The notes below the pieces were generated by a model, which saw only the letters and a list, made by a program, of their open reading frames with translations, did no database searches and was not told the origin of the DNA. Positions 1 to 64,000 of a DNA stretch of 64,000 bases are shown here, in pieces. Both the position numbers and the translations under genes were made by a program. The DNA is from Corynebacterium appendicis CIP 107643 (GTDB lineage Bacteria > Actinomycetota > Actinomycetes > Mycobacteriales > Mycobacteriaceae): positions 1,736,001 to 1,800,000 of the forward strand of contig NZ_CP046976.1 in assembly GCF_030408415.1 (NCBI RefSeq), written 5' to 3'. How positions within the stretch are numbered: position 1 is the stretch's first letter; each line of letters starts with the position of its first letter.

Positions 1-831
1 AAACGCGCTAAGGACGCCCCCGTCATCGTCCACATTCACGGCGGCCGCTTCGAGATGGGCAGCCACGAAGACGAGGCATCGCCGGGAAAAAGACTCGCCG
101 AAAACGGCGTCATTCTCGTGCGCATCGGCTACAGGAAAAAGCTTGAGGGCCTCGTTCCTTTCCCGGACGACCAGCCACACCATTTCCGCGCGGTCGACGA
201 GGTCAATCTCGGTCTCGAGTGGGTCCAGCAGAATATCGAGTCTTTCGGCGGCGATCCCACCAATGTCACGCTCACCGGCCAGTCCGCCGGCGCCGCGATC
301 GTGCTGTGGCTCATGCGCAAAGACCATTACCGCGGCGCGTTCAGACGGGCAATCGCGATGTCCCCCGCCTTTCCCCACAAGAATTTCCGTCAGAGAAAAT
401 CCTCGCTCCGGATCCCCACCACACGCACATGGCTCAACAGGGCAAACCAAAAAACGCTCGAGCGCGCCTACCAAAGGGTGCGCCGCCGCTACCCCACCGA
501 CATGGCTCTTGGTCCCACTCCCCTCCAGCCAGAAGAGATGGCTGACATTCCCCTCGTCATTTCCTCCCACGACAAAGAATTCCAGCACCCGATCATTGGA
601 AAGAGATTGACCAACAAGATCGTGCTGCGCTGGGTCAAGAAGGTCGTCGACAACGCCCCAGGAAAAGTCTGGCACGTCAAGTTCACGAAGAACTCACGGC
701 ATTGCGACGAGCTTTTTCCGCTTTTCGACGGCCCCCTCACCCCCTGGCTCGTCGACTATGCGAAAACAGGCGACCCCAACCTCACTCCGGAAACTGCTCT
801 AGCTCTTCCACCAGCCACGGCGAAAAGATGA
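1..831 (+). CDS. Type B carboxylesterase family protein, 5' end outside window
   Basis: The frame is open from base 1, so the N-terminus lies outside the window. The visible part is the end of an alpha/beta-hydrolase of the carboxylesterase type B family. It has the oxyanion-hole HGG (bases about 37-45), the nucleophile elbow GQSAG (about 272-286, Ser is the predicted nucleophile), and a late SRHCDE segment that fits the family's catalytic His. The family hydrolyses carboxylic esters; the substrate cannot be told from sequence. The last 50 bases overlap the 3' end of the convergent idi gene, so the two stop codons lie inside each other's reading regions. Confidence 0.8.
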   Translation, partial: KRAKDAPVIVHIHGGRFEMGSHEDEASPGKRLAENGVILVRIGYRKKLEGLVPFPDDQPHHFRAVDEVNLGLEWVQQNIESFGGDPTNVTLTGQSAGAAIVLWLMRKDHYRGAFRRAIAMSPAFPHKNFRQRKSSLRIPTTRTWLNRANQKTLERAYQRVRRRYPTDMALGPTPLQPEEMADIPLVISSHDKEFQHPIIGKRLTNKIVLRWVKKVVDNAPGKVWHVKFTKNSRHCDELFPLFDGPLTPWLVDYAKTGDPNLTPETALALPPATAKR

Positions 832-1294
832 AGGGAACCCTCTCAACTGCTTCCTTCAGGTTTTCCATCGAGACCCACTCGAACTCACAGACCTCGTCCG
901 GATTCGGATTCAGCTCTCCGTCCACTTCCGCGAAGAACACCGGACAGATCTCGTTCTCCACGATTCCCGACGCATCCACCGCGCGGTAGCGAAAACTGGG
1001 AAGCACCGACTCAATCTTCTTAACGGTCGTGCCCAACTCTTCAGAAGCCCTTCTGACCAGCGCATCCTCGAAAGTCTCGTCTGGGCCCGGATGCCCGCAG
1101 AAACTGTTGGTCCACACTCCCGGCCACGTCAGCTTATTCAATGCCCGACGCGTCAGGAGCACGTTTCCGCAATCGTCGAAAAGCCATGCTGAAAATGCAA
1201 AATGAAGAGGAGTACTAGCTGTATGCACCTCCGCTTTAGGCGCAGTCCCCGCCTTGTGTCCGTCTTCGGTGCACAGCACCACGAGCTCGTCCAC
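782..1294 (-). CDS. idi: Isopentenyl-diphosphate delta-isomerase, type 1
   Basis: 170-aa Nudix-fold enzyme that interconverts isopentenyl and dimethylallyl diphosphate for isoprenoid synthesis in the cytosol. The catalytic Cys lies in TNSFCGHPG (C66) and the catalytic Glu in ENEICPVF (E114), matching C67 and E116 of the E. coli enzyme. Length is close to the usual 170-190 aa. The start is GTG at 1294 and shares one base with the TAG stop of the upstream lipoprotein gene, which suggests translational coupling. The gene converges on the carboxylesterase and overlaps its end by 50 bp. Confidence 0.92.
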   Translation of the reverse strand: MDELVVLCTEDGHKAGTAPKAEVHTASTPLHFAFSAWLFDDCGNVLLTRRALNKLTWPGVWTNSFCGHPGPDETFEDALVRRASEELGTTVKKIESVLPSFRYRAVDASGIVENEICPVFFAEVDGELNPNPDEVCEFEWVSMENLKEAVERVPFIFSPWLVEELEQFPE

Positions 1295-1827
1295 TAGTTG
1301 TTCAGATTCCCTTCAAAGACGACGTTTCCAATCTTGAACGTGGCGTCGGAAAGATTGCCCGAACTCACGTCGAATGCATACTGCACATTCATGGTCGCGC
1401 CCTTGCCCAGCGGAAGATCCAGTCCTTCCATCTCGATCCCCGCGTCCTCAGCGCTGAGGCGGCTGGCACTCTCTTCACCGCCGCGGTACTTCAGTTCCGG
1501 TTCACCGAGCGCTTCCGGCGGCATGATGTTGTCCGAGTGGTTCGTCACGGCGACGGTGACCACGGTGCCGCCGTTCGGCGCATAGTTGGTTCCCTGCCAC
1601 TTGTAGGAGACGTCCATGCCAGGATCCTCGACGCTCTCGCCGCTGATCTCGTCGGTGGTCTTCGGCTCGGCGCTGTGCGTCTCGAATTCCTCCGGCTCCT
1701 CCGTCGGCGTCGCCACACCCGTGGTCGGGGTGAGCGAGCTTTCCTGGTCGACGACCCCGTCGTCCCCGCACCCGGCGAGCAAAAGCGTTGAAGATACTGC
1801 CGCGATGGTGCAAAGCGCCTTGCGCAT
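1294..1827 (-). CDS. Secreted lipoprotein of unknown function
   Basis: 177 aa. A lipoprotein signal peptide ends in the lipobox LLAGC, so the mature protein should be lipid-anchored at Cys19 on the outer face of the membrane. A Thr/Glu/Pro-rich linker (about residues 25-70) follows. The C-terminal part (about 75-177) looks like a small beta-sandwich domain with alternating hydrophobic strands, of the kind seen in DUF4352-like lipoproteins, but I do not recognise it firmly. It lies immediately upstream of idi with a one-base overlap and diverges from the ABC exporter, whose start is less than 60 bp away. Confidence 0.7.
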   Translation of the reverse strand: MRKALCTIAAVSSTLLLAGCGDDGVVDQESSLTPTTGVATPTEEPEEFETHSAEPKTTDEISGESVEDPGMDVSYKWQGTNYAPNGGTVVTVAVTNHSDNIMPPEALGEPELKYRGGEESASRLSAEDAGIEMEGLDLPLGKGATMNVQYAFDVSSGNLSDATFKIGNVVFEGNLNN

Positions 1828-1876
1828 GATGTGCCTCCCTGTCGACGAAACTTCAACTCACTTTACAGTGGAGTCC

Positions 1877-3694
1877 GTGCAGCCACTATTCCGAGTCATC
1901 CGTAGCGCGTCCGCTCTTTGGCCTTATTACGTCGGCATTATCGTCGTTTCTTCGGTCACCGCGGCGCTCAACCTTGTGTCCCCGTTCATCATCCGCGAGG
2001 CCACCGACACGATTGTCGAGGGGAAAGATCTCGACCCCATTGTCTGGCTCGCAATCGCTTTGTTCGCGGCCTACTCCGCGAACACTTTGATGCAGAATTT
2101 CGGCGGCTATTTGGGCGATGTCGTCGCCGCGCGGATCCGGCAAACATTATCGACCCGGTATTTCGCCAAGCTGCTGTCTCTGCCCCAAAGCTACTTCGAC
2201 GGCCAAGTGACGGGCACGATCATTGCGCGTCTCGACCGTTCGATCATGAATATCACGCAAACGGTCCAGAGCTTTTCCAACACTCTGCTGCCGATGCTCC
2301 TGCAGGTGATTGCCATTTTGGGCATCACCGCATTCTTCTACTGGCCACTCACACTCCTCCTTCTCGCCCTGTTCCCCATCTACCTCGCCCTCACCGCGAT
2401 GACGTCGAAGAGGTGGCAGAGATTCGAGAATGGCAAGAACGAGCAGATCGACCTCGCCAACGGCCGCTTCGCCGAGGTCGTCGGCCAAGTCAAGGTCGCC
2501 AAATCATTTGTTTCCGAGACCCGGGAACTACAGAAATTCGGCGACCATTACGGAAAAACCATCGACCTCACCCGGCCCCAGTCCCGCTGGTGGCACGGAA
2601 TGGACATCGCCCGCGGCATGGCGATGAACGCGGTCTTCCTCGGCATCTACCTCATCCTGTTCATCCAGACCTACAACGGCCGCTTCTCAATCGGGGACAT
2701 GGTCATGCTCATCCAGCTGGTCACGATGGCGCAGCAACCAGTCCAGATGATGAGCTGGCTCGTCGATTCCGCCCAGCGCGCCATCGCCGGCTCCCGCGAC
2801 TACTTCAAAGTGATGGACCAACCCGTCGAAGAGTCCGCAAACTCCCAGGTCGTCGCAGCCACCGACGCCGCTGACGTTCCTGTTCTGGACACCACGCCCA
2901 TCAAGCCGCTGCCCGCTGCCGAACCGATGATCAGCTTCGACGACGTCACATTCGCCTACAACGACGAAGAGCCAGTCCTCACCGACATCTCCTTCTCCGC
3001 CCGCCACGGAGAGAAGATCGCGCTCGTCGGCGAGTCCGGCGGCGGAAAATCCACGCTGGTCAACCTCATTTTGGGCCTGTACCCCATCACCGAAGGCAAA
3101 CTCTCCGTCTGCGGCACAGACATCGGCACCGCCGATATCGAGCGCGTCCGCGCTTCCGTCGGCGTCGTCTTCCAGGAGCCCGCCCTGTTCTCCGGCACCA
3201 TCCGCGAAAACATCGCGTATGGAAATCCAAACGCGACCGACGAACAGATCAACGAGGTCGCCAAGCGCGCCAACGCCCACACCTTCATCTCCAGCTTCGC
3301 CGACGGATACGACACGGTGATCGGAGAACGCGGACTCCGCCTTTCCGGCGGCCAAAAACAGAGAGTCGCCGTCGCCCGCGCGATGCTCAAGGATGCCCCG
3401 CTGCTCGTCCTCGACGAGGCCACCTCCGCGCTCGACACCAAATCCGAACGCGCCGTCCAAGCCGGGCTCGATGAACTCATGAAAGACCGGACCACCATCA
3501 TGATCGCCCACCGCTTATCGACGATCGCCTCCGTCGACACCATCATCACCCTCAAAGATGGAAAAATTGACGAGATAGGCACACCTGCCGAGCTCGCCGT
3601 CTCCGGCGGAATTTATTCAGAGCTCCTCGCGCTAACCGCGTCGTCGTCTGCCGAAGACCGCAAGCGACTCAAGGCTTTCGGATTCAAAGCGTAG
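1877..3694 (+). CDS. ABC exporter, fused membrane and ATPase domains
   Basis: About 605 aa from GTG 1877. An N-terminal type I exporter membrane domain with six likely helices is followed by a nucleotide-binding domain with Walker A GESGGGKST, signature LSGGQKQRVAVARA, Walker B LLVLDEATSALD and H-loop IAHRLST. It works as a homo- or heterodimer; substrate unknown (lipid or drug are usual). The frame is open back to 1616, but that stretch is antisense to the lipoprotein gene. I chose GTG 1877 because TACAGT (1864-1869) lies 7 nt before it, as in leaderless actinobacterial mRNAs; GTG 1868 and ATG 1829 are alternatives. The HRLST codons use a rare TTA that is part of an over-represented 11-mer. 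Confidence 0.88.
   Translation: MQPLFRVIRSASALWPYYVGIIVVSSVTAALNLVSPFIIREATDTIVEGKDLDPIVWLAIALFAAYSANTLMQNFGGYLGDVVAARIRQTLSTRYFAKLLSLPQSYFDGQVTGTIIARLDRSIMNITQTVQSFSNTLLPMLLQVIAILGITAFFYWPLTLLLLALFPIYLALTAMTSKRWQRFENGKNEQIDLANGRFAEVVGQVKVAKSFVSETRELQKFGDHYGKTIDLTRPQSRWWHGMDIARGMAMNAVFLGIYLILFIQTYNGRFSIGDMVMLIQLVTMAQQPVQMMSWLVDSAQRAIAGSRDYFKVMDQPVEESANSQVVAATDAADVPVLDTTPIKPLPAAEPMISFDDVTFAYNDEEPVLTDISFSARHGEKIALVGESGGGKSTLVNLILGLYPITEGKLSVCGTDIGTADIERVRASVGVVFQEPALFSGTIRENIAYGNPNATDEQINEVAKRANAHTFISSFADGYDTVIGERGLRLSGGQKQRVAVARAMLKDAPLLVLDEATSALDTKSERAVQAGLDELMKDRTTIMIAHRLSTIASVDTIITLKDGKIDEIGTPAELAVSGGIYSELLALTASSSAEDRKRLKAFGFKA
3513..3523 (+). repeat. Over-represented 11-mer GCTTATCGACG (first of 18 copies)
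   Basis: Exact copies on the + strand start at 3513, 5177, 12877, 14786, 17053, 17475, 25617, 28750, 31482, 38818 and 52648. Exact copies on the - strand (read CGTCGATAAGC on +) start at 7473, 13195, 17616, 31556, 50722, 58265 and 59671. Near matches lie at about 2145, 9270, 39167, 43975 and 49177. Equal base use would give roughly 0.03 exact copies in 64 kb counting both strands. The copies at 50722 and 58265 are intergenic. In genes the motif falls in different frames (LID, VDK, LST, SIS). Function unknown; see findings. Confidence 0.85.
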
Positions 3695-3703
3695 GTTGGG
3701 GCC

Positions 3704-4832
3704 ATGCAGTTCCCAGATCTTGAGACCCTCCGCGCCCGCGGCACCCGCAAGTGGACCCAGTTCGGGGACGATGTCCTCCCCTTGTGGGTCGCCGAAAGTG
3801 ATTTCCCCACCGCCGAGCCGGTCAAGCGCGCAATTCAGACCGCCGTCGACAACGAGACCTTCGGCTACACGCCCGCCCACCACACGCTCGGAAATTCGTT
3901 GAGCAATTTCTATGAGGAACAGTACGGCTGGGCACCCGACCCCGAGTGGGTCTTCCCCGTCGCCGACGTGGTCCGCGGCATGCTGCTGGGCATCCAGTAC
4001 TTCACCAAACCGGACTCTCCCGTCATCGTTCCGGTCCCCTCGTATCCTCCCTTCCTCGAGCTTCCCGAAACCGCCGGCCGCGAGATGGTCGAGGTCGGGG
4101 CGAAGGACGGCCTGGATCTCATGGAGATCGACGCCGCCTTCAAGAACGGTGCCGGCTCGATCCTTCTGGCCTCGCCGAACAATCCGTGGGGTTACACGTT
4201 CGACGAAGAGGAGCTCGTCCAGATCACCAATATCGCCGACAAATACGGGGCCCGCGTGCTTGTCGACGAGATCCACGCGCCCATTGTCTACGACAGCTCC
4301 CACATCTGCGCCGCCAACGTCAGCGACACCGCCGCCAATGTCTGCATCACCGTCACCGCGACCTCGAAAGCGTGGAATGTCGCCGGCCTCAAGTGCGCCC
4401 AGATGGTCTTCAGCAATGTGAAAGACGTGGATACCTGGAAGAACCTCACCGGAGTAGCCAAGGACGGCACCGGCACCCTCGGCATTATCGCCGCCCAGGC
4501 CTGCTACGATCATGGAAAAGAGGCCCTCGAAGACCAACTTGCCGTCCTCAAATCGAACCGAAACTACTTGATCGACAACCTTCCAGAAGCAATTCCCGGC
4601 ATCCAGTTCACCCGCCCAGAAGCCACTTACCTCATGTTCCTCGATTTCAGCGGCACTGAGATCAAAGACGAAAAGCCGGCTGCGTGGATTCGTCGAGAAG
4701 CGAAAGTCGCGCTCAATGAGGGAGTCACGTTCGGCACTGGCGGTGCGCACCACGCGCGTCTGAATTTCGCCACTAGCCCCGAAATCTTGGCCGAAGCACT
4801 CGACCGAATTTCGACCGCTATTGTTGGGGGCC

Positions 4833-4846
<14 letters not shown>
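3704..4846 (+). CDS. aecD: PLP-dependent C-S lyase (cystathionine beta-lyase)
   Basis: 380-aa fold-type I aminotransferase-like enzyme of the MalY/PatB group. It closely resembles Corynebacterium AecD from the N-terminal [10 protein letters not shown] motif through RLNFA near the end. The PLP lysine is K222 in TATSKAWN, with the PLP-ring Asp in VDEIHAP. It should cleave cystathionine and related C-S bonds such as aminoethylcysteine, giving homocysteine, pyruvate and ammonia. It starts 9 bp after the ABC exporter stop and its end overlaps treS by 14 bp, so these genes probably share a transcript. In C. glutamicum aecD is directly followed by brnQ; here treS, mak and an HNH gene lie between them. 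Confidence 0.92.
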
Positions 4847-6551
<1,705 letters not shown>

Positions 6552-6576
6552 TTTCGTTTTCTCGTTGGAGCTGATC

Positions 6577-7626
6577 ATGGACCTGAAAAACACCCGATTT
6601 TATGGCTCGAAATCAGAGGAGATTCTGAGCCAAAAAGTTGTCGCTGAGATTCCGGCCGCAGACTATCGTTGGCAGATCCTCGAGGTCGACCACGGAAAAA
6701 TCGACCACTACCAGGTCCTCACCTCCGGCGACGACGATGTTCTCGACACGTCCGAAGGCGCCAAGACTTACCTCGAGCACCTCGCCGATTTCGGCGACAT
6801 TTCGGGCGATATGTCAGGGAAAACTGCCACCCCTCTAGGTGCCGACCAGTCGAACACGTCCCTCGTGGTCGACGACGAGTGGATCCTGAAAGTTTTCCGC
6901 AAGCTCGAAACCGGCCTGAATCCCGATGTCGAACTTCTGACCGCAATTGCCGATTGCCCCCACGTCGCCGGTGTCCGCGGCCACCTCAGTCGGGACGGCC
7001 GAACCCTCGCCATGATGCAACAGCTCATCCACGACGGCCGCGACGGTTTCCAGCTCTCGCTCGACCCCGGCCTGCGCAGCGAAGACCACCTCGGCGAGGC
7101 GATCCGGAACGTGCATAGTGCCCTGTCCGAAGCCTTCGGCACCGAGTCAGTTCCTGGCTCGCAGATCCGCGATTCCCTCAATGCGCATCTCGACGAGATC
7201 CTCACTCAAACCGATGCCCTGTCCGATTTCGAGGGCAATTTGCGGGAAATTTACTCACGGATTTCCGACGATGCGGTCGAGATCCAAAGGATTCACGGCG
7301 ACCTGCACCTTGGACAGACGCTCCTTTCCGGGGATCGTTGGTATCTGATCGATTTCGAGGGTGAACCTGCCCGCCCCCTCGAGCAGCGCCGGCTTCCCGA
7401 CCATGCTTTGCGCGATGTCGCCGGCATGGTTCGCAGCTTCGGGTATGCGCATGCGATGGGGGGAAAGGCTGACGTCGATAAGCTTCTTGCTGGCTACGGC
7501 ATCACTCCCGATCCAATCCTGGATGCGTATATTGCAGACAAGGCTGCGTACGAGGTCGTTTACGAGGCGAATAACCGTCCCGACTGGGTCGAGATTCCGC
7601 TGAGCGCGATCCGCGAATTGTCCTAA
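6577..7626 (+). CDS. mak: Maltokinase (Mak/Pep2 type)
   Basis: 349 aa. It phosphorylates maltose to maltose-1-phosphate with ATP. The kinase-like catalytic loop is IHGDLHLGQTL, followed by LIDFEGEPARPLEQRR and DHALRDVAGMVRSFGYA, all diagnostic of actinobacterial maltokinases. It is shorter than the roughly 440-450 aa mycobacterial enzymes, mainly at the C-terminus. An in-frame ATG lies at 6565, but GGAG about 7 nt before ATG 6577 favours the latter. It follows treS after 25 bp, so the pair is an operon. Its stop overlaps the stop of the convergent HNH gene by 4 bp. Confidence 0.9.
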   Translation: MDLKNTRFYGSKSEEILSQKVVAEIPAADYRWQILEVDHGKIDHYQVLTSGDDDVLDTSEGAKTYLEHLADFGDISGDMSGKTATPLGADQSNTSLVVDDEWILKVFRKLETGLNPDVELLTAIADCPHVAGVRGHLSRDGRTLAMMQQLIHDGRDGFQLSLDPGLRSEDHLGEAIRNVHSALSEAFGTESVPGSQIRDSLNAHLDEILTQTDALSDFEGNLREIYSRISDDAVEIQRIHGDLHLGQTLLSGDRWYLIDFEGEPARPLEQRRLPDHALRDVAGMVRSFGYAHAMGGKADVDKLLAGYGITPDPILDAYIADKAAYEVVYEANNRPDWVEIPLSAIRELS

Positions 7627-9044
7627 TCTTCCTCCGGCGGCGGTTCATAGCTCGGTATCGGCTGCGGGTGGAACGGGAATCGGAGCCCGAATTTCTCCTC
7701 CAATTCCTGGAGCTTGTCGATGCAAGTCGCGTAATCGAAGTCCTGCTCGAAATCGTCCAGGACCTTGTGGCACTGAGCGAAAAATCGTGCATTTTCACGC
7801 TTGAGGCGCTTGACGTCGTCGAGCGAACGCGACCACTTCGGGTTCGTCGGGGTGGTCTGGTCTGCCAGCATTCCGTTCGGCTCGACCTTGGCATACGTGC
7901 CGTCCGAGAAGAACCAGACGATCTCGCCGGTGACCGGGTCCGGGATGTAGAAGGCGAGTCGGTCAGTCTTCATGTTGTGGTGGTGTTGGCACAGGCAGTA
8001 AAGGTTGTCGGCGTTGGTGAGGCCGCCCTCGTCGTATGGGATGCGGTGGTCGAGCTGGCAGCTCCAGGCATCGCGCTCGCAGCCGGGATAGACGCACGTT
8101 CCGTCGCGGCCGCGGACATACGCCTTGACCTTGTCGGGAGCGACGTAGCCGGCGACGGTGTGAGCGGCGGCTCCGTCAAGGTCGATGACGCTGATATTGA
8201 AGGAATGGAACATTTCGGTGCCGACTGCGCCCGACCAGCCGAAGCGGGGGATGAATACCGGCTTGGAAGTGTCGACAGTTCCATCCCTGTTTTTCGGCGC
8301 GTAAGCGAAGATGGTGGCCGGAAGTTCGGCAGAAATGCGGCCGGTGAGGAGCTTAAGGGCCGCATCGGCGTCCGAGAGGCCGTGTTTCCGAGCCGCCGCG
8401 GTGATAGAGGACTGTGTTGCCGCCATCGTGGCGTTATCCGCAGAGAACGTCAGTGCAGCGAGGCCGACTCCCGACGGGTCGGGGTGGAAATCGAGTTGGC
8501 CGAAGCCGGGCGGGGTCTCGCCGCGCTTCTTCTTTTTCTCCGCGTCGAACGCCACCGAGCAGTCCAAGGTGGCCATCAGCTGATTGAGCTGCCGGGTGAT
8601 CATGTACGGCGTGGGCAGCTGCTGGTTTGCACTTTTAGGAGTGAACAGGCTGACGAGCAGCTCGTCGATCTGGGCGTAGTCGTCGGGGTCTGCATCGTTG
8701 CCGAGGCGGTTCACCGCTTTCTCGATGGCCCACAGGCGCTTGATGTCCAGGCGCTGATGCTCGTCCTGGAGTTCGCGCAACTTCGGCAGCTGCTGGAGGG
8801 TCATGTACGCGAACATGCCCTCTTTCACATCGCGGGGTGTCAGGCCGGTGCTGATGCTCACCGCGGTGACCTCTGCGTCCGCGTCGTGGGAGCCGAGGAA
8901 TTCATCGCGTGTTGCGTAAACACCGAAGATGGCGTGCTGGGCGCGCCGCAAATGGATGCCGGCGGCGGTCATGGGGTCGTCGGGATTCTCGCTCGCGAAG
9001 AACGGTTCGGCGGGCGGGTCGGGCGCTTCGACTAGGGCGCTCAT
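7623..9044 (-). CDS. DUF222/HNH endonuclease-domain protein
   Basis: 473 aa. The N-terminal two thirds fit the actinobacterial DUF222 (13E12 repeat) region. The C-terminus carries an HNH nuclease motif: CVYPGCERD, then LDHRIPYDEGG, then NLYCLCQHHHNMKT, with paired Cys for zinc. Family role is unclear: many near-identical copies occur per genome, possibly mobile or DNA-repair related. The frame is open to 9317, but ATG 9044 has a strong ribosome site AGAAAGGAG at the right distance. A second member of the family is cut by the right window edge. Confidence 0.85.
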   Translation of the reverse strand: MSALVEAPDPPAEPFFASENPDDPMTAAGIHLRRAQHAIFGVYATRDEFLGSHDADAEVTAVSISTGLTPRDVKEGMFAYMTLQQLPKLRELQDEHQRLDIKRLWAIEKAVNRLGNDADPDDYAQIDELLVSLFTPKSANQQLPTPYMITRQLNQLMATLDCSVAFDAEKKKKRGETPPGFGQLDFHPDPSGVGLAALTFSADNATMAATQSSITAAARKHGLSDADAALKLLTGRISAELPATIFAYAPKNRDGTVDTSKPVFIPRFGWSGAVGTEMFHSFNISVIDLDGAAAHTVAGYVAPDKVKAYVRGRDGTCVYPGCERDAWSCQLDHRIPYDEGGLTNADNLYCLCQHHHNMKTDRLAFYIPDPVTGEIVWFFSDGTYAKVEPNGMLADQTTPTNPKWSRSLDDVKRLKRENARFFAQCHKVLDDFEQDFDYATCIDKLQELEEKFGLRFPFHPQPIPSYEPPPEED

Positions 9045-9367
9045 GGTCTGCTCCTTTCTGGCCAGTACGAGGGGTCGGTGTGGGTGTGGATTCAGAGCGT
9101 TTCCCAACCCCCTTTGAAACGTCTGTGCGAACATCATGGCAAACAACCCGAACACCGAGCCGGCAGAAGATCCACACTTATCCACAGTTCCGCCTGTCTG
9201 TTCGAACACCATTTCACAAATCGCAGGCCACACCGGAACGAGGGTGAGGGAATTTCGAACAGCAATGGGCCGTCGATAGGCAAATTTTTCATGTAATGGG
9301 ATTCTGTTCCGTGGCATGAGATGATAGGGTGACCCCTACGATTTGTTCATTTTCCTAGGGAGGCCCA
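9045..9367. other. Intergenic region between HNH gene and brnQ
   Basis: 323 bp between two divergent genes, so it should hold promoters for both. It contains one perfect DnaA-box-like TTATCCACA (about 9178-9186) and a near match to the 11-mer repeat (GCCTATCGACG on the minus strand, about 9270). I see no ORF with coding character, no RNA gene and no clear riboswitch. AGGGAGG just before 9368 is the brnQ ribosome site. Confidence 0.5.
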
Positions 9368-10768
9368 ATGTCTACTGCTGTTTCAAGCGGCAAGAAAGCG
9401 TCGACAAGCGCGATCGTGATCACGGCGCTCGCGCTGTTCTCGATGTTCTTCGGCGCCGGAAACCTCATCTTCCCGCCCATGCTCGCTGTTCAGGCGGGCG
9501 AAAACTTCTGGCCGGCGATTCTCGGCTTCCTCACCACGGGTGCGCTGCTGCCGGTGCTCGCGGTGGTCGCGATTGCGCTGTCGGGCTCAAACGTGCGCGA
9601 CCTCGCGCAGCGCGCCGGCACGCTTTTCGGCGTGGCTTTCCCGGTCCTCGCGTATCTCTCCATCGGTGCGTTCTACGCGCTCCCGCGCACCGGCGCCGTG
9701 TCTTTCGAGGTGGCGGTGACCCCGCTGTTCGGCTGGGACAGCACGGTCAGCAAGGTGATCTTCAACATCGTCTTCTTCGGAATCGCTCTCGCACTCTCCT
9801 GGAACCCGACGCGGATCACCGACACGCTGGGCAAATTCCTCACGCCGGCACTGGTGACGCTGCTGGTCATCATGATCGGCATGGCCATCTTCACGATGAC
9901 CAACCAGCACTACGCGCCAAGCGAGGACTTCGCGACGAACGCATACGCGTCGGGCGTTCTCGAGGGCTACCTGACCATGGACTCGATCGCTGCTCTCGCG
10001 TTCTCCATCGTCGTCATCGCGTCGCTGCGCAATAAGGGGTTTGCCGAGGGCAAGCCGCTGGTCCGCAGCACGATCCTCGCGGGCCTGGGCGCCAGCGTTT
10101 TGCTCGCGCTGATCTACCTGGGACTCGGGCTGATCGGCCGCGCGATGCCGGACGCACTCCAGTACGACTCCGGCGCACCTTTGCTTGCCGACGCCGCGTT
10201 GCAGCTCATGGGCCGCCCCGGCCAGACCGTCTTCGCTCTGATCGTCGTGCTCGCATGCTTGACCACAGCGATTGGCCTGATCACCTCCACAGGCGAGTAC
10301 TTCTCCCAGCAGTTCGCCGGCTCGTACCGCACTTGGGCGGTCACCTTTGCCGTGGCCTCCGCCATCATGGCGACGCAAGGCCTGGACTTCGTGATCTCGA
10401 TCGCCGGCCCGGTCGTCGGCTTCCTGTACCCACCGGCGATCACCCTGATCTTCGTCACCTTGGTTGAGCCGCTTTTCCGCCGCCGCACCCGCCTGCGCTG
10501 GGGCTTCTTCCTGCCGATCTGGGTCGCTGTCATCTGGTCGCTCATCAACACCTTCATCTCGCTGGGATGGGCTGCCGATGTGCTGTCCCCGCTCGTCGAC
10601 TGGTCACCTCTGCAGGCTAACGACCTCGGTTGGATGCTGCCGACGGCGGTGGCGTTCGTGATCGGTGCGGGCATTGATATCGCTAAGCCTCATGCTCCGC
10701 TGGAGATCGGCACGCAGGTGACGGTCGATGGAGAGACGATCGAAGAGGCCGAAGCCCACAACGCGTAA
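9368..10768 (+). CDS. brnQ: Branched-chain amino acid carrier BrnQ
   Basis: 466 aa with about 12 predicted membrane helices, of the LIVCS family. It imports Ile, Leu and Val by cation symport. The N-terminal LFSMFFGAGNLIFPPMLAVQAG is the family signature. ATG 9368 has an AGGGAGG ribosome site. In C. glutamicum brnQ lies directly downstream of aecD and is followed by a luciferase-like gene; the downstream half of that order is kept here, while treS, mak and an HNH gene separate it from aecD. Confidence 0.95.
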   Translation: MSTAVSSGKKASTSAIVITALALFSMFFGAGNLIFPPMLAVQAGENFWPAILGFLTTGALLPVLAVVAIALSGSNVRDLAQRAGTLFGVAFPVLAYLSIGAFYALPRTGAVSFEVAVTPLFGWDSTVSKVIFNIVFFGIALALSWNPTRITDTLGKFLTPALVTLLVIMIGMAIFTMTNQHYAPSEDFATNAYASGVLEGYLTMDSIAALAFSIVVIASLRNKGFAEGKPLVRSTILAGLGASVLLALIYLGLGLIGRAMPDALQYDSGAPLLADAALQLMGRPGQTVFALIVVLACLTTAIGLITSTGEYFSQQFAGSYRTWAVTFAVASAIMATQGLDFVISIAGPVVGFLYPPAITLIFVTLVEPLFRRRTRLRWGFFLPIWVAVIWSLINTFISLGWAADVLSPLVDWSPLQANDLGWMLPTAVAFVIGAGIDIAKPHAPLEIGTQVTVDGETIEEAEAHNA

Positions 10769-10786
10769 CAAGAAATAAAGCGGCCT

Positions 10787-10830
10787 CCTTCCGCGTTGGG
10801 ATTGACTGAGAAACGATCCCAACTGGAAGG
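10787..10830 (+). promoter_or_regulatory. Hairpin covering the monooxygenase ribosome site
   Basis: CCTTCC-gc-GTTGGGAT (10787-10802) pairs with ATCCCAAC-t-GGAAGG (10816-10830) across a 13-base loop. The last arm is the Shine-Dalgarno sequence of the next gene (ATG at 10837), so the folded form would hide the ribosome site. It lies 18 bp after the brnQ stop. No T-run follows, so it is a poor intrinsic terminator. It could be a translational switch or an RNA-processing site. Confidence 0.6.
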
Positions 10831-10836
10831 ACCACA

Positions 10837-11814
10837 ATGACCCCGCTTTCCCTGCTCGATTTCTGCACCGTCCGCGAGGACGAGACTCCCGGCCAGTCCA
10901 TGGAACGCTCCGTGCAGCTGGCGCAGACGGCGGAGAAGCTGGGGTACAGCCGCGTCTGGTACTCCGAGCATCACAACATGCCGTCGATCGCGTCGTCGTC
11001 GCCGGCGGTGCTCATCGCCCACATCGCCGCCAAGACCGAGAAGATCCGTCTCGGTGCTGGCGGCGTCATGCTTCCCAACCACTCCCCGTATGTGATCGCG
11101 GAACAGTTCGGCACCCTGGCGGAGCTGCATCCGGACCGGATCGACCTCGGCCTGGGACGCGCCCCGGGAACCGACCAGAACACGCTGGGAAGAGCCCTGC
11201 GGCGCGATCCCCGCGCGGCCGAGAGTTTTCCGAACGACGTGCTGGAGTTGCAGGGCTACCTCGCTGGCGAGCCAGTCGTCCCGGGCGTGACGGCGGTGCC
11301 GGGCGCGGGAACGAATGTGCCGCTGTACATCCTCGGCTCGTCGATGTTCGGGGCCACGTTGGCGGCCAAACTTGGCCTTCCCTATTCTTTTGCCTCCCAC
11401 TTCGCGCCGACGCACTTGGAAGAGGCGACGACGTACTACCGCGAGAATTTCCAGCCATCCGAATACTGCAGCGAACCGTACGTGATCGCGGCGGTGAACG
11501 TGACGGCGGCCGACAGCGAGGCGGACGCGGCGCGCCAGTCGGAGCTTGTTCGCAGATCCCGGGTCAAAGCATTTGTGGGACGCCAGGGGCGGACGCTGAC
11601 TGAAGACCAGGTAGATGCGGTCTTGAACTCGCCGCAGGGCCAGCAGATCGTCGGCATGCTGCGCTACACCGCGCAGGGAACGGACGAGCAGGTCGGTGAG
11701 TACTTGGAGGGGTTCGCAAAGCATTCAAAGGCCGACGAATTGATGCTCTCCTTCCAGGCACCGACGCATGAGGAAGTGCTGCATTCGATGGCCATCACAG
11801 CAACGCTTATGTAG
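10837..11814 (+). CDS. LLM-class flavin-dependent monooxygenase
   Basis: 325 aa, luciferase-like TIM-barrel of the group without N-terminal extension. It begins PLSLLDFCTVREDETPG and has RVWYSEHHNMPSIASSSPAVL and RIRLGAGGVMLPNH-type segments that shape the flavin site. Substrate unknown; members use reduced FMN and oxygen. It corresponds in position and family to the gene annotated yhbW downstream of brnQ in C. glutamicum. GGAAGG 7 nt before ATG is the ribosome site and is part of a hairpin. It is probably cotranscribed with brnQ. Confidence 0.85.
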   Translation: MTPLSLLDFCTVREDETPGQSMERSVQLAQTAEKLGYSRVWYSEHHNMPSIASSSPAVLIAHIAAKTEKIRLGAGGVMLPNHSPYVIAEQFGTLAELHPDRIDLGLGRAPGTDQNTLGRALRRDPRAAESFPNDVLELQGYLAGEPVVPGVTAVPGAGTNVPLYILGSSMFGATLAAKLGLPYSFASHFAPTHLEEATTYYRENFQPSEYCSEPYVIAAVNVTAADSEADAARQSELVRRSRVKAFVGRQGRTLTEDQVDAVLNSPQGQQIVGMLRYTAQGTDEQVGEYLEGFAKHSKADELMLSFQAPTHEEVLHSMAITATLM

Positions 11815-11845
11815 CTGAACCTATGCATATAAAGGTTCGCTTCAG
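11815..11845. promoter_or_regulatory. Inverted repeat before the GntR gene, candidate operator
   Basis: GAACCT (11817-11822) and AGGTTC (11833-11838) form an inverted repeat with a 10-base AT-rich spacer, inside an outer CTGAA...TTCAG pair (11815-11845). It starts right after the monooxygenase stop and lies about 40 bp before the GntR start. Lack of a T-run argues against a terminator. An autoregulatory GntR site is the likely role, by position only. Confidence 0.4.
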
Positions 11846-11883
11846 GCTCAAGCCCAGTAATATATTCAACAATTAGTGGCAAC

Positions 11884-12657
11884 GTGAGAGCCTGGAGAAT
11901 CGCCATAGCACGCCAACAACATGAGGAAATCGCGCGGTACCTCCGCGACCTGATCCACGACGGCGTACTCGTCCCCGGCGATCCCCTCCCCTCCGAAGCA
12001 GAACTCTGCGAGAAATTCGACACCTCACGCGGGCCCGTGCGCCAAGCGGTCGCAGCGCTACGCGGCGACGGACTCATTTCTTCGGGGCGCGGTCGACGCT
12101 CGCTGGTATTGGAGGCGCCGAAAGTGAACAGCTTCGACGCGCTGATTTCCACCACGTCCCTCCTCCAAGAAGCTAACCAGGAGGCGGGCGATAAGATCCT
12201 CCGCGTCGCACGCGAACCAGCAACGCCGACGATCGCAGAGCTACTGAACCTCGAGATCAATGATCCGGTCGTCGAGATCGTCCGGGTCCGCACGGCGAAC
12301 GAAACCCCTGTGCTCATCGAGAGGCTGGTGTTTCCATTCACAATCGGTGAGCGCTTTTTGACGTTGGAGCCAGGGGCCGAGGCTTTGCACGACCAGCTTT
12401 TCGACGGCGGCGTGGTCATCGACAACGCGTCCCGCACCGCACAGGTGTCCACGGCGACTGCCCACCAGGCAGAGCTTTTGGGCATCGCCGAAGGAGAGCC
12501 GGTGTGGAAGCTTGAGATGCGGGCTTCCACCTTCCAAGGCGAGCCCGTCGAATACGCGGAGAATATCTACCGCGGCGATGTGGTCAAGGTCGAATTGAGC
12601 AGCGTGCGGGGCGCGTCCATCCCGCTGAAGTTTGAGATCACCGCAGCGCACGAATAG
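11884..12657 (+). CDS. GntR-family regulator with UTRA domain (HutC type)
   Basis: 257 aa. The N-terminal winged helix (about residues 10-80) includes SEAELCEKFDTSRGPVRQAV and a wing segment. The C-terminal UTRA ligand-binding fold (about 90-245) has PVLIERLVFPF and PVEYAENIYRGD, as in the HutC subfamily. Start is GTG 11884 with no good ribosome site. It stands at the head of an ABC importer/ribokinase operon on the same strand, so it most likely controls that operon in response to its substrate or a breakdown product. Confidence 0.88.
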   Translation: MRAWRIAIARQQHEEIARYLRDLIHDGVLVPGDPLPSEAELCEKFDTSRGPVRQAVAALRGDGLISSGRGRRSLVLEAPKVNSFDALISTTSLLQEANQEAGDKILRVAREPATPTIAELLNLEINDPVVEIVRVRTANETPVLIERLVFPFTIGERFLTLEPGAEALHDQLFDGGVVIDNASRTAQVSTATAHQAELLGIAEGEPVWKLEMRASTFQGEPVEYAENIYRGDVVKVELSSVRGASIPLKFEITAAHE

Positions 12658-12667
12658 CCTTTTGCTC

Positions 12668-14146
12668 ATGAGAGCAAGAGGTGCCGTGGTGGCGGTGCTT
12701 GCGGTCGGATCGCTGTCGGCATGTTCCGCTGGCAGTACGGCATCGAACGTCGGCCGCATTGAACCTGAAAGTGTCGTCGTGGGCACAACATCCGCGCCCG
12801 CCTCGCTCGACTTCACAACCACGGGCGGCGCGGCCATTCCTCAGGCGCTCATGGGCAACGTGTACGAGACGCTCGTGCTTATCGACGACACCGGTACGCC
12901 CCAGCCCCTTCTCGCCGAGAGCTGGGACGTGAGCGAGGACCGCACTGAGTATGTTTTTCACCTCAAAGACGGGGTCACCTTTTCCAACGGCGAGAGATTC
13001 ACCGCCGAGACGGCCGCGTTTTCCATCGATTATGTGCAAAATGAGTGGACGAACGGCCTTGCGAAGCAGATGAATCCGGTCAGAGATGTCGAGGCTCTCG
13101 ATCCACTGACTCTGAAGGTGACATTGGAGTCTCCATCCAATAGTTGGTTGTGGTCGATGGGGACGTTGACGGGGGCGATGATGGCGCCGGAAGGCGTCGA
13201 TAAGCTGGCCACCGATCCTGTGGGAACCGGGCCGTACGTGGTCGACCGTTTCGCGCTCGGCGAGTCGATTTCTTTTGATGCGCGCGAGGATTATTGGGGC
13301 GAGCCGGCGCAGCAGGACGCTGCGATCAGGTACTTTTCGGACGCTGTGTCTTCTGTCAATGCTTTGCGCGTGGGCGATGTCGATGTGCTGTGGGGCTTGC
13401 AGGCGCCGGAATTGCTGGAGACACTTCCCGACTCTTTCGGCATCGACGTCGGCACGACGAACGGCGAGGTGCTGCTGAGCTTGAATAACCGGCGTTTTCC
13501 ATTCGACGACCCGGATGTGCGCCGCGCGGTCGGGTACGCGATTGACCGGGATGCGCTCAACGACGTCGTGTGGAATGGATTAGCGACCGACACTGGCGGC
13601 GCCCCAGTGTCCCCGAGCGATCCGTGGTTCACCGGGAAAGACTATTTTCCGTTCGATCCGGACAAGGCGCGGGAATTGCTGCGCGGACGATCTCCGGAAG
13701 TGGTGATCACCGTGCCGTCTCTTCCCTACGCGCAAGATGCGGCGGAGCTGATCTTCTCCCAGCTGAAGGATGTCGGCTTCGACGTGAGGCTAGAGACCGT
13801 GGAATTTCCCGCGGTGTGGCTGAACCAGGTGCTCCAGCAGGCGGACTACCAGTCATCAATGATCGCGCACGTGGAACCGCGCGATGTGCAGCAATTGTTT
13901 TCTCCCGAGTATTACCTCGGGTTCGATTCTGACGCGGTGCGAAGAGATTTCGCGAATGCCGACGCCGGGACGCCGGAAGAGAATGTCGAGTACATGAAGG
14001 ACGCTGTCGATTCGATCATGGAGGAAGCGGGCGCTGTCACGTTGGCGAATTTGCCCAATATTGTCGTCACGGCGCCCGGCGTGGAGGGTGTGGATCCGAC
14101 GGTGGTCACCGACGGAATCGACCTTTCGGGGGTGACCAAGCGGTGA
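12668..14146 (+). CDS. Peptide-type ABC importer, substrate-binding lipoprotein
   Basis: About 492 aa from ATG 12668. A lipoprotein signal peptide ends at the lipobox SLSAC (Cys19). The mature part is an SBP_bac_5 cluster C protein with the family stretch YVFHLKDGVTFSNGE and VRRAVGYAIDRDAL. Homologues bind oligopeptides, nickel, opines or glycosides; the neighbouring ribokinase hints at a sugar-containing ligand, which is inference. An in-frame start at 12632 would lie inside the GntR gene and would spoil the signal peptide. Its stop overlaps the permease start by 4 bp (GTGA). Confidence 0.9.
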   Translation: MRARGAVVAVLAVGSLSACSAGSTASNVGRIEPESVVVGTTSAPASLDFTTTGGAAIPQALMGNVYETLVLIDDTGTPQPLLAESWDVSEDRTEYVFHLKDGVTFSNGERFTAETAAFSIDYVQNEWTNGLAKQMNPVRDVEALDPLTLKVTLESPSNSWLWSMGTLTGAMMAPEGVDKLATDPVGTGPYVVDRFALGESISFDAREDYWGEPAQQDAAIRYFSDAVSSVNALRVGDVDVLWGLQAPELLETLPDSFGIDVGTTNGEVLLSLNNRRFPFDDPDVRRAVGYAIDRDALNDVVWNGLATDTGGAPVSPSDPWFTGKDYFPFDPDKARELLRGRSPEVVITVPSLPYAQDAAELIFSQLKDVGFDVRLETVEFPAVWLNQVLQQADYQSSMIAHVEPRDVQQLFSPEYYLGFDSDAVRRDFANADAGTPEENVEYMKDAVDSIMEEAGAVTLANLPNIVVTAPGVEGVDPTVVTDGIDLSGVTKR

Positions 14147-15075
14147 AAGCTTTAGTCCGGTTCTTCTCGATGCTCGTCGCGGCGAGCGTCATCATTTTCC
14201 TGTTGCTGCGGGCCGTCCCCGGCGACCCGGCGCGGATCGCTTTGGGCGTGACTGCGACCGACGAGGACGTGGCGAAACTAGCGAACCAACTGGGCACGGA
14301 CAAGCCTCTTTACCAGCAGTATTTCGACTGGATCGGCGGCATGCTCACAGGCAATTTCGGGATCTCGTTGACCAGCAAGCAGGACATCACTCCCCTAGTG
14401 ATCGACCGGATGCAGGTCTCGCTGATCCTGACGGTGAGCGCCATGGTTTTGTCGATGGCGATCGCGATTCCGCTGGGAACGTATCTGGTCCGGCGCCGCG
14501 GGAAGCTGGATACGGCGATCGTGTCGGCCTTGACGCAGGCCGGTATCGCAGTTCCGAGTTTTCTGGTCGGCATTTTGACGGTGGCTGTGTTCTCCGTCTG
14601 GCTCGGGTGGTTGCCCGCCAATGGTTGGGTGCCGCCGAATGCGGGATTCGGGGATTTCGTGGCGCACCTTGTTCTTCCGGTGGTGGCTCTGTCGCTCGTT
14701 CAGGCGGCGATTCTGACGCGGTATGTGCGCAGCGCCGTCAACGAGGAGTTGGACAAGGACTATGTGCGCACTGCGCGGGCAGTCGGCTTATCGACGAGAC
14801 AAGCTCTGTACCGGCATGCTTTGCGCAATGCATTTCTCCCGGTTTTGACGGTCACGGGACTGCAGCTCACGACGCTGATCGTCGGTGCGGTGGTGATTGA
14901 GAAGGTGTTCGCGCTGCCGGGGCTCGGCTCCATGCTTTTGGATGCTGTGGCGACGCGCGACCTCACCACGGTGCAGACCCTGATGATGCTGCTCGTGGTG
15001 TTCACTCTGGCGGTGACGTTGATCGTCGATGTCCTTTATCGCTTCATCGACCCGCGGCTCAGGAGGCAGGCATGA
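14143..15075 (+). CDS. Peptide-type ABC importer permease (DppB-like)
   Basis: 310 aa with about six helices. It opens with the DppB-type FSMLVAASVIIFLLLRAVPGDPARIALG and has the cytoplasmic EELDKDYVRTARAVGLSTRQALYRHALRNA coupling loop that contacts the ATPase. Start is GTG overlapping the upstream stop, and its stop overlaps the next start (ATGA). It contains a rare TTA codon within one copy of the 11-mer repeat (14786). Confidence 0.9.
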   Translation: MKALVRFFSMLVAASVIIFLLLRAVPGDPARIALGVTATDEDVAKLANQLGTDKPLYQQYFDWIGGMLTGNFGISLTSKQDITPLVIDRMQVSLILTVSAMVLSMAIAIPLGTYLVRRRGKLDTAIVSALTQAGIAVPSFLVGILTVAVFSVWLGWLPANGWVPPNAGFGDFVAHLVLPVVALSLVQAAILTRYVRSAVNEELDKDYVRTARAVGLSTRQALYRHALRNAFLPVLTVTGLQLTTLIVGAVVIEKVFALPGLGSMLLDAVATRDLTTVQTLMMLLVVFTLAVTLIVDVLYRFIDPRLRRQA

Positions 15076-15857
15076 GGAAAATAGTCGGTCTGGTGCTTGT
15101 TTCTGTTGCACTTTTTGCCGCCGTTGTGGCGATGGTGTGGACGCCATTTGATCCGGTGCACGCGGTGCCGGGCGAGCGTCTGCAGGGATCGTCGTTGACG
15201 CACCTGATGGGAACCGACCAATACGGCCGCGACGTGCTCAGCCGCGTCATGGACGGAGCACGGACGACGCTGACTGTGGCAGTTGCATCGGTGGCGTTGT
15301 CGGCGCTGATCGGCGTTCCCCTCGGGGTTGTCGCCGGCATGAAGCGCGGCTGGGTCGAGGGTCTGATCATGAGGACGAATGATTTGCTGCTGGCCTTTCC
15401 CGCGCTGCTTCTGGCGATCGTGTTCACTGCTGTTTTCGGCGGCTCGATGTGGATCGTGGTGCTGGCGATCGGCATCGCGGGAATCCCGGGGTTTGCGCGG
15501 GTCTCCCGTGTGGGGACATTGCAGGTGATGGCTCAAGACTATGTGCTCTCGGCGAGGATCTCGAAGGTGCCCGGGCTCCTGATCGCGTGGCGGCACGTTT
15601 TGCCGAATATTACTTCGACGTTGGCGGTGCAGGTGTCGGTGTCGCTGGCTCTGGCAATTCTGGCGGAGGCGGGGCTGTCGTTTTTGGGCCTCGGCACTCC
15701 GGCGCCGTATGCGTCGTGGGGCAGGATGCTGCAGTCGGCGCAGGCGTACCTGTCCACTGCCCCGCACCTGGCGCTGTGGCCGGGCCTGGCCATCGCCGCG
15801 ACGGTGTTGGGATTCAATCTGCTGGGGGATGCTGTGGCTGACAGGAGGCCGCGATGA
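15072..15857 (+). CDS. Peptide-type ABC importer permease (DppC-like)
   Basis: 261 aa, second permease of the importer. It has the HLMGTDQYGRDVLSRVMDGART segment typical of DppC proteins and the coupling loop ARVSRVGTLQVMAQDYVLSARI. ATG overlaps the upstream stop and the following ATPase start by 4 bp each, so the four transporter genes form one tightly coupled operon. It pairs with the preceding permease in the membrane. Confidence 0.9.
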   Translation: MRKIVGLVLVSVALFAAVVAMVWTPFDPVHAVPGERLQGSSLTHLMGTDQYGRDVLSRVMDGARTTLTVAVASVALSALIGVPLGVVAGMKRGWVEGLIMRTNDLLLAFPALLLAIVFTAVFGGSMWIVVLAIGIAGIPGFARVSRVGTLQVMAQDYVLSARISKVPGLLIAWRHVLPNITSTLAVQVSVSLALAILAEAGLSFLGLGTPAPYASWGRMLQSAQAYLSTAPHLALWPGLAIAATVLGFNLLGDAVADRRPR

Positions 15858-17248
15858 CTCTCGTGCGCATTGAGAACCTCACCATCGACGGGATCCTGGA
15901 GGGGATCTCCTTCGACATTCAGCCCGGCGAAAGGCTCGGGCTGATCGGCGAGTCTGGTTCCGGCAAGTCGATGACGGCGCTGACGATCATGGGGCTGTTG
16001 GACGAAAGATTGAAGCCGAGCGGCACCGTGATGCTCGACGGCGCCGACATGATCAATTCGTCCCCGCGGGTGAAGAGGAAGCTGCGCGGCACGAAAGTGG
16101 GGATGATCTTCCAGGAACCGATGACTGCCCTGGACCCGCTGATGACGGTCGAACGCCAGGTGGCGGAAGCGTGCTCGCTCGACAAAGCCCGCGAACTTTT
16201 GCACGAGGTCGGGGTCGATCGCACCTCGAGCTACCCGCACGAATTGTCCGGCGGACAGAGGCAAAGAGTGTTGATTGCTTTGGCGATTGCAGGTGATCCC
16301 GATCTGCTCATCTGCGACGAGCCCACGACAGCGCTGGACGTGGAAGTGCAGCAGCAGATCCTCGATCTGCTGGACAGCCTGGTTCGGGAGCGCGGGATGG
16401 CGTTGCTGTTCATCACCCACGACCTCGCCGTGATCAGGAAGATGATCGACCGCGTGATCGTGCTCAAGGGCGGAAGAATCGTGGACCAAAACGCGGATCT
16501 GGATGCGCCGAAAGTCGACTACACCGCCCAGCTGGTGGAGGCGTCGAAGCCAAAATCATCAGCAGAAATCCGCGCAACAGGCGAACCGATCATCGAGCTG
16601 AAGGACGTGACGTGGCGCCGCGGAAGCACGGTGGCGCTGGACAATGTGAACTTGACTGTTCACGAAGGCGAAAGAGTTGGCATCGTCGGCGGCTCGGGGT
16701 CGGGAAAGACGTCCCTGTTGAGGGTCATTTCCGGGTTGAACGAGCCGGATTCAGGCACGGTGCGCGTCGACGGCGACCTGCAGATGGTCTTCCAGGACCC
16801 CTACTCTTCCCTCAATCCGCGGCGAAAAGTACGCGATTCCATCAGGGAGGCCGGCGTGGACGAGGCGCGGGCTGACGAAGTTCTTTCCCAAGTCGGGCTG
16901 GAGGGAATGGGCTCGAGGTTTCCGAGCCAGTTCTCCGGCGGGCAGCGCCAGCGCATCTCGATCGCGCGCGCCGCGGCCCCGCACCCGGAGATCCTCATCG
17001 CGGACGAGCCGGTCTCCGCGCTCGACGTGTCGGTGCGCGCGCAAGTGCTGGAGCTTATCGACGACCTCGTCGTCCACGACCGCGCCACCCTCATCTTCGT
17101 CTCGCACGACCTGTCCGTGGTCCGCCAAGTCTGTCCGTCAATCGCGGTGTTGTACCACGGGAAGATCGTCGAAATGGGGCCCACGGAAGAGGTGTGGGCG
17201 AACCCGCAGCACGAGTACACGCAGAAATTGCTCGCCGCGATTCCGTAG
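15854..17248 (+). CDS. Fused DppD/DppF-type ABC ATPase
   Basis: 464 aa with two complete nucleotide-binding domains. Domain 1 (about 1-230) has Walker A GESGSGKS, signature LSGGQRQRVLIA and Walker B LLICDEPTTALD. Domain 2 (about 240-464) has GGSGSGKT, FSGGQRQRISIA and ILIADEPVSALD. It energises uptake through the two permeases just upstream. The second domain is shorter than a stand-alone DppF and ends in the HEYTQKLL segment usual for this family. The ribokinase gene begins 12 bp after its stop. Confidence 0.92.
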   Translation: MTLVRIENLTIDGILEGISFDIQPGERLGLIGESGSGKSMTALTIMGLLDERLKPSGTVMLDGADMINSSPRVKRKLRGTKVGMIFQEPMTALDPLMTVERQVAEACSLDKARELLHEVGVDRTSSYPHELSGGQRQRVLIALAIAGDPDLLICDEPTTALDVEVQQQILDLLDSLVRERGMALLFITHDLAVIRKMIDRVIVLKGGRIVDQNADLDAPKVDYTAQLVEASKPKSSAEIRATGEPIIELKDVTWRRGSTVALDNVNLTVHEGERVGIVGGSGSGKTSLLRVISGLNEPDSGTVRVDGDLQMVFQDPYSSLNPRRKVRDSIREAGVDEARADEVLSQVGLEGMGSRFPSQFSGGQRQRISIARAAAPHPEILIADEPVSALDVSVRAQVLELIDDLVVHDRATLIFVSHDLSVVRQVCPSIAVLYHGKIVEMGPTEEVWANPQHEYTQKLLAAIP

Positions 17249-17259
17249 GCTGTGAAGGC

Positions 17260-18147
17260 ATGAGCATCGTCGTTGTCGGCTCGATCAACGCCGACCTGAC
17301 CGTCAATGTTGAACGGCATCCTTTCCCCGGTGAGACCCTCTTGGGCGGCGGTGGCGGCATCACGCCCGGCGGCAAGGGCGCCAACCAGGCGGTCGCAGCT
17401 GCACGTTTGGGATCAGAAGTTTTCCTCGTCGGAGCGGTCGGCGAAGATGCGCATGCTCACGAGGCAACGCATTTGCTTATCGACGCCGGCGTGGACCTTT
17501 CCGCGGTCGAGGTTTCCCCGAAGCCGACTGGTCTGGCGGTCATCACCGTGGCGGCGGACGGAGAGAACACCGTCATGGTGGTGCCGGGGGCGAACGGGGA
17601 TGTGGGGGCAGGTGTCGTCGATAAGCATGCTGCGTTGATTGCGGACGCGGAACTGGTCTTGTTGCAGGGCGAGATTCCTGCGGATGGGTTTGCGCGGGCG
17701 GTCGAGCTGGCGGAAGGGCGCGTCGTGGTGAATCTGGCGCCGGTCATCGACGTGGATCGGGATGCTCTAAAACAAGCTGATCCCCTGATCGTCAACGAGC
17801 ACGAAGCTCAACTGGTGCTCGGAAAAGAAGCTTCTCCGGAAGAATGTTTGGAAGAGTTGCTGGCAGAGTTTTCTTCTGTCGTGGTGACTTTAGGCGCGGA
17901 CGGGGCGTTGGTGGGAAATGCCGACGGAATCGTCCGGATTGCTTCTCCGACAGTTGTTGCAGTCGATTCCGTCGGGGCGGGCGATGCGTTCACGGGCGCG
18001 CTGTGCCACCGACTGTTGAAGGGCGATAGCTTGGTCGAAGCAGCTGCGTTTGCTTCGAGGGTTGGCGCGTTTTCGGTGACGCGGCCGGGCGCGCAGCCGT
18101 CATATCCGAATTATTCGCAGCTACGCCTCGAAAACGGCGCGGAATAG
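17260..18147 (+). CDS. rbsK: Ribokinase (PfkB family)
   Basis: 295 aa. It phosphorylates ribose (or a similar sugar) to the 5-phosphate. PfkB signature 1 is GGGGGITPGGKGANQAVAAARLG; signature 2 is VDSVGAGDAFTGAL with the catalytic Asp in GAGDAF. I chose ATG 17260, with AAGG before it, over the earlier in-frame start at 17194 that lies in the ATPase gene. As the last gene of the GntR/ABC operon it suggests that the imported compound yields a pentose such as ribose; this is inference. The BCCT remnant begins at the stop codon. Confidence 0.9.
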   Translation: MSIVVVGSINADLTVNVERHPFPGETLLGGGGGITPGGKGANQAVAAARLGSEVFLVGAVGEDAHAHEATHLLIDAGVDLSAVEVSPKPTGLAVITVAADGENTVMVVPGANGDVGAGVVDKHAALIADAELVLLQGEIPADGFARAVELAEGRVVVNLAPVIDVDRDALKQADPLIVNEHEAQLVLGKEASPEECLEELLAEFSSVVVTLGADGALVGNADGIVRIASPTVVAVDSVGAGDAFTGALCHRLLKGDSLVEAAAFASRVGAFSVTRPGAQPSYPNYSQLRLENGAE

Positions 18148-18884
18148 GCCGCACCCTGCGCGAATTCATCGTGATGACGGTTGTCGTTCCCACCACCATC
18201 CTCATTCTCGCCTTCAGCATTTTCGGCGGCACCGCGATCTCGTTCTCGCGCGACGGCGTCGAGGGCTTCGACGGGGAATCCACGCCAGAGCAAGTACTTT
18301 TCTCGCTTTTCGACGCCCTCCCCCTCTCCTCCGCCACCCCCTATATCCTCATCGGGATCCTGGCCGTTTTCTTCATTACCACTGCTGATTCCGCATCGGT
18401 GGTCATGGGGACGATGTCGTCGAAGGGCGACCCCGACCCCAACAAGAAGGTCTCCGTGTTTTGGGGCTTGTGCATGATGGGCGTCGCCGCTGTCATGCTG
18501 TTGTCCGGCGGCGAGGATGCGCTGTCCGGTCTGCAGTCTTTGACGGTGCTGATTGCTCTCCCCTTCTCCATCGTCATGCTGGGTCTGCTGTTTTCTTCCG
18601 TCCAGGACTTGCGGACTGATCCCCATTCGATCCGCGACAAGTACGCCGAGACCGCCCTCCAATACGCCGTGTGGCACGGCCTTGAAGATTACGGCGACGA
18701 CTTCGAACTCGTCGTGCAGAAAGCCCGCGAAGGCGACGGCGCCGGCGAGGACTTCGACTCCACCGACGACAAATACACGCGCTGGTACGAGCGTTCCGAT
18801 GAAAGGGGCAACCGTGTCGGATACGACTACGAGACTGGCACCTGGGAAGACGGCTACATCAAGGACGAAGTCGAGGAAGACTAG
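18147..18884 (+). pseudogene. 3' remnant of a BCCT transporter (ectP-like)
   Basis: Reading from 18147 gives GRTLREFIVMTVVVPTT, the conserved BCCT segment before the last helices, then about four helices and a long acidic C-terminal tail ending GYIKDEVEED. BCCT carriers have about 12 helices in 550-650 aa, so more than half of the N-terminal part is missing. Homology starts in the last base of the ribokinase stop with no promoter or ribosome site. In C. glutamicum the compatible-solute carrier gene ectP follows the luciferase-like gene after brnQ, which this remnant matches. A cut-down product from GTG 18171 is possible but should not transport. Confidence 0.85.
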
Positions 18885-18889
18885 CCCTG

Positions 18890-19435
18890 CTATCGGAGTT
18901 CGAATCTTTCGAGGATCTCGTAGCGGGAACCTCCGGCGCGGCCCTGCCCAAGGTGGGATTGGACGAGGCAGATCTCGTCGGCGGTGAAGTCGGGGCCGCG
19001 GTAGACGGACAGGGCACGGACGATATCGGGGACGGCGTAAGGGTCGTGGGAACGACGGCCGGTGCGGCCGATGGTGAGGTGGGCTCGCTGACGGGGGCGG
19101 ACATCCACGGTCGGGTCGGCGCTCTCCGCCATCAGCGTTCTGAGATTGTCTGTATCGCCGCCGACACCGGTCCATAAGGTGCGGTTCTCGAAGGCGCCGG
19201 CGCCGGAAAGGTGGAGACTCAGCGGCGGGCGGAATGCAGCGATCTGGACGAGGTGGGCGCGGATCGCGGAGGCCTCGTTGGGCTGGTCGCCGTAGAAGGC
19301 GAGGGTGAGATGCCAATTATCGGGGTCAGTCCAGCGGATCTCCTGGCGGGAGAAATCCCGGATCGGGCGCAGCGCCGTGACAAGGTGTTCTTTCGCCTCG
19401 TCGGAGGGAAAGAGCGCCGCGAAGACCCGGATCAT
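18890..19435 (-). CDS. thpR: RNA 2',3'-cyclic phosphodiesterase (2H family)
   Basis: 181 aa. Two HxTx motifs, HLTL (H42) and HLTI (about H118), define the 2H phosphoesterase fold; both are intact. The family opens 2',3'-cyclic phosphates and can ligate 2'-5' in vitro. It follows lepA with its start touching the lepA stop, so it is cotranscribed with lepA. It converges on the BCCT remnant with 5 bp between stops. Confidence 0.85.
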   Translation of the reverse strand: MIRVFAALFPSDEAKEHLVTALRPIRDFSRQEIRWTDPDNWHLTLAFYGDQPNEASAIRAHLVQIAAFRPPLSLHLSGAGAFENRTLWTGVGGDTDNLRTLMAESADPTVDVRPRQRAHLTIGRTGRRSHDPYAVPDIVRALSVYRGPDFTADEICLVQSHLGQGRAGGSRYEILERFELR

Positions 19436-21285
19436 TATTCCTCGTCGGTGGACAGCGCCGCGACGAATGCCTCCTGCGGCACCGTGACGGAGCCGATGGA
19501 TTTCATGCGCTTCTTACCGGCTTTCTGCTTCTCCAGCAGCTTGCGCTTACGGGAGATATCGCCGCCGTAGCACTTGGACAGGACGTCCTTGCGCAGGGCG
19601 CGGATATTCTCGCGGGCAATGATCTTCGAGCCGATCGCTGCTTGGACGGGCACCTCGAACTGCTGGCGCGGGATGAGCTCCTTGAGCTTCTTGGTCATCT
19701 TGTTGCCGTACCACTGCGCGGAGTCGCGGTGGACGATGGCTGAGAACGCGTCGACGGGCTCACCCTGCAGCAGGATGTCGACCTTGACCAGATCGGCAGT
19801 CTGCTCGCCAGCCTCCTCGTAGTTGAGGGAGGCGTAGCCCTTCGTGCGGGACTTGAGCATGTCGAAGAAGTCGAAGATGATCTCGCCGAGCGGCATGATG
19901 TAGCGCAGCTCGACGCGCTCTTCGGAGAGATACTCCATATTCTTCATCTGGCCGCGCTTGGACTGGCACAGCTCCATCGTGGTGCCCACGAATTCCTGGG
20001 GCACGATGAGCGTCATGTTGACGATCGGCTCGAAGACTTCCTGGAGCTTTCCGCCCGGCCAGTCGGACGGGTTGTGCACCAACGACTCGGTGCCGTCTTC
20101 CGCGACGACGCGGTAGGTCACGGACGGAGCAGTGGAGATCAGGTCGAGATCGAATTCGCGCTCCAGACGGTCGCGGGTGATCTCCATGTGCAGCAGCCCC
20201 AAGAAGCCGCAGCGGAAACCGAAGCCGAGGGCGACGGAGGTCTCGGGCTCCCAGGTGAGGGAGGCGTCGTTAAGCTGGAGTTTTTCCAAGCTCTCGCGCA
20301 ACGTCGGGAAGTCCTCCTGGGACACGGGGAACAGGCCCGAATAGACCATCGGCTTGACATCCTCGAAGCCTTCGAGGGGCTCGTCGGCGCCCTTGTTCGC
20401 CCAGGTGACGGTGTCGCCGACGCGGGTCTCGCGGACGTCCTTCACACCGGTGATGAGGTAGCCGACCTCGCCGGGGCCGAGACCTTTTGCCTTCTGCATC
20501 GTCGGGGAGACAATGCCGATCTCGAGGATGTCGTGGGTGACGCCGGTGTTCATCATGGTCACCTTCTGGCCCGACTCCAATTTTCCGTCGATCATGCGGA
20601 TGTAGGTGACCACGCCGCGGAAGGTGTCGTAGACGGAGTCGAAGACGAGCGCGCGGGCCGGGGCGTCCGCGCCCTCTGCCGCGAGCGGCTTTGGCGGCGG
20701 GACGAGCTCGACGACCTTGTCCAGAAGTTCTGCAACGCCCTCGCCAGTCTTGCCGGACACGCGCAGGACATCCTCCGTTTCGCAGCCGATGATGTGGGCG
20801 ATCTCGGCGGCGTACTTCTCGGGATCGGCGGCCGGCAGGTCGATCTTGTTCAGCACCGGGATGATCTCGAGATCGTTCTCCATCGCCATGTACAGGTTGG
20901 CGAGGGTCTGGGCCTCGATGCCCTGCGCTGCGTCGACAAGCAAAATTGCTCCCTCGCATGCGTCGAGTGAACGCGACACCTCGTAGGAGAAGTCGACGTG
21001 GCCCGGGGTGTCGATCATCTGCAGAATGGTCTGCTTGCCGTCCGCCGTCGTCCACGGCAGGCGCACGTTCTGTGCCTTGATGGTGATGCCGCGCTCGCGC
21101 TCAATGTCCATGTTGTCCAGGTACTGGTCGCGCATCTCGCGCGCCTCGACCACGTTGGAGAGCTGGAGGATCCGGTCCGCGAGGGTGGATTTTCCGTGGT
21201 CGATATGCGCGATGATGCAGAAATTCCGGATCTGCGCCGGATCAGTGAACGTCGTCAACGCGAAATTCGTGTTTGCCTTCGCCAT
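19435..21285 (-). CDS. lepA: Elongation factor 4 (LepA)
   Basis: 616 aa, the usual length. Ribosome-associated GTPase that affects translocation and initiation. G1 is [10 protein letters not shown]3 is [13 protein letters not shown]4 is NKIDLP; the LepA C-terminal domain with [26 protein letters not shown] (read in parts) closes the protein. ATG 21285 has a strong AGGAGGG site 7 nt upstream; the longer frame to 21354 has none. It is divergent from the membrane protein gene at 21388. Confidence 0.96.
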
Positions 21286-21387
21286 CGGCCATCCCTCCTC
21301 AAAAACTAACGTCACCATACCGTGAGCTGGACGCCCAAGGGCAATCGCCGTCACGCGCTACAGTGGCCAAGCAGAAAGGAGTCCACG

Positions 21388-22068
21388 GTGAGCGAAAATA
21401 TTGGCCCCTGGCTCGGCGGGCAGCCGATGCGCCGCGAGTGGAATGCGTCCGCCGAGCTGTTCCCCAAGGATTTCAGCCGCTTCGTGCTGCCTCAGAACCT
21501 GAACCAGTTGATGGACGGGACGAATGCGCACACGTTCCGCACGTACGACGAGTTCATCCGGTTCATCGAGCCCGTCGCGCCCCCTGCCCCGGAGCGGAGG
21601 CAAGCCCGCTTCACATTGGCTGCGATCTGCTTGGTTCTCGCGATGGTCGTCATTCCGATCGGTGCGTTGATGGCGAGCGGCGGGGTCATCGCCGCGGGCG
21701 TCGGTTTCGGTACGGCATCGGTCATTTTCGGGCTCGTGGCGCTCGGTCAGCAGATGATTCACAGTTCCGAGCAGAGACGGCAGCTTCCGCCGCAGCAGCG
21801 GCTGGCCCAGAAATTCGGGGGCGAGCCGGCAGCGGCGTTGCCGGTGTTCATCGCGGACCGTCTCACCATGACGGCCGAGGAGAACGACGTGCTCGACCAA
21901 TGTTTGGGCCTCTACAACTACTGCCAGGCCAACCATTTGCCGCTCAGCGCCGGCCACTGGCGCGACCTCACCCAGCACGCGCTCGCCCAGACGCGGCTCG
22001 CGCGGAACACGGACCAGCCCAAAGCTCTTGAGAATTTACGGTCCAATATCGACCGGCTCGACCTGTAG
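21388..22068 (+). CDS. Uncharacterised membrane protein with two helices
   Basis: 226 aa from GTG 21388, which has AGAAAGGAG at the right distance. Residues about 75-95 and 98-120 are two membrane helices; the N-terminal 70 residues and C-terminal 100 residues are soluble. The C-terminal part is helical and polar (NDVLDQCLGLYNYC). No family recognised. It sits between lepA and rpsT, a region that varies among corynebacteria, and is followed after 42 bp by the PemK-like gene. Confidence 0.7.
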   Translation: MSENIGPWLGGQPMRREWNASAELFPKDFSRFVLPQNLNQLMDGTNAHTFRTYDEFIRFIEPVAPPAPERRQARFTLAAICLVLAMVVIPIGALMASGGVIAAGVGFGTASVIFGLVALGQQMIHSSEQRRQLPPQQRLAQKFGGEPAAALPVFIADRLTMTAEENDVLDQCLGLYNYCQANHLPLSAGHWRDLTQHALAQTRLARNTDQPKALENLRSNIDRLDL

Positions 22069-22097
22069 TTTGCTTGTCGACGTCGCGTGACACCCAC

Positions 22098-22111
22098 TAG
22101 GCTCTAACCCA
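22098..22111 (+). promoter_or_regulatory. Probable leaderless promoter of the PemK-like gene
   Basis: TAGGCT (22098-22103) ends 7 nt before ATG 22111, placing the likely transcription start on the A of the start codon. No Shine-Dalgarno sequence is present. The same TAGGCTCTAA string recurs at about 22636 upstream of rpsT. Confidence 0.5.
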
Positions 22112-22605
22112 TGAAGTTCCTGCGGCGCCTTGCCGACAAGCCCACTGCGCTGGATCAAGGGCTGAAGATCCTCAACGAGCGCATGGGCAACTCCCCCACT
22201 CGCGTGCGCCGCCGCCCCGCCCGCACCCGCGTGGTCCCCACCCGCGACATCTCCCGCAGCATCTTCTACGCCCCCGACATGGACGGCCAGGCTGAACCCG
22301 GCGAAGTGGTGTGGTTCAACGTTCCCGCCACTCCCCTGAAGGAACGCTCCATGCTCGTGGTGGGACGCGACCGCCACGAGGTCTTGGGCCTGCTCATTTC
22401 CGCAAATGAAGACCACGCGGACGATTCCGACTGGGTCGCGATCGGTTGCGGAGAATGGAAAGCCACCGGCGAGCCCTGTTGGGTGCGCATGGACAAGACT
22501 CTCTTCGTCCCCGAGACAGACCTGCGCCGCCGCGGGGCGCTGTTCCCGGCACGCCGTTTCGAGCACATCGCCGACCACCTGCGCAAGCACTTCGACTGGG
22601 CGTAA
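22111..22605 (+). CDS. PemK/MazF-like protein
   Basis: 164 aa. The central part (PGEVVWFNVPATPLKERSMLVVGRDRHEVLGLLIS) fits the PemK/MazF beta-barrel, whose toxins cut mRNA; the N-terminal 50 residues are basic and the C-terminus is amphipathic. No antitoxin gene lies next to it, and corynebacteria carry such solitary PemK-like genes at this locus, so a toxin role is uncertain. It appears to be translated from a leaderless mRNA. Confidence 0.65.
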   Translation: MKFLRRLADKPTALDQGLKILNERMGNSPTRVRRRPARTRVVPTRDISRSIFYAPDMDGQAEPGEVVWFNVPATPLKERSMLVVGRDRHEVLGLLISANEDHADDSDWVAIGCGEWKATGEPCWVRMDKTLFVPETDLRRRGALFPARRFEHIADHLRKHFDWA

Positions 22606-22771
22606 ACGCGATTTTGGCCAGGCCGCGATGGTTGCTAGGCTCTAAACGTTATTCGGCGCGCCGCATACCGTGGGCAGGACCTTGGGTTCGCGGTCTGTGA
22701 CAAATTGCGGCGCTTTCAAGTTCCGGATGCACGTTCATTTCACGACCTTCAGGACTTTCAAGAGGTACATC

Positions 22772-23035
22772 ATGGCAAATATCAAGCAGCAGAAGAAGCG
22801 CGTTCTCACCAACGAGAAGCGTCGCGTCCGCAACAAGAGCATCCGCTCCGCAGTCCGCACCGAGATCCGCAAGTTCAACGAGATCGTCGACGGCGGCGAC
22901 AAGTCCGCAGCCGAGGAGCAGCTCCGCGTCGCATCCCGCAAGCTGGACAAGGCTGTGACCAAGGGCGTCTTCCACCGCAACAACGCGGCCAACAAGAAGT
23001 CCAACATGGCTCGCGCCCTGAACAAGCTCGGCTAG
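22772..23035 (+). CDS. rpsT: 30S ribosomal protein S20
   Basis: 87 aa, basic, with the usual [18 protein letters not shown] start and [19 protein letters not shown] end. It binds 16S rRNA in the small subunit. The ATG has AAGAGG nearby. A 166-bp leader-sized gap precedes it, with a TAGGCTCTAA -10-like string at about 22636, and a strong intrinsic terminator follows. Confidence 0.97.
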
Positions 23036-23054
23036 AGTCTGCCGAGTCGAAAGG

Positions 23055-23086
23055 ATCCGCTCACCTCTCTGGTGGGCGGATTTTTA
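23055..23086 (+). terminator. Intrinsic terminator of rpsT
   Basis: ATCCGC-t-CACC (23055-23065) pairs with GGTG-g-GCGGAT (23071-23081) around a TCTCT loop and is followed by a run of T. It lies 20 bp after the rpsT stop. Confidence 0.9.
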
Positions 23087-23138
23087 GTTCCTGGAGCTGA
23101 TATGTCACGACGGGGTGCGCGCCGTAATATCCCCCTCA

Positions 23139-23505
23139 TGAAAAATCTCCGCCGGGGTGTGGGGACGACACTGCTCCAATCCGGCCTCGGTTTCCGGGCG
23201 GTCAGCGTCGACGGCGTGGTCCGCCCGTACACGGTGGTGCTGCCGCGCAATTACAACCCGTTCAAGGCGGTATCCCGTCATCATCGGTTTCGGCGGATGG
23301 CAGCACAATGCTGGCCGCACCCGCTCGTACCAGCAACTCGTGTGTGCCGCCGGCGACCGCGCCATTGACATGTAGCCGCAGGGCATGAATAACGCGTGGG
23401 GCGGCGCCCCGAACGCGCGCACGGAGATCCACACGGCCCAAAGCGGCGGGCACACGTGGTTCCCCGGCGCCACGAACCGCGTGATGCGCTTCTTCTTGGG
23501 CTAGG
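23139..23505 (+). pseudogene. Decayed esterase (PHB depolymerase/LpqC-like)
   Basis: The start (MKNLRRGVGTTLLQSGLGFR, then VRPYTVVLPRNYNP) matches secreted alpha/beta-hydrolases of the polyhydroxybutyrate depolymerase group. At about 23275 the frame shifts: IIGFGGWQHNAGRTRSYQQLVC continues in another frame and hits a stop at about 23373. The region with the nucleophile serine is missing. The 3' end (GGAPNARTEIHTAQSGGHTWFPGA) with the catalytic-His motif follows directly. So the gene has a frameshift and an internal deletion and cannot give an active enzyme. Confidence 0.75.
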
Positions 23506-24148
23506 ATCCCAACCCGATAATTCCGCGGACGATCAAGAAAGCGCCGGCGACGATGAAGAATCCGCCGGCACCGATGTCGATAAAAGGCCCGGCCCTGAAC
23601 AATCTGCGGCGCACCCGCTCGGTGGACACCACGAGACTGAACCCGATGAACAGCAAGAACGCAGTGATCCAGAGGGCGAAGATCACCAGCGCAGCAGTGC
23701 CGATGGAGGGGCTCGGCGGCAGCAGAGGAGCGACGAGGGCGGCGAGGAAGAGGACGATCTTGGGGTTTGAGAGGTTCGTCGTCAAGCCTGTGAAGAACGC
23801 TTCGCGCATCGTGCCGAGACGCTCCGCCGCGTCATCCATGTCCAGCGGCGGATTCTCTCTGTCCCGGATGCCTTGGCGCGCGGTGGTGTAGCCCATGAAC
23901 ACGATCCAGGCGCCGCCGGCGACCTGGACGAGCTCGAGCAGCCACGGGAACGCAGTCAAAAGAGCGGCGGCGCCGAGAACGGTCAGCGTGATCCAGAAGA
24001 ACGCGCCGACATAGATGCCGCAAGCGGCCGCGATCGCGTGGCGGCGGGAACGCGTCGCATAACGCGTGAGCAGGACGATATCCGGACCGGGCGTGGCTGC
24101 GCCCGCCAGATTCACTAAAACGATCGCCGCGAGGTCCGCGGGATTCAC
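23501..24148 (-). CDS. LysE/RhtB-family amino acid exporter
   Basis: 215 aa with about six helices. The N-terminal LAGAATPGPDIVLLTRYATRSRRHAIAAACG is the LysE/RhtB signature. Members export amino acids such as lysine, threonine or homoserine lactones; substrate not predictable here. Start is GTG overlapping the stop of the ankyrin gene, so it belongs to the comEA-comEC-holA-ankyrin-lysE strand and is probably coupled. Its end abuts the decayed esterase. Confidence 0.85.
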   Translation of the reverse strand: MNPADLAAIVLVNLAGAATPGPDIVLLTRYATRSRRHAIAAACGIYVGAFFWITLTVLGAAALLTAFPWLLELVQVAGGAWIVFMGYTTARQGIRDRENPPLDMDDAAERLGTMREAFFTGLTTNLSNPKIVLFLAALVAPLLPPSPSIGTAALVIFALWITAFLLFIGFSLVVSTERVRRRLFRAGPFIDIGAGGFFIVAGAFLIVRGIIGLGS

Positions 24149-24546
24149 TTGCTCATCTTCTCCACGAGGTCGTCGCGCTCGAACATCCTCGCTGTCGAGA
24201 TGGCGTCGGGAGTGCCGGCAGCCGGGTCGGCACCGGCGGCGAGGAGGACGTCGACAAGCGCGTCCTCTTTTTTGAACACGACGCCCGCGAGCGGTGCCTG
24301 GCCGCGGTCGTTGAGCTTGTTCACGTCCGCGCCGCGCTCGATGAGGCCCTTGACGAGTTCGACGTGGCCGGAGTACGACGCGAGCATGAGGAAGGAATTG
24401 CCGTCCTGGTTGGTCATGTCCACGGCGACACCTTGGTCGACGTAGTCCAGCAAGGTGGTGTCGCCGTCGCGCGCCATGTTGAACAGGCGGGTGGCGAATT
24501 CTTGCACGTCTGCGGGAATCTCAGTCACGGTGACGCACACTATCAC
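24145..24546 (-). CDS. Ankyrin-repeat protein
   Basis: 133 aa with about three ankyrin repeats (for example GNSFLMLASYSGHVELVKGLIERGADVNKLNDRGQAPL, read in parts). A small cytosolic protein-binding module; partner unknown. The GTG at 24546 overlaps the holA stop by 4 bp; a second GTG seven codons in (VTEIPADV) is an alternative start. Coupled both to holA and to the LysE-type exporter. Confidence 0.8.
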   Translation of the reverse strand: MIVCVTVTEIPADVQEFATRLFNMARDGDTTLLDYVDQGVAVDMTNQDGNSFLMLASYSGHVELVKGLIERGADVNKLNDRGQAPLAGVVFKKEDALVDVLLAAGADPAAGTPDAISTARMFERDDLVEKMSK

Positions 24547-25478
24547 GCGAGCTGCGCGATGCGCCGGACAGCGTCCTCGACGGCGAATTCGGGGTCGCCG
24601 CCCTGGCCTTTGACCGTCGCGTCGAGGTCCGCGACGATGATCACAGCCTCGCTGACCGAGCTGCCGGACCAGTTGCGTGCGACCTGCATTGTTTTCTTTG
24701 CGACGAACGGGTGCATCCCCACAGTCCGCGCAATCTGGTCGGGGTTGCCGCGGGTCTGGTACAGCTTCGCCACGTCGCCGACCTTGTTCGCCAGCGCCGC
24801 CGCGATCGCGACAGGACTGATGCCCAACTGCAATGCCCGGCGCGTGCTGGCCAGTGCGCGGTCGGTGCGTCCCGCGATCGCCTGGTCCGCGATGTCGAAG
24901 CCGGAGACCTCCGCGACACCGGTGTAGTAGGCGCGAACTTTCGCGACGGTGAGCTCCCCTTCCGTGTCGGCGACAAGCTGCTCGATCGCCGACGCCAGCT
25001 CGCGCAAATCCGAGCCGACGGACTCGAGGAGCGCGCCGATCACGTCGGGCGTGGGGCGGACTCCGTGCCGCCGGAATTCGGCCGTGACCCAGCTTTGGCG
25101 TTCGCGCTGGTTCGGAGGGTTCACTTCGTGCACGTCAGCGACTTTGCGGAATTTAGCGACGTACGACTTGTTTCGCCCTTTCCCGCTGTGGACGATCACG
25201 AGGGTCATGCCCGGCGCGGGATCGGCGGCGGCCTGCAGCAAAAGTTCGGTCGGTTCCTTGCCTGCGAGCTCAGTGTTGGTGACCACCACGACGCGCTCCT
25301 CGGCGAACAGCGACGGGCTGGTGGCCTGCGCGAGCTCGGAGACGGTGATGTCGCCGGCGCGGAGGGTGGACACCTCCGCGGCGGGGCCGACCTCGTCGAT
25401 GATGCTCTTGGTGGCGCGCTCGGCGAGAAATTCGTCTTCACCGACGACGAGGTGGACTGGGATGATCATGCTGGTCAT
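24543..25478 (-). CDS. holA: DNA polymerase III delta subunit
   Basis: 311 aa, normal length for HolA. It loads the beta clamp as part of the clamp loader. Family features are LVVGEDEFLAERA near the N-terminus and GDPEFAVEDAVRRI at the end. The start at 25478 overlaps comEC by 41 bp. ATG 25469 is a good alternative: TACAAT (minus strand, 25482-25477) lies exactly 7 nt before it, as expected for a leaderless message arising inside comEC. Confidence 0.92.
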   Translation of the reverse strand: MTSMIIPVHLVVGEDEFLAERATKSIIDEVGPAAEVSTLRAGDITVSELAQATSPSLFAEERVVVVTNTELAGKEPTELLLQAAADPAPGMTLVIVHSGKGRNKSYVAKFRKVADVHEVNPPNQRERQSWVTAEFRRHGVRPTPDVIGALLESVGSDLRELASAIEQLVADTEGELTVAKVRAYYTGVAEVSGFDIADQAIAGRTDRALASTRRALQLGISPVAIAAALANKVGDVAKLYQTRGNPDQIARTVGMHPFVAKKTMQVARNWSGSSVSEAVIIVADLDATVKGQGGDPEFAVEDAVRRIAQLA

Positions 25479-27033
25479 TGTACGGATAGATCACGGGGAT
25501 GCCCTCCTCGGTCACGACATTCCGCTCGCGGTTTTTCGGCTCGCGCACAACGACGACGGTCGTACCGTGCGGGACCTTCCCAATGTCGGCTTCGGTTTCG
25601 ACGACATACGGTTTCCGCTTATCGACGACCTCAGTTTCCCCTCCCATCGCCACCCCCAGGAGCACCGCGGCAGCCGCGATGGTGAGTCTGGGGCGTTCCG
25701 CGATGAAGCCGGCGAGAATCCACCCGTAAACGACGATGGCCTGGAGGGGTTCTGCCTCGATCGTGGTGGCGGGCAGACGTGCCCCGGTGTCGGCGACGGT
25801 GCGAATCCACCCGGCGAGCGGAGCTACCACCCACAGCAGCGGCGCCGCGAGCGCGGTGTGGATCTGCGCCAGGATCGCCGCCGCCATGCCCAGCACCGTG
25901 ACTGCCCCGACGACGGGACTGACGAGAACATTGGCGATGACCGCCACGAGCGAGACTTTTCCCGCCATCCCCGCGATGATCGGCGCGGTGGCAAGGTCCG
26001 CCGCGATGGCCACTGAGAGTGCTTTCCCGAGAATGTCCGGCCACCTCAGCGGCGCGAGCGCCCGGTAGATCAGCGGCGAGATCGCCACGATGCCGGCTGT
26101 GGCCGCGGTGGATAGAGCGAATGCGTAATTGACCGCCAAGTCTGAATCGACCAGCACGAGTCCGATGACGGACAGGCTGAGCACGTGGATCGGCTCCGCC
26201 CGTGTGGAGGCGATGATCGCGGTGAACCCGACCAACCCCGAGACCGTGGCGCGCAGGACGCTGGGTTCCGGCCCGACGAGCCCGGCGTAGACAAGCAGAG
26301 CTATTCCCGCCGCGATGATCTGCCCGCGCAGCCCGAGCCGGCATGCACCCGCGATGAGCAGCGCGGCCGTTGCGACGTACATGCAATTCGCGCCGCTCAC
26401 GGCACTCAAGTGGCTCAAGCCTGTGTCGATATAGGCCTGCTGCTCACCGGAGCTTTGCATGGAGACATCGCCCAGCACCATGCCGGGGATGAGGCCTTGG
26501 GCGTGCTCCCCCACCGCCGCGTCGACGGCGGACGCGAAAGTCTCTCTCACGTTTGCGGCGAACGCCGCGAACCCGGTGGGCGGGCCGAGCACGTCCACGT
26601 CCCCATTCACCGTCACGGTTCCGATGCCGGGGCGGGTGGATTCGCTGAGGGTGCCGGAAACTTCGACAGTGGTGCCGGCAGATAGTGGCTCGATGCCGTC
26701 AGTGAAGACTGGGATGGGGGCGGGGTACCCGTCGACATTGACGTTGACGAGCCAGTTACCTGTATCCAGTTTTTTCGGCGCCCCGCTGACGGTGCCGGTG
26801 AAGGTCTCACCGAAATCAGATGTGCGGGCCGTCGCGCACCGGGCCCACGCGACTGCCGCCGAACAGGCGCCGAGCCCGCCACACAGAATCGTTTGTCCGT
26901 AGGCACGCGCCACGAGACAACACGCGATCGCTACCCCGACTGTTCCGAGCGCCCACGCGGGGCCGGCGAGGATGACGGTCAAAGCGGATATCCACACCGC
27001 CGCGGCGGGCGGGACGAGACGCAGTTCGCGCAT
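25438..27033 (-). CDS. comEC: ComEC/Rec2 competence channel protein, no nuclease domain
   Basis: 531 aa. N-terminal helices and an OB-like domain (about 70-150) are followed by the competence core with HLSAVSGANCMYVATAALL, the conserved SGxN motif, and about eight to ten membrane helices. In transformable bacteria ComEC carries single-stranded DNA across the membrane. The C-terminal metallo-beta-lactamase domain of full-length ComEC (700-800 aa) is absent. It is coupled to comEA (TGATG overlap) and overlaps holA. Whether this organism takes up DNA is unknown. Confidence 0.9.
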   Translation of the reverse strand: MRELRLVPPAAAVWISALTVILAGPAWALGTVGVAIACCLVARAYGQTILCGGLGACSAAVAWARCATARTSDFGETFTGTVSGAPKKLDTGNWLVNVNVDGYPAPIPVFTDGIEPLSAGTTVEVSGTLSESTRPGIGTVTVNGDVDVLGPPTGFAAFAANVRETFASAVDAAVGEHAQGLIPGMVLGDVSMQSSGEQQAYIDTGLSHLSAVSGANCMYVATAALLIAGACRLGLRGQIIAAGIALLVYAGLVGPEPSVLRATVSGLVGFTAIIASTRAEPIHVLSLSVIGLVLVDSDLAVNYAFALSTAATAGIVAISPLIYRALAPLRWPDILGKALSVAIAADLATAPIIAGMAGKVSLVAVIANVLVSPVVGAVTVLGMAAAILAQIHTALAAPLLWVVAPLAGWIRTVADTGARLPATTIEAEPLQAIVVYGWILAGFIAERPRLTIAAAAVLLGVAMGGETEVVDKRKPYVVETEADIGKVPHGTTVVVVREPKNRERNVVTEEGIPVIYPYNDQHDHPSPPRRR

Positions 27034-27662
27034 CAGAGACTGACCAGGTCTTTGATGGCGTCGAATTTGGCGGGACCGATTCCTTTGACGTCGAGAAGCT
27101 GCTCGACGCTGGTGAACGAACCAATCGATTCCCGGTGCGCGACGATCGCCGCGGAGGTCGCTTCGCCGACGCCGGGCAGCTCAGTGAGATCCTGCGCAGA
27201 TGCGGAGTTGATGGATATGCCGGAGCTGGCCTCTCCTCCCGGCACCCCCTCTCCCTGGACAGGGACGACGATCTGTTCGCCGTCGGCGAGGAGTTGGGCG
27301 AGGTTGAGGCTGAGCAATTCGGCCTCGGGCAGAGGTTTTGCCTGCTCGAGGGCGTCGGCGATCCGTGCACCGTCGTCGAGGGTGACCAGGCCGGGCTCGG
27401 CGACAGCTCCGACCACGGAGACGACGAGCGTGGCGGGAGCGGCTTCCGCGGTCTCCCATTCGGATTCGGGCGGGTCGTCGCGGAGGACGAACCACCCGCA
27501 GACAAGGACGAGGACGATCCCCACCGCGGCGGCGGCCTGTTTCGGCGCGACAGCGAGGCGGGGTTCGGGGTACTGGACGGCGAGGAGATCTTCTTCCCCG
27601 GTGGGACGTGTGAGTTCGGCGAGGCGTTGCGATACCTTCATGCCGCTCACGCTAAGGCGCAT
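27033..27662 (-). CDS. comEA: ComEA-like DNA-binding protein
   Basis: 209 aa. One N-terminal membrane helix (about 50-65), an SLBB-like region (about 85-140), and a C-terminal helix-hairpin-helix pair (INSASAQDLTELPGVGEATSAAIV and SVEQLLDVKGIGPAKFDAI). It would bind double-stranded DNA outside the membrane and pass it to ComEC. The stop overlaps the comEC start. A single DnaA-box-like TTATCCACA lies about 30 bp upstream of the gene. Confidence 0.9.
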   Translation of the reverse strand: MRLSVSGMKVSQRLAELTRPTGEEDLLAVQYPEPRLAVAPKQAAAAVGIVLVLVCGWFVLRDDPPESEWETAEAAPATLVVSVVGAVAEPGLVTLDDGARIADALEQAKPLPEAELLSLNLAQLLADGEQIVVPVQGEGVPGGEASSGISINSASAQDLTELPGVGEATSAAIVAHRESIGSFTSVEQLLDVKGIGPAKFDAIKDLVSL

Positions 27663-27737
27663 CTAAACGGCTGAACAGCGCACTCGAGAGAAGTTGTGGA
27701 TAACTGCGTTGCGCGCCGTATCCCTGTGGAATTCGCC

Positions 27738-28517
27738 TTATGGATAGAAGACAGACAACCCGATCGCGCCCTCGCCGGTGTGGGCGGCGACGGCGTCGGT
27801 GAAGGGGAAAAGGTGGACAGACGAGCCGTCGACAAGCTCTTCTTTTAGCATTTCTGCGAGCGCGGCGGCGCTGTCCTCGTCGGCGCTGTACTGGACAGCG
27901 GCGAAGACGGGCGAGCCGTCGGCGCGGTCGACAACGTGGGCGACGAGCTTTGAGAATGCCTTCGATTGGGTGCGGGTCTTGATCGCGAGTTCGAGTTTGC
28001 CGTCGTTGACGCGCAGGATCGGCTTCGTGGCCAAGAGTGCGGCGGACAGCATGGCGGTGGTCGCGGACAGGCGGCCGGATTTGCGCATGTCGTCGAGTTG
28101 CCGCAGGTACAGCCATGTCTCGGACATGGCGAGCGCACCTTCCGCGGCGGCCGCGCACCCGTCGAGATCGGCGCCGGCGCGCGCGAAAGAAGCCGCGACG
28201 ATAGCTGCCGCGCCGACGGCCATGCCCGCAGAATCGGTGTCCACGACACGCACCGCATCGTCGAAGACGGCGGACGCACTCACCCCCGCGGACCACGTGG
28301 ATGACAGTCTTTTGGACAAGTGCAGCGCGACGATTCCGTCGTCGCCGCCGCGCTCCAATTGCCGTGCGTACGCCGCGGCAAGCTCCAGGGCGGACAGCCC
28401 GGAGGTGGAGGCGTCCTCGTCCTCCATCACATGCAGGTCGAGGACGGTGATGTCAAGCTTCTCCGCGAGCTCCGCCGGCACACCTGCCGAGGAGTCGACG
28501 ACTACGCGGACAGCCAT
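27738..28517 (-). CDS. DegV-family fatty-acid-binding protein
   Basis: 259 aa from ATG 28517. It starts VRVVVDSSAGVPAELAEKLDITVLDLHV and has the lipid-contacting Ser/Thr motifs (LSKRLSSTWSAGVSAS, DTDSAGMAVG). DegV-like proteins bind a fatty acid and, in some bacteria, deliver it to fatty acid kinase. The frame runs on to 28742, but that part is antisense-like to the phosphatase gene. Its ATG overlaps the phosphatase stop (TGATG). Confidence 0.88.
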   Translation of the reverse strand: MAVRVVVDSSAGVPAELAEKLDITVLDLHVMEDEDASTSGLSALELAAAYARQLERGGDDGIVALHLSKRLSSTWSAGVSASAVFDDAVRVVDTDSAGMAVGAAAIVAASFARAGADLDGCAAAAEGALAMSETWLYLRQLDDMRKSGRLSATTAMLSAALLATKPILRVNDGKLELAIKTRTQSKAFSKLVAHVVDRADGSPVFAAVQYSADEDSAAALAEMLKEELVDGSSVHLFPFTDAVAAHTGEGAIGLSVFYP

Positions 28518-29158
28518 CAGACCGCCCCCTGATTCCACGCCTCGAGGTACCACTGCACGTCGTTCCACGTACCGTCGCCGCCCATCCGCGGGCGGGCGTA
28601 CAACTGCGAGGTATTCGTATTTTTCAAGCTTTTGAGCAGCGGATACTGGGCATGGTCGAGCCCCAGGAGATTCGACGTCAGCGCCGAAATCGTTCCGCCG
28701 TGAGCGACGAACAGCACGGCGGCACCGTCCCACCCGTCCCATTGCAGGAGCTTATCGACGACCGGTCTCGCCCTTTCCGCCACGCCCAGCCTCGATTCGC
28801 CTCCGCCGGGCGGTGCCCACGACGGGTCGTGCCGCCACGCCGCGCGGGCGCCGACAAATGAGCCGTCGACCTCGACGTGCGTCATGCCCTGCCACTGGCC
28901 CAAATGGGTCTCGCGCAGGCGGGGATCCAGCTCCACCTCCAGGCCGAGTTTCTCCCCGACGATCTCGGCGGTGGTGCTCGCGCGGGACAGGTCCGACGAC
29001 ACGATTTTCACGATGCCCATGTCTTTCACCCACTCGGCGGCGGCGTGGGCTTGGGAGATCCCGGCGTCGGAAAGCTGCGTGTCCAGCTGTCCCTGCATGC
29101 GGCGCGTGGCGTTGTACGTGGTCTCGCCGTGCCGCATCATGATCAAGCGTCGGCTCAT
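28517..29158 (-). CDS. Histidine phosphatase (GpgP-like position)
   Basis: 213 aa from ATG 29158. The phosphoglycerate-mutase-like catalytic RHGET motif (RLIMMRHGETTYN) and the late AHGGT motif (VLFVAHGGTISAL) are intact. In mycobacteria the gene next to rsfS and nadD encodes glucosyl-3-phosphoglycerate phosphatase (Rv2419c, GpgP); the same gene order here makes that role plausible. The start at 29158 overlaps the 3' end of rsfS (stop at 29166) closely, so the genes are one operon. Confidence 0.8.
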   Translation of the reverse strand: MSRRLIMMRHGETTYNATRRMQGQLDTQLSDAGISQAHAAAEWVKDMGIVKIVSSDLSRASTTAEIVGEKLGLEVELDPRLRETHLGQWQGMTHVEVDGSFVGARAAWRHDPSWAPPGGGESRLGVAERARPVVDKLLQWDGWDGAAVLFVAHGGTISALTSNLLGLDHAQYPLLKSLKNTNTSQLYARPRMGGDGTWNDVQWYLEAWNQGAV

Positions 29159-29165
29159 GGTCGGC

Positions 29166-29636
29166 CTAGATATCGTCGTCGTTGCTCGGGCCCTCACCGG
29201 CGAGCGGCAGGTCGTCGATGTCTTCGAGCTGGCGCACACCCGCGCCGTCGGCGAACTGGCCGGGGCGCGCCGGCGGTTCGATGCCCTCGACCTCGATGAG
29301 CGGGCAGTCCGCGTACAGGCGGTCCAGGCCGTAGAACTCGCGCTCCGCGTCGCGCTGAACGTGCACGACGAGCATGCCGTAATCCAGCAGCACCCAGCGG
29401 AATTCGCGGTTGCCCTCGCGGCGCTTCGGCTCCGCTCCCATCTTCGTCAGCGCATCCTCGACCTCCTCCACGACGGCCGCCACCTGGCGCTCACTGTCTG
29501 CGGAAATGACGACGAAAATGTCGGTGATGGCCATGACATCCGTGACGTCGATGACGGCGATATCGCGTCCGAGTTTCTCGTCGGCGGCTTTCGCGGCGGC
29601 GACGGCCAATTCGCGGGCGGTGTCAGAAGCAGTCAA
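29166..29636 (-). CDS. rsfS: Ribosomal silencing factor RsfS
   Basis: 156 aa. Binds L14 on the large subunit and blocks subunit joining in starvation. Conserved segments DVTDVMAITDIFVVISADSERQVAAVVEEVED and WVLLDYGMLVVHVQRDAEREFYGLDRLYAD (read in parts). About 40 residues longer at the C-terminus than short versions, with an acidic tail ending SNDDDI. It follows nadD and precedes the phosphatase, the usual actinobacterial order. Confidence 0.93.
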   Translation of the reverse strand: MTASDTARELAVAAAKAADEKLGRDIAVIDVTDVMAITDIFVVISADSERQVAAVVEEVEDALTKMGAEPKRREGNREFRWVLLDYGMLVVHVQRDAEREFYGLDRLYADCPLIEVEGIEPPARPGQFADGAGVRQLEDIDDLPLAGEGPSNDDDI

Positions 29637-29695
29637 ACGTGCAATCCTTACTCGACAAAGTTCTCTTTCAACCTACGCATTGTCGCACGTCGGCG

Positions 29696-30358
29696 TCAGT
29701 CTGGCCAGTTGGCGTACATCTCGTTCTTGGCGATGTACTGCACGACCCCGTCCGGCACCAAATACCACACCGGGCGCCCCTGCGACGCGCGCTCGCGGCA
29801 GTCCGTCGACGAGATCGCCATGGCGGGAATCTTGATCAAGTGCGTTTTGCCGCGGTGGACCTCCGGGAGCATGTCTTCCGTCAGCCCGTAGCCCGGGCGC
29901 GTGACGCCAACGAATTCGGCGAGGTCGAACATCTTCTCCCAGTCGCGCCACGACATGATTGATGCAAGTGCATCGGCGCCGGTGATGAAGAAGAGCTCGT
30001 CGCCAGGATAGAGCTCTGCGATGTCTTTGAGGGTGTCCACCGTGTAGGTGGGGCCGCCGCGGTCAATGTCCACGCGGGAGACATGGAAGCGGGGGTTGGA
30101 GGCGGTGGCGATCACCGTCATCAGGTAGCGGTCTTCCGCGTCGGAGACGTTCCGGTCGGCTTTCTGCCACGGCTCGCCCGTAGGCACGAACACGACCTCT
30201 TCCAACGCGAAGATGTCGGCGACCTCACTCGCCGCGACGAGGTGTCCGTTGTGGATCGGGTCGAATGTGCCGCCCATGATGCCAATCCGGCGTGATGTGC
30301 GGCGCGGTTCCGTGGCTGCTTCCGTCGGGAATGCCTCCGCTGTGTCGGGTCCTGTCAT
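29696..30358 (-). CDS. nadD: Nicotinate-nucleotide adenylyltransferase
   Basis: 220 aa. Makes nicotinate adenine dinucleotide in NAD synthesis. The nucleotidyltransferase motif is [15 protein letters not shown] and the second motif is [16 protein letters not shown]. About 24 residues precede the usual start of the domain, so the true start might be later. The next gene upstream is a decayed cutinase, in place of the normal proA neighbour. Confidence 0.94.
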
Positions 30359-30570
30359 AGCGAGAAGGTCTTACCTTCAATTTTGGCATGCGCGTCGGGC
30401 GCAGCAGCCACTGTACTTCCCAGTGCGACTATTGCGGCCACAACCATAGGAGCGATACGCATCCCGAACTACTTTCTTCCAAAAAGGGGCTTCGTTCTGG
30501 GCTTTCCCTGGGGCATAGGTGCGCATTCGAGCGCACTTTGCGACCTTATCCAGGGCAATTCAATAAACCG

Positions 30571-31073
30571 TTATCTATATCGTACCCCATCGACCCATTT
30601 ACCAAAACGATCAGCGACGACATTGTCCCACCGCGACTGCCACACAAAGTAGCGGCCGTGGTTGCCCCCTGTTCGCTCGGATGCGCGGAGGGTCGCGATC
30701 GATGCGTCGCACACGCCGTCGAGCGGCAGGCAGTAGTTGACGCGGTTGCGGGTCGCGGCGGCAGTCTTGGAGTTCAGCGGGGACCAGCCGACGAGGCCGC
30801 CGGCACCGCCGCCTTTGACGCCGAGGGTGGCGGGGTCGCCCGGCGCAGTCATCGGGTTGCCCAGGTAGACGGCGCCGGCGAGCTGGCCGCGGCGGGCGAT
30901 CTCGCGCTCGGCGTCTTGCAGGATCATCGCGCCCTGGGAGAAGCCGACGACGACGTACTTCGGATGGCAGCCGGTGACACGCTGGGGACGGCGGGGACGA
31001 TGGTGGCGGTGACGGCGAGGACGAATGCGAGAACCAGTGCGAGCGCGCGGCGACGCGAGAAAAGGATTGACAC
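30571..31073 (-). pseudogene. Cutinase-family pseudogene with internal deletion
   Basis: From GTG 31073 the minus strand encodes a clean signal peptide (MSILFSRRRALALVLAFVLA, then VTATIVPAVPSVSP). The frame is then lost, and the neighbouring frame starts at HPKYVVVGFSQGAMIL, which is the nucleophile elbow of cutinases, and runs to the stop at 30571. Cutinases have some 80-100 residues between signal peptide and this motif; these are gone. The retained His region (NHGRYFVW) is near the end. It is a deletion plus frameshift scar and not an active esterase gene. A start within GFSQGAM could yield only a fragment. Confidence 0.75.
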
Positions 31074-31094
31074 GGACTGGATTCTAAACTGAAA

Positions 31095-32372
31095 CTAATC
31101 GCGCGTCTGGCCAGTTCCCTCCAGAATCCACTTCGTGCTGGTCAGCTCCGGCAAAGCCATAGGTCCGCGGGCGTGCAGCTTTTGCGTCGAGATGCCGATT
31201 TCCGCGCCCATTCCGTACTGCTCCCCGTCCGTGAATGCGGTGGAGGCGTTGACCATCACGGCCGCGGCGTCGACCTCGGCGGCGAATTTCTGGCACGTGT
31301 ACGCGTTTGTCGACGCGATCGCCTCGGTGTGCCCGGAGGAGTATTTTGCGATGTGCTCGATCGCGCCCTCGACTCCGTCGACGATCTGCACGGCGATGTC
31401 CATCGAGAGGTACTCGTCGGACCAGTCGGCTTCCGTCGCGGCGACGATATTCTCCACGCCGAGAGCAGAGAGCTTATCGACGTCCCCGTGCACCGTCACC
31501 CCCGCCTCCTGCAGCGCAGTGATGACGCGGAGTTGGTCCTCGGGGGAAAGCGCGCCGTCGATAAGCGCTGTTTCGGTCGCGTTGCACACGGACGGGCGGC
31601 GTGTCTTGCCGTTCAGCAGCATCGCGATGCCCTCGTCTAGGTCCGCGTCTTTGTCGATGTAGAAGTGGCAGTTGCCGGTGCCGGTCTCGATCGCGGGCAC
31701 CGTCGCGCCGGTGACCACCGCGTCGATCAGGCGCGCCGAGCCGCGCGGGATGACCACGTCAACGAGCCCGCGCGCCGTGATGAGGTCCTGCACCGAATCG
31801 TGTGTCTCGCACGGCAGCAGCTGCACGATATCGCGCGGCAGCTCGTGCTTTTCCGCGACGTCCTGCAGGATCGCCACGAGCGCCTCATTGGAGTTCTTCG
31901 CCGACTTCGAGCCGCGCAACAGCGCCACGTTGCCCGACTTGATCGCCAGGCCGAACGCGTCGACAGTGACATTTGGTCGCGCCTCGTAGACCATGCCCAT
32001 CACGCCCAGCGGCACGCGGACCTGCTTCATGTGGATGCCGTTCGGCATGAGCCCGCCGCGCAACACTTCCCCCACCGGGTCGGTGAGCGACGCAACCTGG
32101 CGCAGGCCGCCCGCAATGCCCTCGATGCGCGAGGCGTCGAGCGCGAGACGGTCGATGAGCGATTCGCTCAAACCGTTCGCTTTCCCGTCCTCGATGTCAT
32201 TGTTATTCGCGGCGAGAATCTCGTCCGTGCGTTCGACGAGCTCGTCCGCGGCGGCGTGCAACACCACATCCTTGTCCGGCGTGGCGAGCGTAGCCAAAAC
32301 TGGAGCCACCTTCTTCGCCGCGCGGGCCTTAGTCAGGACTTCTTCGCGTTCAATTTCTCTCGAATCGGTCAT
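31095..32372 (-). CDS. proA: Gamma-glutamyl phosphate reductase
   Basis: 425 aa. Second step of proline synthesis, NADPH-dependent. The catalytic Cys is in [14 protein letters not shown], and [38 protein letters not shown] covers the NADP site (read in parts). In corynebacteria proA, a hydroxyacid dehydrogenase gene, proB and obg are consecutive; here 14.7 kb of accessory DNA separates proA from the other three. The insertion begins within about 50 bp of the proA start, so proA must now use a promoter supplied by, or left in, that gap. Confidence 0.96.
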
Positions 32373-32424
32373 GCTGGCCCACTGTAATGGAATCGATCAC
32401 GAATTTAAGCTGTCTTAAGGCCAA

Positions 32425-34107
32425 TCACTCAGGGATAACCAGCCGTCGAAGGGATGACTTCTTAGAAACCAGTTCGCCGGGAAGCTCCGCCAAACTGATC
32501 GATGGCCCCGCAACTGCATCCCAACCAATTCTTGCGCCTGTATTTTCAACAAAGTCCACAGCTTGAGCCAGATGGCGCGGCTCGTAGTTGTGCACACCAG
32601 TTACCATGCGCCATCCTCGGACGATCCATTCTGGGTCCAACGGCACGTTTAGCGACGGAGCCACAGACCCGGCCAAAACTGCTGTTCCGCCTACGTTCAA
32701 GGTCGAAAGTGCCCCTGAGACCCCTTCCGACACTCCCGAAAAATCGAAAACGACATCAGCTTGGGTTCCGTTTAGATCATTGACGAGCTCGTCGGCAGAA
32801 GCCTCTGCTAGATGGAACGAGTTCCCATTGATATCGCAGCCAATAATCCTTCCTGCCCTTCTTTTCTCCGCCTCGGAAAGCGCAACAAGTCCCAGCATCC
32901 CTATGCCGTTGATGAGCACCGTCCGGCCCTCGATCTCATCTGCCGACTCAAACGCCGACATGACGGTTGCGACTGCACAGCTAGCCACCGAAGCAGCGAC
33001 ATCAGGCACTTCTTGCGCTACCGGAATCACTGTTTGCCCCGCAAGAAGATGAATATGGGTCGCGTATGTCCCCGACAACGGCCATGAGCCACGGAGAGAT
33101 TCGTGCCCGACTTTTTGCACAGAGAGACATTTCGCCGTCAGTCCACTGCGACACCGAGCACACTCCCCACAAGAAGAAACAACGGAGAACACTACTCGTT
33201 GCCCAGTTTCAAGACCGGCCCTTTTGGAAACGACGACCTCGCTCACGCCTTCATGCCCCAACACGGACGGAGAAGGACTTGCTCGGCGTCCTTGGACTGT
33301 GTGCCGATCAGAACCGCAGACTGTGGCTCCTGTAAGCCGGACTAGTAGTTCCCCGTCTTTCAGCTCGGGAAAGGCCAACTCCTTCAGTTCAAAGGCTGAG
33401 CCACCGTTCCACACTTGTGCAGTTGCAACCATGAGATGGCTCAGGAGGTTGGTGTTAGTGAACTCAGCAGCTGATTCAAGGATCACGTCAGCGCCAAGAT
33501 CTTCGAAGTCCTGACGGTCAAGGTGGCCACTCATCACCCCCACCGATGTCACACCCGCGCGCTGGGCGGAGACCACGTCCGCTTCAGTGTCGCCGACGCT
33601 GATAACTGCATCCTTGTCGGAGATACCGCTACGTTCCATCGCCAGCTGAATCAAATAGGGTTCGGGCCGTCCCACCGGAACTTCATCGCCCGCGGCGAGA
33701 ACGTCAATCTGGCCATTCTCGCTCCACTCCAGTCCGGACAAAATAATCTCGGCGATCTCGCGGGAGAACCCCGTTGTCAACGCTATCTTCGCGCCCGCTT
33801 GGTGAATGGCGTTCAGCGCATCTTCAACGCCGGGAAGCGGCACAGGAGGATTCGCCTCATACGTGGACTTCAGTTCCTCTCTGAACCATGCCCATGCAGT
33901 ATCAATATTCTCATCACTCGGCTCTACGCCGCCAATTTCAAACAGCTTTCCGATGGCGTACTTCTTCTCTGTTCCTATCAACTGCTGAAACTGCTCGTCC
34001 GTGTATGAAGCACCTGCACGTTCGGTTGCTTCACGCAGAACGCGGTATACCTCATCCCGGTCATTGATCGTGGTGCCGGCCATGTCGAAAACGACTAGTT
34101 TCTTCAT
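32425..34107 (-). CDS. Fusion of phosphonatase-like HAD hydrolase and zinc alcohol dehydrogenase
   Basis: 560 aa in one frame. Residues 1-225 are a HAD hydrolase with FDMAGTT (D8 nucleophile, A10 as in phosphonoacetaldehyde hydrolase, where most HADs have Asp) and GTEKKYAI (K48/K49 near where PhnX has its Schiff-base lysine, aligned by eye). From about 228 (MVATAQVWNGGSAFELKE) a medium-chain dehydrogenase follows with catalytic-zinc residues CGSDRH and GHEG and a structural CxxC set CGECARCRSGLTAKC. The two halves match the phosphonatase-like (TIGR03351) and phosphonate-associated alcohol dehydrogenase (TIGR03366) families, normally separate genes. With the PhnE-type permease upstream it suggests phosphonate breakdown. 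Confidence 0.85.
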   Translation of the reverse strand: MKKLVVFDMAGTTINDRDEVYRVLREATERAGASYTDEQFQQLIGTEKKYAIGKLFEIGGVEPSDENIDTAWAWFREELKSTYEANPPVPLPGVEDALNAIHQAGAKIALTTGFSREIAEIILSGLEWSENGQIDVLAAGDEVPVGRPEPYLIQLAMERSGISDKDAVISVGDTEADVVSAQRAGVTSVGVMSGHLDRQDFEDLGADVILESAAEFTNTNLLSHLMVATAQVWNGGSAFELKELAFPELKDGELLVRLTGATVCGSDRHTVQGRRASPSPSVLGHEGVSEVVVSKRAGLETGQRVVFSVVSSCGECARCRSGLTAKCLSVQKVGHESLRGSWPLSGTYATHIHLLAGQTVIPVAQEVPDVAASVASCAVATVMSAFESADEIEGRTVLINGIGMLGLVALSEAEKRRAGRIIGCDINGNSFHLAEASADELVNDLNGTQADVVFDFSGVSEGVSGALSTLNVGGTAVLAGSVAPSLNVPLDPEWIVRGWRMVTGVHNYEPRHLAQAVDFVENTGARIGWDAVAGPSISLAELPGELVSKKSSLRRLVIPE

Positions 34108-34118
34108 CTTTTTCCTTT

Positions 34119-35161
34119 CTAACGGATGGTGTTACGGAGCCAAATGGACAGAGCCTCAACCAGGAGAACCACGACCAGCATCAGAATGAGAATCATGGTC
34201 ACAACGTCGAACTGATTGACTCGCGCCGCATTCAGGAGAAGGAAGCCGACACCTCCAGCTCCGACGACACCCAGCAAAGTGGCTGAGCGAATATTGGTAT
34301 CCAGCAAATACAGTGAATGAGCAACAAAAGCGGGTGCCGCCTGACGCACCGTTGCGGCGAAGAACACTTGCGCGCCGCTAGCACCGGTTGCGCGAATTGC
34401 ATCCTGCACCTTGGTGTCAGTCTCTTCTAGAGAATCGGCAACTAGCTTCGAGAGCAACCCGACAGCGCCGACCGCTAGAGCGAGAGTTCCTGCGACTGCT
34501 CCAAGTCCAGAGATCACGATGAAAATGATCGCCAGGATCAGCTCCGGAATACCGCGGATGATCACAATCAGCCCCCGGAAAAAGCCGTGAACTCCAGGGT
34601 TACGCACAACATTGCGTGCAGCGAGGCAACCGACCGGAACCGCCAGCACGGCACCGATCAAGGTTGCAGAAAAGGCGATCTGCAAAGTGACAATTAGTTG
34701 CTCAATCATGGAGCCCAGCGCTCCACCAGTTGACGGAGGGAAGAACAGCCCCATGACTTGCGGAATATCTTTCAGCCCCCCCAGAATCTGTGCCCAATCC
34801 AACTCAACTGTCCACAGGCACCAGACTGTAAACGCGATTAGCGCAAGACAGCTCGAAAACCTGGCTACTCGATCGCGATTCCACGGTGGGGTCAAATGAG
34901 ATGTCTGTTTCGGTGTTCTCTTCCCACCGAGCAATTTGTCAGCCCAGGACCCCTGAGTACTGCGCTCAGAACCATTCAGCAGAATCTTGCGAATCGCACC
35001 AGAGATCATTTCCAGCACGATGCACATCGCCAAAACGATCAACGCGAGTGCCATCCCCCGCTGGTAATTCAGCACACGAAGAGAATCCGAAATCGCGAGG
35101 CCAATACCGCCGACCCCCACATATCCGAGCAAGACCGACGTACGCAGGTTGATGTCAAACC
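34119..35161 (-). CDS. PhnE-type phosphonate ABC permease, 5' end cut by IS
   Basis: The frame runs from the IS boundary at 35161 to 34119, about 347 codons. The first 60 codons (FDINLRTSVLLGYVGVGGIGLAI) are the end of one PhnE permease domain. A hydrophilic linker and a complete second permease domain with LDTNIRSATLLGVVGAGGVGFLL follow. So the gene was a double-length fused PhnE, and the first domain is mostly missing. No phnC or phnD remains on the far side of the IS, so the transporter cannot work from this locus. It lies 11 bp upstream of the HAD/dehydrogenase gene. Confidence 0.85.
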
Positions 35162-35212
35162 TGAAGCGTCCTGGGTTTAGTTCCTACCTCAGGTAAGGAA
35201 GGATTAGGCACT

Positions 35213-35533
35213 ATGCCCAGAAAGTATTCCGTCGAGTTTAAGGAGAAGGCGGTCCATCAGATCATTGAAATGGTCCGCTTGGAGTCCTGCTCACTACAGC
35301 GCGCCTACGAACAGGTCGGCGAGCTCCTCGGCGTATCACGCCATACATTGCGGGCGTGGTACAGCGACAGTGCCTCCACACGAGATGGCCGCACAACGCC
35401 GGATAGCGAAACAATGGAAGAAAGGCTCAAGCGTCTTCGCCGAGAGAACCGTGAACTGAAACGAGCAAACGGGATGCTCAAAACTGCTTCGGCTTTTTTC
35501 GCAGCGGAACTCGACCGACCCACGACCAAATGA
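35213..35533 (+). CDS. IS3-family transposase OrfA
   Basis: 106 aa. Helix-turn-helix (SLQRAYEQVGELLGVSRHTLRAWY) and leucine-zipper-like end (RLKRLRRENRELKRANGMLKTASAFFAAE). A T-run in GGCTTTTTTCGC (about 35494-35505) allows a -1 shift into orfB, the usual way to make the OrfAB transposase. AGGAAGGA precedes the ATG. Confidence 0.9.
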   Translation: MPRKYSVEFKEKAVHQIIEMVRLESCSLQRAYEQVGELLGVSRHTLRAWYSDSASTRDGRTTPDSETMEERLKRLRRENRELKRANGMLKTASAFFAAELDRPTTK

Positions 35534-36381
35534 TCTCCTATATCGACGCGTATAAAGATCAGTTTGGGGTCGAGGCCATCTGCCGCGTCCTTCGACAAGC
35601 AGATTGTGGATTTATCACCTCACGCGGCTACCGGAAAGCCTCTCAACGTATCCCAAGTGCGAGAGCGTTAAGCGATAGCCTGCTCATTCCAGAGATTCGG
35701 CGTGTACATGCGGAGAATTTTTCGGTCTACGGTATTCGAAAAATGTGGCACGCTATGAACCGCGAAGGCTTTCATATTGGCCGCGATAAGACTGCCCGGT
35801 TGATGATGCTAGCAGGTGTTTCCGGCCGCAGACGTGGACGACGCCCGGTAACAACGGTAAGCCCAAAGACACCTGATTGTCGCCCGGACCTGGTGCAGCG
35901 AAACTTTCGTGCGCACGCACCGGGCAGGCTTTGGGTTGCCGATATTACCTATGTTCGCACTTCGTCGGGATTCGCCTACACCGCATTTGTAGTTGATGTC
36001 TTCAGTCGGAAAATTGTTGGTGTTGCCACGTGCTCTACGCTGCGCACTGATGCGCTGCCGATGGAGGCTTTAGAGCACGCTTTAACCACTGCTGGAAGAA
36101 TCCATGGCAACCAGTTGATTCACCATAGTGATCGGGGCAGTCAGTACGTGTCGTTGAAATATTCTACGGCTTTAGCTGAGTCTGGAATTCGCCTGAGTGT
36201 GGGAACAGTCGGCGACTCCTATGACAACGCATTGGCGGAGACGGTCAATGGACTCGACAAAGCCGAACTCATCTACCCCCAAGGCCCGTGGACGTCAGTG
36301 GGGGAAGTTGAGTTGGCGACCTTGCGGTGGGTGCATTGGTGGAACACCAAGCGCCTTCACGAAGCATTGGAATACGAGTAG
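35530..36381 (+). CDS. IS3-family transposase OrfB, C-terminus shortened
   Basis: 283 aa with an rve DDE domain: D in WVADITYVR, D in HHSDRGSQY, and E in NALAETVNG. It sits in the -1 frame relative to orfA. The reading frame ends at LEYE, where the partial copy at 42109 continues for about 16 more residues (YATPQEVEIEY...). A short duplication GAGTAGAAATC here introduced the stop, so this copy has lost its last residues. Activity uncertain. Confidence 0.88.
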   Translation: MISYIDAYKDQFGVEAICRVLRQADCGFITSRGYRKASQRIPSARALSDSLLIPEIRRVHAENFSVYGIRKMWHAMNREGFHIGRDKTARLMMLAGVSGRRRGRRPVTTVSPKTPDCRPDLVQRNFRAHAPGRLWVADITYVRTSSGFAYTAFVVDVFSRKIVGVATCSTLRTDALPMEALEHALTTAGRIHGNQLIHHSDRGSQYVSLKYSTALAESGIRLSVGTVGDSYDNALAETVNGLDKAELIYPQGPWTSVGEVELATLRWVHWWNTKRLHEALEYE

Positions 36382-36497
36382 AAATCGAGTAGAAATCGAG
36401 TACAATCTCACCCGGCCCGTCAATACGGGGTAGTAAAAGAAGCGGAGTAGTAAAAGAAGCGGAACTAAACCCAGGACGCTTCAAGAAGGGAAGACCT

Positions 36498-38153
36498 ATG
36501 AACGTGTCTCGAAAGTCACTTGCCGCTGCGGCAGTGGCTGTCTCATTGGTCGCTGGAAGTGTGCATCTGGTGGGGAACGCCGTGGCGTCTCCCTCCGGCT
36601 CCGGCGTCAGCTCGGAGTTTTATCCGATGCAGCCGTACGAGCATTGGAGCGTGGTTTCGTTCGGCGATGTGCACATCGAAGCCGAGGCTGAAATGCCGAT
36701 CGCCGCTCAGGGCAAGCTGAGCTGGAGCAGCACCAACGTCATGCGCAAGTTTGCGAATGAGGCTCAGCCGTACGCACTGATCGCGGGTGAGCTCGACTTC
36801 GCTAACTCGAATGGCGAGCTCAAGCTCCTGTCCCCGCGGGCGAAGGTCGCCATCGACAATCCGGGCAACCTTGATGTCCTCATGGTGGATGGCAACGGGG
36901 CGCAGGTCATGCCGCGCATCGTCCAAAGTGATCAGGGCTACGATTCGTCGCCGCGCGTGGAGGCGCAATGGCAGCCGGGCGCGGCCGAGGACTTCGAGCT
37001 CGGCAAGGGCGTCTTCGGTTCCCTGTTCAGCCAGGGGGCGGCGAGCGGCACCGCTCAGAGGATCGGGCGCATCGCCGGTTCGCAGTGTGTCAACGATATT
37101 GCCAATGTGTTGACCGCGGAGTCGGCGGGCGGCGGACGTGTTCTGCTTCCGCTTGAGCCGGGGATCAACTACTGGAACGTTTCTTCCGCCGAGCTAAACA
37201 ACGCCCGTGAGATCGTCGAGAAGAATGGCTGGCCGCAGGACTCGATTCTGGTGATCAACGTCACGGATGCGGGTCCAATCAACCTCAACCTCGTCGACAA
37301 TGTGGGCGCCCATAAGCTCGGGCACGTTCTGCTCAACGCGCCAAACGTCTCGAACCTGCAGATCAGCGGCGACTCGATCAACTGGTCGATTCTCGCTCCG
37401 AATGCGACTTTCGTGAAGACGTCCGCGAACACGCAGGGACATGTCGTCGTCAACTCCGCGAACCTGGGCGGCTCCGAGGAGCACCTCAACCCGGAGCACG
37501 AGTTCCCCTGGGCTCTGCAGGATTGCACCGAGCCGTCCGAGCCGTCCGAGCCGTCTGAGCCGTCCGAGCCGACGGAGACCACGGAGCCGTCCGAGCCGAC
37601 GGAGACCACGGAGCCGTCCGAGCCGACGGAGACCACGGAGCCGTCCGAGCCGACGGAGACCACGGAGCCGTCCGAGCCGACGGAGACCACGGAGCCGTCC
37701 GAGCCGACGGAGACCACGGAGCCGTCCGAGCCGACGGAGACCACGGAGCCGTCCGAGCCGACGGAGACCACGGAGCCGTCCGAGCCGTCCGAGCCGACGG
37801 AGACCACGGAGCCGTCCGAGCCGACCACCGAGCCGTCCGAGCCTGGCAAAGACGGCAGCTCGTGGGGTTCTCCGTGGTGGCTGCTCCTAGTGCCGGCTAT
37901 CCCGGTTGTGACTTGGCTGATTGACAAGATTCCGAGTAGCTCGAACCCGGACCAGACGGCCCCGGATAAGCCGGGCCAGCCGGGTGAGAAGCCCGCTCCG
38001 GGCAAACCGGATGCTGAGGGCGACAAGCCTAGCCAGGCACCGGTCGAGCATCCGGTGAACCCTGGCAAGCCGGGTGAGTCGCGACAGGAGATTAAGTCCG
38101 TGCCATCTGGCGCGACTGAGAAGGGCGACAACGTTTCTGACTTCATTAGCTAG
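36498..38153 (+). CDS. Choice-of-anchor-A type surface protein with Glu-Pro-Ser repeats
   Basis: 551 aa. A Sec signal peptide (about 1-30, ending GNAVA) is followed by an adhesin-like domain (about 35-335) of the choice-of-anchor A kind, with strand-rich stretches such as HKLGHVLLNAPNVSNLQISGDSINWSILAPNA (read in parts). Residues about 345-449 are a stalk of EPSEPTETT repeats. Then comes a membrane helix (about 459-475) and, unusually, a 75-residue hydrophilic Pro/Lys-rich tail. No LPxTG motif is visible. A sortase gene follows. The start lies 14 bp past the IS3 end and its ribosome site AGAAGGGA directly adjoins the element. Confidence 0.75.
   Translation: MNVSRKSLAAAAVAVSLVAGSVHLVGNAVASPSGSGVSSEFYPMQPYEHWSVVSFGDVHIEAEAEMPIAAQGKLSWSSTNVMRKFANEAQPYALIAGELDFANSNGELKLLSPRAKVAIDNPGNLDVLMVDGNGAQVMPRIVQSDQGYDSSPRVEAQWQPGAAEDFELGKGVFGSLFSQGAASGTAQRIGRIAGSQCVNDIANVLTAESAGGGRVLLPLEPGINYWNVSSAELNNAREIVEKNGWPQDSILVINVTDAGPINLNLVDNVGAHKLGHVLLNAPNVSNLQISGDSINWSILAPNATFVKTSANTQGHVVVNSANLGGSEEHLNPEHEFPWALQDCTEPSEPSEPSEPSEPTETTEPSEPTETTEPSEPTETTEPSEPTETTEPSEPTETTEPSEPTETTEPSEPTETTEPSEPTETTEPSEPSEPTETTEPSEPTTEPSEPGKDGSSWGSPWWLLLVPAIPVVTWLIDKIPSSSNPDQTAPDKPGQPGEKPAPGKPDAEGDKPSQAPVEHPVNPGKPGESRQEIKSVPSGATEKGDNVSDFIS
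37530..37843 (+). repeat. Tandem repeat encoding EPSEPTETT stalk
   Basis: A 27-bp unit (9 aa, EPSEPTETT) is repeated about eight times, flanked by shorter EPS units; TETT occurs nine times. Repeats are nearly identical at DNA level, so copy number is likely to vary between strains by slippage. The stretch encodes an acidic, proline-rich extended stalk. Confidence 0.92.
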
Positions 38154-38180
38154 AAACGTTGGCCGTTCGATACTCTGAAT

Positions 38181-38217
38181 AAAGCGGGCTGGAGGACATC
38201 TACCTCCACCCCGCTTT
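38181..38217 (+). terminator. Hairpin after the surface protein gene
   Basis: AAAGCGGG-c-TGGAGG (38181-38195) pairs with CCTCCA-c-CCCGCTTT (38203-38217). It is 28 bp after the stop; a short T-rich tract follows. It separates the surface gene from the sortase gene. Confidence 0.8.
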
Positions 38218-38242
38218 CTCATTTATGAATTAGGATGTTGCA

Positions 38243-39013
38243 ATGAGTACTGGCATACCGAACCCTGACAACCCGCCGGAGAAGGACGTTAGTAAACGTC
38301 AACCGGTGGACTCCTCCGAGAGTAATGTCGCCACCGGCCGCCGCCGTAGCCGAGTCCCCTTGATCCTGGTCGCTATTTTGGTGGTGCTTGCTCTCATTGG
38401 TGCCGTTGCGCTCATTACGCGGGGTGGAAACGAGGATACGGAGGGGGCGTCGGAGGCGCCGCAACCACGGTTAACCAGCACTGCGCCTGAGATCATTGAG
38501 GACAGTTACGTCGATGATACCGGCCAGCAGGAAGAGGAGCTCACGCCGGTTCCTGAAAGTCATGAGGACGTCAATGATATAGCGCTGCAGATGAGTATCG
38601 GCATGGCACCGGTCGACTTGGTGGGTCTGACGAATGAGGGTGCGCTCATTCCGCCGGAGGATGTCAGCCGACTCGGGTGGTACGCGGCGTCCGCGATTCC
38701 GGGTGACCCGAACGCGAAGGGTTCGACGGTGATCACCGGGCACGTCAACCACCAAACGCAGGGCCAGGGCTTCGCGTACTACTTCACGCAGCTTGAGCAG
38801 GGCGACGAGGTCTCCGTGCTTATCGACGGCACCACCCACACCTACCGCGTCACCAAACCCCCATTCCGCGCCTCCAAGGAGGGGGCGCTGCCGGAAGAAG
38901 TGAATGATTCCACAGGCGAGAACAAACTCGTGCTAATCACATGCGGCGGCGAGTTCGTCGGCGGATCGCTCGGTTATGCCGACAACGTCTTCGTTATCGC
39001 GGAACCAATTTAA
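38243..39013 (+). CDS. Class F-like sortase, catalytic Arg not visible
   Basis: 256 aa. Short basic cytoplasmic N-terminus, one membrane helix (about 39-58), acidic linker, then a sortase fold. The catalytic His is H167 in TGHVNH and the catalytic Cys is C234 in LITCGG, in the class E/F style. The DNVFVIA end also fits class F. No arginine occurs after C234, although sortases place the catalytic Arg there. It lies next to a repeat-rich surface protein, an expected partner, but that protein lacks a normal LPxTG signal. The insertion island contains its only exact 11-mer repeat in this gene. Confidence 0.8.
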   Translation: MSTGIPNPDNPPEKDVSKRQPVDSSESNVATGRRRSRVPLILVAILVVLALIGAVALITRGGNEDTEGASEAPQPRLTSTAPEIIEDSYVDDTGQQEEELTPVPESHEDVNDIALQMSIGMAPVDLVGLTNEGALIPPEDVSRLGWYAASAIPGDPNAKGSTVITGHVNHQTQGQGFAYYFTQLEQGDEVSVLIDGTTHTYRVTKPPFRASKEGALPEEVNDSTGENKLVLITCGGEFVGGSLGYADNVFVIAEPI

Positions 39014-39099
39014 GGGTTACACAGGAAGGTACAGAAATTTTCCCGCGAAGCTTTATTTGAAACTAGAAACTAAGTGCGATCCTCAGCGAGCTCTGGCAT

Positions 39100-39312
39100 C
39101 TACCTTAAAACCCTCTGGGCGTACGGTGGGCGTTTGACTCCTGCGGTGGCCGCTTCGTTGTATACGCACTTATCGACTGAGACGTGAAGGAAGCCATAGG
39201 CTCGCTGCACTTCGGGATGATTCAGTACGGCAAGGTACTTCAAAGTCATATTTAGCCACTTCTGTGCTTGGCCGTAGTGAAATATGATGCCCCGATCTGA
39301 GTGAGAGAACTG
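39100..39312 (-). pseudogene. 3' fragment of an unknown gene cut by the IS6 relic
   Basis: From the left edge of the IS6 relic the minus strand is open for 70 codons to a TAG at 39100-39102. The translation begins QFSHSDRGIIFHYGQAQKW and continues NMTLKYLAVLNHPEVQRAYG. It has the codon use and composition of a real protein, including the YGQAQKWLN and KYL segments. I do not recognise the family. The 5' part is absent on the other side of the IS6 relic. No start codon remains, so it is a fragment. Confidence 0.55.
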
Positions 39313-40155
39313 GGTGCTGTTGCAAAGTTGGGCGGAGAGCAGCGAAGACTCAGTTTCTCATTCCCTGATGGCCGCTGCGTGTGGGCGTTCTCAGGCCGTC
39401 TCGAAGACCCGGTTGACGATCACCGCGTCCGGGTTCGGTTGCCCGTAGGCAAACATCGTGCCTTGCCCTTTCCGCAATGAGTGCATCGCCTCCATCCCTT
39501 TTCAACGTCCGATATGCAGATGTCCGGTTCTTAAACGCGCCTTTCGGCCCGAAGATCCGCTTCAGCCGACCATGGTCGCCTTCCAGGATTTGTTGAGGTA
39601 TTTCAACTGCCGGTGTTCCACTGTTGGCAGGCAGATTCCCTCTGCCTTTAACTCGGCAATCGCCTTAGCCAGGGAGGGTGCCTTGTCGGTGCTGATCACC
39701 CGCGGATAGCCTGCCGATGTATTCGACCGCAGCGTCTTCGCCAGGAAACGCTTCGCCGCAGCGACGTTTCTCTTTGGGGAGAGGTAGAAATCCAGGGTCT
39801 GGCCACCGGCGGTGATTGCCCGATAGAGGTAGCACCACTTTCCCCGCCCCGGATACAGGTCTCATCCACCCGCCAGGACCGTGCCTGCCAGTCAGGAACT
39901 TGCCGATACCACCGGGTCTGCTTATCCAGCTCAGGGGCGTATTTCTGGACCCAGCGGTAGATCGTGGTGTGATCGACCGGCAACCCCGCGCTCGGTCATC
40001 ATCTCCTCGAGGTCGCGATAGCTCACGCCGTAGCGGCAGTACCACCTCACCGCCCACAGGATGATTTCACGAGGGAACTGCCTACCGGAGAAGATGCCCA
40101 TGGGCCTGATTATTCCACGCCGGTCTTCCTACTGCCCCAACTTTGCAACAGCACC
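39313..40155 (-). mobile_element. IS6-family element, decayed
   Basis: 843 bp bounded by perfect 20-bp inverted repeats GGTGCTGTTGCAAAGTTGGG (39313-39332) and its complement (40136-40155), typical of IS6/IS26-like elements. The transposase reading frame on the minus strand is broken several times. Flanking 8-mers (GAGAACTG / TTCTCTCG) do not match, so no target duplication is left. It truncates a gene fragment on the left and an FNR-box promoter region on the right. Confidence 0.88.
39400..40101 (-). pseudogene. Frameshifted IS6-family transposase
   Basis: It starts MGIFSGRQFPREIILWAVRWYC, then shifts frame before VDHTTIYRWVQKYAPELDKQ and again after SWRVDETCI, continuing AITAGGQTLDFYLSPKRNVAAAKRFLAKTL and STDKAPSLAKAIAELKAEG (read in parts). 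These are the IS6-family DDE transposase blocks, including the first D (VDET) and the second D (STDKAP). At least two frameshifts make it inactive. The left end is approximate. Confidence 0.82.
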
Positions 40156-40197
40156 TTCTCTCGTGTGGTCTTCGGTGCCGTTATCGGCTGTGCCCGC

Positions 40198-40239
40198 ACG
40201 GTAGGCGGGTGTCCCGCACGGCACCTTGACCCAGATCAA
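40198..40239 (-). promoter_or_regulatory. FNR-type promoter pointing into the IS6 relic
   Basis: On the minus strand TTGAT-CTGG-GTCAA (40239-40226) is centred at 40232.5. A TACCGT hexamer at 40203-40198 lies where a -10 box would be if the FNR centre is at -41.5. Transcription would run left into the IS6 relic, so the gene it served is gone. Confidence 0.45.
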
Positions 40240-40413
40240 ACAACGACAGAACCAGTCGTGCATGGTGGTTCTCCTCCGGTCTTCGCTCCCGCCTATTCAC
40301 GCAAGGCTTATCTATCCGACTCACTGGACGGTGCGGCAGAACAGGCCCCGGGCTGAGGGGTTTCGGAGAGTTTCTCTCTTCGACATCAAGCGTAACTCGG
40401 CAGTTTCCGTTGT

Positions 40414-40455
40414 TTGATCCAGGTCAAAGAGTTAAACCGGGTTATGCCGTATCTT
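40414..40455 (+). promoter_or_regulatory. FNR-type promoter of the first CPSC gene
   Basis: TTGAT-CCAG-GTCAA (40414-40427) is centred at 40420.5. TATCTT (40450-40455) fits a -10 box. If the start is 7 nt past it (40462), the FNR centre is at -41.5, the classic class II position. The region between box and -10 (TTAAACCGGG) is repeated at the second CPSC gene. Confidence 0.7.
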
Positions 40456-40507
40456 TAGGGGCGTCCGCATGGAAAGCGCAGTACCTCACGATAAGGAGCC
40501 GTTTTCC

Positions 40508-40744
40508 ATGCATCCCCCAGCCATGTTCACGAATGCGACCCTGCGTTCCGAACAGTTTTCCTGCCCGAGTTGTCTGGCCGACATCACCGTCAGGCTCAGT
40601 GCTCTCGAGGCCGTGGAGGTAGATTTCCCCTCCGTCGCTGTTCTGGTCACCCATAACCCGGCCGCGGTCCCCATGGCGGAGCTGGCCGCCATGGTCGCCG
40701 ACACTGACCACACCGCCACTGCCCCGATTATGCCCGCTGCGTAA
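40508..40744 (+). CDS. Heavy-metal-associated (HMA-like) CPSC protein, first copy
   Basis: 78 aa. It begins near TNATLRSEQFSCPSC with C19 and C22 in a CxxC pair as in HMA metal chaperones, followed by a predicted beta-alpha-beta pattern (VEVDFPSVAVLVTHNP). The second copy at 41659 has the same length and the same Cys positions. This copy is less typical, with an Ala/Met-rich second half ending APIMPAA. AAGGAG precedes ATG 40508. It lies 43 bp upstream of the Crp/Fnr gene, presumably one transcript. The metal or partner is unknown. Confidence 0.75.
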   Translation: MHPPAMFTNATLRSEQFSCPSCLADITVRLSALEAVEVDFPSVAVLVTHNPAAVPMAELAAMVADTDHTATAPIMPAA

Positions 40745-40787
40745 GCTGCACCACGTCCAACTACTACGTGTCGGGGAAGGCGATAAT

Positions 40788-41537
40788 ATGGAGACCATGT
40801 CACAGAATCCGGTCCGGCGTAGCTGTGCCCAGCCTCATCACTGCTCACCAGCGGTCCGGCTCAAGGCCATGGCCAGGTCCCCGCTGTCCCGAGACATGGA
40901 TGTAGACGAGCACCGGGACCTGGATCAATATCTCAGCGCCTGGTCGTGGGCGGAGGGCGACCCGGTGATCCTCGCCGGTGATGAGATCACAGGCAGCTAT
41001 CTGCTCGTCGCCGGCCGGGCACGAGTGACCCGGGATACTATCGACGGGCGTGAGATTACCGTTGATATTGCCGCCCCTGGGGATGTGATCGGCCCGCTGC
41101 ACACCCACCCCTCCCAGGCCGTCGACTCTGCCTGGGCGATGGAGACCACCTGCGCGTTATACCTGCCCGCCGATTCCCTGGCGGAGGTGATCACACGCCA
41201 CCCCACGCTGGCCTTGTCGATCGTGCGGATGCAGCAGGAGCATCTCACCCAGTCCCGGGAACGCGACGTCGGACAGACCACCACAACCGTTGAGCAGCGG
41301 GTCGGTGCCTCCCTGCGCCGCCTAGACGGTAAGTTCGGCGAGCACCAGCAGGATGGCTCGAGCCTGCTGCAGGTTCGTCTGCGCCGTGACGATATTGCCG
41401 GCATGGCCGGCACCACCGTTGAATCCGCCTCCCGTGCGATGGCGAAGATGAAGAAAACCGGGATCATCAACTCCGGCCGGGAATGGGTCGCCATCCTTGA
41501 CCGGAACGCTCTCGAAGATCTGGTTGATGGCGAATAA
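40788..41537 (+). CDS. Crp/Fnr-family regulator with FNR-type features
   Basis: 249 aa. The N-terminal Cys pair C13 and C19 with intervening histidines (RSCAQPHHCS) is followed by a cyclic-nucleotide-binding-like barrel (about 45-150) with a third Cys at C122, and a C-terminal winged helix. E. coli FNR binds a 4Fe-4S cluster with C20, C23, C29 and C122; C13-C19 here keep the C23-C29 spacing, but a fourth Cys is missing. The recognition helix has TTVESASRAM, the ExxSR motif that reads TTGAT in FNR. That matches the boxes in front of the neighbouring genes. GGGGAAGG precedes ATG 40788; ATG 40797 is possible. Confidence 0.85.
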   Translation: METMSQNPVRRSCAQPHHCSPAVRLKAMARSPLSRDMDVDEHRDLDQYLSAWSWAEGDPVILAGDEITGSYLLVAGRARVTRDTIDGREITVDIAAPGDVIGPLHTHPSQAVDSAWAMETTCALYLPADSLAEVITRHPTLALSIVRMQQEHLTQSRERDVGQTTTTVEQRVGASLRRLDGKFGEHQQDGSSLLQVRLRRDDIAGMAGTTVESASRAMAKMKKTGIINSGREWVAILDRNALEDLVDGE

Positions 41538-41564
41538 CACCTGCTCAGCTCGGTTTACCGTTAT

Positions 41565-41606
41565 TTGATCCAGGTCAAGGAACTAAACCGGGATGGGTCT
41601 TATCGT
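41565..41606 (+). promoter_or_regulatory. FNR-type promoter of the second CPSC gene
   Basis: TTGAT-CCAG-GTCAA (41565-41578) centred at 41571.5 and TATCGT (41601-41606) as -10. Spacing is identical to the first CPSC promoter, again putting the box at -41.5 from a start at 41613. It lies 27 bp after the regulator stop. Confidence 0.7.
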
Positions 41607-41658
41607 TAGAGATGTCAGCAAGGAACAAGACATCACAAGAAGAGAGGACCTGGTTATC

Positions 41659-41895
41659 ATGGCCGCCCCGACCACGCTGAAGAACACCACCCTGCGTTCC
41701 GATGAGTTCACCTGCCCGAGCTGTATCAGCAAAATCGAGAACAAGATGAACGGTCTGGACGGTGTGGAGTCGGCGGAGGTGAAGTTTTCCTCCGGCCGCA
41801 TCCTGGTTACCCACGACCCTGCCCAGGTGTCGGTGCGCGACCTGGTCGAGGCAGTAGCCGCTGTCGGTTACACCGCCAAGCCCTCAGTCATCTAG
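41659..41895 (+). CDS. Heavy-metal-associated (HMA) CPSC protein, second copy
   Basis: 78 aa. TLRSDEFTCPSCISKIENKMNGLDGVESAEVKFSSGRILV is a clear HMA fold, with C19 and C22 as the metal pair, and the VRDLVEAVAAVGYTAK end is typical of CopZ-like chaperones (read in parts). Paralogue of the gene at 40508; this copy is better conserved. The frame is open to 41593, but the ATG at 41659 has GAGAGGA upstream and gives the matching length. It is under its own FNR-type promoter. Confidence 0.85.
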   Translation: MAAPTTLKNTTLRSDEFTCPSCISKIENKMNGLDGVESAEVKFSSGRILVTHDPAQVSVRDLVEAVAAVGYTAKPSVI

Positions 41896-41926
41896 ACCAC
41901 CGATTAACCTTCCGGCCTCTGACCCC

Positions 41927-41965
41927 GACAGCCCGCCCGCACCCTGATGGTGCCGGCGGGCTGTC
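41927..41965 (+). terminator. Strong hairpin after the second CPSC gene
   Basis: GACAGCCCGCC-c-GCACC (41927-41943) pairs with GGTGC-c-GGCGGGCTGTC (41949-41965). No T-run follows. It ends the CPSC transcript or slows it. Confidence 0.65.
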
Positions 41966-42039
41966 GCCGTGCACTCTGCAGTCGCTGTGAAGTCGCTCCC
42001 TATCTTCTCTGCCCCAGGGTCAGACTGGTTCATGGTTGT

Positions 42040-42053
42040 TTGATCCACGTCAA
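42040..42053 (+). promoter_or_regulatory. Orphan FNR-like box beside IS3 remnant
   Basis: TTGAT-CCAC-GTCAA, centred at 42046.5. Six bases after it the IS3 remnant begins (42059), so the -10 region and the gene it served have been replaced by IS DNA. Confidence 0.6.
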
Positions 42054-42058
42054 GGAAG

Positions 42059-42326
42059 TGAAGCGTCCTGGGTTTAGTTCCGCTTCTCTTACTACTCCGC
42101 TTCTTTTACTACCCCGTATTGACGGGCTGGGTGAGATGGTACTCGATTTCTACTTCCTGCGGGGTGGCGTAGTCCAATGCTTCGTGAAGGCGCTTGGTGT
42201 TCCACCAATGCACCCACCGCAAGGTCGCCAACTCAACTTCCCCCACTGACGTCCACGGGCCTTGGGGGTAGATGAGTTCGGCTTTGTAGAGTCCATTGAC
42301 CGTCTCCGCCAATGCGTTGTCATAGG
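42059..42326 (-). mobile_element. Truncated IS3 copy (same family as 35162-36483)
   Basis: It starts with the same TGAAGCGTCCTGGGTTTAG end at 42059 and carries the C-terminal 75 or so codons of OrfB on the minus strand (DNALAETVNGLYKAELIY to PVNTG). Identity to the complete copy stops after GTCATAGG (42326), where an IS256-family element starts. The OrfB end here is longer than in the complete copy, so this fragment keeps the original C-terminus. Confidence 0.9.
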
Positions 42327-43541
42327 GAGTGTCAGGAAGTTTGTGTGTGAGGCTCTGATCTAGAAGGAGTTTCACCGATAATGACTACGGTGTCACCGAA
42401 GAAAGGCCATGACCCGGCGAGGGTCAACGAGATCAGCGAGAAGCTGATGGAAAATCCTGAGCTGGCCAGCTTGATCAGCGAGCTGTCGACGTCCGCTGAT
42501 GATGCAAGCGACCTGGTCAAAGGCCTGCTGCAGGCATCGATCAACGCTGGTCTGCAGGCGGAGATGGATGCGCACTTGGGCTACGGACATTCCGACCGCA
42601 AGGCCAAAGCCCAGGTGGAAACCGCGCAGGGCGGCAATCACCGCAACGGGTCGTACACCAAGACCGTCAATTCTGGCTACGGTGCAGTGGAAGTGACCGT
42701 GCCCAGGGATCGTGCCGGCACGTTTGCACCGAAGATGGTGCCCAAGGGAGCACGCCGGCTGACAGAGCTCGACGACATGATCGTCTCGCTGTATGCCGGC
42801 GGGATGACAGTGCGCGATATTCAGCACCATCTCGCAACCACGCTTGGGGTGGATATGAGCCCGGATACGATCAGCACGATTACCGATGCGGTTTTAGACG
42901 AGGTGATGATCTGGCAGAACCGCCAGCTCGACGAGTTTTACCCGGTGATCTTCCTCGACGCACTACGAGTCAAAATCCGTGACGGTCACCGCGTGGTCAA
43001 CAAAGCCTGCTACATGGCTGTTGGCATCGACATCGACGGCATCAAGCACATCTTGGGATTGTGGATCGCTGATAATGAAGGCGCCGCATTCTGGGCATCG
43101 GTGTGCGCGGACCTGGCCAACCGGGGTGTCCAAGACGTGTTCATCGTCTGCTGCGACGGGCTGAAAGGTCTACCGGAAGCCGTGGAGGCAACCTGGCCAA
43201 ATTCTATGGTGCAGACCTGCATTGTGCACCTGATTCGGGCTGCGAACCGGTGGGTGTCCTACCAGGACCGCAAATCTGTCTCCCGGGCGCTGCGTGAGGT
43301 CTACACGGCCGCAAACGAGGACACCGCCCGTGCCAGCCTTGATGCCTTCGAGGCCTCAGAGTTGGGCCAGAAATACCCGCAGTCGGTCAAAGTCTGGCGC
43401 GACGCCTGGGAGCGGTTCATACCGTTTCTGCAGTTCCCGCCTGCGGCACGGCGGGTGCTCTACACCACCAACTCGATCGAATCACTCAACGCTTAACTGC
43501 GCAAAGCCACCCGTAACCGGGGCCAATTCCCGAACGATACT

Positions 43542-43550
43542 GCGGCACTG
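43542..43550 (+). repeat. 9-bp target-site duplication (left copy)
   Basis: GCGGCACTG at 43542-43550 and again at 44974-44982 flanks the inner IS256 element. Removing one copy and the element restores the outer transposase frame (AAL-KTL). Confidence 0.93.
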
Positions 43551-44973
43551 GGTTGCGTCCCTTAGTGTGGTGTAACGCTTGCTGATGGTGGGCCCTGGCA
43601 GATATAGGGGCGGCCATCGTCAGTAACCTTTCGACTCAACTACCACATCTCACCGAAAGGCACATGACGATGACCGCTGCTCCGCATTCTATCGACCCTG
43701 CAACCTATCTGGACGATCTGCTGGCACAGGCCTCCCCGGATCTGATGCGGCAGATGCTGCAAGGGTTTATCAACCAGATCCTCTCCGCCCAAGCTGACAC
43801 CGTCTGCGGGGCTGAGTATGGTGTCGCTTCTGCCGAGCGGGTCAACCACCGCAACGGGTACCGTCACCGCGACCTTGATACCCGTGTGGGCACGATCGAT
43901 GTGGCGGTGCCGAAGCTGCGCCACGGAGCGTTCTTCCCGGACTGGCTGTTAGAGCGCCGCTCACGGGCCGAACGCGCCTTATCGACTGTGATCGCGACCT
44001 GCTACCTCAAAGGGGTTTCCACCCGCAGGATGAATGACCTGGTGGCAACACTTGGGATTGCCAATATGTCGAAATCTCACGTCTCGCGCATGGCGGAAGA
44101 ACTCGACGAGATGGTCACAGATTTCAAAAACCGCCCACTCGATCCCGGCGGGTACGCCTACCTGTCGTGCGACGCGCTCACGATCAAAGTCCGTGAAGGC
44201 GGCCGGGTGGTCAAATGCTCTGTGCTGCTAGCTACCGGGGTCAACGCCGACGGCTACCGCGAAATGCTCGGCATGCATGTCGCCACCGCGGAATCCAACG
44301 CATCGTGGAAAGGCTTCTTCCAAGACTTAAAAGCCCGCGGGCTGCGTGGTGTTTATTTGGTCACCAGTGACGCCCACGAAGGCATCCAGCACGCTATCTC
44401 CGAAGTGCTGCCTGATGCATCCTGGCAGCGGTGCCGCACCCACTTTGCGAAGAACCTCTACGAGAAAGTCCCAAAGACCCAGTGGCCGATGGTCTCGGCG
44501 ATGTTCCAGACAATCTTCCAGCAACCCGACGCCCAATCCACCTGGGCCCAAGCCCGCGAAGTGGTCGACCTGCTGGAACCGAAGTTCCCACAGGTTTCGG
44601 CGTATTTGGAGGAATCCCTCGATGAGGTGTTGGCGTTTACCGCAGCCCCGAAACCAGTCTGGACGAAAGTCTGGTCAAACAACCCCACCGAAAGGTTAAA
44701 CCGGGAGATCCGCCGGCGCACCGACGTCATCGGCATCTTCCCGAACCGCGAATCCATCATCCGGCTCGTCGGCGCTGTCCTAGCCGAACAGCACGACGAC
44801 TGGATCCAGCAAAAACGCTACATGTCACTGTCCGCACTCGAACACACCAAACAACTCATGCACCACCCAGGAGATGATCATGGCGACCATCACCAGCTAA
44901 CCGCCTAACCACAACCCCGAACTAAATACCGAGCCGAAAGCTAGACGGCTACACCACTACACGGGACTTGACC
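43551..44973 (+). mobile_element. IS256-family element (inner), apparently intact
   Basis: 1423 bp. Imperfect terminal inverted repeats: left GGTTGCGTCCC, right (complement) GGTCAAGTCCC, with further matches (GTGGTGTA). Bounded by the 9-bp duplication GCGGCACTG. It carries one complete transposase gene. Confidence 0.92.
43664..44908 (+). CDS. IS256/mutator-family transposase (inner element)
   Basis: 414 aa. The D-D-E blocks are LSCDALTIKVREGGRV, VTSDAHEGIQHAI and NNPTERLNREIRRRTDVIGIFPN, the normal mutator-family pattern. The protein is full length. It belongs to a different subgroup from the outer transposase. Confidence 0.93.
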   Translation: MTMTAAPHSIDPATYLDDLLAQASPDLMRQMLQGFINQILSAQADTVCGAEYGVASAERVNHRNGYRHRDLDTRVGTIDVAVPKLRHGAFFPDWLLERRSRAERALSTVIATCYLKGVSTRRMNDLVATLGIANMSKSHVSRMAEELDEMVTDFKNRPLDPGGYAYLSCDALTIKVREGGRVVKCSVLLATGVNADGYREMLGMHVATAESNASWKGFFQDLKARGLRGVYLVTSDAHEGIQHAISEVLPDASWQRCRTHFAKNLYEKVPKTQWPMVSAMFQTIFQQPDAQSTWAQAREVVDLLEPKFPQVSAYLEESLDEVLAFTAAPKPVWTKVWSNNPTERLNREIRRRTDVIGIFPNRESIIRLVGAVLAEQHDDWIQQKRYMSLSALEHTKQLMHHPGDDHGDHHQLTA

Positions 44974-45345
44974 GCGGCACTGAAGACGCTATGGCTGATG
45001 ATCTGCAACATCGAGGACAAGCGCGCTGCCCAGCGAGCGAAGAAAGCGAAACGTGACATCGAATGCAACGGCTATATTGAAGGAGCGAAAGCCACCGGAT
45101 GGAAACAAGCCATCAACCAACTAGCCGTGGCGTACCCCGACCGATTCGCGGACTACTTGTAACCCAAGCCCCCGCACACAAACAATCGGACACTCTCCCC
45201 TCTCCTGCCGCATCAGCTCGAACTTTTCCGTTCGTGTTGCTTCGCAGCGAAGAAGGCACTCGCCTTTGACAAAAGGACCTGACCCCTGTTTGGTAGACAC
45301 CTCTGATTCCGGCTGTGTTGAGTCGGGGAAAGGTAATCTACCTCC

Positions 45346-45657
45346 ATGCCTAGGAAGGTTTATTCGGATCAGTTCAAGCGCGACGCGGTCGCGATGTACG
45401 AGAACGATCCACAGGTGTCGTTGAACGCGGCGGCCGCTGATTTAGGGATCAACCGCTCCACGCTTCGCGTATGGGTTGATAAGTACGGAACTGGCACGAA
45501 ACCCCAGTTTTCAGCGGGCTTACGTGCTGATCGTGCGAGGCAACTGACCGATGCTGAGAAGCTACGTCAGCTGCAACAGGAAAACGCCCGCCTGAAAGAA
45601 GAACGCGATATTTTGCGTAAGGCAGCCAAATATTTCATGGAAGAGACGAACTGGTGA
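45346..45657 (+). CDS. IS3-family transposase OrfA (second type)
   Basis: 103 aa with HTH (SLNAAAADLGINRSTLRVWVDKYG) and coiled-coil end (RQLQQENARLKEERDILRKAAKYFMEE). It overlaps orfB by 4 bp in the -1 frame, allowing frameshift fusion. The KAAKYFMEE ending is typical of the IS3 group with this OrfB. Confidence 0.9.
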   Translation: MPRKVYSDQFKRDAVAMYENDPQVSLNAAAADLGINRSTLRVWVDKYGTGTKPQFSAGLRADRARQLTDAEKLRQLQQENARLKEERDILRKAAKYFMEETNW

Positions 45658-46538
45658 TCCGCTTCCGGTTCGTTGATGACCACCGCACCGATTACTCGGT
45701 CAAGCGGATGTGCACCGTACTCGGGTTAAACCGCAGCTCCTACTACAAATGGAAAGCTAGCAGCACCCAGCGGCACCGCAGACTGGTTGATGATGCCATA
45801 CTCGGAGCCAAGGTGAAGGCCATCTTCGACGACAAGAAGCAGCTCTACGGCGCAAAACGCATTGCCGCCGAGCTGACTTTCAACGATGCGTACAGTAGCA
45901 CCGGACCGGTCAACCATAAGCGCATCGCCCGGATTATGAGGAAGCTTCAGCTGCGCGGCTACACGAAAAAACGTAAGGTCACGACAACGCAGCGCGGGAG
46001 TCATCGCTTTATATTCGCTGACCTGGTCAAGCGTAACTTCACTGCGCCAGCTGCCAATAGGATCCTCGTCGGCGATATTACCTATCTGCCGATCGCAGAC
46101 GGGTCGAATATGTATCTGGCTTCTGTGATTGACTGCTACTCGCGGATGCTCGTCGGCTTCGCGATCGCAGACCACATGCGCACCGACCTCGTCGAAGAAG
46201 CGCTCGAGCATGCTCGCCGTACCCGTGGCAGTCTCTCCGGGGCGATCTTCCACTCAGATCATGGCAGCGTGTATACCTCATCGCAGTTTCAGGCTGTCTG
46301 CCGAAGACTCAACGTCACCCAGTCGATGGGAGCAGTTGGCAGCAGCGCTGATAATTCACTCGCGGAGTCGTTTAACGCGGCGTTGAAACGAGAAGTGCTC
46401 AAAGACCAGAAAGTCTTTTCCAATCAGCTAGTCTGCCGGCGCGACGTCTTCGCATGGTGTGCGCGCTACAACACCACCCGAAGGCATTCCTGGTGCAAGT
46501 ACCTCACACCCATTGAGTACGAATCTCACGCTTCCTAA
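45654..46538 (+). CDS. IS3-family transposase OrfB (second type)
   Basis: 294 aa. HTH_21-like N-terminus (VKRMCTVLGLNRSSYYKWK) and rve DDE domain with VGDITYLPIADG, FHSDHGSVYTS and DNSLAESFNAALKREV. Full length; start GTG. Probably functional. Confidence 0.92.
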   Translation: MIRFRFVDDHRTDYSVKRMCTVLGLNRSSYYKWKASSTQRHRRLVDDAILGAKVKAIFDDKKQLYGAKRIAAELTFNDAYSSTGPVNHKRIARIMRKLQLRGYTKKRKVTTTQRGSHRFIFADLVKRNFTAPAANRILVGDITYLPIADGSNMYLASVIDCYSRMLVGFAIADHMRTDLVEEALEHARRTRGSLSGAIFHSDHGSVYTSSQFQAVCRRLNVTQSMGAVGSSADNSLAESFNAALKREVLKDQKVFSNQLVCRRDVFAWCARYNTTRRHSWCKYLTPIEYESHAS

Positions 46539-46599
46539 CAATGCGCTAGAGTAAAGCCAATAATTTCACCCCCACGGTGTCTACTTTCCGGGGGCCGGG

Positions 46600-46919
46600 C
46601 CCAAAACTCGTTGTCGATCTTGGCTTCAGCCAGCTCGCGGCGCAGGCGAACAATTTCTGCGCGAAGATCAGCCTCGCTCATCCCGTCGGATGACCCTCGG
46701 CGTTGCCGCTCGTTTTTCACCCACTTGCCTAGCAAGCCCGCGGAAACACCGATTTCCTTGGACACATGCGCGATAGGGCGAGCCGATTCGATCACCAATT
46801 TCGCCGCTTCACGCCGATACTCCGGCGTGAACGTCTTACGCGGTTGACTCACAATGAACATCCTCTCCTACGGACACACGATCCATACAAACAAGGTGTC
46901 CACTAAACGAGGTAACCTC
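46600..46919 (-). pseudogene. IS3 OrfA cut by the neighbouring IS3 element
   Basis: The minus strand from 46861 reads MFIVSQPRKTFTPEYRREAA with an HTH (IAHVSKEIGVSAGLLGKWV) and LRREL coiled coil, and ends at KIDNEF, where IS3 sequence takes over at 46599 and adds a foreign tail. The usual continuation and orfB are absent. Left-end-like sequence with GGACACC lies at about 46894-46919. So this is a remnant truncated by insertion. Confidence 0.85.
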
Positions 46920-47056
46920 AGGACCGTAAATCCATCACGCTGCTAGTTCTATCGAAAGGACAGATACACCACACCACCGGACTTGACCCTCCGCGTACCC
47001 AATAGGGCGATAACGCCACTTCAGGCGCCCCTACTAAAGCACGTCAAAGGGCCTAT

Positions 47057-47971
47057 CTAATACCCCTGCTCCACATCGACTTCGGTGGGCATTTGGTTGC
47101 CGTCGGACAGCGCTTCCCAGTTCTTCAGGGTCAGCCCGGCGATGCGCCGCCTGCCGAAGCGGGGCGTGCTGGCGGTGTGCGGGGTGATCAGGCAGCGGTC
47201 CTGTTCCCACAACGGGTGGTCGGCTGGCAGCGGCTCAGGGTCGGTGACGTCCAGTGCCGCACCGGCAATCACGCCGTTGTCCAGTGCCGCGACGAGGTCG
47301 TCGGTGACCACGAGCGGGCCGCGCCCGACGTTCACCAGCACTGCGCTTTGCTTCATCTTGTTCAGCACTTTTTCGTCGACCTTGCCGCGCGTGGCGGCGG
47401 TCAGAGGGGCGAGCAGGACAACGACGTCTGCCCGTTCCCACACGCCGTCGGCCTCTGCCATTGGAAGCGTTTCATCGGCCCCGGCGACGGGTCGGCCGGA
47501 CCGGTTCACGGCGATGATCTCCGGATTGAACGGGGCGAGGAATTCTATCAGCTTCGTGCCGATTCCGCCCGCGCCGATGATCGCCACCGTCATGTCCTCG
47601 ACGAGATAACGCGATTCTGCCTCGATGGCCGCCTTCGTCGACCCGTCCGGGGTGACGCGCGCGAACTGGTGCAGCCCCGCGAGAATGAGGGCGAGGGTGG
47701 ACTCGGCAACGGTGTCGTCGTAGAGCCCGGCGGCGTTCGCCCACCGCGTGCCGGTCCGCGCGAGGATCCCGGCGCTGTCGAGCGCGTCAATGCCCGCCCA
47801 CGCGAACTGCACGAACTGGATGCTGTCCGGCAATGCTTCCGGAAAATCCTCCGCGCCGCCGTGGTAGATCAGCACGTCTGGGTTGTCGTCGATGTCGACA
47901 TGCTGGTGGCCGTGGCCCTCCAGCTCGTCGACGGTGGAGGACCATGGAGTGGGCAGAATCGCGAACTTCAT
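47057..47971 (-). CDS. D-2-hydroxyacid dehydrogenase family protein
   Basis: 304 aa. NAD-binding GAGGIG (VAIIGAGGIGTKL), the catalytic Arg region NVGRGPLVVTDDL, Glu in VTDPEPLP, and His in ITPHTAS. In C. glutamicum the gene between proA and proB is called unkdh; this is the same position relative to proB. Substrate unknown. The start is 4 bp from the proB stop. The accessory island ends less than 150 bp downstream of its stop. Confidence 0.9.
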   Translation of the reverse strand: MKFAILPTPWSSTVDELEGHGHQHVDIDDNPDVLIYHGGAEDFPEALPDSIQFVQFAWAGIDALDSAGILARTGTRWANAAGLYDDTVAESTLALILAGLHQFARVTPDGSTKAAIEAESRYLVEDMTVAIIGAGGIGTKLIEFLAPFNPEIIAVNRSGRPVAGADETLPMAEADGVWERADVVVLLAPLTAATRGKVDEKVLNKMKQSAVLVNVGRGPLVVTDDLVAALDNGVIAGAALDVTDPEPLPADHPLWEQDRCLITPHTASTPRFGRRRIAGLTLKNWEALSDGNQMPTEVDVEQGY

Positions 47972-47974
47972 GCC

Positions 47975-49111
47975 TTAGAGCCTAGACGCGTAATTGGACA
48001 GATAGTCGGCGTGCACGACAGAGCGGCGCTGGTGCTCGGGGAGCTCGTCGGTGTGCTTGCCCAGCATGCCGGTGAGCTCTGCTGCGTCGTAACCGACGAC
48101 GCCGCGGCCGATGGCCTGGCCGTCGGGGCCGAGGATCTCCACGATGTCGCCGGCGTGGAAGTCACCGTCCACACCCGTGATGCCGACAGCGAGCAGCGAG
48201 GTGCCGCCGCGGGTGACGGCCTCGACAGCGCCGGCGTCGAGGCGCAGCACGCCTTCGGCGTCGGCAGCGTAGAGCACCCAGAATTTCCACGCGGAGAGCT
48301 GGGACTCGGGGCGGGTGTGGAAGACGGTGCCGACAGACGCGTCGCCGAGCGCGTCCTCGATATTCTGCGCGGACGTCAACAGCACGGGCACGCCGCCGCG
48401 GGTGGCCAGGCGGGCGGCCGAGACCTTGGAGGCCATGCCGCCGGTGCCGAACACCCCGCCGTCGCCGGCGACGATGCCTTCGAGGTCCTTGCCGGAACGG
48501 ACCTCGGGAACGAAGGTCGCGCCCGGGTCCTTCGGGTTGCGGTCGTAGAGCCCGTCGACATCCGACAGCAGGATCAAGGCGTCGGCGGCAGTGAGTGTCG
48601 CCACGATCGCCGACAGCCGGTCGTTGTCGCCGAACCGCATCTCGGAGGTGGCGACGGTGTCGTTCTCGTTCACGATCGGCACCGCACCCAACTGGCGCAG
48701 CTTGTCGATGGTGCGCTGCGCATTGCGCGCACGCTCGCGCACCCCGGCGTCGGACTGGGTGAGCAGAACCTGGCCGATGGTGCGGTTATAGCGTTGGAAC
48801 GAGCGGCCCCACGTCTGCGCCAAGTGAATCTGGCCCACCGAGGCGGCGGCCTGCTTCAATGCGAGGTCTTTCGGCCGGGTGGACAGTCCCAGCGGAGTCA
48901 TGCCCGCTGCGACAGCACCGGATGAGACGACAATGACGTCGCCGCCGCGGTCCGTGCGCGCTTCGATCGCGTCGACAATGCGGTCGATCTTTTCTTGGGA
49001 GACCGCCGAGTTGGAGTCCACGAGCGAACTCGTGCCCAGCTTGACGACGATCTTCTTCGCCCCCGCAATCTGCTCGCGCAAAGAACCCGGTGTCGCACCC
49101 GGCATTATCAT
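47975..49111 (-). CDS. proB: Glutamate 5-kinase with PUA domain
   Basis: 378 aa from ATG 49111. First step of proline synthesis; forms the labile phosphate used by ProA. Kinase domain with [25 protein letters not shown], and [24 protein letters not shown] domain in the last 90 residues. The frame opens at GTG 49123, but ATG 49111 overlaps the obg stop as TAATG, a usual coupling. Separated from proA by the island. Confidence 0.94.
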
Positions 49112-50643
49112 TAACCTTGCCACCTCTCTCGGTCGGCTTCCTGCCGGTCGAGCAGGTCGTCGCCGTAGTCGTATTCGTCGATAAGTCCTCGACGGGCCTG
49201 CGAGGCGCGCTTGCGCTCGGCCGCGGACATGCGGTCCGTGCCGCCGAGGCGCGCGTCTTGGCCGCGGCCCGCCTTCGTAGGATCGCCGCCGATGGACGGC
49301 TCCCAGTCAAAGGAGATCTCCCCGATGGTAACGGTGTCCCCCTCATTCGCGCCGATTTTGCGCAACTCTTCTTCGACACCGGCCTTGTTGAGGCGGTCGG
49401 AGAGGTAGCCGACGGCCTCGTCGTTCTCGAAGTCGGTCTGGCGGATCCAGCGCTCGGCTTTCTCGCCGGTGACCAGCCAGCCGCCCGGGTACAACGGGTC
49501 CGGGACGACCTGGATGTCGTCGCTGTGGTCGACAGCGCGCGGGCGGATGATCTGCGCGGCCTTAGTGTCGGCGGCCTTACCGGCGACCTTCGGCTGAGTC
49601 TTGCGCGCGGTCTGGACGATCTCCCACAGGGCCCACTTCAGTTCGTCGAGGCCTTCGCGTGTGGCGGTGGAGATCATGTAGATCGGCCAGCCGAAAGCTT
49701 CGGCCAGGTCCTCGCGCAGGAATTCTGCGAGCTCCTTCGCTTCCGGGACGTCGACCTTGTTCAGGACGATGATGCGCGGGCGCTGGCGCAGGTCGCCGAG
49801 GCCCGAATCGCCGTCTTCGGCCTCGATGAGGTCGGCGTACGAGTCGAGCTCGGCTTCGAGCGCCTCGATATCGGACTGCGGGTCGCGGCCCGGCTCGAGG
49901 GTCGCAGTGTCGACCACGTGGGCGAGCACGGCAGTGCGTTCGATATGGCGCAGGAAGTCCAAGCCCAGGCCCTTGCCCTGGCTCGCACCCGGGATCAGAC
50001 CCGGCACGTCCGCGATGGTGAAGGTGTCGTGGCCGGTATCCACCACGCCGAGGTTCGGCTGGAGCGTGGTGAACGGGTAGTCGGCAATCTTCGGCTTCGC
50101 GGCCGACAGCACGGAGATCAGCGAGGATTTGCCCGCCGACGGGAAGCCCACCAGCCCCACATCGGCCATGGACTTCAGCTCGAGGATCAAATCATGCGCC
50201 TGGCCCGGCTCGCCCTTCAGGGCGAAACCAGGGGCCTTCCGCTTCGCGGTGGCCAGGGCCGCGTTGCCGAGGCCGCCGTAGCCGCCCTCCGCCGCCAGAA
50301 ACTGGGTGCCCGGCACGACGAGGTCGGCCAACATATTGCCGTCCGCGTCGCGCACCACAGTGCCGACCGGCACCTCCAGCACCAGGTTCTCTCCGCGTGC
50401 GCCGTTGCGGTGGTCACCCTCGCCGTTGCCGCCGCGCTTCGCCTTCACGTGCGGCCGGTACTGGAAATCCAGCAGTGTGTGAACCTGCGTGGACACCTCT
50501 AAGATGATGTCGCCGCCGTGGCCGCCGTTGCCGCCGTCGGGGCCGCCCAAGGGCTTGAATTTTTCGCGGTGCACCGACACACACCCGTGGCCGCCGTCGC
50601 CGGCCTGGAGGTGCAGAACTGCACGGTCGACAAACTGTGCCAT
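49111..50643 (-). CDS. obgE: Obg GTPase
   Basis: 510 aa. Ribosome-assembly and stress GTPase. Obg glycine-rich fold (1-160) with [17 protein letters not shown] domain with [21 protein letters not shown] and NKVDVPE, and an OCT domain (about 350-430) with an acidic C-terminal tail. Upstream are rpmA and rplU in the usual rplU-rpmA-obg order on this strand, with a 145-bp gap that holds one exact copy of the 11-mer. Confidence 0.96.
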
Positions 50644-50788
50644 GAGGAGGTGCCTGCCTTTCGGGTGGTGTCAGAAGCGGTTTTCCGCGTGCTAGCGAGT
50701 GTACGAGAGGCCGCGGTGGACCGTCGATAAGCGAAAGCGCCGTGCGACCCTAGGCGGATCCACGGCGCGATCAAAGAGTTTGCGGGAG

Positions 50789-51133
50789 TTACGCGGTAGC
50801 GGACTTCTCCTCGACGACAGCCTCGTCGACCAGGCCAGCGTCGTTCGCGGCCTCGAGAACCTCAGAGGAAACGCCCTCTGCGTCAGCCGGAATGATGTTG
50901 ACGATGCGGCGCTTCTTCTTGATGCCGAACTGCACGGAACCTGCAGCCAGAGCGAACAGCGTGTCGTCGCCGCCGCGGCCGACATTGTCGCCCGGGTGGA
51001 ACTTCGTGCCGCGCTGACGGACGAGGATCTCGCCCGCCTTGACCTGCTGGCCGCCGAAGCGCTTCACGCCGAGGCGCTTGGACTCGGAGTCGCGGCCGTT
51101 CGAGGAGCTCGATGCACCCTTCTTGGTTGCCAT
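50789..51133 (-). CDS. rpmA: 50S ribosomal protein L27, C-terminally extended
   Basis: 114 aa; L27 is usually 85-90 aa. The start [18 protein letters not shown] and the [15 protein letters not shown] segment are normal, then [20 protein letters not shown] opens an acidic extension of about 30 residues ending EEKSATA. The N-terminus reaches the peptidyl-transferase centre. It follows rplU after 29 bp. Confidence 0.95.
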
Positions 51134-51162
51134 TGTGGTTGCCTCCTAAGTGGCGTCTCGGA

Positions 51163-51468
51163 TTACTTGATGCCGGTGATCTTCAGCGTCGTGTTGGGCT
51201 GACGGTGACCCTGACGCACCTTGTAACCGGTCTTGTTCTTGTACTTGAGGATGTTGATCTTCTTGCCCTTGCCGTGCTCAACGATCTCAGCGGAGACGTT
51301 GACCTTGGCGAGGTCCTCGGAATTGGAGGTGACGTTTGCGCCGTCGACGAGGAGAACCGGGGTGAGCGCCACAGAATCGCCAGCTTCACCCTCGATCTTC
51401 TCGACCCGAACGAGGTCGCCTTCGGCAACCTTGTACTGCTTGCCGCCGGTCTTGACGATCGCGTACAT
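51163..51468 (-). CDS. rplU: 50S ribosomal protein L21
   Basis: 101 aa, usual length: [44 protein letters not shown]. It binds 23S rRNA. GAAAGGGG lies before the ATG. A 290-bp gap upstream, before the divergent gene at 51759, must hold its promoter; I see no clear -10. Confidence 0.97.
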
Positions 51469-51758
51469 AGCGGGTTACCCCTTTCTTCATCTCGGACGGC
51501 ACCTGCATGCCACGGCACCGAAAACCATCTGATACGTAATTAAGCGTTTCGGGGGTTTACGTGGGATGTACGTCGCAGCCTCGCTCGCATGCATGATTCC
51601 GCAAAGGCGCGCCCCAAAACAGCGACTGTCAAAGACTACACCGCAGCCACCTGAAAGACCAAACTGCTTCGGCGGCGACATTTCGGGAACATTTTCTCCG
51701 CGGCGCTCATTACACTGGCGGAAGACATCGTGTTTCACTCGGCGAAAGGAGGTCCATC

Positions 51759-52117
51759 ATGAACGAGTTCAATGAACCACCGGTTCTTCCGCCGTTCGGC
51801 GATCTGTACGCCGATTCCGCCCCTAGCGACGACGCGCTTGCGCGCATGCTCGACGTCGCGTTCGATCCGTCCACGCCGGACCCCGGCGATTCCCTCATTC
51901 CAGGTTCGGAGGAAGTGTCGCTCGACGAGTTCGACGAGGGCATTTCGCTTGACGACGGCGCGGGCGCGGCCGACCACGACCCGTCCTCCGCGAATACGCC
52001 GGGCTCTCCTACGACGAGCTCGCCGCGCACCAGGGCATTCCCCTGGCCACGGTGAAGAGCCGCCTCAACCGCGCGCGGAAGAAGCTGAAAGACGCTCTCG
52101 CGGCGAAGGGTCTCTAG
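51759..52117 (+). pseudogene. Chimeric remnant: acidic protein joined to sigma region 4
   Basis: ATG 51759 has a near-perfect AAAGGAGG. The first 75 codons encode an acidic protein (PPFGDLYADSAPSDDALARM, then PGSEEVSLDEFDEGISLDD) that I do not recognise. At about 51988 the sense jumps one frame: REYAGLSYDELAAHQGIPLA and TVKSRLNRARKKLKDALAAK are the region 4 helix-turn-helix of an ECF sigma factor, ending TAG 52115-52117. So two different genes were joined out of frame by a deletion. The in-frame product stops at 52055. Confidence 0.7.
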
Positions 52118-52120
52118 CTT

Positions 52121-52345
52121 TTAGAGCGCCACGATCAGCACGATGATGAGCAGGAGCACCAACCCGCCGCCGACAGCGCCCGCAATGAGCGGGGTGTTGT
52201 TCTTCGACTTCTTCGGTGCGTTCGGAGTGGGGCGTTGAGCCATCGCCGCCATCTGTTGCGGGGGTCGCTGCTGCGGGAAACCAGGGCGCGGGCCCTGCGG
52301 ACGTTTCGACGGTGACGGCATGACGGATTCCGCGATCATCGACAC
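52121..52345 (-). CDS. Small proline-rich tail-anchored membrane protein
   Basis: 74 aa from 52345, or 66 aa from ATG 52321. A Pro/Gln-rich basic N-terminus (RPQGPRPGFPQQRPPQQ) is followed by a C-terminal helix (LIAGAVGGGLVLLLIIVLIVAL) that would anchor it by its tail. Function unknown. Its start codon faces the ATG of the + strand gene at 52320; the two genes overlap at their starts. The region may be a deletion scar, so it could be a remnant. Confidence 0.5.
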   Translation of the reverse strand: MSMIAESVMPSPSKRPQGPRPGFPQQRPPQQMAAMAQRPTPNAPKKSKNNTPLIAGAVGGGLVLLLIIVLIVAL

Positions 52346-52559
52346 GGACGGCGACGGCTACGGCGACGTGCAGCTCACCGACACCGACGGTGACGGCTAC
52401 TACGACGCCGAGGAGGCGATCACGACTGAGAACACCGCCATGGAGATGCCGACCACGGAGCAGCTCGGCTACGCCGGCGGCTACGAGCAGAGCTACGAGG
52501 ACAGCGGCGACGCAGCCGGCCTCGAGGACGCAGCGACGGACTTCGCACAAACAGCACGA
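52320..52559 (+). CDS. Asp/Gly-rich repeat protein (DTDGDG), end uncertain
   Basis: MTDSAIIDTDGDGYGDVQLTDTDGDGYYDAEEAI carries two DxDGDGYxD units (read in parts) of the calcium-loop kind, then an acidic Tyr/Gly-rich stretch to ATDFAQTAR. The frame has no stop before a strong hairpin at 52562; it runs on through it to 52772, antisense to rne. I place the plausible end at the hairpin and take the rest as read-through. A lost stop codon by deletion is likely. Function unknown. Confidence 0.45.
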
Positions 52560-52561
52560 CG

Positions 52562-52590
52562 AGGCCCCGTTCCGCGCAGGAACGGGGCCT
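52562..52590. terminator. Hairpin between the DTDGDG gene and rne
   Basis: AGGCCCCGTTCC (52562-52573) pairs with GGAACGGGGCCT (52579-52590) around GCGCA. Symmetric, so it can end transcription from both sides. It follows the rne stop by 13 bp on the minus strand. No long T-run. Confidence 0.7.
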
Positions 52591-52602
52591 TCGCGTGTTC
52601 AG

Positions 52603-55563
52603 CTACCGCGACTTACGCGTCGCGCGCCGACGCCCACGAGGGCCTTTGCTTATCGACGCCCCCTGCGTCCCTTCCTGCCTCTTTTGCCCCTTCCCGGACT
52701 GCTTCTCCTGCTGCTGGCGCGGGGTATGTGGCTGGCGCTGCTGGTTCTGCCGCCCGGAGGTACGGCGCGTAGCACGGCGACGACGGCGAGTGCCACGGCC
52801 CGCGCCTTCACGACGCTGAGCGGCAGAGGTCGACTCCCCGGAATCCTTCTCGCCCACGATATCCGTGGACGCGGCGGATTCCGCGAACGCCAGAGCATCG
52901 GCGGCTTCGCCGATCACGTCCTCGGTGGACGCGTCGTCGTAATCCTTCGGGTCCGGACGGTAATCCGACACCGAATTGCCGCGGGTCTTACGCTTACGGC
53001 GCGGTGAACTCTCAAACTCGGCCACAGCTTCCTCATAGGTCTGGCTCTTCTTCTGGCCGGACCGGTTGCCGGACTTCTCCTGGTCCTTGTCTTCGTCGTG
53101 GCCTTGGCCGCGCTCGTTGCGCTGCTCATCCTGCTGGCGACCCCGGCCCCGCCCGGAACCGCGGCGGCCGCGGCGGCGGGACGACCGGCGCTTAGGCTGG
53201 TCGCCGCGGGAATCAGAAGAGTCTGCGTCAGAAGAGTCTGCGTCAGAAGAATCGGAGTCGGAGGGGTCGGCAACGACGGCGTCGACAAGCTCCTCTGTGC
53301 TCTTTTTGTTGCGTTTCTCCATCGCCTTCGCGGCGGGGTGGTCGCCCGCCGCGTGGGCGTGGCGCTGGGGGTGGGAGGAATCGGGGTCGACGGGGTCGTC
53401 GGTAAGCACGATGCCGCGGCCGTCGCAATGCTCGCACTTGGTGGAGAACGTTTCCACGAGACCTGTTCCCAGGCGTTTGCGGGTGAGCTGGACAAGACCG
53501 AGCGACGTGACCTCCGAGACCTGGTGGCGCGTGCGGTCGCGGCCGAGCGCTTCCTTCAGGCGGCGCAGGACGAGATCCTGGTTCTCGGGCAGGATCATGT
53601 CGATGAAGTCGATGATGATCATGCCGCCGATATCGCGCAGGCGCAGCTGCCGGACGATCTCCTCGGCGGCCTCGAGGTTGTTGCTGGTCACCGTCTCCTC
53701 CAGCGAGCCGCCGGAACCGGTGAATTTGCCGGTGTTGACGTCGATGACCGTCATGGCCTCCGTGCGGTCGATCACCAGCGTGCCGCCCGACGGCAGCCAC
53801 ACCGTGCGCGACAGGGCCTTCTGGATCTGCTCGTCGACGCGGTGGACGTCGAACGCGTCGCGGCCGTCGTGGGCGCGGCGGTCGAATTTCTCCAGGCGGT
53901 CGAGCAAGTCAGGCGCGACGGACTGCACGTAGTTGTGCACGACATTCCACGACTTCTTGCCGTCAATGACGAGCTGGTCAAAGTCCTCGTTGAACAGGTC
54001 GCGCACGACCTTGACCAGAAGACGCGGCTCCTCGTACAGGGTGACGGGCTTGGCGCCCTTCGACTTCTTCTCCTTTTCCGCCTCTTCCTGGATGGCCTCC
54101 CACTGGGAGTGCAGGCGGTTGACGTCGGCGGCGATGGCTTCCTCCGGCGCGCCCTCGGCGGCGGTGCGGATGATCGTCCCTCCCTTGCCGGGCACGACGC
54201 GGACGAGAATGTCCTTCAGGCGCTTGCGCTCTGGCGCGGGCAGCTTGCGCGAAATGCCGGCGCTGCGGCCGCCGGGCACGTACACGAGGAAGCGGCCGGC
54301 CAGTGAAATCTGGGTGGTCAAGCGCGCACCCTTGTGCCCCACCGGGTCCTTGGTCACCTGGACCAGCACCTGGTCGCCGGACTTGAGCGCCTGCTCGATG
54401 CGGCGCGAACGGCCGCCCAATCCTGCTGCCTTCCAGTCCACCTCACCGGCGTAGAGCACGCCGTTGCGGCCCTGCCCGATGTCGATGAACGCGGCCTCCA
54501 TGCTCGGCAGCACATTCTGCACGCGACCGAGGTAGATATTGCCGATCATTGACGCGTTGTCGTCGGAATCGACGAAGTGCTCCACCAAAAGGCCGTCCTC
54601 GAGGACGCCGACCTGGGTGATGGTGCCGGAGCCGTCGTGACGCTTGCGTTCGCGCACGACCATCGTGCGTTCGACGGACTCGCGGCGCGCGAGGAATTCC
54701 GCCTGCGACACGACGCGGGACCGTTTGCGCTCCTCCTCGCGTCGCTCGCTGCGTCGGCGGCGCTGCGCCTCCAGCCGCGACGAGCCCTTGATCGCCTTCG
54801 GTTCCTGGATCGGCTCGTCGGTAGCGGTTTCCTCCGGCTTCGGGGCATCGCTTGTCGACGAATCCCCCTGCCTCCTCGCCCTTCTCCTCTCCCCCCGGGG
54901 CGCAGCCTTGAACACCGGCGTGTACACGCCGGCGGTTTCCTCGGTGTCCTCCGTCGGGGCCGGGGCCGGCGTGATCTCGGGCTCAACGTCGGTGAGCAGG
55001 TCCGCCTCGACCTTCTCCTCGATCTGGTTGATCTCGTTCTCGACGTCCTTGCGGACGCGGTGGCGGATCTTCTCCTCTGCCGCGGCCTCATCCGGCGCGG
55101 TGTCCGCGGTTGTTTCGGGCGCGGTATCGGCTTCTGCCGCGTCGGCTGCCGGAGTGCCCTCGACCGCATCGAGCACTTGCTCCGTCTCGGCCTTGCTCAG
55201 CGAAGACTGCGCGACCTTCACCAGCCCCAGCTCGTTGAGCTTGACCACAAGGTCCTTCGACGTCATCCCCAGCATCTTCGCCAGGACGAACACCCGGGTC
55301 TTCTCGCCCAGCTGCGAACGGTCGACCGTCGCGGGTTGGGTGGTTGCCTCCTGCGCAGCCTTCTCCACATTCGCTTCCGCCGCGCGAGTGGACGACTTTT
55401 TAGTTGTCTTCTTCGTCGACTTCTTCGTCGCTTTCGCGGCCTGCTTGGTCGCTTTCTTAGCTGTCTTCTTAGCGGTCGTCTTCGCCGCTTTCTTTGTCGT
55501 TTTCTTCGCCGTCGAGCGTGCCCGGCGCTTACGTGGGGTCGTTGTCTCGTCGCTGTCAGCCAC
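52603..55563 (-). CDS. rne: Ribonuclease E/G with IF2-N-like and Lys-rich N-terminal region
   Basis: 986 aa. A histone-H1-like Lys/Ala-rich stretch (about 10-60) is followed by an IF2_N-like module (about 88-135, KTRVFVLAKMLGMTSKDL), an acidic linker, and the RNase E/G core: S1 domain (GNIYLGRVQNVLPSMEAAFIDIGQGRNGVLY), DNase-like domain with catalytic Asp in DVNTGKF and IIDFIDM, and the zinc-link CEHC. The C-terminal 250 residues are Arg/Ser-rich and disordered, as in scaffolds for degradosomes. Central enzyme of RNA decay and rRNA processing. Confidence 0.95.
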   Translation of the reverse strand: MADSDETTTPRKRRARSTAKKTTKKAAKTTAKKTAKKATKQAAKATKKSTKKTTKKSSTRAAEANVEKAAQEATTQPATVDRSQLGEKTRVFVLAKMLGMTSKDLVVKLNELGLVKVAQSSLSKAETEQVLDAVEGTPAADAAEADTAPETTADTAPDEAAAEEKIRHRVRKDVENEINQIEEKVEADLLTDVEPEITPAPAPTEDTEETAGVYTPVFKAAPRGERRRARRQGDSSTSDAPKPEETATDEPIQEPKAIKGSSRLEAQRRRRSERREEERKRSRVVSQAEFLARRESVERTMVVRERKRHDGSGTITQVGVLEDGLLVEHFVDSDDNASMIGNIYLGRVQNVLPSMEAAFIDIGQGRNGVLYAGEVDWKAAGLGGRSRRIEQALKSGDQVLVQVTKDPVGHKGARLTTQISLAGRFLVYVPGGRSAGISRKLPAPERKRLKDILVRVVPGKGGTIIRTAAEGAPEEAIAADVNRLHSQWEAIQEEAEKEKKSKGAKPVTLYEEPRLLVKVVRDLFNEDFDQLVIDGKKSWNVVHNYVQSVAPDLLDRLEKFDRRAHDGRDAFDVHRVDEQIQKALSRTVWLPSGGTLVIDRTEAMTVIDVNTGKFTGSGGSLEETVTSNNLEAAEEIVRQLRLRDIGGMIIIDFIDMILPENQDLVLRRLKEALGRDRTRHQVSEVTSLGLVQLTRKRLGTGLVETFSTKCEHCDGRGIVLTDDPVDPDSSHPQRHAHAAGDHPAAKAMEKRNKKSTEELVDAVVADPSDSDSSDADSSDADSSDSRGDQPKRRSSRRRGRRGSGRGRGRQQDEQRNERGQGHDEDKDQEKSGNRSGQKKSQTYEEAVAEFESSPRRKRKTRGNSVSDYRPDPKDYDDASTEDVIGEAADALAFAESAASTDIVGEKDSGESTSAAQRREGAGRGTRRRRRATRRTSGRQNQQRQPHTPRQQQEKQSGKGQKRQEGTQGASISKGPRGRRRATRKSR

Positions 55564-55777
55564 GGAAATCTCCTATTGAATTGCCGCGCGCGGAACGCCA
55601 CCGGGCGCTGGTGGAACGGGTCCACCGCCGCCGCACAGTGCCGTGCACCGCTGGTTACGCGGAATAAATGTAAAGCTTCTCAAGCGTCCGCGACCTGTCG
55701 TGGGTCGCGCATGCTTCGGGAACCATTGTGGCACAGCTTCAGCGCGCAGGGGCGAGCAGGTTCACCATGCCGCGGTT

Positions 55778-56347
55778 CTAATTCCCGCGCAGGATCTCCT
55801 CGGTCAAAGTGACGATGGCGGCGTCGGTGTCTTTATTGAGGAGGGAACACACAGCGACACCGATAAGGGAACGGACGACTTGTCGGCCGGTGAGACCGCT
55901 AAACGACGCCGCATCAAGCACCTTTTGCACGGCATCGATCACGCCGCGCCAGTGAGCGGAGATCTCTGAAACGAGCTCGGAACTCTCGTGCTGGACATCG
56001 ACGGTCGCGGTGACAAGGCCCGCGACATGGTCGATCTCGCCGCCGGCGACGACGCGGACGATGAGTTCGGCGAGCTGCGCTGGATCGGATGAAACAGCAC
56101 CGCCCGCAAGCTCACGGTCGAGGAATTCGCGACGGCGTTCCGCTATGCCCTGGAAACAGGTGGCCAGCAAACGCTCGCGGTTGGAGTAGTAGTACCCGAT
56201 CGACCCGACCGGCACGCCCGCCTGGGCGGCCACGTTGCGGTGCGTTACGCCGCGGAGTCCTTCGCTGTAGAGGAGTTCCGTGGCGGCCTGCAGGATGGCG
56301 AGACGTTTCGCCACCGCGCGTGACTGTTCAGCGCGCTGAGCCACCAC
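55778..56347 (-). CDS. TetR-family transcriptional regulator
   Basis: 189 aa. HTH in residues about 15-60: ILQAATELLYSEGLRGVTHRNVAAQAGVPVGSIGYYYSNRERLL (read in parts). The C-terminal ligand domain has no recognisable subgroup. It lies 108 bp downstream of phoD on the same strand; its target is unknown. The acyl-CoA genes further right are possible targets by class. Confidence 0.85.
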   Translation of the reverse strand: MVAQRAEQSRAVAKRLAILQAATELLYSEGLRGVTHRNVAAQAGVPVGSIGYYYSNRERLLATCFQGIAERRREFLDRELAGGAVSSDPAQLAELIVRVVAGGEIDHVAGLVTATVDVQHESSELVSEISAHWRGVIDAVQKVLDAASFSGLTGRQVVRSLIGVAVCSLLNKDTDAAIVTLTEEILRGN

Positions 56348-56454
56348 GGGCCACCCCTCTCGACAACTTCTAATTCGTGAAAATTTATGTGTCGAGAGCG
56401 AATGTATACCTTCCGCCCCGGAAAGACGAACTAGTACAGCTGCTCAAGTGCGCG

Positions 56455-58155
56455 CTAGCGTTTCTCCTGGAAGCCCTGGCCCGCCACCCAGGTACGGGAC
56501 ACAGCGAGGCTGGCGGACGCACCCGGGTCCTCCACGTCCGAGACACGGTAGAAGTCCATGACCACCTTGTCCTTGGAAATCTTGGCGATGCCGTAACCGT
56601 GGGAGTCGAAATCCACGTGGTTGACCCACGGGTTCGCGGAGTACATCACGCCTTCCACGAGGTGGGTGATGCGGTTGTCCTCGGGGGTGTAGGTCTTCGT
56701 GTAGATGGCGACGATCTCGTCCACATTCGGCGCCGTGATCGACGAGCACACCATCTCGCAGCCGATCTCGTTGCCCTTGTGGCGCACCGAGTGGGCCCAC
56801 TCGGAGTGAATGTCGCCGGTAAGGAAAAGGGTGTGAGGGGTGGTGTTGGTGAGGACGTCGAAAAGCCGTGCCCTCTCTGCGCGGTACCCGTCCCACTGGT
56901 CGGTGTTGACGGCAATGCCCGCAGAGCGCGTGAACTCGTCCAGGACGTCGTTCGCGGTGCGGTTGTCGGAGCTGGTCGGCGGCAGGTGGCCGATCTCCAT
57001 CGGTGAGACCATGACCGAGTTGCCCAGCACATTCCACGCGGTCGTGGCGGTTTCCACTTTGCCCTTGACCCAGTCGAACTGCTCGGAACCGAGCATGCTT
57101 CGCGACGGATCGTCCTTGTCTCGCCCGATCGCCTTGACCTGCTCGTCGCGGTAGGTGCGCAAGTCCATCATCGTGAGGCTGATCAGATTGCCGAACTGGT
57201 AGCTGCGGTAGATATGCCCGCCCTCCGACGGTCGCACCGCACGCACCGGAAGCCACTCAAAGTAGGCCTGGTGGGCGAAGGATTCGCGCTTATTCCACTC
57301 CCCCTCGGCGCCCTCGGTGTGGTTCTCTGCGCCGCCGTCCCAAGAGTCGTTGGCGGACTCGTGGTCGTCCCACACGACGACCCACGGCGCAGCGGCGTGC
57401 GCCGCCTGGAGGTGCTCGTCGGTGCGGTAGCGGCCGTAGCGGACACGGTAATCCTGCAGCGAGACGATCTCGTGCGCCGGGTGGTGCGGACGGGACACGC
57501 CGCTCTTACCCGCGTATTCGCCGGTCGGGTACTCGTAGATGTAGTCGCCCAGGAAGACGACCAGGTCGATCTCGCCAGCCGCCGCCCGCTCCGCCATGTC
57601 GCGGTACGCGGTGAAATAGCCGCACTCGTAGTTTGCGCACGAGGCGACGGCGAGCTTGTACTCGCCGATATCCGCGGTGTACGCCGGAGCCGTGTGCGTG
57701 ACGCCCACCGGAGAGACCTTGCCGTCCCAGCGGAAACGGTAGAAATAGTCGGTCGCCGGCTTCAGGCCGCGCGGATCCACCTTCACAGTGTGGTCCGTTG
57801 CGGACGTGGCGCGCTCCGCGCCTGTGCGGACGATGTTCGCGAACTCGCGGTCCGTGGCGATCTCCCACTCGACCGCCGCGTCCGCGCCCTTGCCCGAGCC
57901 CGGCACAGCGTCCGGTGACACCGTCACGCGGGTCCAGATGATCACGGAATCCGGTGTCGGATCGCCCGATGCGACACCGTGCATGAACGCCGCGTACTGC
58001 TTCGGCTTCGGAGCCTGCGGCAAGCGTGCCGACGACAGCGCCCGCGACGACGGCAGTTGAGCATTCGCCGTGGTGTTACCGGCCACAGCCACACCAGCGG
58101 CAGCTGCTGCGGAACCAGCGAGGAAGCGACGGCGGGGAAGATTATTGTTAGCCAT
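56455..58155 (-). CDS. phoD: Alkaline phosphatase D, Tat-exported
   Basis: 566 aa. A twin-arginine signal (RRRFLAGSAAAAAGVAVAG) sends the folded enzyme outside. An N-terminal PhoD domain (about 50-150) precedes the metallophosphatase core with LVVFLGDYIYEY, WDDHESANDSW and LTGDIHSEWAHSV, which bind calcium/iron. It cleaves phosphate mono- and diesters. One copy of the 11-mer lies in the gap to ndk. Phosphate control is expected; no PHO box checked. Confidence 0.93.
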   Translation of the reverse strand: MANNNLPRRRFLAGSAAAAAGVAVAGNTTANAQLPSSRALSSARLPQAPKPKQYAAFMHGVASGDPTPDSVIIWTRVTVSPDAVPGSGKGADAAVEWEIATDREFANIVRTGAERATSATDHTVKVDPRGLKPATDYFYRFRWDGKVSPVGVTHTAPAYTADIGEYKLAVASCANYECGYFTAYRDMAERAAAGEIDLVVFLGDYIYEYPTGEYAGKSGVSRPHHPAHEIVSLQDYRVRYGRYRTDEHLQAAHAAAPWVVVWDDHESANDSWDGGAENHTEGAEGEWNKRESFAHQAYFEWLPVRAVRPSEGGHIYRSYQFGNLISLTMMDLRTYRDEQVKAIGRDKDDPSRSMLGSEQFDWVKGKVETATTAWNVLGNSVMVSPMEIGHLPPTSSDNRTANDVLDEFTRSAGIAVNTDQWDGYRAERARLFDVLTNTTPHTLFLTGDIHSEWAHSVRHKGNEIGCEMVCSSITAPNVDEIVAIYTKTYTPEDNRITHLVEGVMYSANPWVNHVDFDSHGYGIAKISKDKVVMDFYRVSDVEDPGASASLAVSRTWVAGQGFQEKR

Positions 58156-58319
58156 GCTGACAACTGTCGAATCCCCCGTTCAGCGGCGCAACTGGAATCC
58201 AGCCCCACGTCCCAATGTTCCGCGTGAATTCACGGGGAATTCATGTTGAGGGGTGCGGGGTGAACGTCGATAAGCATGCAACAAGCTCGCGCACGACGGC
58301 GCGGGCTGCGAGAAACTGG

Positions 58320-58730
58320 TTAGAGGTTCGGGAACCAGATACCGATCTCGCGCTCAGCGGACTCCGGAGAATCGGAGCCGTGGACGACGTTCTCGCCGAC
58401 CGTCAAAGCGAAATCGCCGCGGATCGTGCCCGGGGTCGCCTTCTCGACCGGGTGGGTGCCACCGGCGAGCTGACGCCACGCAGCGATCGCGGACTCGCCC
58501 TCGACAATGCCCGCGACCAGCGGAGCGGAGGTGATGAAGTCCACGAGCTCGCCGAAGAACGGCTTGTCCTTGTGCTCCTCGTAGTGCTTCTCGGCAGTTT
58601 CGCGGTCTGCGGTGCGCAGATCCATCTCGACGAGCTTCAAGCCCTTGCGCTCGATGCGGGAGATGATCTCTCCCACGTGGCCGTTTGCGACACCGTCAGG
58701 CTTAATCAGAATCAGAGTGCGTTCAGTCAT
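58320..58730 (-). CDS. ndk: Nucleoside diphosphate kinase
   Basis: 136 aa, usual length. Balances NTP pools. Active-site His in [13 protein letters not shown]; start [23 protein letters not shown] 58730 was chosen over an upstream in-frame start at 58808 that would add a non-homologous N-terminus. 20 bp separate it from the membrane protein gene upstream. Confidence 0.96.
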
Positions 58731-58750
58731 GGCCCCAACACTACCGCCTG

Positions 58751-59068
58751 CTAGTCGACGCCGCGCACAACAGCCGCAGCCTCCTCGTAGCCCGTGTTCC
58801 GGAACCACAGCTGCACCTGGCGGACCGCCGAATCCTCACGCCCCTCTGCCTTCAGGTGCGCGACGGTCTCGCGCTGCTCCGGGTCGAGCTCGATCGGAGC
58901 GCTCTCCCGGGCGTTGTACTCCCGGTATTTCTCGCGCAGTCCGATGAACAGGAACACGCCTGCAGCCACCACCAGTAACAACGCGATCCAGCGGGGAAGG
59001 TCTACGAACGCGAGGACGATCGCGGCCAAAGACAGAGCCGCGGCGAGGGCGAGGGAACCAGCTTTCAT
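58751..59068 (-). CDS. Small membrane protein of unknown function
   Basis: 105 aa from ATG 59068. Two predicted membrane helices in residues about 4-45 ([37 protein letters not shown]), then a soluble C-terminus with [20 protein letters not shown]. The frame is open far upstream because it is antisense to the acyl-CoA ligase; that part is not coding. It precedes ndk and is probably cotranscribed. Confidence 0.7.
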
Positions 59069-59230
59069 GGCTCCCAAAGGTACCTGGACGTGGGCAAACA
59101 CCGCCGGATGAAAATTATTTCGTTTTTTCATGCAAAGCACTGAGACGAGCGTCACAATAGTAGATAGGTTTTGCCTAGCTAACTTCCACGGCAGGACGTG
59201 ACATACCGCGAACGCGAAAGGAGACGCGCC

Positions 59231-60769
59231 ATGACGGCCACCCTCACCTCCCCCACGATCTTCCCCAGTCCGTATCCCGACCTCGAACTTTTCGGCGGCA
59301 CGGTCTACGAGCAGATCTTCAACGACCTCACCGCCGCAGATGCCGCCCGCCCGGCGATCACGGAGCTGACCACCGGCAACTCCATCACCTACGGCGAGCT
59401 CAAGGAAAAAGCTGACGCGGTCGCCGGCTACTTGGCGCAGCGCGGCATCGGGCCCGGCAGCGTCGTGTCGCTGCAGATCCCCAACTCGATCAATTTCGCG
59501 GTGGCCCTGTTCGGCATCTTCCGCGCGGGTGCGACAGTGAACCCGATCGGCGTACTCATGAATAACGACGACGTTGAAAAGGTCTCGGAAATGGCCGGTG
59601 CAGACCTCTTCATCGGGATCTCCGACGTGGGACACGACAAGCACGTGTGGGATTACGAGCTGGAAGAAATCGTCGATAAGCGATTGCCCGCTCCCGATGT
59701 CGACGTCGACGGAAGCTCGCTCGCGTCCGTGCCGTTCTCCTCGGGCACGACCGGGATGCCGAAGGGCGTGATGCTCACGCACAGCAACCTCACGTCGAAT
59801 GTGCTGCAGGCGCGCTACATGCTGGAGAAGAACGGCATCGGCCCGCACACGTCGACCCTGTCTCCCCTGCCCTTTTCGCACATTTACGGCATGACGGCGC
59901 TGATGCTCACGCCGATGCTGCAACGCTCGCACATCCACACGATGTCGAAATTCGACCTCGAGGTCTTCCTTCGCGCGCACGGCGAGCACAACATCGAGAT
60001 GACGTTCATCGCCCCGCCCATGGCCGTCGCGCTGGCGAAGCACCCGGCCGTCACGCCCGAAGGTTTCGCCGCGAATAAGCTCATGTTCTCCGGCGCCGCG
60101 CCGCTCGACGAGGAAGTCGCGCGCGCCGTCGAGCGCCGCCTCGGCACCGACTGCGTGCAAGGTTACGGTATGACGGAAACATCGCCGGCGGTCAATATCG
60201 GCATCAAGGGCGAGACCAACCCGGGCTCCATCGGCTACGCGGTGCCGAACACGGAGTGCCGCATCGTGGACATCGAGACACTCGAGGACGTCCCCCACGG
60301 CGAGCCCGGCGAGCTGCTCGTGCGCGGGCCGCAGGTCATGCAGGGCTACCTGAACAACCAGGAAGCGACCGAGGAGACCTTCGTCGACGGCGGGTGGCTG
60401 CGCACCGGCGACGTCGCGCGCGTCGACGAAGACGGGCGCTTCTACATCGTCGACCGCGCCAAGGAAGTCATCAAATACAAGGGCTACCAGGTCGCTCCCG
60501 CTGAGCTCGAGGCGCTGCTGCTCACGCACGAAGCAATTGCCGACGCCGGCGTCGTCGGCGTCGACCGCGACGGACTCGAGATTCCGCGCGCATTCGTCGT
60601 GCTGCAGCCCGGCGCCTCGCTTTCCGCCGACGAGCTGATGGACTGGGTCGCCGAACGCGTCACCCCCTACAAGAAGGTGCGCGCGGTGACATTCCTCGAC
60701 GAGATCCCGAAGAACCCCACCGGCAAGATCCTGCGCAAGGACCTGCGTCTGATCCCGCTGGAGGGGTAA
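59231..60769 (+). CDS. Acyl-CoA synthetase, AMP-binding family
   Basis: 512 aa. Activates a carboxylic acid to its CoA thioester with ATP. The AMP-binding motif is PFSSGTTGMPKGVMLTH, the YGMTE motif is VQGYGMTETSP, and the C-terminal motif is PTGKILRKDLR, whose Lys acts in the first half-reaction. It resembles medium/long-chain and coumarate-type ligases. ATG 59231 has AAAGGAG; a start at 59198 does not. It lies upstream of two acyl-CoA dehydrogenases, suggesting a beta-oxidation or short aromatic/branched acid pathway. One 11-mer lies inside (59671). Confidence 0.9.
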   Translation: MTATLTSPTIFPSPYPDLELFGGTVYEQIFNDLTAADAARPAITELTTGNSITYGELKEKADAVAGYLAQRGIGPGSVVSLQIPNSINFAVALFGIFRAGATVNPIGVLMNNDDVEKVSEMAGADLFIGISDVGHDKHVWDYELEEIVDKRLPAPDVDVDGSSLASVPFSSGTTGMPKGVMLTHSNLTSNVLQARYMLEKNGIGPHTSTLSPLPFSHIYGMTALMLTPMLQRSHIHTMSKFDLEVFLRAHGEHNIEMTFIAPPMAVALAKHPAVTPEGFAANKLMFSGAAPLDEEVARAVERRLGTDCVQGYGMTETSPAVNIGIKGETNPGSIGYAVPNTECRIVDIETLEDVPHGEPGELLVRGPQVMQGYLNNQEATEETFVDGGWLRTGDVARVDEDGRFYIVDRAKEVIKYKGYQVAPAELEALLLTHEAIADAGVVGVDRDGLEIPRAFVVLQPGASLSADELMDWVAERVTPYKKVRAVTFLDEIPKNPTGKILRKDLRLIPLEG

Positions 60770-60953
60770 CTGGAAGGGCCTCTTTCCGCCGGTCGTCCCG
60801 CACGCCGGGGGCAGTGCGACGCATGCCACAAAAAGTCCGTGCGAATTCCTCTGTAAAGTTCTGCGACATAAGTCACAATTGAGGATGTTATGGTTTTGCT
60901 CCACAATTCCGCGGGGCGAAACCGCTCCCCCGGAACCAAGGAAAGAGGGAATC

Positions 60954-62147
60954 ATGGCAGACAACCCCGTCCACGAACTGCTGGACCCGAAGACCGACTA
61001 CTACCAGGTGTTCGCCGACATCGAGGGCGAGGACCTCGAGTGGTGGAAGAAGGCCCGCGACTTCGCTGAATTCGCCCGCCCCTACGTCAACGAAGGGTGG
61101 GAGAAAGCGGAGTACCAGATCCCCGTCGTCGCCGAGGCTGGCAAGCGCGGCCTGTTCCGCGACGCCATCGAGATCGAGGGTGAGCCGCACATGTCCGTGC
61201 GTGCTTCCCGCATGATGGCATTCGAGGTCGCGCGCACCGATGCCTCCCTCGGCACCGCTTTCGGCGTACAGGCCGGCCTCGCGATGCAGTCCATCGCAAT
61301 GTGCGGCTCCGAGGAGCAGAAGGCGAAGTACCTGAAGCCGATGTGCCACCTGGAGATCCGCGGCGCGTTCGCCCTCACTGAGCCGGACCACGGCTCCGAC
61401 TCCATCGCCCTGGAGACCACCGCGCGGCGCGACGGCGACGAGTGGGTCATCAACGGCGAGAAGAAGTGGATCGGCCACGGCTCCGTCGGCCACATCGCTG
61501 TGGTCTGGGCCCGCGACACGGAAGACGGCCAGGTCAAGGGCTTCATCGTCGACCAGGACCAGAAGGGCTACGAGGCGGAGACGATCGTCGGCAAGGCGTC
61601 GCTGCGCGGCATTCCGCAGGCGCACATCAAGCTTAACGACGTTCGTGTCTCCGACGACCGCCGCCTCCCCGGCGCCAACTCCTTCCGCGACTGCGCGAAG
61701 GTGCTGGCGGGCACACGCGTGTCCGTCGCATGGGCCTCCCTCGGCTTGGCCACCGACTGCTACGAGAAGGCTCTCGACTACGCACAGCGCCGCGTCCAGT
61801 TCGGCCGCCCGCTGGTGAAGAACCAGATCATCCAGCAACGCCTCGCCGACATGCTGCAGGACCTGACCTCCATGTTCCTGTACTGCCGCCGCCTGCTCGA
61901 GCTGGAGGAGTCCGGCGAGCTCACCGAGCAGCAGGCCGCACTGGCGAAGGTCCACTGCACCCGCGCCGCCCGCAAGATCTCCGCTGACGCACGCGACATG
62001 TTCGGCGGCGTCGGCATCCTCCTCGAGAACGACGTGGCGCGCCACCACGCCGACGTCGAGGCTCTGCACACCTACGAAGGCACCGACACGATGCAGTCGC
62101 TCATCGTGGGCAAGTCCATCACCGGCGTCGGCGCATTCGCCGGCTAA
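60954..62147 (+). CDS. Acyl-CoA dehydrogenase, glutaryl-CoA dehydrogenase-like (copy 1)
   Basis: 397 aa FAD enzyme. Key segments: GAFALTEPDHGSDS (FAD/substrate), INGEKKWIGHGSVG, and YEGTDTMQSLIVGKSITGVG with the catalytic-base Glu of the glutaryl-CoA dehydrogenase group. It oxidises an acyl-CoA to the enoyl-CoA. GAAAGAGGGA precedes ATG 60954. Copy 2 follows after 86 bp; the pair is highly similar, with long identical DNA stretches. Probably in one functional unit with the acyl-CoA ligase. Confidence 0.9.
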   Translation: MADNPVHELLDPKTDYYQVFADIEGEDLEWWKKARDFAEFARPYVNEGWEKAEYQIPVVAEAGKRGLFRDAIEIEGEPHMSVRASRMMAFEVARTDASLGTAFGVQAGLAMQSIAMCGSEEQKAKYLKPMCHLEIRGAFALTEPDHGSDSIALETTARRDGDEWVINGEKKWIGHGSVGHIAVVWARDTEDGQVKGFIVDQDQKGYEAETIVGKASLRGIPQAHIKLNDVRVSDDRRLPGANSFRDCAKVLAGTRVSVAWASLGLATDCYEKALDYAQRRVQFGRPLVKNQIIQQRLADMLQDLTSMFLYCRRLLELEESGELTEQQAALAKVHCTRAARKISADARDMFGGVGILLENDVARHHADVEALHTYEGTDTMQSLIVGKSITGVGAFAG

Positions 62148-62162
62148 GGCACGCTGAAAATG

Positions 62163-62201
62163 AGCTGCATCGCGACCGAGAACGGGAGCGGTGCAGCTTT
62201 T
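62163..62201 (+). terminator. Hairpin between the two acyl-CoA dehydrogenase genes
   Basis: AGCTGCA-t-CGC (62163-62173) pairs with GCG-g-TGCAGCT (62188-62198) and is followed by TTTT. It could lower expression of the second copy. 15 bp after the first stop. Confidence 0.65.
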
Positions 62202-62233
62202 CGCGCGAAAGCTACAGAAAGCGAGAAAGACTC

Positions 62234-63439
62234 ATGACTGAAGACAAGCTGACCGACGGCGTCGCCGCTCTCCTCGACCCGAAAACGGACTACTACCGCG
62301 TGTTCGCCGACGTCGACGGTGAGGACCTCGAATGGTGGAAGAAGGCCCGCGAGTTCATGGAATTCGCCCGCCCGTCGATCAACGAGGCGTGGGAGAAGGC
62401 CGAGTACAACATCCCCGGTGTTGAGGAAGCCGCGCGCCACGGGCTTGTCACCGACGGCATTTCCATCGACGGCAAGCCAGGGATTTCCATCCGCGCGAAC
62501 CGTCTGATTCAGATGGAATTCGCGCGTACCGACGCCTCCACCGCCACCGCACACATCGTGCAGTCCGGTCTGGCGATGCGCTCCATCTCCGAGTGCGGCT
62601 CCGACGAGCAGAAGGCCAAGTACCTGGGCCCGATGTCGCGCATGGAGATCCGCGGAGCGTTCGCCCTGACTGAGCCGGACCACGGTTCGGATTCCATCGG
62701 CTTGGAGACCTCCGCGCGCCGCGAGGGCGACGAGTGGGTCATCAACGGCGAGAAGAAGTGGATCGGCCACGGCTCGGTCGGCCACATCACCATCGTCTGG
62801 GCGCGCGACGAGGAAGACGGCGAGGTCAAGGGCTTCATCGTCGACCAGGATCAGGAGGGGTACTCGGCGGAGACGATCGTGGGCAAGGCGTCGCTGCGCG
62901 GCATTCCGCAGGCGCACATCACGCTTAACGACGTCCGCGTTTCCGACGACCGCCGCCTCCCCAATTCCCACTCCTTCCGCGACACCGCGAAGGTGCTCAC
63001 CGGCACCCGCATCGCAGTGGCCTGGGTCGCGCTCGGCATGGCGATCGACTGCTACGAGAAGGCTCTTGACTACGCGCAGCGCCGCGTCCAGTTCGGCCGC
63101 CCGCTGGTGAAGAACCAGATCATCCAGCAGCGTCTCGCTGACATGCTGCAGGAGGTCACCTCCATGGCGTTGTACTGCCGCCGTCTCCTGGAGCTGGAGG
63201 AGGCCGGCGAGCTCAACGAAAAGCAGGCAGCCCTGGCGAAGGTCCACAACACCCGCGGCGCCCGCAAGGTCGCAGCTGATGCACGCGACATGTTCGGCGG
63301 CGTCGGCATCCTGCTGGAGAACGACGTGGCTCGCCACCACGCCGATATCGAGTCGCTCCACACCTACGAGGGCACGGACACGATCCAGTCCCTGATTGTG
63401 GGCAAGTCGATTACCGGCGTTTCGGCTTACCGCTCCTAA
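62234..63439 (+). CDS. Acyl-CoA dehydrogenase, glutaryl-CoA dehydrogenase-like (copy 2)
   Basis: 401 aa, same domains and motifs as copy 1, with HTYEGTDTIQSLIVGK and ALTEPDHGSDS. About three quarters of residues match copy 1 by eye, and stretches such as 62731-62777 are identical to 61439-61485. Differences cluster in the first 120 residues, which may alter substrate choice. AGAAAGCGAGAAAG before the ATG supplies a weak ribosome site. A terminator follows. Confidence 0.9.
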   Translation: MTEDKLTDGVAALLDPKTDYYRVFADVDGEDLEWWKKAREFMEFARPSINEAWEKAEYNIPGVEEAARHGLVTDGISIDGKPGISIRANRLIQMEFARTDASTATAHIVQSGLAMRSISECGSDEQKAKYLGPMSRMEIRGAFALTEPDHGSDSIGLETSARREGDEWVINGEKKWIGHGSVGHITIVWARDEEDGEVKGFIVDQDQEGYSAETIVGKASLRGIPQAHITLNDVRVSDDRRLPNSHSFRDTAKVLTGTRIAVAWVALGMAIDCYEKALDYAQRRVQFGRPLVKNQIIQQRLADMLQEVTSMALYCRRLLELEEAGELNEKQAALAKVHNTRGARKVAADARDMFGGVGILLENDVARHHADIESLHTYEGTDTIQSLIVGKSITGVSAYRS

Positions 63440-63463
63440 GCCGCTCATAGGCAGCGCTGAATC

Positions 63464-63496
63464 ACCGGGTTCACTCAATCGGGTGAGCCCGGTTTC
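63464..63496 (+). terminator. Terminator after the acyl-CoA dehydrogenases
   Basis: ACCGGGTTCAC (63464-63474) pairs with GGTGAGCCCGGT (63482-63493) and is followed by TTT. 25 bp after the stop. Confidence 0.75.
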
Positions 63497-63572
63497 TGTG
63501 TTCGGGGCAGGGTGGATGCCAGAACGTGCCGAACATTTGCGCGCGGAAACGTGGCGTTGGAAATCAGCGAGG

Positions 63573-64000
63573 TCAATCGTGACCAGGCGGCGGGTCGGAG
63601 CCGAAAAGTGTCGCCATCGCGCCGTATCTGTGGTGCATCTGCGGCACGGGTGTTCCGCGGGGCGAGACCCAGATTGGTGTTCCCTGGCGCATCTCGATGC
63701 GGCCTCGCTGCCGGCGCCGCGGGCCGTCGTCGTTGACGCGGTTGTGATAGCTGCACAAGGGGGCGAGGTTGGCCAGGTTGGTTTCCCCTCCCCTGCTCCA
63801 CGGCGTGATGTGGTGGATCTCGCACGCATCGGCGCCGTGCCGGCAGAACGGCTGCGAGCACGTCGGCATCGCTGCTCGCGCGAGGTCGCGCTGCTTCTGG
63901 TTGGCGAACCGGCTCGTCCGGTACAGATTCACCGCGCCCTGCTGCGGGTGGAAGAGCGCGGCCTCCAGCTCGTTGTCGGCGGTAGCGATGAAGCGGTTGA
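63573..64000 (-). CDS. DUF222/HNH endonuclease-domain protein, 5' end outside window
   Basis: The frame is open to the window edge; about 142 codons are visible, the C-terminal part. The HNH motif reads AMPTCSQPFCRHGADACEIHHITPWSRGGETNLANLAPLC (read in parts) with the HH pair and zinc Cys. Similar to the gene at 7623-9044 in architecture but not a close copy. Upstream residues include NRFIATADNELEAALFHP. Role unknown, as for the family. Confidence 0.8.
   Translation of the reverse strand, partial: NRFIATADNELEAALFHPQQGAVNLYRTSRFANQKQRDLARAAMPTCSQPFCRHGADACEIHHITPWSRGGETNLANLAPLCSYHNRVNDDGPRRRQRGRIEMRQGTPIWVSPRGTPVPQMHHRYGAMATLFGSDPPPGHD

Follow-up and report, generated by a model that had tools for sequence, protein, structure and literature searches.

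A short word, GCTTATCGACG, is strongly enriched across the whole genome of Corynebacterium appendicis CIP 107643, as in DUS/USS systems. From sequence comparisons, we consider that the consensus behind it, GCTTNNCGAYG with a C-rich 3' flank, probably serves naturally competent corynebacteria as a DNA uptake sequence. There were 18 exact copies of GCTTATCGACG in the window (the whole stretch of 64,000 nucleotides that was analysed), 11 on the + strand and 7 on the - strand, compared with a mean of 0.05 and a largest count of 1 in 100 shuffles. Throughout the 2.28-Mb genome the word occurred 585 times (303 + 282) and the reversed-word control once (0 + 1). In an 882-kb genome sample, where an order-4 Markov model predicts 3.45 copies, 238 were counted; no other 11-mer is as strongly enriched, and the runners-up are mostly shifted forms of the word. 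The counts are not near the Markov expectation and the copies are not confined to one repeated gene family. Together with the many members of the genus that carry the word, these numbers establish the genome-wide DNA signal proposed in the original prediction.

All 18 exact copies are where the original prediction had placed them. On the + strand they occur at 3513..3523, 5177..5187, 12877..12887, 14786..14796, 17053..17063, 17475..17485, 25617..25627 (within comEC), 28750..28760, 31472..31482, 38818..38828, and 52648..52658 (within the RNase E/G gene). On the - strand they occur at 7473..7483, 13195..13205, 17616..17626, 31556..31566, 50722..50732, 58265..58275, and 59671..59681; those at 50722 and 58265 lie between called genes, as had been claimed. 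Near matches had also been noticed, and their number was given as five. Another 16 sites differ from GCTTATCGACG at position 5 alone, giving 34 sites of the core GCTTNTCGACG. Position 5 is T at 720..730 (+), 1174..1184 (-), 5612..5622 (+), 12396..12406 (+), 18305..18315 (+), and 56856..56866 (-), and C at 4691..4701 (-) and at 27089..27099 (-), the latter within comEA. It is G at 4258..4268 (+), 9399..9409 (-), 20931..20941 (-), 22072..22082 (+), 24249..24259 (-), 27827..27837 (-) and, within the RNase E/G gene, at 53280..53290 (-) and 54850..54860 (+).

The consensus core is non-palindromic. Its 3' flank is C-rich, G-poor and strongly strand-asymmetric, with C preferred at the second and fifth base 3' of the core. 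A C at every third base downstream was first taken for a RecA-type triplet reading. This phasing is mostly codon wobble, since the phases were closer (51.7, 47.6, and 42.0% C) in the 42 of 356 own-genome copies that have no open frame with its wobble base there; only 2 sites passed a stricter filter meant to keep non-coding copies. In Corynebacterium sp. Marseille-P4321 there is an additional GGGGC(A/T)TTT upstream and a G within the flank.

Comparison with other Corynebacterium genomes, which had been proposed as a check, showed that the word is widespread in the genus. At least 50 copies of GCTTNTCGACG were found in 110 of 151 genomes and at least 100 in 104 of 151, with a maximum of 1351 and a bimodal distribution. 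Among the carriers, Corynebacterium lubricantis, a harmless environmental species, has 553 core copies. The word is nearly restricted to the genus, reaching at most about 32 copies per Mb in 185 genomes from 30 other genera of the family versus 398 per Mb here. A second spelling, GCTTNYCGATG, occurs in 566–850 copies in 8 of the 151 genomes, 7 of which have fewer than 50 copies of the first. The two dialects are thus largely exclusive, mostly one per species among relatives as in DUS/USS systems; one genome, G143, carries both (850 and 117 copies). Among the 41 genomes with low counts of the first dialect, 7 use the second, several of them nested between first-dialect species, and 34 have neither in strength. 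No third dialect was found in genomes G014 and G133 or in a 60-kb sample of G054. In G133, GCTC..CGACG is mildly over-represented (68 versus 31.4).

The sites are conserved, with 363 of 533 retained in relatives versus 144 expected, and 21 of 22 versus 11.5 in a further comparison. In alignments between C. tuberculostearicum and Corynebacterium sp. MSK130, its sister group, 6 of 8 C. tuberculostearicum sites faced the other dialect, as did 6 of 9 in the reverse direction. That sister groups often carry the other spelling at the same orthologous site argues for a trans-acting reader, the preference of which may have changed and pulled the sites along. Even if the uptake explanation is wrong, a genome-wide one-base exchange at orthologous sites demands a reader. 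We found no reader of the word in our searches of the open-licence PMC literature. Uptake was among the options named in the original prediction, and it is the one that the dialect pattern favours.

If the word is an uptake sequence, a cell-surface sequence-reading protein, plausibly a minor pilin of the Tad type or a ComEA-like protein, would bind free DNA carrying it. The bound DNA would be pulled to ComEA and ComEC, enter the cell single-stranded, and recombine with the homologous chromosomal stretch. Molecular drive is proposed to follow, with the word accumulating in core DNA because word-bearing alleles would be imported more often. In some lineages the preference of the reader would have changed from GAC to GAT, and sites genome-wide would have followed, which would give the two dialects.

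The C. appendicis genome encodes ComEC, ComEA, and a Tad-type pilus. Within the window, the presence of comEA and comEC had been predicted and was borne out by Pfam. The candidate for the DNA uptake channel, comEC (25438..27033, - strand), matches Competence (PF03772, E 5.5e-41), and the candidate for the DNA-binding uptake protein, comEA (27033..27662, - strand), has SLBB and helix-hairpin-helix domains (PF12836, E 6.5e-21). Across the genus, ComEC was found in 151 of 151 genomes and the DUF4244 Tad pilin in 148 of 151. Because ComEC is also present in 34 of the 34 genomes with neither dialect in strength, and the DUF4244 pilin in 33 of these 34, having the machinery does not tell whether a genome carries the word. 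Genome G071 has 1030 core copies, yet no T2SSF and no DUF4244 match, and G075 has 1188 core copies and no T2SSF match. T2SSF (two matches, E <1e-8) was found in 95 of 117 word-bearing versus 5 of 34 non-bearing genomes, a strong difference, but one confounded by clade and by the sensitivity of the HMM.

Judged by how many HHH_3 matches a genome has and how strong they are, rather than by looking at each match, G138 and G125 are the only genomes without ComEA. The ComEC match of G125 is without the first 27 profile positions. In G138, comEC is truncated and only a remnant of comEA is left, yet the genome still carries 566 copies of the second dialect, so the pattern of ComEA loss gives no support to the uptake explanation. 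The com damage in G138 may be partly an assembly fault because both ambiguous bases of the locus fall in the damaged region. Loss of com genes was rejected as a general cause of low counts, since several low-count genomes have comEC and Tad genes that seem intact, and 7 of the 41 instead use the second dialect. ComEC open frames differ in length; in the two long sequences that were aligned this goes with a longer N-terminus, and Pfam found no extra domain to account for it. A residue comparison between dialects yielded none that cleanly separates them in ComEA or ComEC. A receptor scan of ComEA, ComEC, Flp, TadE, and TadF gave no clear candidate, with an underpowered pilin comparison that caught only 1 first-dialect row for TadE and 4 rows over two dialects for TadF. 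Sister species that differ in dialect are a natural experiment already at hand in the search for the receptor.

Corynebacteria have a mycolate outer layer rather than a Gram-negative cell, and Micrococcus luteus is without a mycolate outer membrane. To our knowledge, self-recognition uptake tags have so far been known in only two Gram-negative families. As a comparison, features of DUS and USS given in passages of PMC3630211, PMC1939737, and PMC7811141 match those of the Corynebacterium word. The DUS of Neisseriaceae, as described in parts of PMC3630211, is likewise a short non-palindromic word that a genome carries in hundreds to thousands of copies; most species have one dialect, with small base differences around a constant inner part, some relatives have none, and the machinery is a type IV-like pilus with a ComEC-type channel. 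By contrast, the Corynebacterium word is unrelated in sequence and has a C-rich flank. Its host belongs to the Actinomycetota and has a Tad-type pilus with no ComP identified, whereas DUS hosts are Gram-negative. According to portions of PMC7811141 and PMC12616744, the USS of Pasteurellaceae also has a core of about 9–11 bp with a weaker extended flank and lies on both strands. Its core is different, and its flank is AT-rich rather than C-rich. The USS is low in newly acquired DNA, a feature for which the Corynebacterium counterpart comes from small samples, and is also low in coding DNA, which was not seen for the Corynebacterium word with rough gene calls. Excerpts of PMC1939737 report an excess of DUS/USS in non-coding DNA, a tendency and not a definition. 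Closer in phylogeny is M. luteus, also an actinobacterium, the competence-related genes of which are tadA genes and comEA according to sections of PMC6667448; the phrase "uptake sequence" occurs 0 times in the main text of that transformation paper.

We lean towards the view that this is the first DUS system to come from outside the Neisseriaceae and Pasteurellaceae. On that view the tag is old, spans the genus, forms dialects, and is read in these Actinomycetota by machinery linked to the Tad pilus, in cells that have a mycolate outer membrane. Skin and mucosa corynebacteria would then be naturally transformable now, or would have been until recently, and would pick the DNA of kin. No report of natural transformation of a Corynebacterium was found in our searches of the open-licence PMC literature. 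If the view is correct, the word would be a third case, unrelated to the other two and from another phylum, and would indicate that uptake words arise repeatedly in evolution, perhaps in any setting where DNA has to get through an outer membrane; hidden natural competence would also be predicted in a genus of human commensals.

The trans-acting reader that dialect exchange and site conservation call for could instead be an intracellular chromosome-organising protein (a nucleoid-associated protein, condensin loader, or occlusion factor) whose specificity shifted in certain lineages. Such a protein would account for word-rich genomes that have no Tad matches, such as G071. We regard this as unlikely. 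Spacing of the copies is Poisson-like (dispersion index of 1.07 over 40 bins) with no clustering at ori or ter, the core is non-palindromic, 34 of the 151 genomes do without the word, and hardly any sites lie in one accessory segment.

Plotting strand bias relative to origin and terminus had been suggested, and none was seen; 181 of 358 copies are on the leading strand. This and the absence of both regional clustering and RecC matches disfavour segregation and Chi-type repair. A KOPS or segregation signal fits less well, given the lack of terminus-directed orientation and of clustering. A Chi-type recombination hot spot, on which the AdnAB helicase-nuclease would act and where RecA would load along the C-rich flank (its complement being G-rich), would suit the strand asymmetry of the flank. 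It would also suit the PDDEXK_1 proteins, which were found in 151 of 151 genomes and often sit in frames about 1000 residues long, the length that we would expect of AdnAB. These proteins are equally present in word-free genomes, however, the C at every third base of the flank is mostly codon wobble, there is no leading-strand orientation bias, and the RecC family (PF04257) that a RecBCD system would include was found in 0 of 151 genomes. We consider this explanation improbable.

Similarly low odds attach to a self-marking word of a defence or restriction system, methylated or exempting in the manner of cyanobacterial HIP1. Passages of PMC4390886 describe HIP1 as strongly iterated genome-wide, as is the Corynebacterium word, and make it a precedent for methylation-linked words. 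HIP1 is palindromic, 8 bp long, and linked to methyltransferases, whereas the word here is long and non-palindromic with an asymmetric flank. Few sites in the IS-rich segment would fit self-marking. Of the 34 sites, the IS-element segment at about 35.2–46.9 kb of the window (11.7 kb) has only the exact copy at 38818..38828 (Poisson P about 0.005, with borders set post hoc); the claim of a single copy in an accessory island stands for this stretch. There were 0 sites in the 29 kb of plasmid pET44827 and 4 in the 51 kb of pTP10, about the rate of the host chromosome, with 3 of the 4 inside its mshC gene. All three are small samples.

In the genome sample, genes were called by our own script, and the rough calls probably miss genes. 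Of 274 in-gene copies, 159 share one sense frame (G CTT NTC GAC G), 13 are in the other two sense frames, and 102 run antisense (74, 25, and 3 in the three phases). Copies between called genes made up 80 of 356, compared with 21.4% of the sample not called coding, which is no non-coding excess by these rough calls. The shared frame, in which GAC to GAT is synonymous, would fit a by-product of codon or peptide usage, but these counts and the single reversed-word hit make that extremely unlikely, as it is for a dispersed mobile repeat, since the flanks of the copies inspected have no longer sequence in common.

The 11-base word GCTTATCGACG occurs in 18 exact copies in the window, 11 on the + strand and 7 on the – strand, the same count as in the original prediction and against a shuffle mean of 0.05. 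In the C. appendicis genome (2,284,440 bases in a single contig, with the window at 1,736,001–1,800,000) there are 585 copies, 303 and 282 by strand, and one copy of the reversed word. The original prediction had proposed a comparison with a Markov expectation. In an 882-kb sample comprising the window and 41 other stretches (39% of the genome), 238 copies were observed versus 3.45 expected from an order-4 model, and the next-ranked 11-mers were mostly the same word in shifted register. These data place the word far above expectation.

One-mismatch copies (111 in 464 kb) equal exact ones (111) in number, and 69 of the mismatches are at position 5 (replaced by C in 25, G in 26 and T in 18). The remaining mismatches fall at position 3 (14), position 6 (12) and the other eight positions (16 in all). 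A gapped-word search of 240 kb showed that change is tolerated at positions 5 and 6 alike, with GCTT..CGACG observed 109 times versus 7.9 expected. The approximately 30 bp 3' of the core are C-rich and G-poor on the word strand. Triplet phasing of this flank was considered as a signal of its own and rejected as mostly a codon effect. Genome G122, 16 kb of which is identical to a locus of Corynebacterium sp. Marseille-P4321, has an extra GGGGC(A/T)TTT upstream of the core.

The core shows no orientation on the chromosome. With origin and terminus placed by GC skew, 181 of 358 sites are on the leading strand (binomial P 0.87), so the strand bias suggested for examination was not seen. Across 40 sampled 20-kb bins, the number of sites per bin has a variance-to-mean ratio of 1.07. 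The sole core-free bin (G000:C1:798001-818000) contains a transposase alongside other genes. Among sampled sites with full flanks, 274 of 356 are inside called genes, 80 between genes and 2 on edges, and 21.4% of the sample lies outside the coding calls; these calls come from our own rough script, and some copies scored as intergenic look coding. In the accessory DNA, the IS-rich segment at about 35.2–46.9 kb of the window has 1 of the window's 34 core sites (P 0.005, with borders chosen afterwards). Within this segment, 14 copies of GAGCCGTCCGAG form a short-spaced array at 37530–37841 that encodes a Ser-Glu-Pro/Thr-rich stretch; the surrounding ORF (36498–38153) also has a putative ice-binding-like adhesive domain. 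On plasmid pTP10, three of four core sites are in annotated mshC and one is in a tetracycline-efflux gene. Plasmid pET44827 has no core site in 29 kb.

The core is conserved beyond its surroundings. It was kept in 363 of 533 directional site comparisons versus 144 expected from other positions of the same alignments (43 loci from named relatives, the window and one other genome, 74–100% identity; non-independent pairs, with species in common). The pair G085 and G012 (92.6% identity) kept 21 of 22 sites, with 11.5 expected. Within the genus, at least 50 core copies occur in 110 of 151 genomes drawn evenly from a larger group, and at least 100 in 104, with a maximum of 1351. Among 48 genomes reached via named loci (reversed controls 5–34 per genome), counts are high in, for example, C. 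glaucum (905), C. pilosum (879), C. urinipleomorphum (826), C. aurimucosum (532), C. minutissimum (520), C. propinquum (401), C. striatum (376) and C. tuberculostearicum (278 and 263). They are intermediate in C. mastitidis (104), C. pygosceleis (61), C. sp. zg-331 (59) and C. uropygiale (58) and low in C. variabile (32), C. glyciniphilum (23), C. jeikeium (21), C. spheniscorum (13), C. macginleyi (8), C. falsenii (3) and C. phocae (2). The core density in C. appendicis is 398 per Mb; in 185 genomes from 30 other genera of the family it is at most about 32 per Mb (G250, with 145 copies and a reversed control of 24; G185 has 147 versus 48). A few of these relatives are several-fold above the reversed control, but none is near the core density of the genus.

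Word analysis of low-count genomes showed that GCTTNNCGATG is enriched in place of the first word. This second dialect, GCTTNYCGATG, is abundant in eight of the 151 genomes searched (G143 850, G111 804, G006 796, G105 765, G144 699, G053 611, G094 589, G138 566; reversed controls 1 to 15) and intermediate in G073 (145) and G084 (107); other genomes have about 10 to 108 copies. All but one of these eight carry under 50 copies of the first dialect. The exception, G143, has both spellings (850 and 117) and is perhaps a genome caught in the middle of a dialect change. Neither dialect is present in strength in 34 of the 151 genomes. One without either, G133, has about nine palindromic GATGCACGTGCATC units as a local repeat array (G133:C1:400001-420000, 2033–4184), mostly 80–130 bases apart with one 1.4-kb gap. 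Three loci of G054 (L233–L235) have overlapping 10-mers, GGGTTATCCG and TTATCCGGGT, at nine copies each in 60 kb.

The two dialects replace each other in place. In a quick LepA tree, C. tuberculostearicum and the sp. MSK130/KPL1814/C. macginleyi group form a single clade (SH-aLRT 100). First-dialect sites of C. tuberculostearicum SK141 are second-dialect in sp. MSK130 at 6 of 8 sites (80.5% identity), and the reverse holds at 6 of 9. From C. curieae to C. macginleyi the figures are 3 of 7 and, in reverse, 3 of 5. In more distant pairs the other dialect was at the same site in 9 of 29 (G085 to G138) and 9 of 35 (G012 to G138), the remainder having neither. Second-dialect genomes retained their dialect between them at 12 of 12, 8 of 11 and 5 of 6 sites. 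GAC to GAT is a synonymous change in the frame that most often holds the word. The same one-base change at most sites of a close pair, with the core otherwise intact, would not be expected by chance at 80.5% identity. Such an exchange requires a reader with altered preference, and some trans-acting, genome-wide reader almost certainly acts on the word.

By analogy, the word is probably a DNA uptake sequence. Work on such sequences in Neisseriaceae and Pasteurellaceae describes dialects, relatives that lack the word, no preferred orientation, uneven spacing, sparseness in acquired DNA and a reported excess in non-coding DNA (PMC3630211, PMC1939737, PMC7811141). The Corynebacterium word fits most of this description; its density in acquired DNA may likewise be low, judging by small samples, and our rough gene calls show no non-coding excess. 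Pasteurellaceae uptake sequences are also treated in PMC12616744, natural transformation of the actinobacterium Micrococcus luteus in PMC6667448, and the iterated cyanobacterial word HIP1 in PMC4390886. Among the open-licence PMC papers listed in our searches, none was on natural transformation in Corynebacterium.

Both comEC and comEA are encoded within the window, as had been noted, and ComEC is in all 151 genomes. Seven genomes (G000, G035, G071, G104, G114, G149 and G092, the last 77% complete) have a single HHH_3 match, of ComEA strength, and seem to lack the approximately 780-residue HHH_3 protein of most others, which we take to be Tex-like. RecC was in none of the 151 genomes and PDDEXK_1 proteins were in all. 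A Tad-type locus at about 155.9–160.7 kb of the genome encodes TadA, TadB, TadC, a DUF4244 pilin and, in addition, short frames resembling TadE and TadF; Pfam matches are limited to T2SSE, T2SSF and DUF4244, and the Tad names are presumed assignments. DUF4244 is in 148 and T2SSF in 143 of the 151 genomes, and genomes without either word retain competence and pilus machinery. G071 has 1030 core copies, yet no T2SSF or DUF4244 match; its assembly, of 30 contigs, is given as 100% complete, and the Tad locus is either lost or inside an assembly gap. This genome, together with the lack of any non-coding excess, slightly lowered our confidence in uptake. G138 still has 566 second-dialect words despite an apparently truncated comEC and remnants of comEA and holA (G138:C2:1646500-1662500), which under uptake would require recent loss of competence. 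The damage is possibly an assembly fault, as this stretch has two ambiguous bases. Its nearest named DNA match is C. striatum, and the LepA tree groups G138 with G053 and C. phocae.
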